From Epichloe hybrida (Eukaryota; Ascomycota; Sordariomycetes; Hypocreales; Clavicipitaceae): a DNA stretch of 64,000 nucleotides. Positions 1 to 64,000 of this stretch are shown one piece after another. How positions within the stretch are numbered: position 1 is the stretch's first letter; each line of letters opens with the position of its first letter. Where the stretch lies: the NCBI GenBank assembly GCA_019022495.1, contig JAFEKR010000006.1, forward strand, positions 868,001 to 932,000. The letters run 5' to 3'. Both the position numbers and the translations under genes were made by a program. The notes below the pieces were generated by a model. It saw only the letters and a list, made by a program, of their open reading frames with translations. It made no database searches and had not been told where the DNA came from.

Positions 1-2834
1 TAGTATCAGAAAGGGACGCAACTCCTTGACTAGCCAGTAATAGCCAGGTACGATTTGGTAACGCTGAAGACGAAATGGCCGTCCCGGTGGTGAAGTCCAG
101 GAACGCGCCATGTCCGTGTTGTTGTCGAGATGACTGATCAGTGATGACTCGAGAATCAGATGGGTGGTTGTCAAGAAGGTTGGGGACGAAGATCGCACTA
201 GAGACGAATGAGGATTAGTCCGATTGTTCCTCCAGGCCTTGCCGACAGGGATTTGACAGATGGGTTGGGCTGGTTGGCAGTTGGTGGAGGCTCAAAAGGA
301 AAGAGCTCCAGCCGCTTCGTGCCCCTTGCCGCTTGCGCAACTTCGTCCATCCAACCTCACTTGGTCACGACTCACCACCTCCTCCCTTGACGCCCCTCTC
401 GAGGGCCGAAAAAAGAAAAGGCAACAACACCACTCCGATTGCCCAACCTGCCAGCCTTCCTGGCCGAGCCAATCGCCCCGTTCGCGAGCGCTGTCCACCT
501 ACTGACGACTTGTAATCAGGTTGGCAAGCGTTCTTTTTTCCCCAGCAAACAGCACAAGCCCGTCGGTTCGTCTGGTCCTTTTTGTCCCAAGGATGCCACC
601 ATTCTCCGTCTTCCCCACTCCTGCCTGTGAGCGAGGACATAAATCCTTGGCTGTTAAAATTGGTATCAAATGGCGGCGATTCAGTGCCCATGAACCAAGG
701 CGTTGGCCACTACGTCAGGAAACAAGCGAGAATCCGAGGCGATGATGACGGGCCTTTCTTCATACCTGAATACCTCATGAATTTCAGCGGAGAAATACAT
801 GACCCTGCACACGCTCTGCATAAGACACACAGAGACTAGACATCACATCTGGGGACGAAAAAGAAAGGGACATCCGCGTGTGGGCGAAGTACCTGTTGTT
901 CAGAGCGTCATGGCGAGCCACACTAGACTGCACGAACCGAGACTCGCCTAAGGTCTTGGCTCAGAGGTCGAAATGCTACGTACCGTTGTTTTTTCTACTC
1001 TCTCTTATGCAGTGTAAGTCGGGGCATGCTAGGAAGGCATCCACTACTATCAACGGTGGCGTCGATCACACCACACAATGTTCACAAAGGGCAGAAATGC
1101 ACTTGAAACCAACAATGGACAATGGACCACGCCCTGTCTATGTACGAGCTACAGCGCTTCCTGCTGCTTCGACCGGCTGGTCTCGACGGGTCAAGGAGCT
1201 TTACTTGGCAAATGGCCATGTCGACAGCCCCGCACCGCGACCTTTGCAGTTCGCTACCTGTAACGGACACGGTCCAGACTTCGGTTCGCTGTCAAGTCGG
1301 AGCAATTCTCGAGGCTATTTTGGGTTTGTTTGCTTGCCGTCACATCTGTTCAAAAATACATGGGGGGGGGGGGTAGTGATGTGCCGCAAACGGCCATGAA
1401 AGTTCATGTCAACCAGTGATTACACGTCCCGATGAAGCGGCAACCCTGGCATAAACCAGGTTGAAAGAACACCTGGCCAGCGCACTCTGACTGTCCAACC
1501 TGGCTCTGGCAAGGTGGGAAAGCCAGCCCACGGCTTGCCACTGGATATGACCTGGGCCCAGGTGGCTTTCTTAGTGCTGCAAAGTTTTCTCCGAGGGAGG
1601 AAATGTGAGTCGTGATGCTCGGAGCTTTGTAGCTCGAGACTATTGTATGGCAAATTATGGATTTGATACAGGGTCTTGTCCCTTGCTTCGCAATCCGCCG
1701 CGGTGGTTCACTCGGGGCGAATTGCGCGTAGTGGTAGGACAGGCCCTGAGGTCCCCGGAAACGTCGTCGATTGTACGGATGAGTCTGTTTGTGTTGGGCA
1801 CCCGGCCATGACCAATATAGATGGATGCGCATCGCGTCTCTATCTCTATTGTCTCTCCCTGCCCCGGTGGGCGGCACCCCGCCACTAGCCCGACTTGGTA
1901 ATCTCCTCCACAGCGACGTTGGGAATAATGAAGAGGCGTCGTCGGTGCAGCTGCAGTGCACAGGCCAGGCGAAGCAAGGCAAAGCCAGGCCAAGCAGAGG
2001 CCAACAAGCAGAGGCCAAGCAGAAGCCGGTTTGCAAGACTGCATCTGGCGGCGTCGGGACGACTTGTTTCTTTGTTTATCCGCCGCCGCAGGTACCGTTC
2101 ATCATGTCGATTTCTGCACGATGATCCACCCTGCTTTTCGATGGGGGGTTTATTTTTTATTTTTTTTTGGACTGGTCTCACCCTCCGCACCCTACGCCTA
2201 GTCAGGTCTCTGCTTTTTTGCCCGCCGGACCAGTTCAGCGCTGAGCAGGGGAAGGCATACACACAGACCCCCCTCCACATCGAGACAATCACTTGTCCTA
2301 CCCTCTTGCGCACTCCATCATGTTGATCCAGGTATCCAGGTATCCAGGTACCGTACAGTTCAGTTCTGTACAGTGCTCGCGAGAAAAGAAGAAAAATGGT
2401 GCGTTATTAGCAAAGTGATCAGACGCTGCCCGATTACCAGGGTCTCGACACCTCGTGGAGTACAAAAACAGGGCCCCCCTCTCGCCCTCGTGTTCGTGTC
2501 ATCGACCTGCCGAAGTCGTCAAGCAGCCGCTCCTTTATATGCTTGCCGTGCTCATCATATTTAGACGCATTCATAACCACTGAACCCACCTTCTCCCTCG
2601 TTTGCTCGCTCATCGAACCCTTTCGTGCCTTGAACAAGCTCACCAATTTGTTCGACCCACTGTCAGTCTTATATACAACTTACGCATCGACTTACATCAT
2701 TATATCGAGTTGGAAAATACACGGCCGACGTACGATTCTTCTGGGAGATATCGCTGTACAATGCACTCAACATTTCGAAGACCGCGGCAATGTGGCGACT
2801 CCTCGCCTGTCTGCAGTGGAAAGATGGGAATTAG
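1..2834. other. Gene-free 5' flank
   Basis: No coding region with convincing codon use or family similarity was seen on either strand. The stretch holds a G run near 1362-1373, an imprecise AGGCCAAGC-type repeat (about 1955-2030), a short tandem GGTATCCA repeat (about 2327-2352) and T-rich tracts near 2150-2170. The part from about 2540 looks like promoter and leader of the Myb-like gene downstream and may contain its unplaced first exon; an ATG in good context lies at 2761. Confidence 0.5.
2327..2352. repeat. Short tandem repeat GGTATCCA
   Basis: About three imperfect copies of an 8-bp unit in the intergenic region. No function is evident. Confidence 0.6.
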
Positions 2835-3886
2835 AGCCATAACTCATGTCGAGACCTCTACACCAAGGAGATTGTCAGACGACATTCCTTTCATCACTCT
2901 CCCCAAGCTCTCAAGTCACCCCCATACTCCACCTCAGTCGACATCTGGAAGCCCACGATTGAAAATCGAAGGTACGTTCCTCTCATTCGGCCTCTGACCT
3001 GTTAGCCCGACATATTTGTTAACTCCAAACCTCTCGCAGGCCCATTCTGAATGTGTCTAGGGATTGCTCGCCCCTTCCTAGCATTGCTCGACTGGAAGCT
3101 CCAAGTACAGCACCTGTCAAGCTTCCCAGCCTGGAGGAATTTGACCTTGGAGTTGAGGCATTGGCGAGATCGTATGGTCCTGCCCGGCCTTACACGCCCC
3201 CATCTCCTCTTCCTAGTCTGAGAAGAAGTTCCATGCTCCCCCAGTCAATGCCTCCCATGCCGGCCTATGCCTCCCAGGACAACTACTCACCCTATCACAT
3301 GAGCGACCCTTACCTGCGTGGCGGCTCTCACCTGGATGGGTACCCGAGCCCCCCACCAGACAGCGAGAACAGACACATTAATCAGAAGTACACTACCGAA
3401 GAGGGGGATTTCATCATCTATGCCTGGCATGACAAGAAGCTGAAATGGCAACGCATCAAGCAAGACTTCGCATCCATGTTCGGCAGAACTCCCGAGAGAA
3501 CAGTTCAGGGACTGCAGGCCTGGTACTATCGTATGAACCAAAGAATTCCCCTTTGGGACCAAGACGGCTGGTTGATTTTCGAGAACGAGGAAGACATGGA
3601 GCCCAAGCATATCAGCATCAAGTGCCGGGAGAGAGATAGCCAGGATAAGCCCATGGAGCCACTTGGCCTTGCACAGCGCTACCCGGAACGCGCCATCCAC
3701 TACTCTTGGGTAGACCCGGAGCTGAAGCGCAAATCGCAAGACTGGGGTATGTTATACATTCTTCCTGCCCAATATGATGTCTTTGCAGCACACTAATGTC
3801 TGTAACCAGCTGCCAAGAGGGCAATGCAGTACCGTGATAGACGTGAACGAAGAAAGAGAAAAGAACTGAGACGACTCAAGCTCTGA
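2835..3886 (+). CDS. Myb/SANT-like domain protein (5' end unresolved)
   Basis: Three coding blocks are visible: up to 2971, then 3040-3746 and 3810-3886, joined by GT-AG introns of 68 and 63 bp (donors GTACGT and GTATGT, acceptors CTCGCAG and AACCAG). The middle block starts with a Pro/Ser-rich segment. It then has a compact tryptophan-rich region (about 3380-3540, from YTTEEGDFIIYAW to LQAWYYRMN) that resembles the Myb/SANT-like fold of fungal DNA-binding proteins. The C terminus is very basic (repeats of Arg/Lys). Splice phase puts the first block in the frame that is open only from 2835 and has no ATG, so at least one upstream exon is missing. The competing frame that starts at ATG 2761 does not join in phase through the strong intron. 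A nuclear DNA-binding role is inferred. No named orthologue is recognised. Confidence 0.6.
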
Positions 3887-5079
3887 GCAATCACATCCTT
3901 TCACGAACATGACTCGGCGACGATAACTCTTTATTAACGACACGGCGTCCTTTTTTTTCTGTACAACACCCAGCCCTCTTATGGTAGGCGGTCGGACTTG
4001 TTCATATTTCCCTTTGTCTCCAGAAAAAAACAGCATTTACGACCTATGTTGATCCTGCGGGTCCTGCGTATTTTTTTCGGGCTATAGTATAGATACATCA
4101 ATCATGGTGGACTGACGAGGCCTTGACGACATCTTGGATTAGCGCTGCCAGTGTCTTTGGTCTTTGCTCTGATCCTGTTCCTGTGCACAATTTACTGTGG
4201 GTAAATCGGCCTACACGTACACTGTTCCATTTCTTCTTCTCTCGTTTCTATATATTTTTTCTCTCCAGTACACACCAAGAAAAACCCCAGGATGAAGGAG
4301 GTATGAGTGTGACGGTCTACGACGAAATGGCATGACGTCTGCACGCATAATGGCGTGCAACGAGTGTTTTCTCTTCTTCAGGCAATCTTGTACATTAGCC
4401 ACCAATTATATATATATTATGTTCACGCATCCTAAACTGAACTTCGTTTTGTGTCTGTGCAATCCCGACTTATTCTTGCCCATGTAGTTGACATTGTCAT
4501 CGTGGCGGCGAAGGGATGATGATGTTGGATGCCCGATATTTACTCTGGCAATGCTACTCTACCTCGTGCCCTGTAATGTCCTGTGCCGCAATCGGGATTT
4601 ACATTCACGGAACGTGTTGTTCGATCAAATGCAACAGAGGCAGGCAGGTAAAGTACAGTGCTCCACCTCGTTCCATAAAAGCTATGATTCGCGGCATATA
4701 AATAGGCAAGCGATGACGCTGAGCAACTTCTTGCAAACATGCACGATGACTTGCGGTCGCTGGCTGACCATAGCTTCGTCCACCAGACCTTGTTCAACCG
4801 GCCGTGCGATGCACGACTAGTTTGCACGTTCTCTATTTGCGGGAAATTCGTGAACTCTACCGAATGTTTTTCTCTTCTTGGATCGCAACGTGGCTCGTGT
4901 GGTGGAAAAGGTGTGCGATCCTTGCTGAGACGTGAGAGCATGGTGTGCGCGCGCATGGCTCGCTCTGGTTGGGATGTTGTTCATGGGTGATGGTGATGGT
5001 GGAGCTGGCCATGTAGTCCTGCATGATGGGATCGCAAATGTCTGTCCATCAGTCGAATGCGATCTGAAGCGGTACTTTT
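3887..5079. other. Intergenic, convergent 3' ends
   Basis: Lies between the 3' ends of the Myb-like gene (+) and IWR1 (-). It contains AT-rich stretches and poly-T tracts (for example 3951-3960) suitable for 3' processing. No coding region is supported. Confidence 0.5.
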
Positions 5080-6565
5080 CTACCGATATTGAAACGCCGA
5101 ATTTCGTTTCATGAATTCTCTGATGCGAGCCATCCTGGCGTCATCGTCCTCGTCTGCATCGCCTTCCAGGACCATCTCGTCTTGTTCTTCATAGAGATCG
5201 TTTTCGAATTCCTTAATGTTGTCCAAATCCTCATCGTCAGAGTTGTTCCCCTGGCCGAATACGTAGGCCTAACGCCCGTATTCATCGCCAGAGTCTGCTT
5301 CATCCTCTGGATAATCGGCGGCGTAGTAGTTCTCCGCTATCCAGAAGGTAAGTATTGATAGCAACTATCATTCTTCTGGGTCCCGGGGCTCGGGCGAGAC
5401 AAGTCATTGTGCGCAAGTGATGGGTAGGTTTGACTTACCATTTTCGTCTTCGTCATCCTCTCCCAGCTCTTCATCGTCGTCGAGCTCCGAGCCAAAGAAG
5501 AACATGCTCTTCTCCTTCTCATCGAGCACCAAGATGCCGACATCTGTAGGCAGCACGTCCAGTGCGACTGAGTGTGCAGGAATACGAACATATTCTTCAA
5601 TGATCCATTCGTCGTCGTCGTCGTCGTCGTCGTCATCACTGAGGTCGCTCATTGCATCATCAATTTGCCTTGTTGGTTTTTGGACGGCCAGACCTGGGTG
5701 TCGTTCATTGTAACGCTTCGCAGGGCTTTTTGGCTTGAAGCGTAGCGGCCGATTCTCCTGTTCCATATTTTGCAAGTTGGCGCCGAGCTCGTTCAGAACC
5801 CACCGGTTCATGTCATTGGCTATCTTTTCCATGTCCTCGTTGTGACGATTCATAAGGGATTCAGGCAAGGGTGTTCCGATTGATGGCTGCTGCTCTGGTG
5901 TTGTTGTTGTTCTTGCTGCTGCTGCTGGACGGGCTTTACCTGCTGCTATCCCTGGTCGCTTGAGCTGTCGCTGTTCTACCATGGTTTCTTCAGGAGTCGC
6001 ATCGGGAGTGCTCGTCCTACTCTCAACTTTCGCGGACGATTGTCCTGCTGCAAGGCTTCGTCGAGTTTTCGGTATCATTTTTTTTCGAGCCCCTTCGACA
6101 AATACGGCTGGGCTGTATCGGTTTTTCTTCGAAACGCCACCTGAACCTACGTTTTGATTCGTGCTTTTGGCGAGCATAGTTCGGGACACATGAAATCTCC
6201 GGGGCTCAAGAAGCCCTGCGGCGCTTGTCGGGCGCTTCTCCGGTTTCTGAGATGCTTGACCCCCATTCTGTCTTCCATTGGGGCTCTGCGCATCGTCTGG
6301 CCTTGATACGTGAATGACGGGTTGTGTATACTTGCTGTCCAGTGCGAGCCGAGGAGTTGTAGTTTCTCGTCTTTGGTAGGCCCAATCGCGTCCACTGCGA
6401 TGCCTTTTTGATGAATCCTGGTCAAATTCTAGTCATGGTCAGACAAGCAAGCGGACATGCGGAAACAAGAGGACAGCTTGACGAGAGGGCCGTACGAAGA
6501 AAGGTCACAGGCGTTTCCTGTACCCGCTTGCGCTTGACGCGGATGAGCTGCGGCGGGATTGACAT
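5080..6565 (-). CDS. IWR1-like RNA polymerase II nuclear import factor, with in-frame TAG
   Basis: Iwr1 binds assembled RNA polymerase II and brings it into the nucleus. Exons on the minus strand are 6565-6496, 6428-5439 and 5336-5080, with introns of 67 and 102 bp (donors GTACGG and GTAAGT). The N terminus MSIPPQLIRVKRKR is the typical Iwr1 start with its basic nuclear-import signal, followed after intron 1 by the conserved FLQFDQDSSKRHRS. The middle is low complexity with a run of Asp codons (near 5608-5634). Exon 3 carries the conserved acidic domain, with ENYYAADYPEDE and then SDDEDLD. Between these halves, after DEYGR, codon 376 is TAG (5271-5269). The frame stays open and conserved for 61 more codons, to a TAG at 5082-5080. 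As written the protein stops at 375 aa; without the stop it would be 438. A sequence error, a recent nonsense mutation or readthrough are all possible. Confidence 0.85.
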
Positions 6566-7181
6566 TATAGAGATGCGGGCGCCGAGGAGGCATGTACAAC
6601 AAATGGCAGATTTACACAATGAGGCATGAGGCAGGTGAAAGCTGCGCCACTGAGGAATTCGGTGGAATTTTTGACATGCGATGGAAATGTGGGGAGCTAC
6701 GTTGTCGTCGGTGTCGGCTGCGCCTCTTTATTCGTGCAACGTAATATATACGTCAAAGCCCATAATATGTATGTAGATGGCGTGGAGAGACGATCCACAA
6801 TTGTGCTGGCAACACGTGCATATGGCGTATGTGGTGTCACGCTAACGCCACCAAACCACCGACGTTTACAACTTGGCTGCGCAAGACTGGGCTTCGATAT
6901 GTACATTTTCTTTGCGAACCGGGCCATGACGTCCCATTCGAGGCGCCCGATTCTGAAGGCGGGGAAGCAGCAGGCTGGACCACCATAGCCTTCCTTTATT
7001 ACCTTTCCCATCCTTCCATCGGTCGACTGTTTGACGACTTGAAAAACTCTCAAAATCCTCTCCCCCGAATCCTTACAACTTTACAAGTACACCTAGACGC
7101 CCAACCAGCCGCCATCTTCAGACCACGTGTTTTTGCCTTTCTCATAGCACTGCTAATTCTGGATACGCCCCTCTTGCAATC
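6566..7181. other. Divergent intergenic region IWR1 / glycogen-binding gene
   Basis: Shared upstream region of two divergently transcribed genes, about 0.6 kb. No RNA gene or additional coding exon was seen. Open frames here lack conserved features. Confidence 0.5.
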
Positions 7182-8411
7182 ATGTCAACGGGCAAAACAA
7201 CCGTCACTGTCAGCTATCGAAGAAGAGGTCTTGCACCTCCCGTTTTCGTGGCTGGCTCATTCGCAGACCCGCAGTGGGAGCTTCAAGAGATGCATAGCGT
7301 GACAGATGAGTCCGGAGAGCATCACTTCGCTATTCAGATCCCCGTGGAGCCCGGAAAGGAATACCTGTATAAATTCAGAGCCGGTAGTGGACATGACTGG
7401 TTTCTTGATGAGCACGCCACAATTTGTTTGTAGCCTGTATTTGAAAGTACGCCTTGAAGACGAATACTAGCTGACGATCTATAGCCCACGATCATCTCGG
7501 ACAACGTTGTAATCTTCTCCGAGTGCCCGTTAATAGCAACACTGGGGACAGAATCCCCACGCCTGTTGTTGAGGCTACAGAACAGTGTAGCAGTCGAGCA
7601 GCCGCAGGAGGAAACCCGGCTATCGCGGCTTCAGGCCCCAAGTCATTGCCATCTAACGTGTTCCGGGACAAGACGATAGACGCAGAACAAAGATCCGGGA
7701 CTCCCGTCAAGCAAGTGGCAGCGGTTGCTGCTGAAGTTGCCGACACGGCTGCAAAACTGGACAGTGTGAGTGCCTTTGACCCCTTTGACAGTAAAAGGTC
7801 CGTCTATCCTGACATTCACACTGATCGCTTAGTAGCATATTCTCAAGCCATCGCCCCTGGTGCTGCCACGGGATGATGCATCTACGGACGAAACGACAGA
7901 GCAACAAATTGATACCCCTCTTTTCGCGCATGAATCCTTTGGTGCCCACGAATTTGTCGGCGCTGGGTTCGATCATAATAATGTTGTAAAAACCTCGGGA
8001 TCACCAACGTCTCTGCCATCGGATAGCGGAGGAAGCGTTGTTTGTGACGATGTGGATATCGCCGACCCCACAGTAGAGAAATTTCCATCCGATAGAGAGT
8101 CAGTGCTTGATACTTTGAGAAAGATTCAGTCAAGTGCAGAAGAGGGGCGAGCTAGTCTGGACGATGGACAGCACTCCGCCGTAACAACATCAGGGGGGGC
8201 GAGCGTGGACTCGTCAGAGGAAAACGACTTCTCCCTAGGTCCCTCGCCATCAAGGAGGAGAGATACCAGAACATCGCGGGGTAGTTTCGGTCGCCCTATA
8301 TCTGCAGTATCGTTGAGCTGTATCGCCGAGGAACCAAAAGCCCCGGAAGATGCAAACGCTTTGTTGAAACATGGGGAAAGTAAGAAAAGTCAAGCAGTCT
8401 CCACAATGTAG
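7182..8411 (+). CDS. AMPK-type glycogen-binding (CBM48-like) domain protein, Crp1/Mdg1-like
   Basis: Exons are 7182-7425, 7485-7765 and 7836-8411 (introns 59 and 70 bp; the second donor is GTGAGT), encoding 366 aa. Residues 1 to about 95 form an early-set/CBM48 domain like the glycogen-binding module of AMPK beta subunits. Visible marks are VSYRRRGLAPPVFVAGSF, the WELQEM strand, EPGKEYLYKFR, then, after intron 1, a segment ending NLLRVPVN. The rest is Ser/Asp/Glu-rich and looks disordered. The layout (one N-terminal AMPK1-CBM domain plus a long disordered tail) matches the yeast Crp1/Mdg1 family, whose members act in pheromone signalling or bind cruciform DNA. The function here is only inferred. 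The start is the first ATG in the domain frame. Confidence 0.8.
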
Positions 8412-8820
8412 TAGCAGCGAGGGCATCGATGACGATGGGGGCTTGACAATGAACACGGACTAGGCATAAGTTTGTTAAGATGGAGAAAAATCGAGCAGTG
8501 CTGTTTGTTCATTTTTGATGGTGTTCCCGCCAGTTCCTGTGGTTTGATCGTGTAGCAGCAGATAATACAACCTTGGGTCTTGAACAAACCATATAGTCAT
8601 TGGCGTTCTTGAAGTAATTCAGACCATCGAAATTGGTGTTGCTTGTATGAGAGTGCGGAGACGATGCGGGCGAATCTCCCCGTGGGCAAGGGGTCAAGGG
8701 GAGCAGGAGGCGAGTTGTGATGAAAAGCTATTTGAGGGTGATTTGGAGAGAGGATGTACAATAAAATTAGTGAAACGGTTGAGTTATTCATATTTGGGAC
8801 TTCCTACTACGCTGCTACCC
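8412..8820. other. Intergenic
   Basis: 3' flank of the glycogen-binding gene. Nothing coding or structural was recognised. Confidence 0.4.
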
Positions 8821-9210
8821 CTGCAAAGAGTGACCGGCATCACCGGTATCCTGGCCCATCTTGACCAGGTTCGACTCTCCGCCAACTCCCTCTCCTGACC
8901 GTCCGAAAACCGCAAAATTCAGGCCTTCGATCCAGTTCTTCAGCCTATGTAGATGCCCTCGGTAGCCGGGTTGGGATTGTCGATCTTACCAGGGGGGGCT
9001 TTTGGAACCGTTTTCTTATTCGGGCCATCCTCTTGGTTGGCGATTGTGTTCGAGCTGGAGCGATTTAATGCCTCAAATAGTCGATGCCCGCGGGGTTCAC
9101 GATGGCTGCACGGAAGGTGTCCATTTGTACGGACTGAGTTGTATGTACGGAGTATTGCTCTCCGGCTCAAGCAACCTGAGAGGAGGAGTGGCGACGGCCC
9201 CACTCATACC
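8821..9210 (-). other. Possible small unrecognised gene next to the LTR
   Basis: The minus strand shows two stretches with coding-like GC-rich third positions. One runs from about 9050 to 8940 and ends in ...GKIDNPNPATEGIYIG and a stop. The other runs from about 8941 to 8821, is in a different frame (LKNWIEGLNFAVFG ... GDAGHSLQ) and ends in TAG. A GTAAGA...CTACATAG intron-like segment sits between them, but the phases do not join cleanly. No family is recognised and no convincing start was found. Before the retroelement landed, this segment would have faced MRH4 across a short divergent promoter. Confidence 0.2.
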
Positions 9211-9269
9211 CCCAGCCCCCCAAGCCGTTGATTGGTCCCGTCCGTGCTTGCTCCAAAGCTGCCAAGGGT

Positions 9270-9386
9270 TGAAAGTTGACCAAAAGTTGATGGGGTAAAT
9301 AATGCTTGTATTCCTCAAGTTCTCTAGCTAGTGCAGCCCTATATAACTATAATTATCCATTACCTAATACATTCCCTACCTTAATA
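9270..9386 (-). repeat. Left LTR (3' LTR of the element)
   Basis: 117 bp, beginning TGAAAGTTGACC; the terminal CA of this end is now TA. It matches the right LTR except for nine positions, all transitions. The four positions where this copy carries the T or A are all at index 71 or higher, on the side facing the element body. Confidence 0.93.
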
Positions 9387-10299
9387 GGCTAGCTATTTTT
9401 AAATAATAGTGTTAACCTTAACACTAAGAATACTAAGGATTACTATCTTCTTCTTACCTAAGCTTTAAGTCCTTATTCTAATTTATCTCTAGATTTTATT
9501 TTGCCTTATCCTAGGTGTTTAATCTTAGTAGTTAGAGTCTTTCCTATTATAGGATATAAATCTTTAGATTATTAATATAGATTTTCTATTAGACCCCTTT
9601 ACTAAGTAATTTCACTTAGTATATAACTAATAATAACTTCTTTACTACTCTTAAAAGTCTTCCCTAGGACTTATAGAATTTACCTTTTAGCTTATATTCT
9701 TTATCTATTTTCTCCTATACTATATTACTTACTTTAAAACTCCTTAGGGGCTTAGTTAGGTCTTTATAATTATTTACCTTTTAGGTCTAAACTAATTCCC
9801 TTTATTTTTCTCTAGTATTTATATTTTATAAATTAGTCTCTTTAATTAAAGTTAGATCTTTATTCTCCTTTTTGCCTAGTAATACTTCTTTATCTATTCC
9901 CTAGTGCTTAGAAAATAGTTTAAAACCTAATATAGATATTACTAGAGTTATTCCTATGCTAGATATATACTAATTATTTAAGATAACTATAATATTTAGT
10001 ATAGTTTAGTCCTAATACTTTAATGAAGTTCTATTTTATTTTATAGCCTATTTTATTAGCTATTACTTTACTAATCTAATATTACGCTTTACTAGCCTTA
10101 TAGATAAAGGATATAATATAGGCCTAAATAAAATATATATCCTATATTTCTTAGCTATTATAGTGAAATTTAAGTTCTTAAAATAAGAACTATTATTATA
10201 GTAAATTCCCTATAGCTAGCTAAAGATAAAACTCTAATATTTACTTTAGGTTTTAATTACTAAGTCCCCTATAGCCTCCTTATAGGATTATCCTAGTAT

Positions 10300-11880
10300 A
10301 AACCTAAATATATAATTAACTATAATTAAAATATAGGTATCTCTATTCTTTACTCTAGGAGTTATTAGACTTAAATAATCTATAGTTACTATCCCTTATA
10401 GTTCTAGAATTATAACTATCTTTGGTATAGCTCTAGATAAGCGCGTACTTATTTATTAGTAAATAAGGCAAGATTAGCAATAAGAGTTAATATCTTTTAT
10501 CCTATCTAGCTAGAAGTATTTTCCTTAGAGTTTTTATATTATAATAGTAATGCTAAAGTGTTTAGTAGTATTATAGGCTTATTAGAGTTTTATTAGAATA
10601 TCCTTAGATAAAATACACTCTAAAAGTAATTTATCTTACTTTATATAGTATAATATTTAATTAAAGATTTAGAATTTTAGGGATTAATATTATATTAGTT
10701 TTTACTATTTAGTTAGTATAGTTTAGTGCTTATAGACTATAGCTATTAGAATTTCCCTATACTATTTAGACTTAAACTAGTCTTATAGTTTTAATAAGAT
10801 TCTATTAGAAACCTCCTAGTTTAACTCCCCTCCCTCTAGTAAAACTATTTCTATATTTATTAAGATAAGGATAGGATAACCTTTTATTATAGGGATAACG
10901 TCCACTCCTATTCTCCTTATTACCTCTAGAGGTTTTAATTAAAGGTTATCTAGAAGTTAAGATATTCTATTCGTAATAACTATGATTTTAGTTATATTAG
11001 GTTAGTATATGTATTTAACATTTGATTCTTATAGGATATTTACCTAATAAGTGACTTTGCTATAGATCTCTGCTAAATTCGCTATTAAGTTAATAATTCC
11101 TTTGTAATTAGTGTACACTTTTAAGGCATATAGGGATTTATTTACAAGCTATTTTGTTTCTTTTAGCCCTACTACTATAGCTAGTATTTCCTTTTCTAGT
11201 ATTAAGTATCTTTTCTTAGTGTCCCTAAGTTTATAGGAAAGCTATATAATAATTCTAACTTTATTAAAGTTAGAATCTATTACTATTATCCTAGCTTCTA
11301 TATCCTTTATCTAAAATAAAACCCTACCTATTCTAGTATTAGAAGCGTCTATTACTAAATAGAATTACACCCCTAGCTAGGCTCTAAATATAGTATTCTC
11401 CTAAATACTATTATAAATCTTAAGCAAAGCTTACTAAGCTTTATTTATTTATATTAGTTTCTCCCTTAAAATCTTTTCCTTCTAAACTAACTATTTTCCT
11501 ATCTTTATAGTCTTAAATATTTCCTAGAAAAACGCCTTCTTAATAGTAACCACTAAGTTTAATTTACTAGGAATAAACTTTTAGAGAAATAGTATAAGGT
11601 AAATAAGTACTAAGATCTTATCCTATATCTTTAGAGGCTAATTAGTAAACTACTTAGCTAGATTAGTAAATCTTTTACGGTGTTTCTAAGCTAGTCTAAT
11701 CTTCCTATCTTTTAATAAGTAGCCTATATAATTTACCTTAGATATAAATAAAGTAGTTTTATGTCCGCTTAATCTAATTAGTGCCCACGTAACATAAGGG
11801 AAATATTACTTCTATAGGAAGTTAAAGTAATCTTCCTAGGTCTTAGAGCCTATATAGTAGTTATTAATATAAATTAAGAA
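10300..11880 (-). pseudogene. Pol relic: reverse transcriptase, RNase H, integrase
   Basis: The reverse-transcriptase active site is visible as FLIYINNYYIGSK; the paired catalytic aspartates (usually YxDD) read Asn-Asn at 11865-11860. RNase H follows with an IDASNTRIG strand (first Asp codon 11349-11347) and EKEILAIV near 11190. The integrase zinc region shows YC-X-SC near 10460-10480 with stops at Trp and Arg/Gln positions. The integrase core shows TIDYLSLI and VNYIFRF near 10390-10300. The motifs lie in frames interrupted by stops. Confidence 0.8.
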
Positions 11881-14800
11881 AGAAGTTTTAATGTCTTTTA
11901 TATAACCTAATATTAACTTGCTTTCTATCCTATCCTAGAAGAAAAGATAACTAAAAGTAAGATCTCTAAACCTTATATATATTAAGGGGGATCCTATTAG
12001 TCCTTAGGCTATATTATTATAAAAATACATACTATTAGGACTAGAAAAAGCTATCTTTAGTCTATTAGGGGGGTAAATTCTAATCACCTAGAACCTATTT
12101 AAGGCATTAGTTTAGGAGACAATCTTTAAACGTCCATAATAAATTAAGTCTAAATTAGCTTCTATATTATAACATAGATATCCTAACTTTATTGTCTTGC
12201 TATTAATATCACGATAATTATATACCACTTAGAACACTCTCTTTTTAGGTTTTAGGGTAAATATTATAGGCATAACCTATATTAAATCCCCTTAGGTAAT
12301 AATTCCAGCCCTTTCTATAGCTAGGAACACTTATTTTGCAAACTAGTAGTAAACTCTAGAATAATAGAATTACTTCCTTTTACCTAGTTAGGCTCTAGGG
12401 ATAAGGGGAATGTAGTAATATAAAAGATCTATAGTGTAAATATCCTTAAGCCTTAAAATAAAATAGTCCTTAAATATATAGTAAAGTCTTATAATTATTA
12501 TTTATTAGGACATAGTGCCTATATAGTTTCTAAGTATAATGCGTAACTATTTAAACCATAAAATAACGGTTTCTAGGTCTAAGTTAGTTAATAGTTAATT
12601 TATATGTAAATTTTAGAATCTTAAGGGGTACCCCTTAAGATCCTGATTTCCTATATAAATTAGGATTCTAGCTTATCTAAGCTTGTCCATGTCTGCCTTT
12701 TCGCTCTTACTTACACTGCTTATTTTCTCTAAGTATAAGGAATGCTTATCACTATCCTAGATTTTTAGGTTATAGTTACTAATTTGCTTATTTATATAGG
12801 GATTCTAACTTTATAAGGGGTCCCCCTTAATTTTTAGATTTACTATATAAATTAGGAATGTCTTGTGTCTAGGTTTGTCTAGTTTTAAATATTATAATTA
12901 CTAGAGTTCTAAGTCTGTAGTATAAAGCATCCTAGGACTAGTTTCTATAGTTAAGTTAGTAATCTGCCTGTTTATATAGGGATTTTAACTTTCCTAGGGG
13001 ACACCCTTAATTTTCGGATTTCTTATATAAATTTATTTATCCGTGTGTCTAAGTGTGTTTGTTTCTAGTTTTTCCTAATTTTTCACACTAGATAGGTATA
13101 CTAAGATCTTTAGTAAGTTAAGATTATCTATCCTATTCTCTTCCTATTCTTCTTCTAGTTCCTTATTAGAATTGTGATTATTATATTTTATTTATTCTCT
13201 TTCCTTCTTTATTATTATTCCTTTATTTTCTTTTTCTCCTAGGATCCCTATATTCTATAGTAATCCTAGGTTTTCTCTATTTTAAGTTACTCTTTGCTTT
13301 TATTCTTTTAGGCTTAATATCTATTTTAAATACTATAAAGCTTATTATTACTTAATCTAACTCTAAGTAATCTACTAGGTAGGAGATATAGGTTTTATAG
13401 GAGTAAAACTAATAAAGTAAGAGGTAATATATTTAATTTCTATCTTTAGTCCTAACTTAAAGGTTAATCTATAGGTATTAATAATTTCCTAGGGCCTTTA
13501 GAGAACTATAGTAGTTAATATTATTTTAGGTTTATCTATCCTAATGTTAATGTTATCCTTTATTATTTAGTTACCTAGGTTAGAAACCTATAGTTATCTA
13601 TCCTTACTATCCTCTAAATTAATTTTCCCTTTAGTTCGCTTATCTTCCTAATGGAGTCCTTAATAAGGGCTTATTCCCTAAGTATTCTCTAATAGTATTT
13701 AATTAACTTCTATTATTCTAAAATTATCTAATGTGATTATAATAATAGGTTCTTTTTATAGATAATTGCTAGAGTTATTATCTATAGTAATTAGTTTTCT
13801 AAAACTTTATCTTCTATTTAAGAAGTTAGCCTATTTAGGATCTCCTTTACTTCTTCTAGGATCTCTTAATTATCCTTAATAAACTTTATAGCCTTATTTA
13901 GTTACGTTCTCTAAGGTAATTAAGCGTTTCTTCTATCCTTATTCTAAAATAAGTCTAGATATAAATATAGCGGGAGAGTTTAAGTTTATCCCTTAGTCTT
14001 AGTAATAGTGATTTTCTCTTTACTATAGTATTTAATTACATTAATATAACGGAGCTAAACCTTCCCTAGTAAGATTTCCTAGTCTTATTAAGTGGGCATA
14101 ATATAACATTTCACTAAGGCTAAAATTCCTCCTATGATAACTCTTAGATAAGCATATAGATAGATTAGCTATTTAGCGTTATTTACTATCTAAATAAATC
14201 TCTTTTCTCTAAGTTATATTATAAGGAGCCTATGTTTTACTAAGTAGTTCTTACTAACTAGTTCCACACTTAATTCTCTATTAACTAAGGCTAAGTTATA
14301 TTATATACCTTTAATATATGTTATAATGTATCCTAAAGATGTGAGAACTTTACCTTCTAATCTTGTAATATTATTTCACGTTACTATAGCGTTTACTACT
14401 CCTAAAGATTTAGAAGTTATTAGGTTTAGCGCTTCCTAGTATAGTTCTATTAAATAAGATATAATTAACTTTACCTTATTACCCTTTAGTTTTTACTAGC
14501 ATTATATTAAGTATCCTATCTAATAATGGATAATTAAAGCTAATTATAAAAGTTATAATACTGTGATAGAAACTGTGGTTTCTCTTAAGTATCTTCCTAG
14601 ATTAAAAGCTAGGACATTATATTTTTCTATAGCCTAGATGTTTTCTAAATTAAGTTTTTGCTAGGGTACTTTTAATCTAGTATCTTTTATTACTACTTTA
14701 TAAGGTAAGGTTAAAACTACTAGTTCCTAGGCTAGTGCTATAGGTTTCTCTAAATAAGGTCTTAAAGCTAGTAATAACCTCTAGAACTCTATTTTAGTTA

Positions 14801-15272
14801 GTTCTTAGATTAGTTAAGATTATTATTAAGTCTCCTCTAAACCACCTTCCTATGTGTTATTAGAATCTAGAAGTTCTTAAATCTAATTCTAAAATCATTT
14901 ATCTATAACTATACCTAGTTTAGCTATAGGTTTAGCAATTCTTTTGTTTTATCCCCTTGTCTATACTAGTTTAGGGGCCTTCCCTTTATCTTTTAGTATT
15001 TTAGCTATAGTACCTATGTAACTGATTTTATCTTAGTCTATAATATAACTTAGGGAGTAATAGTTTATTAAGACTATAGAGTAAGATAGTGCTTTTAGAA
15101 TTAGAATAAATCCCAGAGGTAGGATCTAGTCTATCCTAAGATCTCCTATATAGTTAGCCTTTATTTGGTTTTCTAATTCTTATTATTACTCTCTCTTTAT
15201 TTAGAGTCTATTCTAGAACCACTATTCTTATTGTTTATCCTTATTAGCTATTAAATATTTATCCTTAGAAGT

Positions 15273-15314
15273 ATAGTTATATCCTATATAGCCCTATTCT
15301 CCGCATTTAAAGCA
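15273..15314 (-). pseudogene. Gag zinc-knuckle relic
   Basis: The minus strand retains the spacing C-X2-C-X4-H-X4-C. The two Cys codons and the following Gly-Glu are intact, then a TAG stands where Trp is usual, and the His and last Cys positions read Tyr (TAT). Each change is a single transition. This places gag in the right-hand part of the element and fixes its orientation. Confidence 0.8.
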
Positions 15315-17888
15315 CTAGTAAAAGTCTAGATCTCCCTTTCTAAAGGAATTAGTTATATTAGCTTATTTTCTAGGGGATTAGGAAGTGTTATTTAAACTAT
15401 ATTTTTACTAGTTATATTATCTAGCCATTTGGTTTATATTATTAGCAGTTTAAGCTTAGAATGCCTTAAGTTATTAAACTAATTCTAATATCTACTTATC
15501 TTTTTCTCTATTATATTTTACCTATTCCTCTATTTACTACTAAAAAGGGTTTGCTAGTATAATAGCTTCTTTACTTAACTAAGAAATCTTCTTAGAAGCG
15601 AATAAATAATAGTTATATAAAATAACTTTAAGGTCTAATATAGTTAGATCCTTAGATACTATACTACTTATCTATTTCTCTAAAGAAAATAAATAATTAG
15701 ATATTCTTTCTTAAAGTTATGTGTTTATGTCTCTATTTACTAGGTTAAAAACGAAATTAGTGAACAATATCTGTTATATTTCGGATTTTACCTTAGATGC
15801 GATTTATTTTACCTAATAAATATAAGACTTTAGTATCTTGCCTTTTTTATAGGCAAAATTAATTACCTCCTTCTATAACACTATTTTAAAGAGAGAGTCT
15901 AGCTTATTAAACTTTTTTAAAAACTTATTAGCTATATTTATCTAATTATAATCTTTAAAATCTAGATCTTAGTACTATATTTTCGCTTTACCTCTAAGGC
16001 CCTAGATAAAGATATATTAAGTAAATATATCTATATAATTTTTTAGAATATTTAATATAGCTACTATTATTTAATAATGTTTTATGTACTCTATTGCTAG
16101 CCTATCTTTTAGAAGTCCTAAAAAGGTAATGCTAGTAAGTGCTATGGGAATAGCTATAGAGAAAAAAGGGTTGTTTATTATAGTAAGTTATCTAGTTTTC
16201 CTAGTATTAACTTTCTTAGCTAGTTTAATTAATAAAGAATAGAATTCTAGAAGTATAGCTTTACCTAGAAGAATATATAAAGGGAAATATTCTAGGCTTA
16301 GAAGGTATTCTAATAAGTCCCTATTTAGTTCTATATTTAAACTTAGTTCTAGTTTCTCTTAAGTCTAAATATTTAGATATTCTTATATAAGGTTATTTTA
16401 AAAACTTATACTAGGATTTTAACTTATCTATAGTTAAGTTAAGTCTAATAGGAATTTAAAGACTAAATTTATAACTAGATTAGAAGTTATCTTAGTCTAG
16501 GAAGAAAAGAAAATAAGTAAACACATAAAATACTACTAGGAAATCTCTTTAGTGAAAAAAGATAGCGTTTTACTAGAAATAAACTTAAATTTTATTACTA
16601 CCTCTCTTAATAGTTAGTTAGATAATTAAGATAAAAGAAAAACTAAAAGAAAAGTTTATCTCCCTTTTTCCTTTCCTAAAACCTTCTATCCTTCCCTTAT
16701 CTATAAGCTACCTTTCTCTATATAAAGTAAATCCTAATATTAGGTAAGTGTCCCCTATAAAATTCGCTATTTTATATAGTGTGTTATTTTATTTCACACT
16801 ATACTTACTAATTAAAGTTACCTATAAGCAAAAAAGTAAAGATAAAAGTAAGGTAAAAGTAAGGCTATAGTCTATATATAGTGTAGTGTATTATAGTGTA
16901 ATTATAAGTGTAAACCTAGGATTTTAACCTCTAGGTACCTCTTAGAAAGGCCTAAAAACTATAAGGTTTAATCCTTATATCTAAAGTTATTTACTAGGCA
17001 CTTTCTTAGCCTAGCGCTATAGTATTATATATATATAAAGTTATAGGTAGTAATAATATAATTTAGCTAAGTCTAAAAATATGTTTTCCTATACTAGGTT
17101 TTTAATTTATAGTCTAAAATCCATAGTTAGAAATTCCCTTAAGGTTTAAGGTTATATCTAGTAGTGTCTATTATCTAATATTATATAATTATTAAATTCC
17201 TATCTTCACTAAGCATGTAAATAGGGATTCCTAGCTTCTAGTTCCCTTATTTAAGTGCACTTAATATAAGCATTTTAAACTATAAGTTTATAACTCTAGT
17301 CTAATAGTATCCTTCTATAGATATTATTTATTCCCTAGTGTGCTATCTAGGGAGTTATTCTATAATAAGGGGTTTTAGCTAGCTACTATAACTAAACTAA
17401 GTCTCTAACTTCTACAGTTCCTTAAGTTTATTCCCAACTTTCTTATTATTAGATATTCTCTAAGGGGGTTGAATTATTATTATAGCTATCTTCCCTATCT
17501 AAGTGCCCTCTAGAATATTAAATTCCTAATAGAGGTTATTCCTAATAGTTATAAGTTTCTTTATAATCCTATAGTTTTATATTCTATTTAGCTTTATACT
17601 ATAGCTTAAGGTATTCTCGCTTTATCTAATAGAAAGATTCCTAACTATAGCTAGAGGTTCTCTTTATTTATTAATAGTAACTATAGCTCTATTAGTTAAT
17701 CTTTATTACATTATAACCGCAGCTATCCTAATAGGTCTGTAGCACTCTATCTTAATTTCCTAATCCCATTATGTTAGTTATTTAATTATTTAGATAGCTT
17801 CTTAGCTATAACGGATTATTATTTAGTTATTAATTATTTTAAAACCAAGTTTATTTAACAAATATAACAGGTCCTAGTCTTATCACTA

Positions 17889-18005
17889 TAAAAGTTAACC
17901 AAAAGTTAATAGGGTAAATAATGCTTATATTCCTCAAGTTCTCTAGCTAGTGCAGCCCCATATAACTATGATTATCCATTACCTAATACATTCCCCACCT
18001 TAACA
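17889..18005 (-). repeat. Right LTR (5' LTR of the element)
   Basis: 117 bp, ending ACCTTAACA; the initial TG on the plus strand is now TA. The five positions where this copy carries A against G in the left copy (index 2, 9, 20, 23 and 39) are all in the half facing the element body. The element reads leftwards from this LTR. No clear primer-binding site is left next to it. Confidence 0.93.
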
Positions 18006-18088
18006 GGGTCCAAACGTCTGAGAGCTTGAAAAATGTTCATACTTTGTTGAGGGAGATCGCCTCAAGTCTTGCAGTCATCACGGCAAAA

Positions 18089-19906
18089 ATGCAGACGATG
18101 GCCGCCAACCCGGTCTGCTCACTATGCATTGCGACGCTCAGTAGGCGGATGGCACCGAGGGCGCTCATTCAGCCTGGTGCTGCTCAAAGATTCTTCACGC
18201 GACAAGCCAAATCACGCCCATCTCGCATGGTGCTGTCCGACAGAGTCTACCGATCTCCCGCTTCAGACGACAAGCGCAAGTCACGAAGAGATTCGATAGA
18301 TGGTCCATTTGCTGGCATGAACCGACGAGTTGCAAACTTCGATCCGAGCCGCGCCAAATCGCCACGAGGGCTGCCCAGAGAGGACGGCAGGGATTCCTCG
18401 TCTCGGCGTCATGACCGACGCACACCTGACGACCGCAAGGCGCTCAAGATGCAGCGTGCCTTAGCCACTGTATCCTACGGCAAGCGAACAACCTTGAAAG
18501 AGAAGATGTCATCATATGAATCGTTTGATCAGTTTGATTTGCTGCCGGCGCTCAAATCAGCTGTATCCGATGAACTTTTCAAAAACATGGTGGACATTCG
18601 GCCGACACCCGTGCAACGGTTGGCCATTCCAGCATTGTTGGGGCAAACCGGGCCCGAAGCTGCAAAAAAGTCAAGCCAAGATCTGGAGTCCTTCCTGCTG
18701 GCAGCTGAGACGGGCTCGGGAAAAACATTGGCATATCTACTGCCGGCCATCGATGCGCTCAAGATAGCGGAAGCCGAAGACCCCGACATCAAGGCGTACA
18801 AGGAACGAGTCGAGACTGAGGAAGAACGGCAGCAGGCCGAAAACTTCAAGGGCAAGCTGTTCGAAGAGCCGCATCCCACCCTCGCGCGGCCAAAGGCTGT
18901 GGTGTTAGTGCCAACTGCCGAGCTTGCGCAACAGGTCCTCAAAGTGTCCAAGACTTTGTCACATGTGGCCAAGTTCAAGACAGAAATGATCTCTTCCGAT
19001 CTCAAGGCGCAGCAGATCCAGCGCAACATGTACGGCGCAAAAGGCGTCGACGTCGTCGTAGCCACGCCGCACTTGCTTGCATCCATGGCAGACTCGGACC
19101 CCAATATCTTGTCCCGAGTCTCCCACCTCATCGTTGATGAAGCGGATTCGCTATTCGACAGGAGTTTTGCACCAGTCACCACAAGCATCGTCGAGCGAGC
19201 CATGCCGTCCCTCAAGAAGTTTGTGTGCTGCTCTGCAACCATCCCGAGGAAACTCAACAATTACCTAGCCACGAATTACCCCAAGATGGTGCGCATCACC
19301 ACGCCCAACCTGCATGCCATCCCACGACGCGTCCAGCTCGGTGTCATTGATGTCTCCAAAGACCCTTACCGTAATAACAAGGATCTCGCATGTGCCGACG
19401 CACTATACACCATTGGCAGAGAGGCATCTGCTCACGAAGGCCCCGTCAAGGGAGAAATTGATGTTCGCCGCGTACTGATTTTCGTCAATGAGCGAGAAAA
19501 GACGGAGGAAGTGGCGGACTACTTGCGTTCCAAGGGCATTGACGCGAAGGCCCTTCACAGGGACACGCCCGAAAAACGGCATGGAGAAGTACTCGGCATG
19601 TTTACATCATCCGAACCACTACGAATCACCGCCCCGGCACCTGCAAGTGGTCGCAAGCGCTCTCTGCCCAACGTGAAGGCATTGGTCGTCACGGACTTGG
19701 CATCGAGGGGCATCGATACCGTGGCGGTCAGGCACGTCATCCTGTACGACGTTCCTCATACCACGATCGACTTCATTCACCGCTTGGGTCGCGCGGGGCG
19801 CATGGGGCGACGCGGCAGAGGCATTGTGCTTGTCGGCAATAACGATCGAAAGGACATGGTGTCAGAGGTGAAGAACAGCATGTTCATGGGCCAGGCGCTA
19901 ATTTGA
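18089..19906 (+). CDS. MRH4: Mitochondrial DEAD-box RNA helicase Mrh4
   Basis: Single-exon gene, 605 aa. Mrh4 is a mitochondrial RNA helicase needed for large ribosomal subunit assembly in yeast. The N terminus is rich in Arg, Ser and Ala and poor in acidic residues, as in a matrix-targeting sequence. Helicase motifs occur in order: RPTPVQ about residue 171, AAETGSGKT about 206, PTAELAQQ about 275, VDEAD about 349, SAT about 383, DLASRGID about 536 and HRLGRAGR from 563. The start is the first in-frame ATG; a second in-frame ATG is three codons on. The right LTR ends only 83 bp upstream of this ATG, so any older promoter further upstream has been moved about 8.7 kb away. Confidence 0.93.
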   Translation: MQTMAANPVCSLCIATLSRRMAPRALIQPGAAQRFFTRQAKSRPSRMVLSDRVYRSPASDDKRKSRRDSIDGPFAGMNRRVANFDPSRAKSPRGLPREDGRDSSSRRHDRRTPDDRKALKMQRALATVSYGKRTTLKEKMSSYESFDQFDLLPALKSAVSDELFKNMVDIRPTPVQRLAIPALLGQTGPEAAKKSSQDLESFLLAAETGSGKTLAYLLPAIDALKIAEAEDPDIKAYKERVETEEERQQAENFKGKLFEEPHPTLARPKAVVLVPTAELAQQVLKVSKTLSHVAKFKTEMISSDLKAQQIQRNMYGAKGVDVVVATPHLLASMADSDPNILSRVSHLIVDEADSLFDRSFAPVTTSIVERAMPSLKKFVCCSATIPRKLNNYLATNYPKMVRITTPNLHAIPRRVQLGVIDVSKDPYRNNKDLACADALYTIGREASAHEGPVKGEIDVRRVLIFVNEREKTEEVADYLRSKGIDAKALHRDTPEKRHGEVLGMFTSSEPLRITAPAPASGRKRSLPNVKALVVTDLASRGIDTVAVRHVILYDVPHTTIDFIHRLGRAGRMGRRGRGIVLVGNNDRKDMVSEVKNSMFMGQALI

Positions 19907-19956
19907 AGAATCAAGAATCTCGCCGGGTTCGCACATTGTAAAATTTGTAAAACAGA

Positions 19957-19999
<43 letters not shown>

Positions 20000-20456
20000 A
20001 TTGAGCAGGCGTTGAGCTTTAAGGGAAAAGCACTCCGTGAGTAGACAAGCGCAGGAGCGGAGAGAAAAAATAACCTCATCGACTTTTCCACAGTTAGCAT
20101 ATCATCACCGAGTACGGAGTACCTGCATGCTGATATCAAAAGACGTCAATGACACCATTGCGAGCAGCACGGAGTATTAATGATAAGTTCGCCAACCCAT
20201 GCGCAACCTGGGCCCCACCCACGCCGCGTCGCGACCAGACGCGTCCCAGGCCCCAGCAGTAGAAATGGCACTTGTGACTTTGTCTGTCCCTTCAAAATAT
20301 CCACAACCCACTTCACGCGCAACGCACCTTCATGTCGCATCCATAACATCCCAAGTCAGTTCCACCTCGTTCTATACGTACTGCAGGCAATTTTTCATTG
20401 TGGTCAGCTGTCAAGCCTTGTGGAGGTTTTTCTCTTCTTTTTTTGGATACCTCAGC
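19907..20456. other. Intergenic with GT microsatellite
   Basis: MRH4 3' flank and leader of the next gene. It contains a GT repeat at 19960-19997 and one TACGGAGTA motif at 20113-20121. Nothing coding is supported. Confidence 0.5.
19960..19997. repeat. GT dinucleotide microsatellite
   Basis: About 19 uninterrupted GT units, 54 bp downstream of the MRH4 stop codon. Confidence 0.95.
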
Positions 20457-22277
20457 ATGCCGAGACCGAAGAGAGCGCGACAAGCGCCACCAGCGAACAA
20501 TACAAGGCCGTCTGAACCCGCCGCCCCCGCCGCCGCCAAAAACCTTGACGACAACGATGACCGAAGAGGCCGCACCAGGAGCCGCGCAAGAGCAACTCGA
20601 TCCACGGGGACCCGCAACAGTCTCGACGAGGAGAATGCTCTGCGTGCTGCCCTGCGTGCTGCCCAACGAAGCCGAGATGCGGCCCTGGATCGGCTCGCGA
20701 ATGAGGATCCCACCTTCACGAGCGGCCCAGACGACGACAACACAAGGAGCTCTGTTGAGATGGGCCGACGCACTATGACTACGCCGTCGGCAAGAAGAGA
20801 CACCACCGGGCTGGATCTAGCAGATGACAGCGTGTTTGGGGATCTCGGCGACAGCTTTGCAGATGGAGATGTTCCCGAGGCCCCCCCTTCAGGAGCAAGC
20901 TCCTCGGCGACACTGAGTCACTTCAAGACGAGACCGAGGTCACGGCAATCTAGCATTATCGGACGCAATGACCCACCCATCAGGCCCAGCAGCAGGGCAG
21001 GCAACACCTCTGGTGTCAGCTCCTCCTTCAACATTGGTGTCTTCAGACGTCGTGCCCGGCAGCCCAGTATCTTGGGAAGGTCACGACGCGCACGATCGCA
21101 AACCGGCAGCGTAGCGGGCAGCGTAGCGGGCAGCGTCGCGAGTAGTAGGGCGGGCAGCAGAGCGGGCAGCGTCGCTCGCGACTCAGGATTAGAAAGCGAG
21201 GGTGAACTAGCGCCCGAGGCAGAGTCGACGCCATCAAAGAATAGACGTCAGTCACGCAAAAGCCAGCAGCTCGCAGAACGACGGCCCTCCCCCGAGCTCC
21301 GGAGACGGTCCACGAGGAAGCGAAACAGTGACGATGCCGCGCAATCCGAAAGTGCTCGACCCTCAAAAGTCAGTCGTGTCGAAGCAAATGGTGGCCTGGT
21401 CATCGACAGTGACTCTGAGCTGTCTGATGTGCCATCTCCATCGCCCCCCCCCGGTCGCTTCGTCAGACCAGTCACTCCTGTAAATATGGATGAGATTACA
21501 GCTCCACCTGCCAGCAGCGACTCGGAAGCCGACGACGACGGCATCTGGCCGGATATCCATACGCTGGCGAAGAAACGCCGACGGCCTTCTGTAACCACGC
21601 CGCTCCGCAACCACGGCAACCTCTCGGACGTCTCTACACCACCTTCCCTGACACACTCTCCCAATTTGGCAGCAGCTACGAGAGGCCGAGGCGCTGCCAA
21701 AAAGCGCCAGCGTTGTTCCAAAATCACCACCGCAGACCTAACAAGTCTCCTTCCCAAGCGCAGCTACAAGCGAAATCGCGATGAGTTTGACATTGATAGC
21801 GGTGGTGGTGCAAGTTCATCTGACGACGACGAAGACGACAACGAAGACGAGGACGAAGACGAAGACGAAGACGAAGACGACGAGCCATTCTACGAGAGTG
21901 CTCGGTCACGGTCACGGAGACGCAAAGCCCGTCGACCACCCAGTCGGGCGGCCTCTCGAGAGGGTGGTCAATCGCGAGCGAATACGGTCCTGAAACCAAA
22001 GCAGACTCCAGGGTCGGTACGCCGATCAGCCAGGGCCGTGAACAAGACATATCGCAGCAGCGAAGACAAGGAGAACGATGACGGAGAGGAGGATGAGCAT
22101 GACAACAGCCAGTTTCAACCTCTTCCCGACGACACCTTTGACGAGAGTGCTGTTGTACCGGATGTCCAAAACGCAGAAGAACTAAAGAAGGCTTCCCAGA
22201 AATTCAAAGAAGTAGACCAGTGGGAGCTCTCATTCGAGGAGGTGGCAGAGCCGCCGTCTCCGCAGGGTGCTCGCTAG
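20457..22277 (+). CDS. Conserved-looking nuclear protein with KEN motif, function unknown
   Basis: Single exon, 606 aa from the ATG of MPRPKRARQ. It is dominated by Ser/Arg-rich segments, RAGSVAGSVAGS-type repeats (near 21106-21175), several basic clusters and a long Asp/Glu run (about 21820-21885). A more ordered piece reads ITTADLTSLLPKRSYKRNRDEFD (near 21723-21790). Near the end are a KEN motif in SSEDKEND (22055-22080), of the type recognised by the anaphase-promoting complex, and a C-terminal FKEVDQWELSFEEV. The pattern suggests a chromatin or cell-cycle protein, but I do not recognise a named orthologue. The frame is open upstream of the ATG without conserved content, so the ATG is preferred. 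Confidence 0.75.
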   Translation: MPRPKRARQAPPANNTRPSEPAAPAAAKNLDDNDDRRGRTRSRARATRSTGTRNSLDEENALRAALRAAQRSRDAALDRLANEDPTFTSGPDDDNTRSSVEMGRRTMTTPSARRDTTGLDLADDSVFGDLGDSFADGDVPEAPPSGASSSATLSHFKTRPRSRQSSIIGRNDPPIRPSSRAGNTSGVSSSFNIGVFRRRARQPSILGRSRRARSQTGSVAGSVAGSVASSRAGSRAGSVARDSGLESEGELAPEAESTPSKNRRQSRKSQQLAERRPSPELRRRSTRKRNSDDAAQSESARPSKVSRVEANGGLVIDSDSELSDVPSPSPPPGRFVRPVTPVNMDEITAPPASSDSEADDDGIWPDIHTLAKKRRRPSVTTPLRNHGNLSDVSTPPSLTHSPNLAAATRGRGAAKKRQRCSKITTADLTSLLPKRSYKRNRDEFDIDSGGGASSSDDDEDDNEDEDEDEDEDEDDEPFYESARSRSRRRKARRPPSRAASREGGQSRANTVLKPKQTPGSVRRSARAVNKTYRSSEDKENDDGEEDEHDNSQFQPLPDDTFDESAVVPDVQNAEELKKASQKFKEVDQWELSFEEVAEPPSPQGAR

Positions 22278-22642
22278 GTCACGACATATCCGACTGGCGA
22301 TGGTTTGTTTTTCGTCTCCTTCTTCTTACAAACATTACGAAATTATGGCGTGTTCGGAGCGAAATGGGCGTCAGTGTACGGAGTAGGTGGCATGCTATGT
22401 GGTTCGGCACCGAGGGGGGCAACAGGTTTTGATGGGAAAAAAAAAACGTATTTGTTGCTACTATGAAGCTTTCTTCATCGCTGTTCGTTAAGAAAGGATA
22501 ACGAGTTTCCGTACCCAGCAATGGAAAAAAAAAAAAACCAGTACCCGTGGGAAAATGAAAAGGACCCGGAAATGAGAATTCCTCGAATTCCTTTCAACGC
22601 CATGAACGCCCTTGTGATGACTTGTTGGTTTCTATAACCTCG
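22278..22642. other. Convergent 3' intergenic region
   Basis: Between the 3' ends of the KEN-motif gene and TIP41. It holds A-rich tracts (22437-22447, 22525-22538) and one TACGGAGTA motif (22377-22385). Confidence 0.5.
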
Positions 22643-23606
22643 TCACGCCCCTAGGCGCACCTCTTCGGTCCTCTGCTCGACCGTCCCCAGTAAAGGATCT
22701 AATTGGTTTGGGTCCCGCATCCCGGCGGTGACATCGTCTGGTGACAGGCCCGACGTGTACAATTTCTGTATAATCAAGAATAATGATTAGTAAGAGTCAG
22801 CTAGTGGCTTTGTGACAAGAATGGGAGAAGAAGAAGAGAGAGAAAACTAAAACGAGGATAGGATTTTCTTCTTCTTCTTCTTTTTTTCTCACCTTCTTGA
22901 CGTCCTCGAATTCTGCCTCCTTGGCCGTATACTCCCGTATAACATGTTGCGCCTCAAAGTCCACATATACTCTTGTGTCGCGAATCCGAACAATGACGTT
23001 GTCCAACCGCATGAATAGCCTGCACAGCAACAGCATTCTCTTCTCGTGGACCCGCACCTTGGCGCTGTAGATGGAGATGCCGTTGTCATCCAGCTCGCTT
23101 TCGTACAGGACGACCTCGTCAAAGAACAGGATGGGGTCGCGGCGCTTGAGTAGCTCGATGGGGATCTTGGCCTCGGCCGAGGGCTTGAGCTCTGGTGGCG
23201 GCGAGGTGACTGAGCCGGCGTACGTGGTCGAGTAGCTCCAGTCGTAGGGCTTGACGACCTCCTTGATCTTCTGGGTCTGCGTCTCGCGCGTGCTCTCCCA
23301 GTCCCGCGCGTAGGCGACCCTGAGCATGTGCTTGTCGGTCTTGTCGACGGCGTCGAGCGCGTCGGGGGCGTTGAACTCGATGGACCATCCTGTGGGGCGG
23401 TGCGCGATGGACACGAGGTTGTCGCCGAAGATCATTTCGGGGACGGGGATGCCCAGCTTGGCGGTGAGTCGGTCGATGGCGCCGGCCTTGGAGATGGGCA
23501 GCTTGCGCGTCGAGATGGTGAAGGGGCCTTGGGTGTGTGTTTTGGTGGCGGACGCGAGGTCGTCGGGCGTCGGAAAGGGCTCGTTGAAGTCGGTTATGTG
23601 GTTCAT
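22643..23606 (-). CDS. TIP41: TIP41-like TOR pathway regulator
   Basis: Exons are 23606-22893 and 22765-22643 with a 127-bp intron (donor GTGAGA, acceptor TATACAG), encoding 278 aa. Tip41 binds Tap42 or type 2A-like phosphatases downstream of TOR kinase. The whole protein has the family layout: an N-terminal FTISTRKLPISKAGAIDRL, then IPVPEMIFGDN, the DWSYSTTYAG motif, FFDEVVLYESELDDNGI, and RMLLLCRLFMRLDNV. Exon 2 supplies a tail beginning KLYTSGLSPDDV. The start is the ATG of MNHITDF; the in-frame codons before it are a low-complexity Asn/Lys run. Confidence 0.93.
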
Positions 23607-23967
23607 CGTTTTGTTTTGTTTTGTTTTGTTTTTATTGTTATTCTTCTTTGGCAACGACGACGGGTAGCTGTGATTATGCTTTGATGCTGGGCGAAGTTGT
23701 TGTTGTCGTGTCCTTGGAGGGGCGATGGTTGGTACAGTGGGGGGGGGGGGCGGATGTTACTTGGTGGGGTTGACCAGCAGAGCACCGTGGGGGTCGAAGC
23801 CAAGTCCGGCAGCTGTACTCCGTAGCTCGCTGTGTCAGATTGCATGGCAGCGGGCTGCGAGTGTGCTATCATAATCATATACTGTAATTGATCACATGAA
23901 GTCGCTAATGAGGACCCTGATGACACCCAAGAATACCTGGTCTACAATAAGAGCATACCTTCCTATG
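23607..23967. other. Intergenic, TIP41 promoter side
   Basis: Contains a G run (23741-23750), a TACTCCGTA motif (23816-23824) and the upstream flank of the tRNA gene. No coding region. Confidence 0.5.
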
Positions 23968-24039
23968 GGTGTGCTGGCGCAATGGTAGCGCGTAGTCCTC
24001 CTAAGACTAAGGTTCAGGGTTCGAGTCCCTGGTACATCG
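23968..24039 (+). tRNA. tRNA-Arg (anticodon CCT)
   Basis: 72-nt cloverleaf with no intron. The acceptor stem pairs GGTGTGC with GTACATC (two G-U pairs). The D arm is GCGC-AATGGTA-GCGC, the anticodon arm TAGTC-CTCCTAA-GACTA with CCT at positions 34-36 (24000-24002), and the T arm CAGGG-TTCGAGT-CCCTG. The discriminator base is G. Internal promoter elements are intact: A box TGGCGCAATGG and B box GGTTCGAGTCC. It decodes AGG. Confidence 0.95.
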
Positions 24040-24051
24040 GGGCTAACTTAG

Positions 24052-24084
24052 TTTTGCGACTCGTTTGTCTTCTTAAATTTTTTT
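24052..24084 (+). terminator. RNA polymerase III termination signals
   Basis: A T4 run at 24052-24055, 12 nt after the tRNA, is followed by a T7 run at 24078-24084. These are the usual Pol III stop signals. Confidence 0.7.
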
Positions 24085-24197
24085 GGAAGAAATTAGCATT
24101 GGAAAAGCTTGTACAGGTGTTGCTAATTTTCAAAAGACTTCATTTTTCCTTCATGGCTATGGCTAGTGCATTGGAATTGTGGTCATAAACATTCGTT

Positions 24198-24587
24198 TTA
24201 GTAGCTAAACTCAGCTAGTGGGAAAGTTAATGCATATACGGAGTATGTAATGTAGTAAGAGAAACCATTTTGAATTCCTCTGCCTAATTCCCAAATACTT
24301 CCAGCTACCAACTGCGTCCCGTTCTCGCAGTTTGCTTGATGACTGGCGTGACGGGGACCGGGTAGACAAATTATAGCACAGGTGGGATAATCTGCGGAGA
24401 AGGTGAAGGCGGAGCGAAGCGGCTTTGTTTGAGTAATGTGCATCCATCCCGAGTTGAAGTCGAAGACGTACGCCTTGCCGTCCATGTCAGAGACGATGTT
24501 GTGAGAAGAGACCGTGGGTGGCACATGTGTGCACTCCACGTCACGTGATATGTGACCGAGGCGACGAATTCCAATTTTAACGTACAT
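24198..24587 (-). other. Possible kinase-like gene fragment
   Basis: An ATG-started frame on the minus strand has coding-like third positions in its first half. It reads SHNIVSDMDGKAYVFDFNSGW, which resembles the catalytic-loop and DF(G/N) region of kinase-fold phosphotransferases. No flanking N- or C-lobe could be found, so this is at best a relic. It may also be chance. Confidence 0.2.
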
Positions 24588-25466
24588 AAAAAGAAGTCAG
24601 AGTAGAACAGGCTTTTTACCTAATGCAGTGAAAGACTCATCGTTGATTGGAGGGTGGACAGTTCATCCATGTAACCCCATAATACTAGTCCATACTAGCC
24701 CTGCGTGGCTTACCCGATTAGTCAACTGAAAGAGAGAAGAGAAACAAAGTCCCTTGTTCCTACTACAGGTACGAAGCATATCGAAGAAGTTGGAAATGGA
24801 TGAGGCCTCAACAGACTTTCGTATGTACGAAGTTTTTTTTCGATTGCAAAAGTCTGAATGCCGCTACCAAGGCAGAACAAGCTCTCCCTCTCAAATAGAG
24901 TTCTCGAACTTCTCGCAACTCCTAGAATGCAAAAGGAATGCAAAAGCCATTTGCTTTCTGAGCAACAGCGTCATGCTTCGCTCCCATCGTCACCCATCGT
25001 CCAGCAGTTGCTATTCTGGGCTCGGACACTGGCTTGGGAATTTTTTCCATCTGTCCTCGAGCAAGGGCAGGTTTGGGAAGCTTAGCTTTCTCTCTAGAAC
25101 TCTACCTTGAACTCTTGGACGGACCAAGATTCAGGGTTCAGGGGGCTGGTCCAATGCAGGTAAATTAGCTCTCGACGTGCCTTAGAAGAAAGTCAAATAA
25201 AGGATTCTACACACAAATCGCCTTTCCCCAGGTTTCCACGCCCAACTTGAAGTGGATTCACCCGCATCATTTTACTTTGTCGAGTGTGACAAGAGCTTAT
25301 CCTGGGATGATTCTTCTCTGAGTTTCTGCGGAGGGAACCCGTATTAAGGGTGCTTCATACAAATTAGCCTTTGAGTGCCTTGCTTTTACGCCCATACTTA
25401 CATTTCAGTGGATGAAAAAAAAAAAATTTGAGCGCCTCAATGAACTCAGTTTCAGCTGGACTTTTC
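24588..25466. other. Intergenic
   Basis: No gene supported. The sequence is of mixed composition, with no repeats or RNA structures recognised. Confidence 0.4.
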
Positions 25467-25680
25467 TATATAAGAAAGCCCATCCCCCCCCCAGCACTCC
25501 TGTTTTCTCTCTCTCTCTCTCGTCCATCTCATCTTCACTCCAAAAGCTAGCAATTGAAACAACTTTTAGTTCTCTCCAGCAGCTACCATCATCACAAAAC
25601 AACCACCATCACAAAAACAACCACAATCACCAAAACAACCACATACTACCTACAATCTACTGAGAAAGCACATAGTCACC
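25467..25680 (+). promoter_or_regulatory. Promoter and leader of the 401-aa gene
   Basis: A TATATAA box at 25467-25473 is followed by a C run, a CT repeat (about 25508-25523) and a long ACAACC/CACAAAA-rich leader reaching the ATG at 25681. This is a well-formed, TATA-containing fungal promoter and suggests a strongly or conditionally expressed gene. Confidence 0.6.
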
Positions 25681-26886
25681 ATGACTACTTTCTACAACGT
25701 CGATGGCGCGGGCAATCCTTTCCTTGCATGGCTACTCCAATGCAACGCCGAGGCATCGTATACTGCCTCCCCCGTCTCTTATTATCCCCACCCGGCATCT
25801 CCTTCTCCTGCTTCCTCCTTCTCCATCATCTCTTCTCCCGAAGTCGCGTCGCCAACGCAGACTCCTCCCATCCCCGACTGGGAGCCAGAAGATGAACAGC
25901 TCGGACGGAAATCCAAGAAGTCTATCAAGAAGCGCGGCATCAGGTACTTCCTATACAAGCTGGATGAGTGCAACTACAACAAGTCGGCCCAGCGATGGAG
26001 CCAGTTCCCCGACGCGCAGCCCGAGGACGTCGAGATCCCCGGCAAGTACCAGACGACACCGTTGATGCTCCACGACCGGCTCGACCCCTCCACTCTCCTG
26101 CAATGCCAGCGGTGCGGGACCCGATGTGACTTGGACTACAACATCGTGGACCAAGATCAGGACACCGCTGCTGACGAGCAAGACGTCGCCGTACACATCT
26201 TGTCTTATGTCCACTGTCCCCTCAATTCAGTGCGACAATGCAGCGTCAAGAGCCGTCCCGAATGGGACGCAGGCGAGACGCGGATGTTCCAGACCAAAAA
26301 AGTAAAGGTCTCGGGGGAATTGGAGCAACACCTCTTGACGATGAGGGCGACAAAGATCAGCCCCAAGGTCTTTGAAGAGCACGACATCAGGCCCGTCCAT
26401 CGGGACATCTACAACGCTTACCGGGGCCTCCGGGTGCTCTGGCACCGCCTGCTCCTGAACCGTCGAATCGAGCCCGACTATTTTGAAGACGACAACATCG
26501 ATAGTCTTCCGCTCTGGGGCGACCTGATGACCGATGTCACCCTGGTTGAGAAACAGCTCATCAGCCACGAGCACAAGGAGCTGGTGTACGGGATCACTCC
26601 CGAAGGCGCCGACTATTTGCACCGATGGAAGTCAGAATGGGAAAAGGAGCTGGGCTGGCTCAACGCCTTTGCTGGCTGGCAAGGACGCATGCCTCCTGCC
26701 GAGCTCCCCAGGTGTCGATCCATGGCTGAGAAAGTCGGACTCGGGCTAAAGGCCCTGGCTGAGGCGGAGGAGAAGCTCGACGGCAAGTACGACAACTTGC
26801 AGCGGTTTGACACGGCAAAGGTTCAGGCTCGTGCCCTGTTCCGGGGGCTGCACAGCGCATTGGTGTCTATTTCTTCTGTTTCTTAG
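25681..26886 (+). CDS. Unrecognised 401-aa protein
   Basis: Single exon with a good start context (CACCATGAC). The first 80 residues are rich in Ser, Pro and Ala and appear disordered. A basic stretch (GRKSKKSIKKRGIRYFLYKLDECNY) follows. A Cys group, CQRCGTRC at about residue 141-148, with further Cys near 181 and 188, could bind metal. The C-terminal half is predicted mostly helical by eye, with several Trp (WKSEWEKELGWLNAFAGW). No signal peptide or membrane segment is visible. I do not recognise the family. Third-position GC matches neighbouring genes, so it is probably native. Confidence 0.75.
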   Translation: MTTFYNVDGAGNPFLAWLLQCNAEASYTASPVSYYPHPASPSPASSFSIISSPEVASPTQTPPIPDWEPEDEQLGRKSKKSIKKRGIRYFLYKLDECNYNKSAQRWSQFPDAQPEDVEIPGKYQTTPLMLHDRLDPSTLLQCQRCGTRCDLDYNIVDQDQDTAADEQDVAVHILSYVHCPLNSVRQCSVKSRPEWDAGETRMFQTKKVKVSGELEQHLLTMRATKISPKVFEEHDIRPVHRDIYNAYRGLRVLWHRLLLNRRIEPDYFEDDNIDSLPLWGDLMTDVTLVEKQLISHEHKELVYGITPEGADYLHRWKSEWEKELGWLNAFAGWQGRMPPAELPRCRSMAEKVGLGLKALAEAEEKLDGKYDNLQRFDTAKVQARALFRGLHSALVSISSVS

Positions 26887-27454
26887 GCGGAAAGGAGGAA
26901 GGGAGGATCGAGGGCTGTTTTCTTGTTCTTGTTTTGTTGGTTCATCTTCCGTGAGGTGCAACTTGTTATGCATTCGGGGTATTTGTTCATTACAAGGCCG
27001 CATAAATTGCCGCCAAGCGTTTTGTCACAGGAAAAAAAAGCAAATTACCATCATTCCTTGCTCCCACATACAGGCCTTTTTGATTCATCGTGCAGCGAAT
27101 GTATAAGATTAGTGAAATGTTGTAGTTCTTGCAAGTGCATCTCCATGATCTCGTGCGAAAGGAGGTGGGTGAGCACTGAGTGGAGGTGGTTGACGGTTGC
27201 CGTGACAACCCATCACCACCCGGCTTTTGTTTTGGCTCGACCTTTACCCACCCACAACGGGCCATCCAGAAGTACAGACAAACGCCAGACCCCGGCCAGC
27301 ATTCAGCATTCAGCATTCAGCATTCAGCCCAGCCTACCTACCTACCTACCTAATACTCATGATGGCCCAGTAGAGATAACAGAGCTGCCCGTTGCTTGCT
27401 ACTCTCCCACACTCCATCATCTTGAGCTCGCGTCGATATCTGTGTCGTCCCCAA
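26887..27454. other. Intergenic with short tandem repeats
   Basis: Separates the 401-aa gene and Aurora kinase. It contains five copies of CATTCAG (about 27297-27328) and a CTAC/TACC repeat (27334-27351) in the Aurora leader. Confidence 0.5.
27297..27351. repeat. CATTCAG and CTAC tandem repeats
   Basis: A 7-bp tandem array is followed at once by a 4-bp array, about 105 bp before the Aurora kinase ATG. Confidence 0.85.
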
Positions 27455-28865
27455 ATGGCTACCCGCACTCTTGAGACGCGCTTCGAGCGCCTGGTCGTTG
27501 CAGATGACAACGATGGCAGTGAAGGCACCAGCAAGCTCCATGCCAAGGGCAAGGTAAGCAGCCCTTCCCTTCGGATCGGGAAAGATGCTCACGGGGCCGT
27601 CTTCACGTCTCTACACATGCGTCGCAGAGAAGAGAGAGAAACGAGAGCTGACACCTTTTTTTTTTTTTGTCTGTCATGGCAGATCCTGGCATCGTCCTCG
27701 TCATCAGGCCAACACCCCCCGGGAAGCTCTCGAACACAGCTGTTCAAGGTCGCTTTGCAGACTCAGACTCACAGCGCCGTCGCCGCCGTGACTCTCCCCT
27801 CGCAAGCCGTCCAGCGAAAACCCAACAATCCCGCCTCTCCCACGCGCAAGCCGGTGCCGTCCTCAGCAGCCGCCGCTCGGGCGTCCTCGTCCAGCAGCAG
27901 CGTCGACGACGCCGAGGGGAAAAGCGTTCTCGTCTGCCAGCCTCGTGTGCCGAAGCAGTTCCACCTGGGCATGTTTGAGATTGGTCGGCCGCTGGGCAAG
28001 GGCAAGTTCGGGCGGGTGTACCTCGCTCGAGAGCGCTCCAGCGGCTTCATCTGCGCGCTCAAGGTCCTGCACAAGAACGAGCTGCAGAGCGGCGGCGTGG
28101 AGCGCCAGGTCCGTCGGGAGATTGAGATCCAGAGCAACCTTCGGCACCCCAACGTCTTGCAGATGTTCGGCCACTTCCACGACAACAAGCGGGTGTTCCT
28201 GATCCTGGAGTTCGCCGGCAAGGGCGAGCTGTACAAGCATCTTCGCAGGGAGAGCCGCTTCCCCGAGTGGAGGGCCGCGCAGTACATTGCTCAGATGGCG
28301 TCTGCTCTGAGGTACCTGCACCGCAAGCATGTCATTCACAGGGATATCAAGCCCGAGAACATCTTGGTCGGCATCCATGGCGAGCTCAAGATTTCGGATT
28401 TTGGCTGGAGCGTACATGCTCCTAATAACAGGCGAAAGACCATGTGCGGCACCCTGGATTACTTGCCGCCAGAGATGATCAAGCCTGGGTCGTCGGAGAA
28501 CTACTACACCGAAAAGGTCGACTTGTGGAGCTTGGGTGTGTTGACGTACGAGTTTCTTGTCGGCGAGGCGCCCTTTGAGGACACACCCGTCATGACGCAG
28601 CGAAGGATAGCGAGGGCCGACATGTCTGTCCCGTCGTTTGTTAGCTCCGAGGCGGGTGATCTCATCAAGCGGGTACGTCCAATCTAGAGCTGGCTTGACT
28701 GTACTTGGTCTTCTCGTCGTGTCTGTTTTGCTAATTAGGCGCTCACAGCTTCTTGTGCTTGACCCGGAGAAGAGAATCTCTCTTGACCAGGTTCAGGTTC
28801 ATCCTTGGATCCTGAAGCACTGCGTCAAGGGAGAGCGGGCGAGCAACCGCGAGAGAGGATATTGA
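27455..28865 (+). CDS. IPL1: Aurora-family protein kinase (Ipl1/Ark1)
   Basis: Exons are 27455-27553, 27683-28672 and 28749-28865 (introns 129 and 76 bp), encoding 401 aa. Aurora kinases act in chromosome bi-orientation, spindle checkpoint and cytokinesis as part of the chromosomal passenger complex. The first 130 residues are Ser-rich. The kinase domain starts [18 protein letters not shown] (about 132). It has the ALKVL lysine, [10 protein letters not shown] (about 252), DFGWSVHAP (about 272) and the Aurora activation loop [34 protein letters not shown] closes the domain in exon 3. Intron 1 has good borders (GTAAGC, GGCAG) but is a multiple of three with no in-frame stop, so retention would add 43 residues. 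Confidence 0.93.
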
Positions 28866-29297
28866 AGCATTGGGGGAGGGGGGGGGGGGGTTAATATGCA
28901 AAACAGTTGACCATATGTCGGAGTTGAATGTCCCGGAAATAATGAGGACGCAAACGGAGTTGGGTGTTTAATGATTTGATGGGTTTCCTTTTCTTTTTTT
29001 GTTCGTCGATTTCGTCTCGGCGTTTCACACGCATGGAATGGAGTCATTGATATCATTCGTGTATTTGTATTTATTGGTCTCGTCATCGATCCCATAGCTT
29101 TCACGACTTCTTCCTGGATGACGAAACTTGTCCATTATTGGCAGCACATTGCTATGAGGTAGTCGCCAATTCTGGGTATCATCAATGTATTGAGGAAGAC
29201 GTTGCAAAATTTGTGTCCCCCTCAACGCCGTCGTCTGGTGGAGATTATGCACTAGTATACAGAAAGTTATCGTGACATGGCCTCGTGTCCCCATCCA
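28866..29297. other. Convergent 3' intergenic region
   Basis: Between the 3' ends of Aurora kinase and ATP23. It includes a G run near 28876-28889. Nothing coding is supported. Confidence 0.5.
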
Positions 29298-30254
29298 TCA
29301 CCTATATACCTCATCAAACGGCCTAGTATCGGCAAAGCATGAATCCCAGACCTCGTTGACGACCTTTGTGGCCTGAACATCATCCTTGCACCGTGGTCGG
29401 GCCATGACCGATTGTATGGCTCTTCTTCGGACGCAGTTCTGAAACTGTTGAGTGACTGACCACTGGCCACGCGTAAAGGCTTCTCTTGTCCATCGGCATT
29501 CGCCACTGAGCATTGAAGCCCGAATCTGCAAGAGTCAACGTGTCAGTAAAGATGCGGCAGTCATGTAGGTGTCATATTCCCCAAGACAAGAACCCCATGG
29601 TGTGTGTTTGTCGTGCTGCTCGCGCCTCTTTTTCTCTCGTTGCCCGGATTCGTGGCTCACCTCTGTGCATGCAGCATGCTTCAAGTCCTTGTCTCCGGTC
29701 CAGTCCATCTTCCATCGCAGATGGTCCCACGCATGCACCATTTCGTGTGCGACCGTGTCTTCCATGTGCTTACGGTCTCGCATCTCGTTGGCACAGATCA
29801 GGATGCCGTGCTTGGGATCGAAGCCACCTGCCTGGCGGTTCACGGTGCCGTCCTCCCCGAGCCGTGAGGGACATCGACGACAGACAATGTTGGACGCGTC
29901 AAGCTTGCCGTTGAGGTCCTTGATCTTGTCCGAGAGGAAACGAACTACGGGGGAATGGACGAATAGCCAATCCCGGTACTCTTCGCAGCGCTTACAGTCC
30001 CGCTCCTCGTGGACTTTGTAGCGCCATTCTCGGTAGTGAAACTGGCCTTCCCTGGTCATCCGCCCGGACAGGATGTTGAAGTAATTCATCCACCACTTGG
30101 TTTCTGGATCGAAGCCCGTGCGGGCAGGATCGTTGAGAAGCTCCTGGGGACGATTTGGTTGTCTCGCATTTGCGTCTGCATTTGCTTTTACATTTCCGTT
30201 GTCGCTTGGCGCGCCAACTTCGGGCGCGGACGGCGTGGTGCTCGAAGACGCCAT
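29298..30254 (-). CDS. ATP23: Mitochondrial inner membrane metalloprotease Atp23
   Basis: Exons are 30254-29661 and 29525-29298 with a 135-bp intron (donor GTGAGC, acceptor TTGCAG), encoding 273 aa. Atp23 sits on the intermembrane-space side of the inner membrane, processes the Atp6 precursor and helps assemble the F1Fo-ATP synthase. The metalloprotease motif HEMVHAWD is at residues 170-177. Upstream are [12 protein letters not shown] and IVCRRCPSR, the conserved cysteines of the family. The C-terminal exon carries [18 protein letters not shown]. The start is the ATG of MASSST, after which the sequence is of low complexity until about residue 40. Confidence 0.95.
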
Positions 30255-32307
30255 CTCTTGATAATCCCGTTGTAACCCTAAAAGCGGAAGCAACGGCCTG
30301 GCCCTTTTTGAACTCGTTTTTTTGGAAGGGGGGGGGGTCCTTTTTTTTATTGGCTTTCCCGTCTTCTCGGCCTCTCTATTTTTTTTTCCTCCCCTCTTCT
30401 TGTTTGATTGTCTTTGCGTCCGCCAGGTTTCAGAATAGGGGGTTGCTAATAATTGGATCTGCGAGAGGGGGACACGGCCACCTTTTGGGTGGAGGGTTGT
30501 CGTCGCTGACTGGATGTTCTCTGATGGAATTGTGGATTGTCGAAAAATGACAGGCCGGCCGGCAGGATGATATTTCGGGTCGAGGTTTGCGGGTTCTCGC
30601 GTTAGGGGGGCGGAGGCTTCTGAAGACAAAAGGCCAGTGTTTTTACCACAGGAAAGGTGGTATGGAGTCAACTGGTATGGTGGCAGATGGTTGTCGTTTG
30701 TTGGGGAACGAAACATGTACATACGCATGTACCTTGGGTCACTGAATGCGCATGCCGCGTTATTAGTCCTAATCTAGACTAAGCGGTCCACACACCTAAC
30801 TTTAATGTGGCTTGCGGTAATTGATTTGTAATATCAACTAAGATAGCTGTATATGCAATATTGAAAATTATTACTATTATTTAAGCTATTATAATTGCTG
30901 CTATGCTAGCATTAAATTAAGGAGTAGTTAACTCTCTATTATGTGTGCCTTAAATAATTACTATTAGAATTATGTTATGGGCTGGCCCCTAGGCGCCTGC
31001 TATTGGGCGTCGATATGATGTTAAGAAACTTGAGGTGGGAAGAAAGGAAGGTAGGATGCCTGTCCCTTACGGAGTATTGTGCCCCTCATGTCCCCTCATA
31101 TCCCCTAGCTATCTTATGTTCAGCCCCTGACTTCTGTGCGCTACAACTATTGCTTGGATAAAGCCCAACCCTTTACATTTCAATTACTATAAGTCCCTTG
31201 CTGACTTACTAGGTATTGATAGCGGTAATCACGTCTTCTGCAGTTATATAAAATAGCCATATTTTGGAGAATAATATAATAAAGGGTATTTACAAAAAAC
31301 CTGATTGTATTGTGTTGCGTTACATTGCGTTGTGTTACGTTGCGTTATGTTACACTACATATATTATAAGACTTTTCATAATAATAAAAGGAAGAAAGTT
31401 TGTATAGAAAAGGCTATAAATACCATGGTGAGCCACTTACATTCGCTACTAAAGAGAGCTAGTATATTTAGCAAGGGATTAGGTGGAAAGGTACTTCTTC
31501 CGTTTCAGGACTCACGCGGTATGCGCATTTATGTAGTGACCCAAGGTACATGCGTATGTACATGTTCTGTCCTTGTCAAAATCACTAGCACGGACATGGA
31601 TTTCAGTCTCTGGCCGCGAGACTGGCCAACCAGCCGCCGCAGCGGTGAAAAAATTCTGCCACCTCTATGCCCTTTCACGTCGATCGCGCCGCGCTTGGAC
31701 AGGCGCGACAGAACCCGGGCGGTGAGCGCCCCACACAAAAGGGACTTCCACAGCCTGGAAGTACCTCGGCGCACCAAGCAGCGCCGCAAATGTACCTACG
31801 GATCCGTACTCCGTAGAGCACTAACCAATTCCCTTCAAGCTGCACGAAGCCGCCTGGAGTCCGCATGGGCCCAGCTTGACTCGCTCAGCCGCCTATGACG
31901 ACTGGCGCAGCCCGCTTTGCGGGTCCGGCGTCGGCCCAGGATTTCCAAACACGATGGAATGTCAACGTTCCATAGGTGATGCAACACAGCGGCAGGACAC
32001 GCCTTCAAGATGGCGGACGAGGCATTTACGGAGTCGAAAAGTAAGTTTAGCAGCATGTGAGAAAGCCTGTGACGTACGGAGTACGCCTCAGAGTTTTGCG
32101 GCCATGTACTTTCGTACTTGTCAGCCGATTCTCCTCGAGCTGTTTTGGAGGGGTTCAGGTTCATCGCCGTCGTTGTCATTTTCCGATCTCATCTCAAAAG
32201 CATCCTGTATTAATTTTTCCCCAAAAACAAAAGCCGCCAAAGCCTTTCATGGACCTGGCCTCGGTCTTGTCTCCCTTGCTAATTCTTCATGATCAAAAGC
32301 CGCCGAG
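30255..32307. other. Gene-free 2-kb interval with AT-rich relic
   Basis: Spans the ATP23 promoter, an AT-rich segment (about 30770-31420), a stretch of imperfect TTGCGTTA/TTGTGTTA repeats (about 31300-31350) and the PRO1 promoter. TACGGAGTA motifs lie at 31068, 31807 (reverse) and 32075. No convincing coding region was found. Confidence 0.5.
30770..31420. other. AT-rich, possibly RIP-altered relic
   Basis: Composition shifts to AT-rich with many TA dinucleotides, like the retroelement at 9270-18005, and then returns to normal. No terminal repeats or protein motifs were identified, so its origin is unproven. Confidence 0.4.
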
Positions 32308-34069
32308 ATGAAGCGCTCAAGAAGTCAGCAGACTATTGTCATCAAGCTGGGTAAGTGTTCCCTGGTGTGAACCCCAACGTTTACCCCCAATGGTGGCCGG
32401 CTTCTTTGATGGCAAGTTGTCAGATGTATCGTTGGTCACTGCGGTCTAACCGGCTTTGCCTTGGCAGGGACGAGTTCCATCGTGGATGAAAAAACTCATG
32501 AACCTCTGTTGCCCATCCTTACCTTGATTGTGGACACCGCCTACAAGCTGAGAAAGAATGGCCACAGAGTTGTTATTGTCTCTTCCGGAGCCATTGGAGT
32601 CGGTCTCCGGAGAATGGAGGTTGACAAGCGTCCCAAGCACCTCGCACAGCTTCAGGTACGCCGAAGTGATACACTATGCTTTCGGTTGTCCTCTTTCAAA
32701 ACATCCGCTAACATGGCTTCCCATTCTAGGCCTTGGCGGCAATTGGTCAATGTCGTTTAATGAGTCTTTGGGACAGCCTTTTTGGCCATTTGTCACAGCC
32801 AATTGCTCAAATTTTGTTGACCAGAAATGATATTGCCGATGTAAGTGCCATCCGCACCCTTTGCTGTGGCCCAAAACAATTCCTCATGGGGGCTTTGTAT
32901 CTGGATTTCTTGTACAATATTTGCCGCAGGAAACTGACTCTTTGCTTCTTGTTACTTTGAACAGCGCACACGGTATTTGAATGCCCAAAATACCGTCAAT
33001 CAACTTCTTGACATGGGCGTCATTCCCATTGTCAACGAGAACGACACCCTTGCCGTTTCTGAAATCAAATTCGGCGACAACGATACTCTCTCTGCTATTA
33101 CCGCAGCCATGATCCATGCCGACCTTTTGTTCCTCATGACGGATGTGGACTGTCTCTACGACAAGAACCCTCGAACGCACCCCGATGCCAAGCCCATTGA
33201 AATCGTAGACGACTTTTCCGTTCTCGAAGCAGATGGTGAGCTTGACCTTCTTCCCCCGCACTCTGCACTCTGCACTCTGCCGAGCTTCTTTTTTTCGATT
33301 GTGGAACTAACTGATTGCCCAAATAGTTTCAAGTGCCGGGTCTTTATTGGGAACAGGCGGCATGAGCACCAAGATCATCGCTGCCAAGCTAGGCACGTTG
33401 GCGGGTGTGACCACAATAATTACCCGGTCTTCCAACCCGGGCAACATTCTCGCCATCGTTCGTTACTTGCATGCATTGAAGCTAGCCAACGGGAACCCAT
33501 CATCTGCATCTGACTCTGATGACCACAGCGTGCATAGTGGCAGCGAGCCTCCGCTGTCTCGTACCACGACGTCACTGAACCTCATGGACCCCTCCATCAT
33601 CAACATGGATGATGAACTCTCCCCTCCACTACATACGCGGTTCATGCCATGCAGTGATCCCATCTCAGATCGCTACTTCTGGCTGCTGCATACACCAACA
33701 CCCCATGGTACCTTGTTCATTGATGAAGGGTGCCACCGAGCCTTGTTGGACAAGGCCGGGCTGCTCCCCGTTGGCATCGTTGACATCGCGGGTAACTTTG
33801 CACAGCATGAGGTGGTGCGTCTAGCGGTCGTCAACCGCCGATCCACACCCACCGCTGACGGCCAGATGTGGGATGGCGAGCCTCTCGAGGTTGGTCGTGC
33901 CTTGGTCAACTATGCCTCCGCAGAAATTACCAGAATCATGGGACACCAGAGCACTGATATTCATGGCATCCTCGGCTACGCTGATAGCGAGTATGTCGCT
34001 CAGCGATCACACATTGGCTTTTTCAGAAAAGACAGTCGACCTGCCACTCCAATTAGCGACCTCTTCTGA
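32308..34069 (+). CDS. PRO1: Glutamate 5-kinase, first step of proline synthesis
   Basis: Five exons, 32308-32350, 32468-32655, 32730-32840, 32965-33235 and 33327-34069, encode 451 aa. All junctions have GT-AG borders and agree in phase. The enzyme phosphorylates L-glutamate to gamma-glutamyl phosphate in the cytosol. The amino-acid kinase domain shows TIVIKLGTSS at the N terminus, [12 protein letters not shown], the [17 protein letters not shown] active-site loop, [16 protein letters not shown] and [13 protein letters not shown]. The C-terminal part (about residue 345 on) matches a PUA domain, ending before the GFFRKDSRP tail. A Ser-rich insertion ([14 protein letters not shown]) lies between the two, as in other fungal forms. 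Confidence 0.95.
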
Positions 34070-34542
34070 TGACTTGTTAACTATTCTATTTATCGTTACG
34101 ATCCACATATGCCGTTGCACGGCACCTATAGACAAATCTCTCGATACAGCATAATTGTTTGATTTCCTTGGAAACTGACTAGCATCAATTTTTCTCAGTT
34201 TGCACCCACATTGTTTGTGGTCACAGATCGGATGGACCTAAATATTAACCGTCTACATCGTTTGACTGGATGAATAAATGAACATATTTTCATGTCTGCG
34301 GACATTTCTTCCAACAATATTTTCCAGTCGATCTTTTCTGTTCCCTGTCATGTTTGGTCTCGCTTTTGCAACGCCCATGTGATGTGATTTTGAAGAACAA
34401 ACAAAAATTTCGTCCCGGGTTGAAAAAAGGGGGGAAAAAAAGGAAAAAAAAAAACACCAACGCCGTAACCGGGTGCCCGATCCCCGTTGCATCTCGTTCC
34501 CACCCCGTTGTCCGCAAGCGCCACCATAACTGCGACCCTGTC
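34070..34542. other. Convergent 3' intergenic region
   Basis: Between PRO1 and NIP7 stop codons. A-rich tracts near 34430-34455. Nothing coding is supported. Confidence 0.5.
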
Positions 34543-35239
34543 TTATGTCGTGGCAAACAGGTTATCTTCATCACGCAGGTACTCCCCGCAATCCGCCTGT
34601 CTGAAGCATGTGATGCCAGTCGGGTCCAACCGGCGGGCCTCAGCCGTGCTTCTCGCCGTGATGCCAAAACCCAACGGGGTATCATTCATGTTGAACACAA
34701 CCACACCCTGGTGCTCGGGGCAGTCATCAGACCATCTGCCAACATGCGCCTTGACGACATTGCCGCCGTAGAGGAAGGGCATCTCGCCGTTGGGACGGAC
34801 CCAGATCTTCCATCGGGCGTGCTCGGAAAGGATTTCGAGGGCGGTAATGTGCAGGCGAAACTTGCCGGTTTTTGTGAACTTGCCTACAAATGCGGGAGGA
34901 TCGGCGTGTCAGCTGCCGTCTCTAATAGGCCCTACTTTCTTTCTGGCGGAGAAAGAGAAAAGAAAAGAAAAAAGGTCCCAATGTGTTTGTTTCAACGTCA
35001 GTGTAGCGGGATGCAGACATACCGATGCAGGTTCCCAGGGAAAGAAGCTTGTCGCGAGCTATCGACGTGGCAATGTTGGCAATAGACAGTCGGACATAGT
35101 ACACTCTATCCCTGTTCAGCCGGAAACAAAACCGATCGCCATCGTCGAGGGGGGCAATGAGGTTCTTGAGCGAGTTGCCCGTGTAGTTGGCAAGCTTGGT
35201 GAAGAGGACCTTGGTCTCTTGCTCTGTGAGCGGGCGCAT
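34543..35239 (-). CDS. NIP7: 60S ribosome biogenesis factor Nip7
   Basis: Exons are 35239-35023 and 34883-34543 with a 139-bp intron (donor GTATGT, acceptor TTTGTAG), encoding 185 aa, the usual size. Nip7 binds pre-rRNA through a C-terminal PUA domain and acts in 27S pre-rRNA processing and 60S assembly. The N-terminal MRPLTEQETKVLFTKLANYTG and DRFCFRLNRDRVYYV are typical. Exon 2 begins with KFTKTGKFRLHITALE and includes the PUA region VWVRPNGE-like segment, FLYGGNVVKAHVGR and QGVVVFNMNDTPLGFG. The start is the first ATG of the conserved frame. Confidence 0.95.
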
Positions 35240-36163
35240 CCTGTTTTACTCGCGAGGCTTGCGGGTTTTCACGGAGCTTTCTGACCGCCAATACTGACTG
35301 AGAAGGAAATAAATCCCTCGTCCGTCACTCTTTCTGTCGAACTACAAACCTTTCTGTTGCTATGTCTGCGGCGCTGCCTGCAATGGAACGTCGTCTGAAG
35401 CCTAGTAGCAATCAACTTGTGGCAGAAAAGAAAAAAAAAATCGGGAAATCGACCCTTTCCCGTCAGGCTTATCGGAAGTGGGGGCTTACCGATAAGATCC
35501 CTTCGTCGAACGAACGTGCGCAGGAACTTGCTAGCTAAGCCAGGTCTTGACGAGGATCCTAAGATCATCTGCTGCGAGAATGGACATTTTGCTATTCGCG
35601 GTCCGACAAAATACTTCGTGATACTTATCGTGCAGGTGTTTTGTGGAATAGTCCAGGTTGTTTCAATCAAGCTGGCGCATGTCTAATCAACTCGATGGGG
35701 GAAGAAGGGGCAGTGAATTCATTCGACTTCAGGGCGGCCTGAGGCCGAGGGGTCGCTCTGGAGACATCCGTGGAGCTCGGAGCCCCTGTCGCATAATAAT
35801 TCAGGAGAGGCAAACTTCACGCAGAAACTTGAGCTCCTTTTTGCTTGGATTCCCATCAGACGCCTCTACCAGACCTCCTCTCCCATGGGCTCACCTCTTG
35901 TCCACAAGCTCTGAGCTCAGGCACCAGCACCAGCACCAGCACCAGCTCCAGCACCAGCACCAGCTCCAGCTCCAGCTCCAGCTCCAGTGTTCCCACACCA
36001 AATGCACTACGGACTAGGGTACGGCCTAATTCACCACAAGTGGACCTGCAAGACAGTTCTGATAAACCCCACCATTTGGTTTGACGGAGGGATCAAGTGC
36101 GGCCGAGTTTATTGTGACTCACGCACTCTGCTTTCCTCGAACCTCCCGATAGATTAAGTGTGG
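35240..36163. other. Divergent intergenic region NIP7 / GRS1
   Basis: Shared upstream region of NIP7 and GRS1, about 0.9 kb. It contains a CACCAG/CTCCAG hexamer array at about 35921-35987 and A-rich patches. No gene is supported. Confidence 0.5.
35921..35987. repeat. CACCAG/CTCCAG hexanucleotide array
   Basis: About eleven 6-bp units, mixing CACCAG and CTCCAG, about 180 bp before the first GRS1 start. Confidence 0.9.
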
Positions 36164-38405
36164 ATGAAGCCAATTCGACCTCGGACCATTTCCGCTTTGC
36201 CCTATATATCGCATCTCGTCGCCCGTAGCCTTTCTCGAACTCTCCCGTTGACCTGCTGGCGCAGCTTGTCCGTTTATCGTGCCCTCAACGCCTGTCAGGT
36301 CCAGAAGTCGCAAAAGAACCAGCAACCCGCAATGACTACGACAGCAACGACCCTCAAGGGTCAGCCCCTTGACAAGCCAGTCCTCGACGCCATGCTGAGG
36401 CGGCGTATGTTCTACACGCCGTCTTTCGAAATATACGGTGGTGTGGGAGGTCTCTACGATTACGGCCCTCCGGGTTGCTCTCTACAGGCCAACATTGTCG
36501 ATCTTTGGCGCAAGCATTTCGTCCTCGAGGAGGATATGCTCGAGGTTGACTGCACAGTCTTGACTCCTCACGAAGTTCTCAAGACGAGTGGCCATGTCGA
36601 CAAGTTTGCCGACTGGATGTGCAAGGATCCCAAGAACGGCGAAATTCTGCGAGCCGATCACTTCGTCGAGGCCATTCTCGAAGCAAGACTAAATGGTGAC
36701 AAAGAGGCCCGTGGCCAACAAGTGGTAGAAAAGGATGACCCCAAAAAGAAGAAGAAAAAGGCCAAGTCTGAGGCTGTAAAGCTGGATGATGCATTGGTCA
36801 AGGAATACGAAGAGGTTCTTGCCAGAATCGACAACTACGACGGCCCTCAACTCGGCGAATTGATCAAGAAATACGACCTCAAGAACCCGGCCACTGGCGT
36901 TTTGCCCTCGGATCCCGTTGCCTTCAACCTCATGTTCCAGACCTCGATTGGTCCCAGCAGCAATCTTCCCGGTTATCTGCGCCCCGAGACCGCTCAGGGC
37001 CAGTTCCTCAACTTTGCCAAGCTTCTCGAGTACAACCAGGGCGGCATGCCGTTCGCGTCCGCCTCCATTGGTAAATCCTACAGAAACGAGATTTCCCCTC
37101 GTGCTGGTCTTCTTCGAGTGCGAGAGTTCCTGATGGCCGAGATTGAGCACTTTGTCGACCCTCAGGGCGGCAAGAAGCACGAACGCTTCCAGGATGTGGC
37201 ACACGTGGAGCTAGTCCTGTTGGATCGCGATACCCAGCTCTCTGGCAAGACTAACACCCGAAAGCTCACTGTTGGCCAGGCCGTCAAGGAAGGTCTTGTT
37301 GACAACGAGACTCTTGGTTACTTCCTCGCCAGAATCCACCTTTTCCTGGAGAGGATTGGCGTTGACCTGTCAAAGATGCGATTCCGCCAGCACATGGCTA
37401 ACGAGATGGCCCACTATGCTTGCGACTGCTGGGACGCCGAGCTGCTAACCAGCTCTGGCTGGGTCGAGTGTGTCGGATGTGCCGACCGAAGTGCATATGA
37501 TCTGTCTGTTCATGCCAAGAAGACTGGCGCTCCTCTTGTTGTCCGTGAGCGCCTGGAAGAGCCCCTTGTCATTGAGGAGTGGCAAGTCGATATTGAGAAG
37601 AAGAAGTTCGGTCCCTTGTTCAAGAAGGATGCCAAGACGGTGGAGACGGCACTGCTGGCCACCTCCCAGGAGGAGCGAGAGAAGCTGGCCAAGCAGCTGA
37701 GCGACTCGGGCAAGATCAGCTTGGAGGTTGCCGGCGTTGGTGACGGCAAGGTTGAGGTTGGCAGTGACACCCTCAAGGTCGAGTTCCGCAAGCGCGTTGA
37801 GAACACGAGAGAATTCACTCCCAATGTCATTGAGCCTTCATTTGGTATTGGTCGCATCTTGTACTCCTTGATCGAGCACAACTTCTGGACTCGTGGCAGC
37901 GACGGCGGTGACGAGGCTCGTGGTGTAAGTTCTCATTTCACAACATCCCATGGCCCGATGACGGCGATGATCGTACCCTGCTAACGCAACTTGGACTGAA
38001 ACCCAACAGGTCCTCTCCTTCCCCCCCACAGTGGCACCCACCAAGGTTCTCATCGTTCCTCTCTCATCCAACGCCCAGTTCAGGCCTCACATCAAGAAGC
38101 TCTCGCAACAGCTTCGCAGCATGGGCATTTCCAACCGCATTGATGACTCGTCGGCGAGTATCGGTAAGCGATACAGTCGAAATGATGAGCTCGGTACGCC
38201 CCTGGGCATCACTGTCGATTTCCAGACCTTGCAGGATGGCAGCGTCACCTTGAGAGACCGTGATTCGACGACGCAAGTCCGTGCCGAGGAATCCAAGATC
38301 ATTGACGCTATCAAGGCTCTTGTGGGTGGCTCAAAGAACTGGGAGAAGGTGGCTTCCGAGTTGCCCAAGTTTGAGGGCCAAGAAGTCGAGATTGCTTCCC
38401 GTTGA
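36164..38405 (+). CDS. GRS1: Glycyl-tRNA synthetase, probable dual cytosolic/mitochondrial
   Basis: Exons are 36164-37924 and 38010-38405 (intron 85 bp, GTAAGT/CAACAG). Two in-frame ATGs matter. The one at 36332 gives a 662-aa cytosolic form that starts MTTTATTLKGQ. The one at 36164 adds 56 residues with many Arg/Ser/Leu and no Asp or Glu, a good matrix-targeting sequence. Class II motifs are clear: MFYTPSFEIYGGVGGLYDYGPPGC, RPETAQGQFLNF, GKSYRNEISPR, REFLMAEIEHF, and VIEPSFGIGRILYS. A Lys-rich insertion (KKKKKKAKSE) occurs near 36744-36770. Exon 2 holds the anticodon-binding domain (TKVLIVPLSSNAQF, IDDSSASIGKRYSRNDELG). It charges tRNA-Gly. Confidence 0.95.
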
Positions 38406-40076
38406 GACGAGTCGCACTTGGTGTGGATGGAGGGAGATATACTGAATGGTGGAGGTGGCAAAAGAGCGGACACCTAATATGGTGGAATGATATATGAACA
38501 GATTATACTGCACATTCTCCCCGGATTGGTGAGTGGGAGCATGCGCAGATTCGTATATTGAGCGAAATGGGCGTCATTCCCAGGGGTTTGACTCTCTGTG
38601 ATAAACTGTTAGGACTTGATTGCATCAAAAGGAGAAAATATGCTTGCAAGGTTCCGTATGTGGTAGAGTAATTGTAGTGGTCTTCTTGCGGGTAATTCCG
38701 TCCTGAAAGAACCCTATCCTTAGGTTCCTCTACCAGTCGAAGTTTCATGTTCGGTCCATTTGTCCTAGGAAAAGAGGAGATGGGCAAGTATAGTTGCACT
38801 GGCGGCGAAAAATGGCGTGCTCAGTTGTTACTGAAAATGATATATGGTGGTGGTTTACTTGGCTCAAATCAATGGGTGACTTGCCCGGGCAACATCTTGA
38901 CTGGTGACCTAATATACAAATTCAACTGCAAAAAGACATGAGCTTGCTCTCCAAAGAGCTTCCTGAATAAGATGACTTTGGCAGTACTCGGTAATTTACT
39001 AATTACCAGTACATATCATACAATCGCAAAGTGTTTCCCTCTTGTGGCGGGGCCGGGGCCGGCGGGTCGTGCCTTGGCCTGACGCCAAACTGTTTGACCT
39101 GCTCAGGCCTGATCTTTCAGGCTGGCTGGCGCTGGCTGGCGCTGGCTGGCGCTGGCTGGCGCTGGCTCTTCTGCGCTTCTGCGCTGTTGGCTGCCCAAAC
39201 TGACGAGCTGTGAAACGCCGCCATCTGAATCTGGCGGATCAATGTGCAACGTCTGTCGCCGCCTGGGGAGCTTTGTACCTTTGTTAGTCGGACAAGCACA
39301 GAGCTCTGCCGCGATACGGAGTCGTGTGCTCCGAGCTAACAGGAGAACAAAGGACCTTTACTGATTAGTGTTCGATGTGGATGGATGTGTTGGCCGTGCT
39401 CGCTCGCAAGTGCTCAATGACCATCTCCATTTCCCACCTCGTTGTCGCCGCTCCCCCCACCCCTTCTTGCTGCTAGCCCCTTCCCTCCTCCGCCGCCTCC
39501 TCATCCTCCTCCTCCCATCTTTCTTGGTTAAGCAACTTGTTCCATCTTTGACGGCCCTTGCACCGTTTCGAAGCCGTCGTGTTTCGCGTCCCAACAACCA
39601 TTGGCATCTTCTGTTTTTTTCCTGCTTTGCTGTTCGTGAAAAAGTGCCTCGGTTTTGGCCGACATTCGAATATTGCCTCTCCAACTCTCCTGAGCACTCG
39701 ACCGCTGCTCCTTTGCCAGACATAACTATAACCCCCCCAGGTCCTTGCGCCGCCGCCCCTCTTTCGCTTTCGCCTGTATCACAGCGTCAAGGCCCGTCAC
39801 TCCTGGATAGACCGAGGGCGCTCGAGCTCATATTGCTTCCTTTCCAACCTCGTTTCTGTTTCAATCATATTTCGATATCTCTGCGCCGAGTACCTAGCGC
39901 AGATAAACGTGCCTTGGGGATTTACAGCGTACTTGGGTCACCGCAACTCCATTTTTTGTCTCGATATCGATACAACAGGATCTCAGACACAAGGGCTTCC
40001 AGCTTTCGAAACGAATAGTACCTGCGACATAAGATTTTTTTTCAGCTCGGCGTTGTCCGTTTTAATTGCCTCCAAG
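38406..40076. other. Intergenic and long CLA4 leader
   Basis: GRS1 3' flank, a GCTGGCTGGC tandem array (39121-39167), then a pyrimidine-rich stretch (about 39420-39530) and what is probably a long CLA4 5' untranslated leader. No gene is supported. Confidence 0.5.
39121..39167. repeat. 10-bp tandem repeat GCTGGCTGGC
   Basis: Nearly five perfect copies of a GC-rich 10-bp unit in the GRS1-CLA4 intergenic region. Confidence 0.95.
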
Positions 40077-43000
40077 ATGGCGCAAAATGGGTACGTTTGA
40101 TACATTTCTTGCCCTTTGGCTTCCCTAGAATTATGCGAGCGATCCCATTGCGGAGCGACACACCATGCGGATATCTGGTCTGCCGAGCATCGTACCAGGG
40201 GTCTCAGCTCTACGACGACTGGCTGTTGTGGTTCAATGGGTAGCCAAGTATCAGCTAGACCGTCGTAGCCGTTGTTCTAGTCGGGCTACGGCTCTTCTTT
40301 GGGGAGTTGGAGCCTCAGATCCGGCTCTTGCGTCTCTCTAAGCTTCCCTTCAAGACCAGCCATGGCACGAATGCTATTGAAACAAACCTATACTTGACAA
40401 CCCTTGGACTAACAGGATCTCAGCGTCTACTCTGCTGGCCAGTTCATGAACCCTGGACCGGCCCCCAAACCTCCCTCTGACAGGCCGCGACTCAACTTGA
40501 CGCCGAGCACCAATTTACCAGGAAACATGGCCAATATGGCGATTTCCCCCATTCGAAGTACCGCTACTTCCACTTACACAGGCTCTACAATTTCCCTACC
40601 GATTGCCCGCCAACAGTCGAACAGCATGGACGGCATGGGAGGGGTTGCTGTCAAGAAAGAGGGTTGGGCATCAGTCAAGGAGAGCAAGAACTTCATTCAG
40701 CCTTGGAAACAAAAGTATCTGATTCTTCGAAAGGAATCTCTGGACTTTCACAAAACAGAAGGCGGTAAGGTATCGTACACTCTATACTTGAAAGACGTCG
40801 TCAATGTTGGCAGAGTAGAATCCGCAGGTACCATTTTCGAGGTCAAGAGAAAGCCCGACGGTTCCTCAAACAGCCCTGGAGACGACGACGGTCAAACCAA
40901 GACACTCCAAATTAAGGTCAAGAGTGATGACGACCTATATGAATGGATCGACTTCATATATGGTGCTTGTCCAGGCATGGGTGGCGTGAGCAACCCGACC
41001 AACTTTTCCCATGCCGTGCACGTCGGTTTCGATCCCCAAACTGGCGAGTTTGTGGGCTTGCCACCCGAATGGTCTAAGCTACTCAATTCATCGGCAATCA
41101 CCAAAGAGGACTATGAGCGTAACCCTCAGGCTGTGTTTGAGGTCCTCGACTTCTACACTGATCTTGCTAAGAGAGCCGAAAACCCAAATCAGTATTCTAG
41201 CATGACACCAACACCCCCAGGAGGCATGCAGCACAAACAGCTCGGTGCCGGGAATTCGATCGCTCCTCCTCGTCCAGCTCCTCCCACCCCTACTCAGCGC
41301 AACCACAGCGGCACATCGCCACAATCGAGCAGCGGCACGTCAAGGCGGCCTACGCCAGGAGAGCAGCAGCAGCGCCAGCAGATGCAGAATACATCACCCA
41401 ACTACGTATCACAGGATACTCTCAGAGAGGAACAACGAAGAAAGCAGATGGACGCGCAACGGCAGCGTGAAGCAGAAGAGCGAGAACGGAGAGAGATGGA
41501 GGCCTACAATGCATCCCTACCCAAGAACAAGGTGCCCTTGGCTCAGCAAGAGATTGGTGGTGGCTATGGTGGTAACTCTGGATCCTCGCCATCTGGTGAT
41601 CGCTACAATCCTTCGAGGGCTGCGCCGCCCGCGCCAAACTCGTCTGGCAGCCCAGCTAATGGCTTGCGCGCTCAGAGGGCAGCGCCTGCTCCTCCGTCGT
41701 CGAATTCTTCACCACGCCCACCCCCAGGATCTCAATCAAGCTCCAGCGCCTATCGTGACCCTGCGAGCCAGGCACCGCGAATGCCGCGAAACGATGGGAC
41801 TTCGGCACCGAGAAATCCAAACGGGACACAGACGCCGCAGCCGAGACAGCCTCAACCCGCACAGGCTGTATCTCGTCTTCCGGCACCTGTTAAACCTCTG
41901 AATGTGGCTCCCAAACCTAGCCAAGCCCAACAACAAGCAGACGGTGTCAAGGCCGCTGAAGCTGCTCTCACTGCAAAACCAGCACCATCAGAGCGCAAGC
42001 AGGATGTGCGCATGTCCACAATGTCGGAAAATGATGTCATGGCAAAGCTCAAGCAGGCCGTATCCAAAGACGACCCAAATCTCTCCTACTCCAAGCAGAA
42101 GAAGATCGGCCAAGGTGCCTCTGGATCTGTTTACGTTGCCAAGGTTAAGGAGACTGCCCAGGGTATTGCGCGAGAGATTCTTCGACAGCAAGGCGCGCGG
42201 GCGCAGGTCGCCATCAAGCAAATGGACCTTGCTCACCAGCCAAGGAAGGAATTGATTGTGAACGAAATCATGGTCATGAAGGACAGCAAGCACAGAAACA
42301 TTGTCAACTTTGTCGATGCCTTCCTGAGAAACAACAACCAGGAACTTTGGGTTGTGATGGAATATATGGAGGGTGGCGCACTGACCGATGTCATTGACAA
42401 CAACCCGTCTATTTCTGAAGAGCAGATTTCGACTATATGCAACGAGGTAAGTTGTTCGATGCTACTTCCATTCGACACTAAATTTCATGGACTAACCAGA
42501 GTTTTTTTTATCTCTTCTCTCACCAGACTTGCCGCGGATTGCAGCACCTTCACTCTCAAGATATCATTCACAGAGACATCAAGAGTGACAATGTGCTCCT
42601 CGACGCACGGGGAAATGTCAAGATTAGTGAGTATATCCCATTGATGCCTGCAGGGTGTGCACGAAACTAACACGTTCCAGCCGACTTTGGTTTCTGCGCC
42701 AAGCTTACTGCGTCGAAATCAAAACGAGCCACGATGGTGGGAACGCCGTACTGGATGGCTCCGGAAGTTGTCAAGCAGAAGGAGTACGGTCCCAAGGTCG
42801 ACGTCTGGTCACTTGGCATCATGTCTATCGAAATGATCGAGTCCGAACCACCGTACCTCAACGAAGAACCCCTGAAAGCACTCTATCTGATTGCCACCAA
42901 CGGAACCCCTCGGCTCAAGAAGCCCGAAAAGCTCAGCAAGGAACTCAAGGCATTCCTATCCGTCTGCCTCTGCGTCGACGTGAAGAGCCGTGCTTCAGCT

Positions 43001-43090
43001 GAAGAATTGCTGGCACACGACTTTTTGAAGCACGGATGCCCTCTCGGAAGCTTGGCCGAGCTTTTGGCGTTCAAGAAGCACGCCAAGTAG
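40077..43090 (+). CDS. CLA4: PAK-family kinase Cla4 (PH, CRIB, kinase)
   Basis: Exons are 40077-40090, 40424-42446, 42527-42626 and 42681-43090, encoding 848 aa. Cla4 is a Cdc42/Rac effector that controls polarity and septation. Exon 1 is only 14 nt (MAQN plus two bases). A 333-bp intron ends after CTAAC at CTCAG; phase allows this AG and not the one just before it. The PH domain lies at about residues 80-190 ([27 protein letters not shown]). The CRIB motif [16 protein letters not shown] follows, at about 192-207. A long Pro/Gln/Ser-rich linker leads to the kinase domain from about 558: [41 protein letters not shown], and [15 protein letters not shown]. The PH plus CRIB arrangement separates it from Ste20. 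Confidence 0.93.
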
Positions 43091-43847
43091 ATACCCTTTA
43101 TTTCAGCTGCGAGAGCAGTCGTTAGACAATACCGTTTCTCTTCATGAGCACGAGCAATCCAGCATATTTTTTGGGGGCCATGGGTCCAGCGAGCAAACAG
43201 AATGATGCTGCTTTGGCGCTCTTTCTGCGTCATGACAAATATCGGCGTTTGGGGTTAGGAAACGATACACATTATTCTTCTTGAGCAAGCGTTTGATGGG
43301 CTGGGTGCTCGGTCTCCTTTCAAAGCGCGAATGCCTCACAGTCGTGCATTTTAGATTCAGGATTTCTTGGGTCGAGAAGAGGGAGAGCAAACCCGCCACA
43401 GGGGATATGATGATGCTTACAAGGCACGTGGATATATACGGTGGCAGTACTCCGTACCAAAGGATAGTATAGTAAAGCAAATTTTCTTGCATGGAACCCG
43501 GGCTGCTCAGGACACTGGCCATCTAACACTCCAATAGACGCTATGTATGATCAAGCACCTTCACAAACCACTCTGCTCAGTGATTCGGCGAAAGGACAGA
43601 CGGTCCTGGTGAACGCACATGTCCTTATGGTCCGGTCATGAGCTTCAAAGCTTGGTTCGTCTCGTAGATCTTGACCTATTTGGCTAGCAGCGAGCTGCCT
43701 ACTACTAGTGCAGCCGTTCATCTAGCGGCTGGGAGGCGTTCAATCTATGATGGGTGCTCATCATTGTCACATTGGTCAGAGTATTTTAAAGTTCAGGTGG
43801 CAGAATGGCAACGGGAATGGCAGGAGGGGGCTGGTTGGGGTAGCAGG

Positions 43848-43886
43848 TATGCAGTTATGCAGTTATGCGGTTATGCGGTTATGCAG
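43848..43886. repeat. 9-bp tandem repeat around TTATGCAGT/TTATGCGGT
   Basis: About four imperfect copies in the region between CLA4 and the PUF gene. Confidence 0.8.
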
Positions 43887-44236
43887 CACCGAGGGTGGAG
43901 CCTGGAAGCTCTCTCCCTGCTTCTGGTGGAGTGGATCCGGGATTCGCAGGGCGTCTTTGGCCGGCCTCTCTTGATGCACGCAATGGTGCGATGGTGCGTG
44001 GGCTCTGAACCCCTGAAATATTGCCCAACATATCATCCCTGGCGCCGGCTGTGGATGGCTTCTTGTAAGTCAGGGGAAGTCGTTTCACGACGGATAAGTC
44101 GGAGTAATCAAGTACTCCGTACATTGTATATATCTGCATGTTGCTTCTGCCACGACCTTTGTCTGCGTGCGTAATCCGTACATCAACGTACATGTTGACG
44201 CCATCTAGCCAGCATTGGTTTCTAAAGCTCGAATGA

Positions 44237-44273
44237 CTACGGATAATCCGTAGTCCGTAACGAATAATCCGTA
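44237..44273. repeat. TCCGTA palindrome cluster
   Basis: A perfect 17-bp palindrome (arms CTACGGAT and ATCCGTAG around one A) at 44237-44253 is followed by AGTCCGTAA and a further TAATCCGTA at 44265-44273. Confidence 0.9.
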
Positions 44274-44586
44274 TCAGCTCCCGCATTCGCCATGTAGGCA
44301 GAATGCCAGTCTGCAAGGGTCAAGGTACAATGCAAGTTTGAAGTTTCCGTGGACTAGTGGCTTGTTGATGTGGCCAATGGACTTGTTGATTTAATAGGGG
44401 CCGGCGAGAGTCAATCAACTGCCGTGCCGGAATGCTGGTGGTTGATGGTTTCAAAATGTTTTGTTGAACGTGGTGAGGGTGAGGGGGATCCATCCTGCTC
44501 CAGTCTTGTGCCCCTCCCCCTCCCAAAACATCCGCAAGTTCTCGCGGCATTCTGTATTGGGAGAGACGGGGCCGAAGGGAGGTTTG

Positions 44587-44611
44587 TCTGACTGACTGAC
44601 TGACTGACTGT
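44587..44611. repeat. GACT tetranucleotide repeat
   Basis: About six tandem GACT units in the same gene-free interval. Confidence 0.9.
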
Positions 44612-45374
44612 CTCGCCTTGTGCGCCCTGTAATATTATCGCATCGCATCTTGCAGATCCAAAACCTCGTTGATGAGCTTCTCTTGTCGGGGCAGGTGGAC
44701 GGTCACGTGAGAGGTGTAAACGACGGATTACCTTTTACCCACAGGTCCGCCTCGGCTTTTTGCTCATTTGCCGTCCTTTTCCTTTTCGATCACTGCAGCA
44801 GATGTGGTGGATTTCCGATGAACAGATGGAGAATCCATGCATGAAGGAAAAAAGAAAAAGAAAAAATACGGAATCGTGGCTCTGGCGCCGAGTGCAACGC
44901 GTGGGGCCATCATGGACGACAGGACGCGTGGTATTAAGCTCAAGGCCACCGGACAACCCCCCGGAGCCCGCATTGAAGTCTTTTGTTTCAGACCTTGGGG
45001 ATGCTGCCTGCTATTGTTGTCCTACATCGGGTATCGGGGGTATTATTGGGGTATGATCATGGGTGGCGCCGATTCAAGAATAGGACAGGACTGACACGAG
45101 CTACGGATTACTATTACTGTGTAATCAATCGACGGCGAGGTTGGAATGGGTGCGTCTGGTTCTTCGTTTAAATCTAAGCGCGGAGCCCCCCGAAGTCCGG
45201 AGGGCATGGGGAAACATCAGCCTGGCAATTAGCACTCTGCCATTCGATGATACACGGAGAGTGACCAAGACCCGAACTTGACCTGACGATCGCTCCAGTG
45301 GCTGCGCTCCCTGCGTCGATGCCGCATCCTTTTCCAAGGCAGAGCAAGCAGACCTTTCTTGGATTGTACAGACT

Positions 45375-45455
45375 CCTCCGTAAGAGACTCCGTGAGAGAC
45401 GCCGCAATAGACGCCGTAATAGACTCCGGAATAGACTCCGGAATAGACTCCGCAG
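45375..45455. repeat. 12-bp minisatellite (AATAGACTCCGG and variants)
   Basis: About six diverged units, including AATAGACTCCGG, AATAGACGCCGT and GAGAGACGCCGC. Because 12 is a multiple of three, it makes a repetitive open frame on the minus strand, which I do not regard as a gene. Confidence 0.85.
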
Positions 45456-46588
45456 AGAGCATGGAATGGCCCGACCGGAGTCTGCAATGCGGTCTGGGCC
45501 GTGAGAACGTCTGGTCCGATGCCATCGGCAGCAATGCCAGGTGTGATCCGTATGTAATGTTGCAATATGTACTCCGTAGCTCCTTGCGCGTTTTCGTGTA
45601 CCAAAAGTCCAGTCAGTCCAGTCAGTCCAGTGGACCTGGCCTACTACAGTGGGTGTAGGCAGTCCCGCAGCCAGGCAGTGCCACAGTGCCACCCGTTAAC
45701 TACGGAGTACGGATTACCGACTACAGCCTATCACATCAATCTATCAATTGCTCCAGTTCCTGCTTGCTCGTACCATCATCCGTCCCCCCCCATCGTTACG
45801 TTATCCTCCTCTCCGGCCCACGAAATCCCCCCCATCATCATCACCATCAGCCTCTTTTTTTTTTTTCCTTCTACCGCTCTCTCCTCTTCCTGGCCCGCCG
45901 TCCTCCCCTCGCCCTTCTTCTCCCATTCACCCCAATGAGGCCTGTATATTGATTGATTCTTTTACGCTTTACTTCTGCATCGCCTCCTCCTTCTTGCGGC
46001 AGCCTCCACCCCTTCGCCGAGACCACCATTTCGAACGGACCGTTTCGCCCCGGCAGCTACTTGCGTGTACGCTCCCCGTGTTTCGCCGCCAACGCTGCAA
46101 CACATCTATCACCAGACATCACTGTCTCTTAGATAGAGGCACGGCCGATTGACTTGCCTTGTCTTTTTGGGCGTCCCTGCGTACCAATTCATTCGTCGTC
46201 TCGGTCCCTCCCTCGACAACGAAATTTCGGCAGTCTCGCTCGATTGGTTTTGTTGTCACAGTATCCTTTGTAATACCTGGCTACTGAACCACCTGGTGTT
46301 TTCTATATTCTTGTGCGCCTTTCCGCTTCCTTTGGGTCTCCATCACCCGCATTGTCGATCGCCGGGCTAGGTGCATATCTGACCTCCAAGTCTGTCGATT
46401 GTTTTCGAAAGATACACACCCCCGATACGAGAATTGCTATTCAACCAAACGGCCTTGGCTTTATTTTCTTTAACCGCTTTTATTGCGCGTCAGACAATAC
46501 AAACACAGAACAATAATTAAACGCACCTTGCCCAAAGGTCTTACTTATACTGTACCTCAGTGTCATGAGGTCAGCCAGGTAATTGATA

Positions 46589-49500
46589 ATGTCAATGTCC
46601 AGATCAGATCACATGGCACCAAGCTTTCCGTCCCAACCTTTTTCTCCTCAGGCTGGTCGATCCCACTCACCGGGCAGCGGTCACTCGCCAGTCGACCCAT
46701 CAATCTCCAGTAATAGATCTCCCTTTGGCCTTCCAGGTGGCATAATGACGGGCAATACGCGGTCTGGGGCAGGCTCTCCATCGCACGAAATGGCTGGGTC
46801 CAGTAGGCTCTTTTCCAAAAGGTTTGTGGCTGCTGCTCCCGCAGAAACCTTCTTTCTAGCATGCACCTTATATAGATTCTTGAAAGCTTGGTTGTTCCTC
46901 CCACTTTCTCGGACCTCTCTCTCCAACCTCTTTCGCTAATATTTGCATTTCACCAAGCAGAGCTCGCGAGATTCAAGCCCAAGAGGGTATACCTGGCATA
47001 CCTCTGAATCCTTGGGGGGGGCCTCCCACAAGTGGAAACTCAACTCCGCTTCGAGAGAATATTCCGGAATCGCCAACCGACGGTTTCCCAGACTTTGGTC
47101 AACATTCACTGCCAGAGAGCATCCCTCAGACTCGGAGAGCTCGTGCTGGTACAGTTCCATCCAGGCTGCCTGGAGGACCCATTAATAGCCTTGTCAACGT
47201 TCACAATCTTGCCGCCAAATCCGCCCGCGCCACTCCGTCGCAGAGTTCCTTCGGTAAACCGCCGTCGCCGAATCTCGACTCAAGTGACAACGCACCTAGT
47301 GGTTCTGCCCTTTTATCGCGTCTTCGTGCAGGTTCTATGCCACAGCGTAGCCCATTCAACATCATATCAGGTTCAAGCTCGCCCTTTGGCCCCTCCGTTT
47401 TCAGCAGCTGGAATATGGCAGGCGTCGGTCGTGAACGTGGTTCAACATTAGCCAGCATTGCGAGCGTCGGCTCCAACGGCACAAGTTCCCCTTCACAATC
47501 TCAGTTTTCCAAGGAGGGTGCTGGAGATTCGGATGTCCACATGCGCACCTTGGACTATCTTGGATTGGCCGAAACCACTCCTCAGCCCTCTCGAGCCCAG
47601 CTGGCAACACCTTACTATGATTACAGTAACCAGGCAAACCGTTTCCGCTCATATTCAGTCAACAACAAAGATAGATACGAGAACGAATACGACCATCCTC
47701 CGGGTAACGTGCCTATGGAGAGTCAGTATGATGCGCTAAAAGATCAGCTGGCGGCGACGAACGCGGCCATTCACAATCATAATCTGGCTGTTCAGGCTTT
47801 CATCAACAACACCCGCCCCCGTGCCCGCACTACGGCAGGCGTTCTCGAGACAATGCGAACCCTGAACCCTGGCATTGCTCCGATTGCCCCCACTGAAATC
47901 CGGATACAGGATGAGAAAGAGTTCGATGAGTTGCCGCAAGCAATGAGTGGCATGAATCTTGGTCGGTCAAACATTCACAATGCTGGCCTTCTTGGCTCAG
48001 ACGAGCAAGGACTCGAAGGCCCCACCAGTGCCCTTTGGCTTGGCGGCATCCCAACGTCAACGACCACGTCAACGCTCGTCGAGATGTTCAAGTCTCACGG
48101 TCCTATCATATCTGCTCGGGTGCTCACACATAAGAATTGTGGCTTCGTCAACTTTGAGAGAGTGGAGAGTTCTGTTGCAGCCAAGGCCTCCATGAACGGC
48201 AAGGAGATCTTCCCCGGCGCTGGTCCTATTCGTATCAACTTTGCGAAACCACCCTCTGCATCCAACACGCCAGGTCACGACGGAGTCTATCCCTCGCCCA
48301 GCCCCGATCCCTTCGTCAAAGGCCAAGACGGCGTCTCCGGCAGTGGCTTGACGGCCTCTGCTGACGGCGTCGCCGGAACTTCTTTGGGTACATCCACGCC
48401 GACAGTTCCGCCTCTGGCAGATATGCCGGGAGACATCCTGGACATTGTTGAGCAATTTGGGGCAACGAGTGAAGACAAGGCCATCATATCTCAGAGTGTT
48501 CAGTCCGCTGTTCAGTTCATCAGCTACGTGGAAGAGATTCCGGCCATTCGCGAACCCGCTCATACCAGAGTCCATGACGCTCCAAAGCTGAGAGATATTC
48601 GCAAGCGAATTGATAACCAGTTGCTGTCCCAACAGGAGATTGAGAGCATCGCTATGGATATGCTCCCCGAAATTGCCGAACTGGCATCAGACTACCTCGG
48701 CAATACCGTTGTGCAGAAGCTGTTTGAGCACTGCTCTGAGCTGGTCCGCGATGCCATGCTGGCTGAGATTGCACCTCATATGGCCGAAATTGGCATTCAC
48801 AAAAACGGCACGTGGGCTGCGCAAAAGATCATCGATGTCTGCAAGACCCCCCAGCAAATGAACCTGCTTGTCGAGCACATTCGGCCATATACCGTGCCGC
48901 TGTTTCTCGACCAGTATGGCAACTACGTGCTGCAGGGATGTTTGAAGTTCGGGGCACCGTTCAATGACTTCATTTTCGAGGCCATGCTAAGCCGCTTGTG
49001 GGAGATTGCCCAGGGCCGGTTCGGCGCCAGAGCCATGAGAGCATGTTTGGAAAGCCATCATTCTACCCAGCAACAACAGAAGATGTTGGCAGCGGCCATT
49101 GCCTTGCACAGCGTTCAGCTGGCCACCAATGCCAACGGCGCTTTGCTTTTGACCTGGTTCATGGACACCTGCACGTTCCCCAAGCGGCGCACCGTTCTCT
49201 CTCCACGCCTAGTTCCTTATCTCGTCCATCTATGCACGCACAAGGTGGCCTACCTCACCGTCCTCAAAGTCGTTAATCAGAAGGTGGAATCTGATGCAAG
49301 AGAGATTCTGTTCAAAGCTCTTTTCTTCTCTCCCAACGATCAGGTGCTGGAAGCAATTCTGCAAGATTCTGGATGTGGCGCCACGCTCATCTTCAAGGTC
49401 GTGACGACGCCTTTCTATGATGAGCAGCTCCGAGCTCAAGTTGTTGAAAATGTCAAGAACGTCCTGGTCAGGATGAAGGTTCAACCAAACCAGGGCTACA

Positions 49501-50235
49501 AGCGATTGATGGATGAGGTCGGACTGTCCACGAGAGGCGCCCCTGGCCGAGAAACCAGCAACAACCCCGAAAACCGGCAGCGGCCAACATCCCGACAAGC
49601 AAACAGTGGCGTCATGAACGGTCAGCAGGCTAGCAACAACAACAACAACCAGAACAACAAGTCTTTCTACGGTCAGATGAATGCACAGCCAAATGCAGGC
49701 GGCTTTGATGCAGGCGGCTTCGATGCACCCTACGGCAGCCAAAGAAGCGACAATGCTGATGTCAACGTCCCAGCGTTCCAGCAATACGCACAGGGCATGA
49801 TGTACAACACCTCAGCGAGCGGCATGGCACCACCGGTGAACCTGTCTCAACTTCAATACCAGCAAGGCATGATGAACAGGGGTGCGCCACATATCGGTTA
49901 CAACTTCCCTCCCATGCAAGCCCCATATGGAACCTACGGCACACCTGCTCCAGGAGTCGATCAGTACCGCCAGCCCAACATGGCAAACGGAAGTCCTATC
50001 CAGCCGGCGGCATCACATATGCCTCCCCAGATGCCCGCGGGGCAACCAACATATGCGCCTCCCGGTTTTGGGGTGGGATATGGTTATGGGAACATGGCCG
50101 GCATGCAGGGCATGGGATACATGCAGCAAGAGCCTGTCAACAGTCGACGTGGTGGCCGCGTACGTTTGGTCCATCCATCCTCATCATCTTTCCCAACTTC
50201 TAGCAGAAACTAATCTATTGTATTCACAGAGATGA
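46589..50235 (+). CDS. RRM plus Pumilio-repeat RNA-binding protein (Puf1/Puf2 type)
   Basis: Exons are 46589-46821, 46961-50159 and 50230-50235, encoding 1145 aa. The last coding exon is only AGA TGA. Its intron has a GTACGT donor, an ACTAAT branch region and a TTCACAG acceptor, giving the ending SRRGGRR. The N-terminal 420 residues are Ser/Pro-rich. An RRM follows at about 427-505 (SALWLGGIPTSTTTSTLVEMF, HKNCGFVNFERV). The Pumilio repeats span about 620-915, with AELASDYLGNTVVQKLFEHC, KNGTWAAQKIIDVCKTPQQM, and FLDQYGNYVLQGCLKFG. The tail is rich in Asn, Gln, Met and Pro. RRM plus PUF repeats is the layout of yeast Jsn1/Puf1 and Puf2, which bind mRNAs of membrane proteins. A five-codon upstream frame starts at 46565. 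Confidence 0.92.
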
Positions 50236-51958
50236 GCTCCGGATTTCAAGATTTTAAAAAATGGAAAGTAAGGGATCGGCGGCAGTGAAGCACACAGCAT
50301 TCGCCGTGTATTGATTTTTGTTTGATGGCATTACCCCGCAACACCTGAATTGTCCAGAGAACAGGCTGGGGAAGGCAAATTTGGTAGATTATGTGCCGGG
50401 CATGGGACCATCGGATGATGCGGTTCACTAAGCCTTTTTTATCTTGTCTGGATGGACATTGGAATGATGACTGCATCTTGTCTTTTTTTTTGTTTTCTTT
50501 TGTTGCGAGCTCGGCGGCCTATTGCACAAGGTTCTTCCTGCCTCCTGTCGATTTGGAGCATCTGAATGTGTCGGGCCGGCTCTCTCACATTCACCTTTGC
50601 ACTTACACCTAGAAGACTTGCAGGATCGCTTGTGTCTTATACTCTCTTTTTTTTTTTTTACATGTCCTTTTCTGCCTGAAGCCTGAATACCCAAAAAAAA
50701 AAAAACCAGTTATCAATGATGAGAGGTCACGCGCACTTGTGTCTATTCCTTTTTTTTTTTTTTTTTGTAACTTTTCTAGAAATCAAAAATACTCGCGTCA
50801 ATGCAATTTTTGTCTGCTATTCATTTTTTTCATGTCCAAGAAGATTGTACAAAGGTGCAATACTGATTTCGTCCGAGCTGCCTAGGCATATCACACTAAT
50901 TCCTTTGTATCCCATGAAGCTGTCTGTCACACTGGAGGAGGATGATGACGACTACGCTGAGCAATGAAAGTCTTTTGAAGGGGGTCAAACAGGCCGTGTT
51001 TGCTACCGATTTTTGTTTTGATTTCTTTTCCCAGTCGCCTCTTGAGATGGACGAATGGGACGGATGGGAGACATGGTCAGGTTACAGTGGTGTGGCAGGC
51101 AGTATGGTGCACGCGGCGTAGAACAGATTGATTAGGTTGAACTCTTGTCACCGCCAGCTTCGGCAAACTAATTCATGCGCCACTTGCTGCCGTGGCATTT
51201 TCCGTTCATGCCGTGCACGACACGTGAATCGTGAAACATGGCAATTAATGGAGGCAACACCATCGTTGCCAAACATGGGAACGGATGCGCAATCAACGAG
51301 CTCGCGTTGGAACAGTGTGTGAAAGGGGAGGAGGGACGTTTTGACTAGAAATAAATCTTCATTATTCGCTAACATGCACCTATGGATTGATCCTTGGCAT
51401 CCACTCTAATCCGCTTGATTTTGTTTTTTCTTCTTTTTTTTTTTTTTTTGGCCCCAAACACAGACGACCCCCACAACCAGAAACGAAGAGAGAAGGGGAA
51501 AAGATGAAGGAACATGCTGTCCTTTTTCTTGTTGTCCCTTGTATTCGTGACCACATGGAAACGACAACCCCCGTGAACCGAACCGAGCATGGCAAGTGGT
51601 ACATGATACATGGTTTTGAACGAGCCTCGCCTGCCAAGACTCGTTCTGATGCTGATCTGAATAATCTTGAAATCATCTAGTACAAAAAGTACAAAAACAA
51701 AAAAAGAAGAAGAAGAAAAGGTATGCTCAACTACTTGTGGGGGATTGTAAGTAGTGTGCGTAGAAAGACGGCATGGATGCAATGTGGTGGGATTACGAGA
51801 GACATTTATTTGTAGGTAGGCAGTGAGTTTGTGTGTGTGACTTGAGAGGCCGGTCCTGAGACAATTGACAACTTCTCGTTTTCTGTATTATAGTCATTGG
51901 TGGTGATTAAACCACGTGAAGAGAGATGGGGCAATTCCTCAACAGCAGAGAGGCGCTC
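50236..51958. other. Convergent 3' intergenic region with poly-T tracts
   Basis: Between the PUF gene and RCO1 3' ends, 1.7 kb. Several T or A homopolymers of 10-17 bp (near 50647, 50693, 50751 and 51434) are present. No coding or RNA gene was recognised. Confidence 0.5.
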
Positions 51959-54900
51959 CTAGTCAAGATCCATGGGACCCTCGGCATGATCGACAGTCGA
52001 CGGAGGCGTCGGTTCCGTGACGAGCGGTGGTGTGTCCATTTTGACATGATGGAGATGGCCGATGCCATTTGAAATCACTGTGACGGGCGAGCTCATTTCC
52101 GCCTTGATGGCCTTCGGTGCCGGCGTACGCGGGGCCACCGTTTCCTCCTCTCCTAGGACTTGTCTGATGCGTGTGCTCATGGCTTCCATCTGGGTGAGCA
52201 TGGCGCGAAGTCCGAGTCGATCAGTGTCCGTAAGCTGGTTCAAGGCAATATTGTCGGCGCTGCTCTTGGCCATGAGTGACAGGACACTCGGGTCAGCGGC
52301 AGCGAGAAGGGCAGACGTCAGATGCTCAATGCCATCTGAGCGCTTCTGCCGTAGGCCAATCAGGTTGAGGGAGACTTGCAGCTCCTCTACCTTGCGCTCG
52401 AGAGCAGAGCCGTGCAGAGGGCCCGCCGACTCAGGCTGGCACGGGGGCGACGGGTAAGGAATCACTTTGGATTCGAAGCGTCGAGGTCCGTACCCAGCTC
52501 CCTTGTTCCGCAATCTGTCGCGTCGCACAATCAGAAGGAGGCAAGGCAAGGACAAGAAGGTCGCCCACGGGACGGGGAGAGAGAAAGAAAAGGTGCACTC
52601 ACTGCTCGATGAAGTCGAGAACTACTCCCCTCGCGGGGAGCTTGTAGATTCGTCCAAAGGAGCGGACATCGGTCCAGCCGGACCGGTCGGGTTCTTCAGG
52701 CTCACCATCCCAGTCAATCTCAATGTGGCCATTGTTCTTCAAGCCACGACTCAGGGCAGGTGACAAGGTCTGTCCAGCCTTGAGCTTGCGGAAGCGATGG
52801 GCGGGAGCGAGACCCGGCACCTCAATCAGGACGTCATCAACGTGTGAAGGGCACCGCCAAGTCTTGAGAACAGGCGGCACGGCCAGCGGCGGATCCAGAC
52901 AATCAATGTGCCAGTGATACGAACAGACGCTGCAGGGGATGATGGCCCGCGTCTCTGATGCCGATTTCTGACACCCATGGCACAAGACCGCTTGACCATC
53001 TTCTCGCTGCTTGAAGAAGTCGGGCAATTCATCGTAGCCATTCCTCTTCCTATTTTCGAGCCACGGGTCAGCCACGGGTCGGCCAGCCTGGCCACAAAAG
53101 CCACACACACACACACACACACGCACACACACACGCAGTGAGTGCGAGGGGAGCAAAGGGGGAGGGCGACTCACTTTGCCGTCTTGCTGCTGATAATCTC
53201 TTCGTAATCACCATCGACACCGGCCCTGACGCCCTCGAAGCGGTTCTGCACACGCTTGGGCAAGCTGAATGCACGGGGAATGCTCTTCTCCAAATTGTTG
53301 AGAGCACCTCCAAAGATTCCCTTGTGGACCGGCACGCGTGAGGGATATCGCCGGATGAGACACTCGTTGCAGTACCACTCGTCAGGGAGATGATCCGACT
53401 GCACCATGTCGACACACTCGAAGTGGAACGACCGCGGGCAGCCATCGCAACAAACGACGTCGCCCGTGTTTCCACATGCAGAGCAGTTCTCGTCGTTTTC
53501 CGCCGCCTGTGAAAGATGAGTTAGCCGGGAATGCCTTCCTCTTGCTGGGTCGCGGTCCGGGGTGGTTCCGGGGTGGCCCGGGGGTGGCCCGGGGGTGGTC
53601 CGAGGGAAGGGAATCATCATTTCTTGTGTTTCCACCGGTCCACTCGGACGGACACATGACGAAACCGCATTGCACACACATGCGGCGTCCGCAGCCACTA
53701 GCAGATTAAATTGCTCAGGTGCGTGCGAGCCGTCGTGATGCTGGTTCGGCGGTGCGACCCCCAAAACAAGGTGTGCGTGTCTACTCCGTAGACCAGCTCG
53801 CCCCAGCCGAGTGCTGCTGCATCGCGCGCGCTTCATTCACATTCTGCCCACGCATGCCATGTCATGCAAAAGCACCACGGCACCAGCAAAATTGTACAGC
53901 GCGACTTACCGGGTCCTTGGCAGTGTTGCCGTTGGAGGCCGAAGAATTTGCCTCATTCACTGGCCGCGGCACGCCCGCTGCCGTGCCGCCCTTCTTCTTG
54001 ACAGGCCTAAAGGGGACAAGTGAGTCAGTCAGCTTTGCCTTGCAAGGAGGAGAATTTGGCAAAGAGGTGGTAGGTGGTCGGGGGCGAGATGAGCGAGGGA
54101 CTGGTCCCGTTCTGCCGCCCAGCGACGAAATCCAGGCGTGCAATCTTCCAATGCATCCTCGCAAATTCATCCCTCTTGAGGCCATCTTCCTAATCAGGAG
54201 TTTGTAGACGTCTTCAACTCCATCATGCTCCAGCTTGGTGAAATGGGCGCATCAAGGGCAAGGGGGAATATAGGGGGTACACAAAAAGACTCACGATGAC
54301 TTGACGCGCAAACCCGTCTTCTGCTTCTTCACAGGCCGCAAAGACGTGGGAGTGGCTGCCCGGGATCCAATGGATGAGTTGCCATCTCCAGTCAAGCACA
54401 AAGCTATCGGCGAGTCGTTCCTGTCTGCTTCATCACTGGGACGCTTGCTCGCGGACCGAGTAGCGCGCGTAGCGACGCTGGCCGCGAGGGACTGGCGCGT
54501 CCTTCTCGTCTTCCTCACAGGCGTCGCCTGGCGCTCAGCATCAGGGTCTCGGACAGAGCTCTCCTGCGCGCCGACGCCGTTCGTGACCTTGCGCGCATCC
54601 CGTCGCCGGTCCCAAAATGAATCCTCATCCTCCTCGGGCATATGAGCCTGAACCTGGACGGCGGCGTGACCGTCTCCGTTGGCGGACAACAAAAGTGACT
54701 GTTCTGCGCTCTTGGTGCCAAGGTTGGGGAAGAGCTCTGCAGCGGAGACCCGGCCAGGCATGCTGGCATCATCAGGCAAAGGCGAAGCAGACGAGGGTTT
54801 GAAGGTGCGAGAGCGACTTGTGTGCTGAAGGGTGGGAGAGTTTGATCGGGATGAGTTGGACACGGCCTGTTTGCTGGAGGCGACTGATTTGCCGCGGGTC

Positions 54901-55895
54901 TTGATTGGTTGGGCCTCTGGCGCAGTCTGGGACTTGGCTCCAGCGGACTTGGCGGACTTGTTGGAGGAGGAATGGAGCGGTACAGCGCTTGTCGCAGCGG
55001 CCGCAGTGGCTCGTCGTGGCCCCCCTAGTAGTGCACCACCACCACCTCCTCCTCCTCCTCCTCCTCCTCCTCCTTCTCCTCCTTCTCCTGCTGCTGCTGC
55101 CGCTGCTGCCGCTCCTCCCGCTCCTGCTCCCGCTCCTGCCCCCCGACATGCTGTCGGGCTGTTGAGACTGCTCGCCCTCAGCTCTGGGGATGACAGACTC
55201 AGAGCCGTGGAGAGAGACGAGTCGCTTGATCCAGAGTCTCGCCGTGCCCGTTTTCTCGAGCCTGGCGTCTTCACCTTGATTTTCCTCGTAGCATGCCCAG
55301 CATCACCATCAGCTCCTTTCCTGCGCGGCGTCGTCGCTGGTGCCGTGGCCGTGGCCGTGGCCGTGGCCTTGGTAGCGTTCCCATGCGAGGTTTTGGCCTT
55401 CTTGGCAGCTCGCTTCACCGCAGTTTCCCGAGGCAACTCCTCGGGCTCATGAATCAAATCTGCATATGGCGCCGCTATCGCTTTGTGAGGTGTGAATCTG
55501 CTGTTGGTGGTGGGAGGCACGAAGTGATGGCAACCACGATTGTCTTTCTTCCCTTCGCGCTTTCTCTCCTCCATCTGTCTGAAGAATTCTTCCAGCGTCT
55601 CCTCGTCAGCCGTCTGGCTGAAGACATCCTCAATCATGGCAACGAATTCCTGATCACTGCTCTTCTCATCGTAGAGGGTTCTGAGGGCCCAAGCGGTCGG
55701 GTACCGATGATGCTTCAGTGCTTCATCCACCGCCGCCTCAACAATCCTGTCCGTTAACCCTTGATGATCCGATTCAGATCGAGCCTGACGCTTGGGCGTC
55801 GTCGGCTTTAGTGTGATACTTGTAGAGCTCCTCCTGCGTTTATGAGTCGATGGGAGCTGCGTTGTTGGTGGCAGTGGTGGTGGTGGTGGTGGTGC

Positions 55896-55930
<35 letters not shown>

Positions 55931-56552
55931 TTGCTGCTGTTGCTGCTACTGCTACTGTTGACGTTGCTGTTGTCATCTTTTTCACGGGCAGGGACACTCG
56001 ACGAGACCTCCTGCGTCCATTCATACCCTTTGGATCATACTCATCGTCTTCGGCTTCCTCATCCCTTATCTTCGCCGCAAGTGACTTCCGCTTAGTTGTC
56101 GGTGCGGAAGCAAGCAAGGGAGAGGCAGGAGGTGACATGGTCATGACTGGCATTTCGTCATTGCCGTCATCCTTTACCACAATCTCTTGTTCAGCTGTGG
56201 CCTTTGCCGCGCTCGTGCCAGACGTCCTGAGTATGATTTTCCTTGGCGGCTGTGCTGGCTGTGCTGGCTGTGCTGGCTGTGTTGCGTCACCCGTAGCCTT
56301 CTTCGCCTTTGGCAAAGCTCCCAATGGTGCCATGTTCCCCAATACCCCAAAGCGCATCAATCCTGCCTCTTCAAAGCTAGGCTTGCTTTGCACCGAGGGC
56401 TCCAGCCATCTCTGCATGAACGACCGCGAACCCTCGTTGGCAGAGTTCTTGGAAACCTCCAACGGCCTAGTCGCGTCCTTCCCGGTTGATTGTTGCGCAG
56501 GACTCGAGAACCGCGAGGCCGACCGTGAGGCCCGTGTATTTGACGATATCAT
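51959..56552 (-). CDS. RCO1: Rpd3S subunit Rco1-like double PHD-finger protein
   Basis: Exons on the minus strand are 56552-54295, 54006-53910, 53506-53175, 53049-52603 and 52514-51959, encoding 1229 aa, all junctions in phase. Rco1 is part of the Rpd3S histone deacetylase complex, which is recruited to transcribed genes and suppresses cryptic initiation. The N-terminal signature FMQRWLEP...PSFEEAGLMRFGVLGNMAPLG is typical of fungal members. The middle is low complexity (Ala, Gly and Pro runs). PHD1 (about 792-835) is CSACGNTGDVVCCDGCPRSFH through WYCNEC. PHD2 (about 918-968) has CHGC, CSVCSYHWHIDC and WRCPSH. The C terminus includes a helical region (ERKVEELQVSLNLIGLRQ). Intron 1 is long (288 bp). 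The start is the first ATG of the conserved frame. Confidence 0.9.
53101..53136. repeat. CA microsatellite in RCO1 intron
   Basis: About 17 CA units broken by two G, inside the intron 53050-53174 of the RCO1 gene. Confidence 0.9.
55020..55145 (-). repeat. Coding GC-rich triplet repeats (Gly/Ala tract of RCO1)
   Basis: Runs of GGA/GGC and GCA/GCG triplets encode a poly-Gly and poly-Ala stretch in exon 1 of RCO1. A second Ala tract lies near 55890-55960 and a (QPA) repeat near 56250-56280. Confidence 0.85.
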
Positions 56553-57730
56553 TGTTTCCCCTCGCCTTTTTCTGATTGCTTTCAGGCCAGGCACTTCTCC
56601 TTCATAGTTTTGGAGCTTCGGGACGCGCGACCCCTTTTGCTTGGTCTCGGGGGCAGGACTCTCAACGCACCTGCCTAAGTCTAGCGAACATGGTGTTAGC
56701 GAAAAGGGGGGCCAAACACGCCGTCATGGATGACTTTTTTTATTTTTGGAATCCTTACTTGTTTCTCGAGCTGCAGCATAGAATCCAGCTACCGAGTCGC
56801 GCTTTTCCGGTGCGTTTGACGCGGGTATTAAGGGGTGAGGTGGCGCAAGACGGGATGAGGAGCAAGTTCTTGCAAAATGTCGTGGGCCTGGAACCGGGGC
56901 CGAGGGGGGTCTGGTCTGGTTGCTTGAGTGGTCGACTGCAGGTGCCCAGAAGCCTAGCCGACACTGGCACACGGGCAACGCGGGCACTCAATCAAGTGGA
57001 ATATACTCCGTATAGTGGATGCATAATAGCGTCTGGTTCCATGCTTCCCTCAAGTTGTTCAATGTTTCGCCTTGCTCCCCCCCCCCCCGATCCCTCCGCC
57101 AGCGACGTCCCCAAGCCAGATGTTTTGCCTTTCCTTGTACAGAGCACGGAGTATTATGGACATGAATAATATGTACGGACTGAGGCATGCACATTGCACA
57201 CACCCCTCCCCTGTTACCACCCAACTAGACACAATAATGGCTCTTCAATCTTCCCAGCCCTGTCTCGCGACCACGGGGCAAGCCGGCTTCACTGTCACTT
57301 TGTCATTCATTCGTTCATCGCTTGCACGGTGGTCACTGTCACTGTAACCCCTAAGCACTTCATCACTCGGCTCTTTGGAGTCGTTGCTTCGCTAATCATG
57401 CCATGTGCGGAGTCTGAGACTGCGATTCACTGTCTAGATATTGCGCTGCCGCGGTTACACCAATCAATGGTCGTGTAGAAAACACGCACGCGATACCTCC
57501 GATGCAATGGCAAAACATCACAAAAACATTTGAGCCAAACATCATGCTGCGATACCTGCGGGTGCGGGTGAGTATGCCATTTTACCACGCACGGCATTCA
57601 CTCAGGCCATAGCGCAAGTGCTTCTCCATCGCCAGTTGCTTTGTTCTTCTTCTACATCTTGCTTGGGTAATCACAGATTCGAGCGCTCAGGGGCCTCTGG
57701 ACATGAACACTGCCTTCTCGCACGCCACGC
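56553..57730. other. Intergenic between RCO1 5' end and PA2G4-like 3' end
   Basis: RCO1 promoter side and PA2G4-like 3' flank. It has a C run (57081-57090), one TACTCCGTA motif (57004-57012) and a near match CACGGAGTA near 57146. No gene is supported. Confidence 0.5.
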
Positions 57731-59411
57731 TTATTCGTCGGAATCATCGGAATCATCGTCAGAGTCCTCAGCGGCAGCTACCTTTTTTGCGGGCTTCTTC
57801 TTCTTTTTGCTCTTGCTCTTCTTGCCGGTGTTTCTAGAAAGGGGTTGTTCCAGGAGCTTGAGGATTTCCTCGTCGGTGATCTTCTTGTCAGACTCGACCT
57901 TGCTCAGGTCAAGGGCAGGGGCGCCAGCCAGCTTGGTAATGCCGTTCTTTGTGATAGCTATCGAAAAACTGGTCAATTCCTCTGTCATGTCTCTCCATTC
58001 AGTCGCGATAGATTCGGTGACTTACCAATGGTAGTCAGCAGACGGGCAACAGGGAAGTTATCCTTATCGCCAGCAAGCTCATACTGGCGGAAAACATTGC
58101 CACGAACACATTCAACAACGCCAGACTTGGCGTCACGCTCGTCCTCGAGCTGTCTCAGGCTGAAGGGGAACGTGCCAAACTTCTTCTGGACCTCGGAAAG
58201 GATCTTGCGGGAAGTAGGGCGCTTCAGACCATAGGTCTGGGCGGTACGACGGTGCAGAGTGGCACGTCCGTCCAAGTTCTTGCACTTTCCAGAGCCCAGA
58301 GACACGCCCATCTCGACACCCCAGACCTCGGAGATGGCGGGAACACCATCACCTTTTCCGCCCTCCTGAGGGGCCAGAACAATCTTCTTGGTGCTCTCGA
58401 TCTCATTGCGGTCGAAGAGCCATGAGGTAGTGCTCTCAACGAGGTTGCACTCGTAGCTCTCGCAGACCTTCTGCAACAGAGAGGTCATCTTGGCCTGAGA
58501 GGGCGCCTTTTGCGAAGCAGCCTTTGCCTTTTCCTCGTCAGTCCCCTGAGCAAGCAAACCAGGAGGGACCATCAATCGCAGAAGCATTTCGTTGGCGTAG
58601 TAGTTGGCCAACAGCAAATCAGCAGAGCGACCGGTAATGGTCTCATCCTTCTTGTCATCTGCGCGAGCCAGGACAGTGTCACAAACAATAGCACCGAAAC
58701 CATCGATCTGGGCACCAAGTTGGATCTTGATGGGCTCGTCAGGCTGGATTTCCAGAGCAGCCTCAGATTCGTCCGAGGTCAAGGGGGTGTAAGGGGTGAC
58801 ATATGAAGCAGGCGAAATTGTGGTGGGGTGGGAGAAACCTGTCAAGGTTCTGTATCAGCAACCACATGCGCAGATTCGCAGTTCAGGGATTGTGTGGTGG
58901 AAACGAACCCTTGGCAACCTTCTTTCCTCGGTAAACCTTGGCCACTTCTTCCTCCAGAATCTTGTCACCCTTCTGGCATACCTCGACAATCTTTGCGCCG
59001 GGAACGCAGAGCTTGGCGACCTCGGCGAGAACCTTTTCGGAAATTTGACCGGCGGTCTTATACTTGGTCAAGGTATCGGGGTTATTGAGGGAGTAATCTG
59101 GACCACCGTGTTAGCAGCTTGTAGTGAATGAGGTGTTGGCAGATGACGTCTTGACGTCTTGACGTCTTGACGGCTGTCGTGTGCCTGCCTGTTGACCTGG
59201 GCTCAAGTCGTGCAAATCGCAGGCCATGGCGGGGTAACTGGTTTGTGTGCGTGGGAAAGAGGGGCAGGTCCTGCTGACTCCTCGAGGCTGGATGGCAGAG
59301 GGGACTAGGAAGATGAGAGCTATGGCGAAAGGGCCTTGACTCCAGGATTGTGCTTTTTGCGTGAATGGACAGATACATACCGACGACATCCTTGTCCTTG
59401 TCGTCCGACAT
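57731..59411 (-). CDS. PA2G4/Ebp1-like (curved DNA-binding, peptidase M24 fold) protein
   Basis: Exons are 59411-59381, 59097-58909, 58838-58026 and 57957-57731, encoding 419 aa. The family has the methionine aminopeptidase fold, lacks activity, and acts in ribosome biogenesis and translation; the fission yeast member was described as a curved DNA-binding protein. Visible marks are TKYKTAGQISEKVLAEVAKLCVPGAKIVEVC, FSHPTTISPASYVTPYTPL, LGAQIDGFGAIVCDTVL, LLANYYANEMLLRLMVPPG and TSWLFDRNEIESTKKIVL. The usual metal ligands are not recognised, as expected. The C terminus is a Lys-rich run followed by an acidic Asp/Ser tail. Exon 1 encodes only MSDDKDKDVV, and intron 1 is long (283 bp). Confidence 0.92.
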
Positions 59412-60649
59412 GATGAGCAGATTGGGCTTCAGAAACGGACTATGATCAAAGGCACGGGAAGCAGGTGGTTTTTGAGGGAGTGGAAGGAGATGGGGGAAGG
59501 AGCTGTCTTTGTGGGAAACCAGCCGCGCAGCTGAGTTTTGCGCGCCCACGTCTGATCTGGGCTGGTGTTAGATAAAGAGGGGCAAGCCAGGGGCCTGGCC
59601 GGTTGCGTTGCTTGTTGCTCCATTCACACTCATCACTCATGGATGGATGGTAAATGCTCTTTCTTTGAGTCCAACCCGAAATGACCAATATGCTGCGCTC
59701 TGAATAGTTCCCAGGTTCCCAGGTTCAATGATAGTCAGCTACTCGGCCAAATGAGCGCGCAGAATGTTTGTATTGAGCTCAGTCTCCATCTCAATAACTC
59801 GCGTCCATTCCTCTTCTCCCGATGCAGCCTACCCTGCACAGTTTGGTCGGATTTTATGTCTGCTCATTATGATCGTTGTGACGCGCCTTGACCCTGACGT
59901 TGTGAATTTGAGTGGTACTATGCACAAAGCTGTCGATTGCGGTGTATACTCCGTCTTCTGTTACTTTTGGGCAGTCAATTGCTGCTGTATTGCTCCGTGT
60001 GTTGACTACAATCTTGTTGTGTCAAGATGGGGTTGAAATGAAGACCACGCGCAGACCTGTCCCTAGTAGGGTTGTTAATCAGGGCTGGAGTTGACTAGAG
60101 TAAGCAGGCGAGGTTTCGAAGAACCTTGTTGACGTTTAAGCTGAGAGTAATCAGACCTATGTAATCCGTATACGGTATACGGATTACATTCGCAATAATG
60201 TGATAATTCTCCCATCTTTGAAGTGGAGACGAGGTTTCGGCGAGGGCGCATTCCTATTCGCGCATCATGCCGGCTTCAGAGGGGGTCTGGCGCAACCCGG
60301 GGCTCGATACCTGGCATTTGTAGAGACATTGGCGTGCGGGTGCAAGTACACCCCACTGTACCTTCTCTACTTGTCCGGCCAGCCTTCCGCCCCGGCTGCG
60401 AATGAGGAGGCTGCCGTTTCCAAGTCCCCCAGGCACGAAATGAAACCCAACAAACCCTCTCCCGAAAGCCATTAGGGATTTTGAGCATCCAAGCCGAGCG
60501 GCCTCGCCAACCATCCCCATCCCCGCATCATCTCGCCCGACGACTTCTTGCAGCCCGGTATTCACCGCGGCCGCTGCGCGCCTGATTGAACTCATCTACG
60601 CTGCCGCGACGTGGCGGCGATACCGTTGAGCGCGCCAACAACCGCGACC
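59412..60649. other. Divergent intergenic region PA2G4-like / SNF5
   Basis: Shared upstream region of two divergently read genes, about 1.2 kb. It contains the 31-bp palindrome at 60159-60189 and a near-match TACTCCGTC at about 59946. No gene is supported. Confidence 0.5.
60159..60189. repeat. 31-bp perfect palindrome
   Basis: Arms of 15 bp (ATGTAATCCGTATAC and its exact reverse complement) flank one central G. It lies 461 bp before the SNF5 ATG and contains the same TCCGTA half-site found elsewhere in the window. Confidence 0.97.
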
Positions 60650-62951
60650 ATGGCGACCCAGCCAGCCACGTCGGCGCCTGCGACGGGCGCGACACCTACC
60701 GCGACATCAACTACCTCTGCCTCAGCAGTCGACGAGAACGATGCCGCGCAAGGTTTTGCCCCCGCGGACGCGGATGTCCCCGTACGCACCAAGGAATCGT
60801 TCAACAAGCTCATGGTTGAGCGTTATACCATGCGCGACTCCATTGCCGCCGCCGCTCTGGGGGAACAGCTCAACCAGACGCGCAAGTCGTCGCAGGAGAT
60901 GCGTGATAAGATCCACGAGTACCGCATGATTCGAAGCGACTACAAGCCATGGTTCCCCCCCAGCCGACTCTATGGCGAAGGATACAACGGCTTCGGCAAC
61001 GGCCATACCGAAAACCAGCAGCCAACGTCCCGGATCATCTATCCTTCACAGAAGCCTCGACCAGGCCGACGGATAACACCGGCCCTCAAGTTTGCTCGCA
61101 AGGACATGTTGAAGCAGGCCGAGCAGCACGAAGAACTGGTGCCGCTTCGGCTGGAGGTGGAATGGGACAAGGTGAAGCTGCGAGACACCTTCACCTGGAA
61201 CCTGCATGAGCGCCTGCTGGCAGTCGAACTATTTGCTGCCCAGATCGTCGAGGATATGGGGCTCAAACAACCCAATGCTCAGCCGATATTTGATCAGATT
61301 GTTCAGCAAATGCGCGAACAGCTCAACGATTTCTACCCCTTCGCCTTCTCCGAGGAAGACGCGCTGGACCCCGAGCTACCTTACTCGGCCTACAAGAACG
61401 ACGAGATGCGCGTGCTCATCAAGTTGAACATCACCATCGGCCAGCACACCTTGGTGGACCAGTTCGAATGGGAGATCAACAACCCGAACAATTCGCCCGA
61501 GGAGTTTGCCAGCAACATGGCTCGCGACCTCTCGCTGTCGGGTGAATTCACCACGGCCATCGCCCATTGCATTCGGGAACAGACGCAGCTATTCACCAAG
61601 AGCTTGTACAGCGTAGGCCACCCCTTTGACGGCCGGCCCATCGAAGATCCAGACCTCGTGTCAGCCTTTTTACAAACGCCGCTGCCCGCCGTCTTTCGAC
61701 CGCAGCAGCAGGCCAAGGAGTACGCGCCATACATGTACGAGCTCAGCGAGGCTGATTTGGAGCGAAACGAGCTGGTATTCTCTCGCGAGCAACGACGCCA
61801 GAAGCGGTCGATCAACAGAAGGGGTGGCCCGCAGCTTCCAGATCTCAGAGAACGACAGCGAACTATCCGCGCCCTCATCGTGTCCTCGGTCCTGCCCGGT
61901 GCCGCCCAAGATGTCGAAGACAGCCGATTGTTCAAGCGCACGGCCGGCGCAGTAAGCAAGAAGAGGCCCAACCGCGATGGGGAAATCTCGGAATCAGAGG
62001 ACAGCGACGATTCTTCGCCCGACTCACCGGCTCCCTCACAGCTCATTGGCACCGCTCGCACGAGGGGAATGCGAGGGGCAGCATCGGCAGCCCAGCAAAG
62101 AATGGCAAACCTGGGTCGTTCGGAAACGCCCGAGACCAGTCTATTGCATCATCACGAGACGCGAACGTCGCGACGCGGCAGAGACGAGACAGAAGAGCCC
62201 CTGCACCTGTGGGTGACTCTCAGGATGAGCAGGGAGAAGCTGAGGAGGGTGATAAGGGGCGACTATCGCGATCTGAAAGCCCCCTCGCAGCCCCAAACAC
62301 CAGTGGCGGCTCATGCCAGAGCACCCAGCACATCGACTGCTCCGAAGCCAAAGACGCCCTTCGCGTCCTTTGCGTCCTTTGCGCCCGCATCAGCCTCGAC
62401 TCCTCAACCGCCAGCAACGGCGGCCGTGCCAGGCGGCGGCAGCTCAGTGAGCTCCTCCTTGCCTGCTGGCCAACTCGGCCGTCTACCTGCTCCTCCTCTC
62501 GTCCCAGGCCAATCGCCCCCGCCAGCTGTAAGATGACGCAGTCTTAGTCTTCATAGTCTTCATACCTCGTCCGCATGTCTTGTCTGTTCGTTCCTGACCC
62601 CAGCACTAACCCCGAGTCATGTTCCAGCCCCCACCGCCAGAGTGGCTCGTCAACGCCCTCAAAGAACTAGAGACGCAGTACCCCAACGGCGACAGGTTCG
62701 AGGCCATCATGAAGTACAGCTACTTGGATCCCGTCACCGAACTGCCAATCCAGCAGCCAAACAACCCCCACGAAGGCGTCAAGTACGCCTGGCTCCCGCG
62801 CATCCGATGTCTCGACTGCATGAACAAGCTGTACACGCCTGGCCCAGAAATGACCGCCGGCAAGTTCGAGGCCCACTTGAAGTTTTCAGGCCACACGGAA
62901 AAGGTGAAGGCACGACTGGCGTCTCAAAAGTACGGCGTATTCGCGTCATGA
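60650..62951 (+). CDS. SNF5: SWI/SNF chromatin remodelling subunit Snf5
   Basis: Exons are 60650-62527 and 62628-62951 with a 100-bp intron (donor GTAAGA, acceptor GTTCCAG), encoding 733 aa. Snf5 is a core subunit of the SWI/SNF (or RSC, as Sfh1) remodelling complex. The SNF5 domain (about 145-400) is shown by ELVPLRLEVEWDKVKLRDTFTWNL, AVELFAAQIVEDMGL, EMRVLIKLNITIGQHTLVDQFEWEI and SGEFTTAIAHCIREQTQLF. A Pro/Ser/Ala-rich region follows. Exon 2 encodes a conserved C-terminal piece (FEAIMKYSYLD, KYAWLPRIRCLDCMNKLYTPGPEMT, FEAHLKFSGHTEKV), common in filamentous fungal Snf5. The start is the first ATG; an earlier in-frame stretch has no ATG. Confidence 0.94.
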
Positions 62952-63435
62952 TGGAGGATCATATTAGTCGCTGTTCCTGTTTTCCATGCTTCAACCCGGT
63001 TCCGTCAGAGACGTGCCTTGGTGTGGGCCGGACCTCCCTCCCCTTATCCCCCCTTCCAAGAAGAACACAAGTTGTATATACTCCACATGAGTTATTTTTT
63101 TTATCCAACAGAAAAAGGAATGGGATTTGTTTCTTGTCCAAATCGGCTGGGTGGCGTACGATGCGTTTTCCTTTTTTTTTTTTTTTTTTTTCTCCTGTCT
63201 ACCTCGTTTTGAATATCTCCTTTGTACTATTGCTCTGCGTCGACAGATGTTGACCCCCCTTGCCCCTCACAAGTTCTCAGCTCATTAGAAGCGGTTCGGT
63301 GAGTTGGCTAGACACATTAAGAGCAAGACAAGTCTAAGATTTGGCGATTGAGGCACACGCGGTGTGGAATGGGAGAAAAAATATGTATTAAGCGATTGTG
63401 ACTAATTCCATACTAGAATCGACCAAGGACGTGTT

Positions 63436-63470
<35 letters not shown>

Positions 63471-64000
63471 CCCCTTCGCCTCCGGGGAGACAGAACCAGG
63501 GGTCCAACGTCGGCTTGTGCAGCATGCAGACGTGGGTTAAATACGGGCTCTTCAGAGTGACTTCCATTCGTCATTGGCCATTTCCCTATCCTGTCATAAA
63601 TACTAGAGAGTACATGCAGCAAGTGATATATTGCGTATCGAACCCCAAGCCAGCCAGCCTGACAATGGTACAAACAAACCCCACGAGCGGCTTTTGGAAA
63701 TACAAAAAAAGAAAAAGAAAAAAAAAAAAGATGATAGACCAACATAGCTGTTCGAGCACACGGGTTTGACCTCTTCCCCTGCTTCCCCGTTACAAGTGTA
63801 ATTTCTTTTGAAACCAAAAACAGGCACAGAACTTCCTTCATCCTCTGCGTGTCCGTTCTCGTCTAATCTTTTGCGTCGAGAATATGAAGAAGAAGAAGAA
63901 GCAGTTCCGAAAAAAAGTAGAACGGGACCACAATATTTACTCATCAACATCCATTTCATCATCTTTGCTCAGTCTCCCGCGTGTTCTCGATGATCGGCTA
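62952..64000. other. SNF5 3' flank, gene-free to window end
   Basis: Contains poly-T (about 63174-63191), a GTTGCC hexamer array (about 63436-63470) and A-rich tracts (63705-63729). Several short open frames here have no conserved features. A gene could begin beyond the window. Confidence 0.5.
63436..63470. repeat. GTTGCC hexanucleotide repeat
   Basis: About six tandem copies downstream of SNF5. Confidence 0.9.

Follow-up and report, generated by a model that had tools for sequence, protein, structure and literature searches.

What kind of sequence is the 9-mer TACGGAGTA that recurs in this locus? The preliminary description of the 64-kb window, the whole stretch of Epichloe hybrida DNA analysed here, considered a protein-binding site, a chromatin element and the footprint of a small mobile repeat. 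All 14 exact copies lie at the coordinates given there, seven on each strand. Less than one copy is indeed expected by chance: The mean of dinucleotide shuffles is 0.34, and none of 100 shuffles of the window reached 14 copies. Among five near matches, 32027 had been located correctly and the others one base off (actually 20168, 39315, 57145 and 59947). Allowing up to one mismatch yields 33 window matches to TACGGAGTA compared to 8.5 expected, and TACGGATTA and TACGGACTA account for nine of the 19 matches with one mismatch. The family TACGGA[G/T/C]TA has three forms, of which the preliminary description had recognized only the 9-mer; altogether, the window holds 23 TACGGA[CGT]TA sites.

This family is abundant far beyond the window. 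Genome-wide, TACGGAGTA has 2,994 + 3,037 (6,031) matches and the reversed word 251 + 235 (486). The corresponding counts are 1,446 + 1,460 versus 47 + 64 for TACGGAGTAC and 3,062 + 3,055 versus 991 + 1,071, i.e. threefold only, for TACGGAYTA, while TACGGAATA with 250 + 238 is below its reversed word (955 + 936). About 12,000 raw matches belong to the family. The density of TACGGAGTA is 219 per Mb in the window (14 in 64 kb) versus a genome mean of 75.5 per Mb. In 213.6 kb of sequence, 37 copies of TACGGAGTA (0.56 expected), 25 of TACGGATTA (0.36), 12 of TACGGACTA (0.44) and one of TACGGAATA (0.6) were counted; the 24 remaining one-letter variants occur 0 to 6 times each and sum up to 41 versus about 18 expected, an approximately twofold excess. 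Among TA-N5-TA words, the three family members rank highest, and the top TA-N8-TA word is TACGGATCCGTA with 8 versus 0.01 expected (a palindrome, both strands counted). Simple-repeat words, e.g. TATATATATA and TACATACATA, exceed expectation as strongly as the family words, and TACATGTA is likewise in excess (36 versus 4.1). A genome-wide count against controls had been proposed beforehand as a test; the observed frequency greatly exceeds what the reversed-word, shuffle and Markov controls predict, and a chance origin of the copies was rejected on their basis.

Non-coding placement of the family sites is supported. In loci of at least 9 kb, stop-to-stop frames of at least 300 aa occupy 36% of the GC-normal sequence, yet contain two family sites; the GC-normal sample as a whole, shorter loci included, has 83 sites. 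Isolated sites prefer G at -1 (31/63) and C at +9 (32/63), with both present at 18 of 63, and 2,906 genome matches carry C at +9. A weak palindromic flank preference was also detected (p 0.036). Except for the -1/+9 G/C preference, no flank consensus beyond the 9-mer was found in 39 or 63 aligned sites. In the sequence read, the copies therefore do not represent the termini of a single long element, and the possibility raised beforehand that they might be just the ends of one transposon family was discarded, as they have no other flanking sequence in common. A MITE or another short transposon does not fit these sites, where no conserved sequence extends past the 9-mer. A three-base target duplication (NTA, N being the base before the first TA) was rejected, too, since N and the -1 base are not linked.

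Both regions first tested are present in the genome as two diverged copies, so that sites can be compared with their homeologs. Among 45 loci with homeologous sequence, the unit is kept in 10 and an exact one-unit difference of 7 bp is found in nine; 26 are neither conserved nor clean 7-bp cases. In the clean cases, the extra bases are flanked by TA at either end; the copy lacking the unit shows a single TA instead, which in three cases reads CA or TG. Five of them are in the window: TACGGAGTA at 32075..32083 (+) and 43448..43456 (-), TACGGACTA at 36008..36016 (+), TACGGATTA at 44265..44273 (-; CA where the unit is absent) and TACGGAGTA at 45701..45709 (+), the first of two tandem units, the second of which (TACGGATTA, 45708..45716, +) is kept. 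The other four are L016:6631, L022:750, L021:6797 and L021:1089. Two TACGGAGTA sites, 20113..20121 and 22377..22385 (both +), are kept in the homeolog. The homeolog is altered at 44113..44121 and 45570..45578 (TACGGAGTA, both -), substituted at 44172..44180 (TACGGATTA, -) and differs by several small changes at 24237..24245 (TACGGAGTA, +). Further sites coincide with other length differences: TACGGAGTA at 9146..9154 (+) is inside a 362-bp stretch missing from the C77 homeolog and not informative, 23816..23824 (-) is at the edge of a 76-bp non-aligning stretch, 31807..31815 (-) lies within a 43-bp gap and has a TA in common with TACGGATCCGTA, and 53782..53790 (-) belongs to a stretch missing from the homeolog. 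At 57004..57012 (TACGGAGTA, -) the homeolog is 9 bp shorter, with TATACTCCGTATA versus TATA. Two adjoining units, TACGGATTA and TACGGACTA with one common TA (44244..44259, -), lie within a 20-bp gap, TACGGATTA at 45102..45110 (+) lies within a 240-bp stretch missing from the homeolog, and the inverted pair TAATCCGTA/TACGGATTA (60162..60186) is not kept. At L013:9405 versus L051, the same place carries different unit arrays in the two subgenomes.

Gaps of 7 bp were found at 8 of 62 family words, two of the eight coming from L013 arrays, compared to 1 of 66 control TA-N5-TA words (Fisher p 0.015). Conservation does not differ (20/62 versus 16/66, p 0.33). The 20,956 aligned columns contain nine 7-bp gaps. 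Judged in context, three of these hold an exact family unit and one more a near unit, a copy of TACGGACTG, whereas a strict cyclic test assigns two of the nine to the family.

We consider it somewhat more probable than its opposite that TA + CGGAN + TA (N = G, T or C) represents a 7-bp unit which is gained in one piece at TA dinucleotides and probably lost in the same manner. Insertion would be the main source of the copies, as suggested by one site: TACGGAGTA at 31068..31076 (+) resides within a dispersed repeat, three other copies of which were read and lack the unit. The aligner gives a single 17-bp gap here, which was divided by visual inspection into a 10-bp local duplication and the unit of 7 bp. 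The polarity, gain versus loss, would be read from this single repeat. On the best reading, the units resemble tiny insertions or transposon scars more than conserved regulatory sites, and of the three initial guesses, the mobile-repeat footprint agrees best with the nine clean loci. A unit gained whole at a TA dinucleotide would leave this TA duplicated around five bases. The sharpness of the three-word family, the clean 7-bp differences and the different arrays at L013:9405 speak for this reading; the 26 loci with neither outcome, the threefold excess of TACGGAYTA, the equally over-represented simple-repeat words and the SomA site reported in Aspergillus fumigatus speak against it. More speculatively, each unit might be the excision scar of a TA-targeting cut-and-paste transposon with the ends CGGA...TCCG. 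CGGA+G would then consist of four bases of one transposon end and one of the other; four bases from each end would give the rare palindrome TACGGATCCGTA. Some copies may later act as binding sites. A full junction series of such ends was rejected: A strong excess exists only for 4+1 (complement 1+4) and 4+4, not for 4+2, 4+3 or 3+x. N = T or C is not accounted for by a simple four-plus-one scar. No intact CGGA...TCCG element with ends 26–1000 bp apart was found in the window and L001–L039 less L007, L029 and L030, where such pairs occur only inside the L004 heptamer array. Larger presence/absence stretches were discarded as parent elements, because their ends are not CGGA...TCCG.

Excision footprints of the TA-targeting DNA transposons Tc1, mariner and pogo comprise a few bases with TA on each side, and a relative without the footprint has a single TA. 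The units are similar in their TA flanks, the single TA in the relative and the weak palindromic flank preference. In contrast to these footprints, one candidate five-base scar occurs here in three forms and about 12,000 raw matches, with no parent element in the sequence scanned.

Arrays of units in all three orientations support gain at TA and bear on a further possible origin as well. Adjoining units with a common TA are found in 752 direct, 261 convergent and 174 divergent pairs compared to 12, 0 and 0 for reversed-word controls; about 0.9 direct pairs are expected under independent placement. Same-strand spacings are 7, 14, 21, 28 and 35, and a long homogeneous array is present at L070. 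Among the first 100 listed direct pairs, N is the same in 47 versus 36 expected (p 0.012) and different in 53. As direct pairs amount to 63% and neighbours share N above chance, tandem slippage also contributes. That the copies are explained by microsatellite-like slippage of a TACGGAN heptamer, dispersed by repair copying from nearby units via TA microhomology, is nevertheless rather improbable. The 7-bp period, the L070 array, the shared N and the existence of bacterial heptamer arrays with the same core speak for it. Inverted pairs (435 of 1,187, 37%), the 53 direct pairs differing in N, lone units that differ between the subgenomes without an adjoining unit (e.g. 32075, 36008 and L022:750) and the rarity of 7-bp gaps at other TA-N5-TA words speak against it. 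The inverted pairs and differing N also do not fit a tandem minisatellite of identical head-to-tail units. In a prokaryote collection, at least 118 stretches contain TACGGAB triples; the 80 listed are all bacterial by title. The search pattern excluded N = A, and bacterial base usage is therefore no evidence. The peptide translated from heptamer arrays matches 97 small predicted proteins, 15 of which were read, and one protein has an array joined to a 23S rRNA intervening-sequence domain. The search with this whole protein apparently recovered array translations only, and the domain part (52 residues, E 1e-3) matched none of 80 loci. The bacterial link was dropped. Bacterial heptanucleotide tandem repeats have the same 7-bp period, and arrays with the TACGGAN core exist in bacterial contigs, but about seven of 11 bacterial arrays look homogeneous, whereas here 63 of 86 sites in the same loci are isolated and arrays mix bases and orientations.

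The word is also known from Aspergillus fumigatus. SomA ChIP-seq yielded the 11-mer GTACTCCGTAC (119/476), and binding was backed by EMSA with a mutant probe (PMC7667024; meaB promoter, PMC10900910). Furthermore, among the k-mers of Af293, CTACGGAGTA ranks above the 99.99th percentile, and a predicted C6 zinc motif overlaps with it (PMC12153272). The sites might accordingly be bound by the Epichloe SomA ortholog or a Zn2Cys6 protein and selected in intergenic DNA, with the 7-bp differences as ordinary turnover. Besides these data, the avoidance of long open frames and the preferred G at -1 and C at +9, which match the 11-mer, favour such binding. We regard it as unlikely: Conservation equals that of the control words, an exact 7-bp difference does not look like point-mutational turnover, and motif discovery on intergenic peaks can recover any common intergenic word. 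The initial binding-site guess is backed by SomA in another fungus, but as a class the sites are not conserved above control. The SomA motif (PMC7667024, PMC10900910) corresponds to this word read from the opposite strand and shares its outer G/C preference; it differs from the units in that these have three forms with a variable base, 7-bp presence/absence and no excess conservation. It is very improbable that the copies are landing sites or remnants of a Tardis-type Starship giant transposon. The predicted target site of Tardis in A. fumigatus, TACGGAGTAG with a 9–11 bp direct repeat on the word, is the same 9-mer and there, too, reported among the most over-represented words of the genome (PMC12153272). 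Captain-like DUF3435 matches are present in the E. hybrida genome, but only six on two contigs, five of them with internal stop codons, versus about 12,000 raw family matches, and the word is more readily understood as a landing site of Tardis than as something left behind by it. In contrast to the Tardis target, the copies here are 7-bp units with TA duplication, and none was observed next to a giant element within the sequence covered.

Returning to gain of whole units at TA, a wider proposal is possible, although we doubt it: Filamentous fungi might harbour a self-sustaining 7-bp micro-insertion system, in which TACGGAN is written into TA again and again by a putative enzyme, in both orientations and with a preference for places beside earlier units, and thousands of fast-turnover copies were later adopted by SomA and Tardis as sites. 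Among the literature matches listed for the 9-mer, the 11-mer and the other two forms, titles and abstract openings contain no description of a 7-bp insertion unit. If most copies stem from micro-insertion, regulatory sites would be born by insertion and not by point mutation. This would provide a concrete account of a word which the 2025 Starship paper (PMC12153272) did not settle, mentioning a transcription factor site as a possibility. Motif discovery in fungal ChIP peaks would then need a background that includes the 9-mer.

The preliminary description had reported 14 exact copies of a 9-mer in the window. These are real and far above chance, and the excess extends genome-wide: 6,031 occurrences vs. 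486 of the reversed word, i.e. the same letters read backwards. The 9-mer belongs to a family, TACGGA[G/T/C]TA. Across 213.6 kb of DNA having GC ≥0.40, TACGGAGTA occurs 37 times (0.56 expected), TACGGATTA 25 times (0.36), TACGGACTA 12 times (0.44) and TACGGAATA once (0.6), while the other 24 one-letter variants occur 0 to 6 times apiece (sum 41 vs. ~18 expected). The figure for TACGGAGTA is inflated because eight of the sampled loci, L001-L008, were chosen for carrying TACGGAGTAC; L007 was excluded from this count. Genome-wide, TACGGAYTA is threefold over its reversed-word control (6,117 vs. 2,062) and TACGGAATA below it (488 vs. 1,891), because these controls are high. When the sample is enlarged slightly, no TA-N5-TA word outranks the three of the family (40, 27 and 16 vs. 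0.64, 0.41 and 0.51 expected). At k = 8, the palindrome TACGGATCCGTA was found 8 times with both strands counted (0.01 expected), and at this length, as at k = 6, simple-repeat words were likewise strongly above expectation. AT-rich chunks are poor in family sites (3 in 98 kb vs. 83 in 247 kb), as are long open frames. In the window and L001-L039 less L007, L029 and L030, TACATGTA, a palindrome counted on both strands, occurs 36 times vs. 4.1 expected; it could be a microsatellite or another TA-bounded scar.

The 79.9 Mb genome contains two copies of the TIP41 region (the second at 90% DNA identity) and of the region with the Pumilio-type gene (second copy at 94%). The TIP41 protein shares 97% identity with one from Epichloe bromicola across 75% of the query. 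Together with further homeologs, these duplicated and diverged regions suggest a hybrid between Epichloe species that contains two subgenomes. For the window, homeologous sequence was taken from contigs C77 and C74; it was also obtained for sites sampled on contig C1, and two more repeat copies were added. Window positions 7.4-30.6 kb match C77 in forward orientation, 31.7-36 kb match C74, and from 41.9 kb onward pieces match C77 in reverse orientation; thus, the subgenomes differ by rearrangements. An 8.7-kb AT-rich block (9270-18004; 24-29% GC) is missing from the other subgenome. It has AGGGT at both flanks, where the homeolog reads uninterrupted CCCAAGGGTCC, and looks like a transposon insertion degraded by RIP, with 5 bp of target sequence duplicated.

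Comparison of the subgenomes revealed presence or absence of the whole 7-bp unit TACGGAN at TA. Homeologous sequence was found for 22 of the 23 family sites in the window, the exception being 31068, which lacks it where it would be expected. Three sites are kept (20113, 22377, 45708) and another five show a difference of exactly 7 bp (32075, 36008, 43448, 44265, 45701). Site 57004 differs by 9 bp, and 44244 and 44251 lie within one 20-bp gap, read as about three units. The remaining eleven are altered in other ways or fall within larger gaps. On C1, 28 segments were searched and diverged homeologs found for 23, bringing the total to 45. Classed by eye, the unit is kept in seven of these 23, cleanly different by 7 bp in four (L016:6631, L022:750, L021:6797 and L021:1089, where automatic alignment gives an 8-bp gap owing to an adjacent shift), substituted in four, part of arrays that differ between the subgenomes in one (L013) and involved in a complex change in seven. 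Rows L063-L066 were excluded, each being either a further copy of a homeolog already used or identical throughout. Five additional C1 segments are not within the 45: L008 matched a longer array, L027 gave a short match only, and for three no diverged homeolog was found. The place without the unit reads TA, or CA or TG in 3 of 9 clean cases.

For control, every TA-N5-TA word in the alignments made before the C74 stretches was classed automatically in both directions. A 7-bp gap was found for 8 of 62 family words, two of them within the L013 arrays, vs. 1 of 66 control words (p = 0.015). Conservation was equal (20/62 vs. 16/66, p = 0.33, conserved sites being counted twice; 10/52 vs. 8/58 when counted once). 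Therefore, family sites differ by whole units, and taken together they are not conserved beyond neutral controls. The 20,956 aligned columns contain nine 7-bp gaps, three with an exact family unit and one with a TACGGACTG copy.

Site 31068 bears on the direction of change. It lies in a dispersed repeat (30993-31151) with seven other copies listed (C1, C85, C86, C69, C152, C131, C70). The unit is present in the window copy and absent from all three others read (C1, C86, C85). Here the window copy exceeds the others by 17 bp; the aligner places this as a single gap, read as the 7-bp unit (TACGGAG) together with a local duplication of 10 bp, and three point differences adjoin the site. This single case favours gain. 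Abundance points the same way: exact copies in thousands without conservation must be replenished. We infer that insertion is the usual direction.

Speculatively, a cut-and-paste transposase targeting TA may leave the unit behind when an element with ends CGGA and TCCG is excised, the scar being made of these ends. For such ends, the junction words over expectation are 4+1 and 4+4. This reading leaves the T and C forms unexplained, and in the sequence read no parent element was seen among CGGA...TCCG end pairs or larger presence/absence stretches. Isolated sites tend to have G on the 5' side and C on the 3' side (both in 18/63; TA background 8%), and these two flanking positions show weak complementarity (p = 0.036). 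Genome-wide, adjoining units that share a TA form direct (752), convergent (261) and divergent (174) pairs, vs. 12, 0 and 0 for the reversed word; ~0.9 direct pairs are expected under independent placement. Among the first 100 direct pairs listed, 47 have the same variable base vs. 36 expected, so slippage contributes to the arrays, but by itself it cannot yield inverted pairs or mixed bases.

Bacterial contigs from several phyla also carry tandem arrays of the TACGGAN heptamer, with a count of at least 118 stretches (80 of them listed; the search pattern left out N = A). The predicted protein P0196 comprises a translated heptamer array at its start, followed by a 23S rRNA intervening-sequence protein (PF05635); its domain part matched none of the 80 listed loci.

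The word is already known from Aspergillus fumigatus. The SomA motif GTACTCCGTAC was reported from ChIP-seq (119/476) and EMSA (PMC7667024), and binding was described at meaB (PMC10900910). The predicted target of Tardis is TACGGAGTAG; CTACGGAGTA is over-represented in Af293 and overlaps a predicted C6 zinc motif, the repeat is conserved in other Eurotiomycetes, and its function is, according to the authors, to be tested (PMC12153272). New here are the three-form family, its high copy number in a sordariomycete and the finding that it behaves as a unit of 7 bp.
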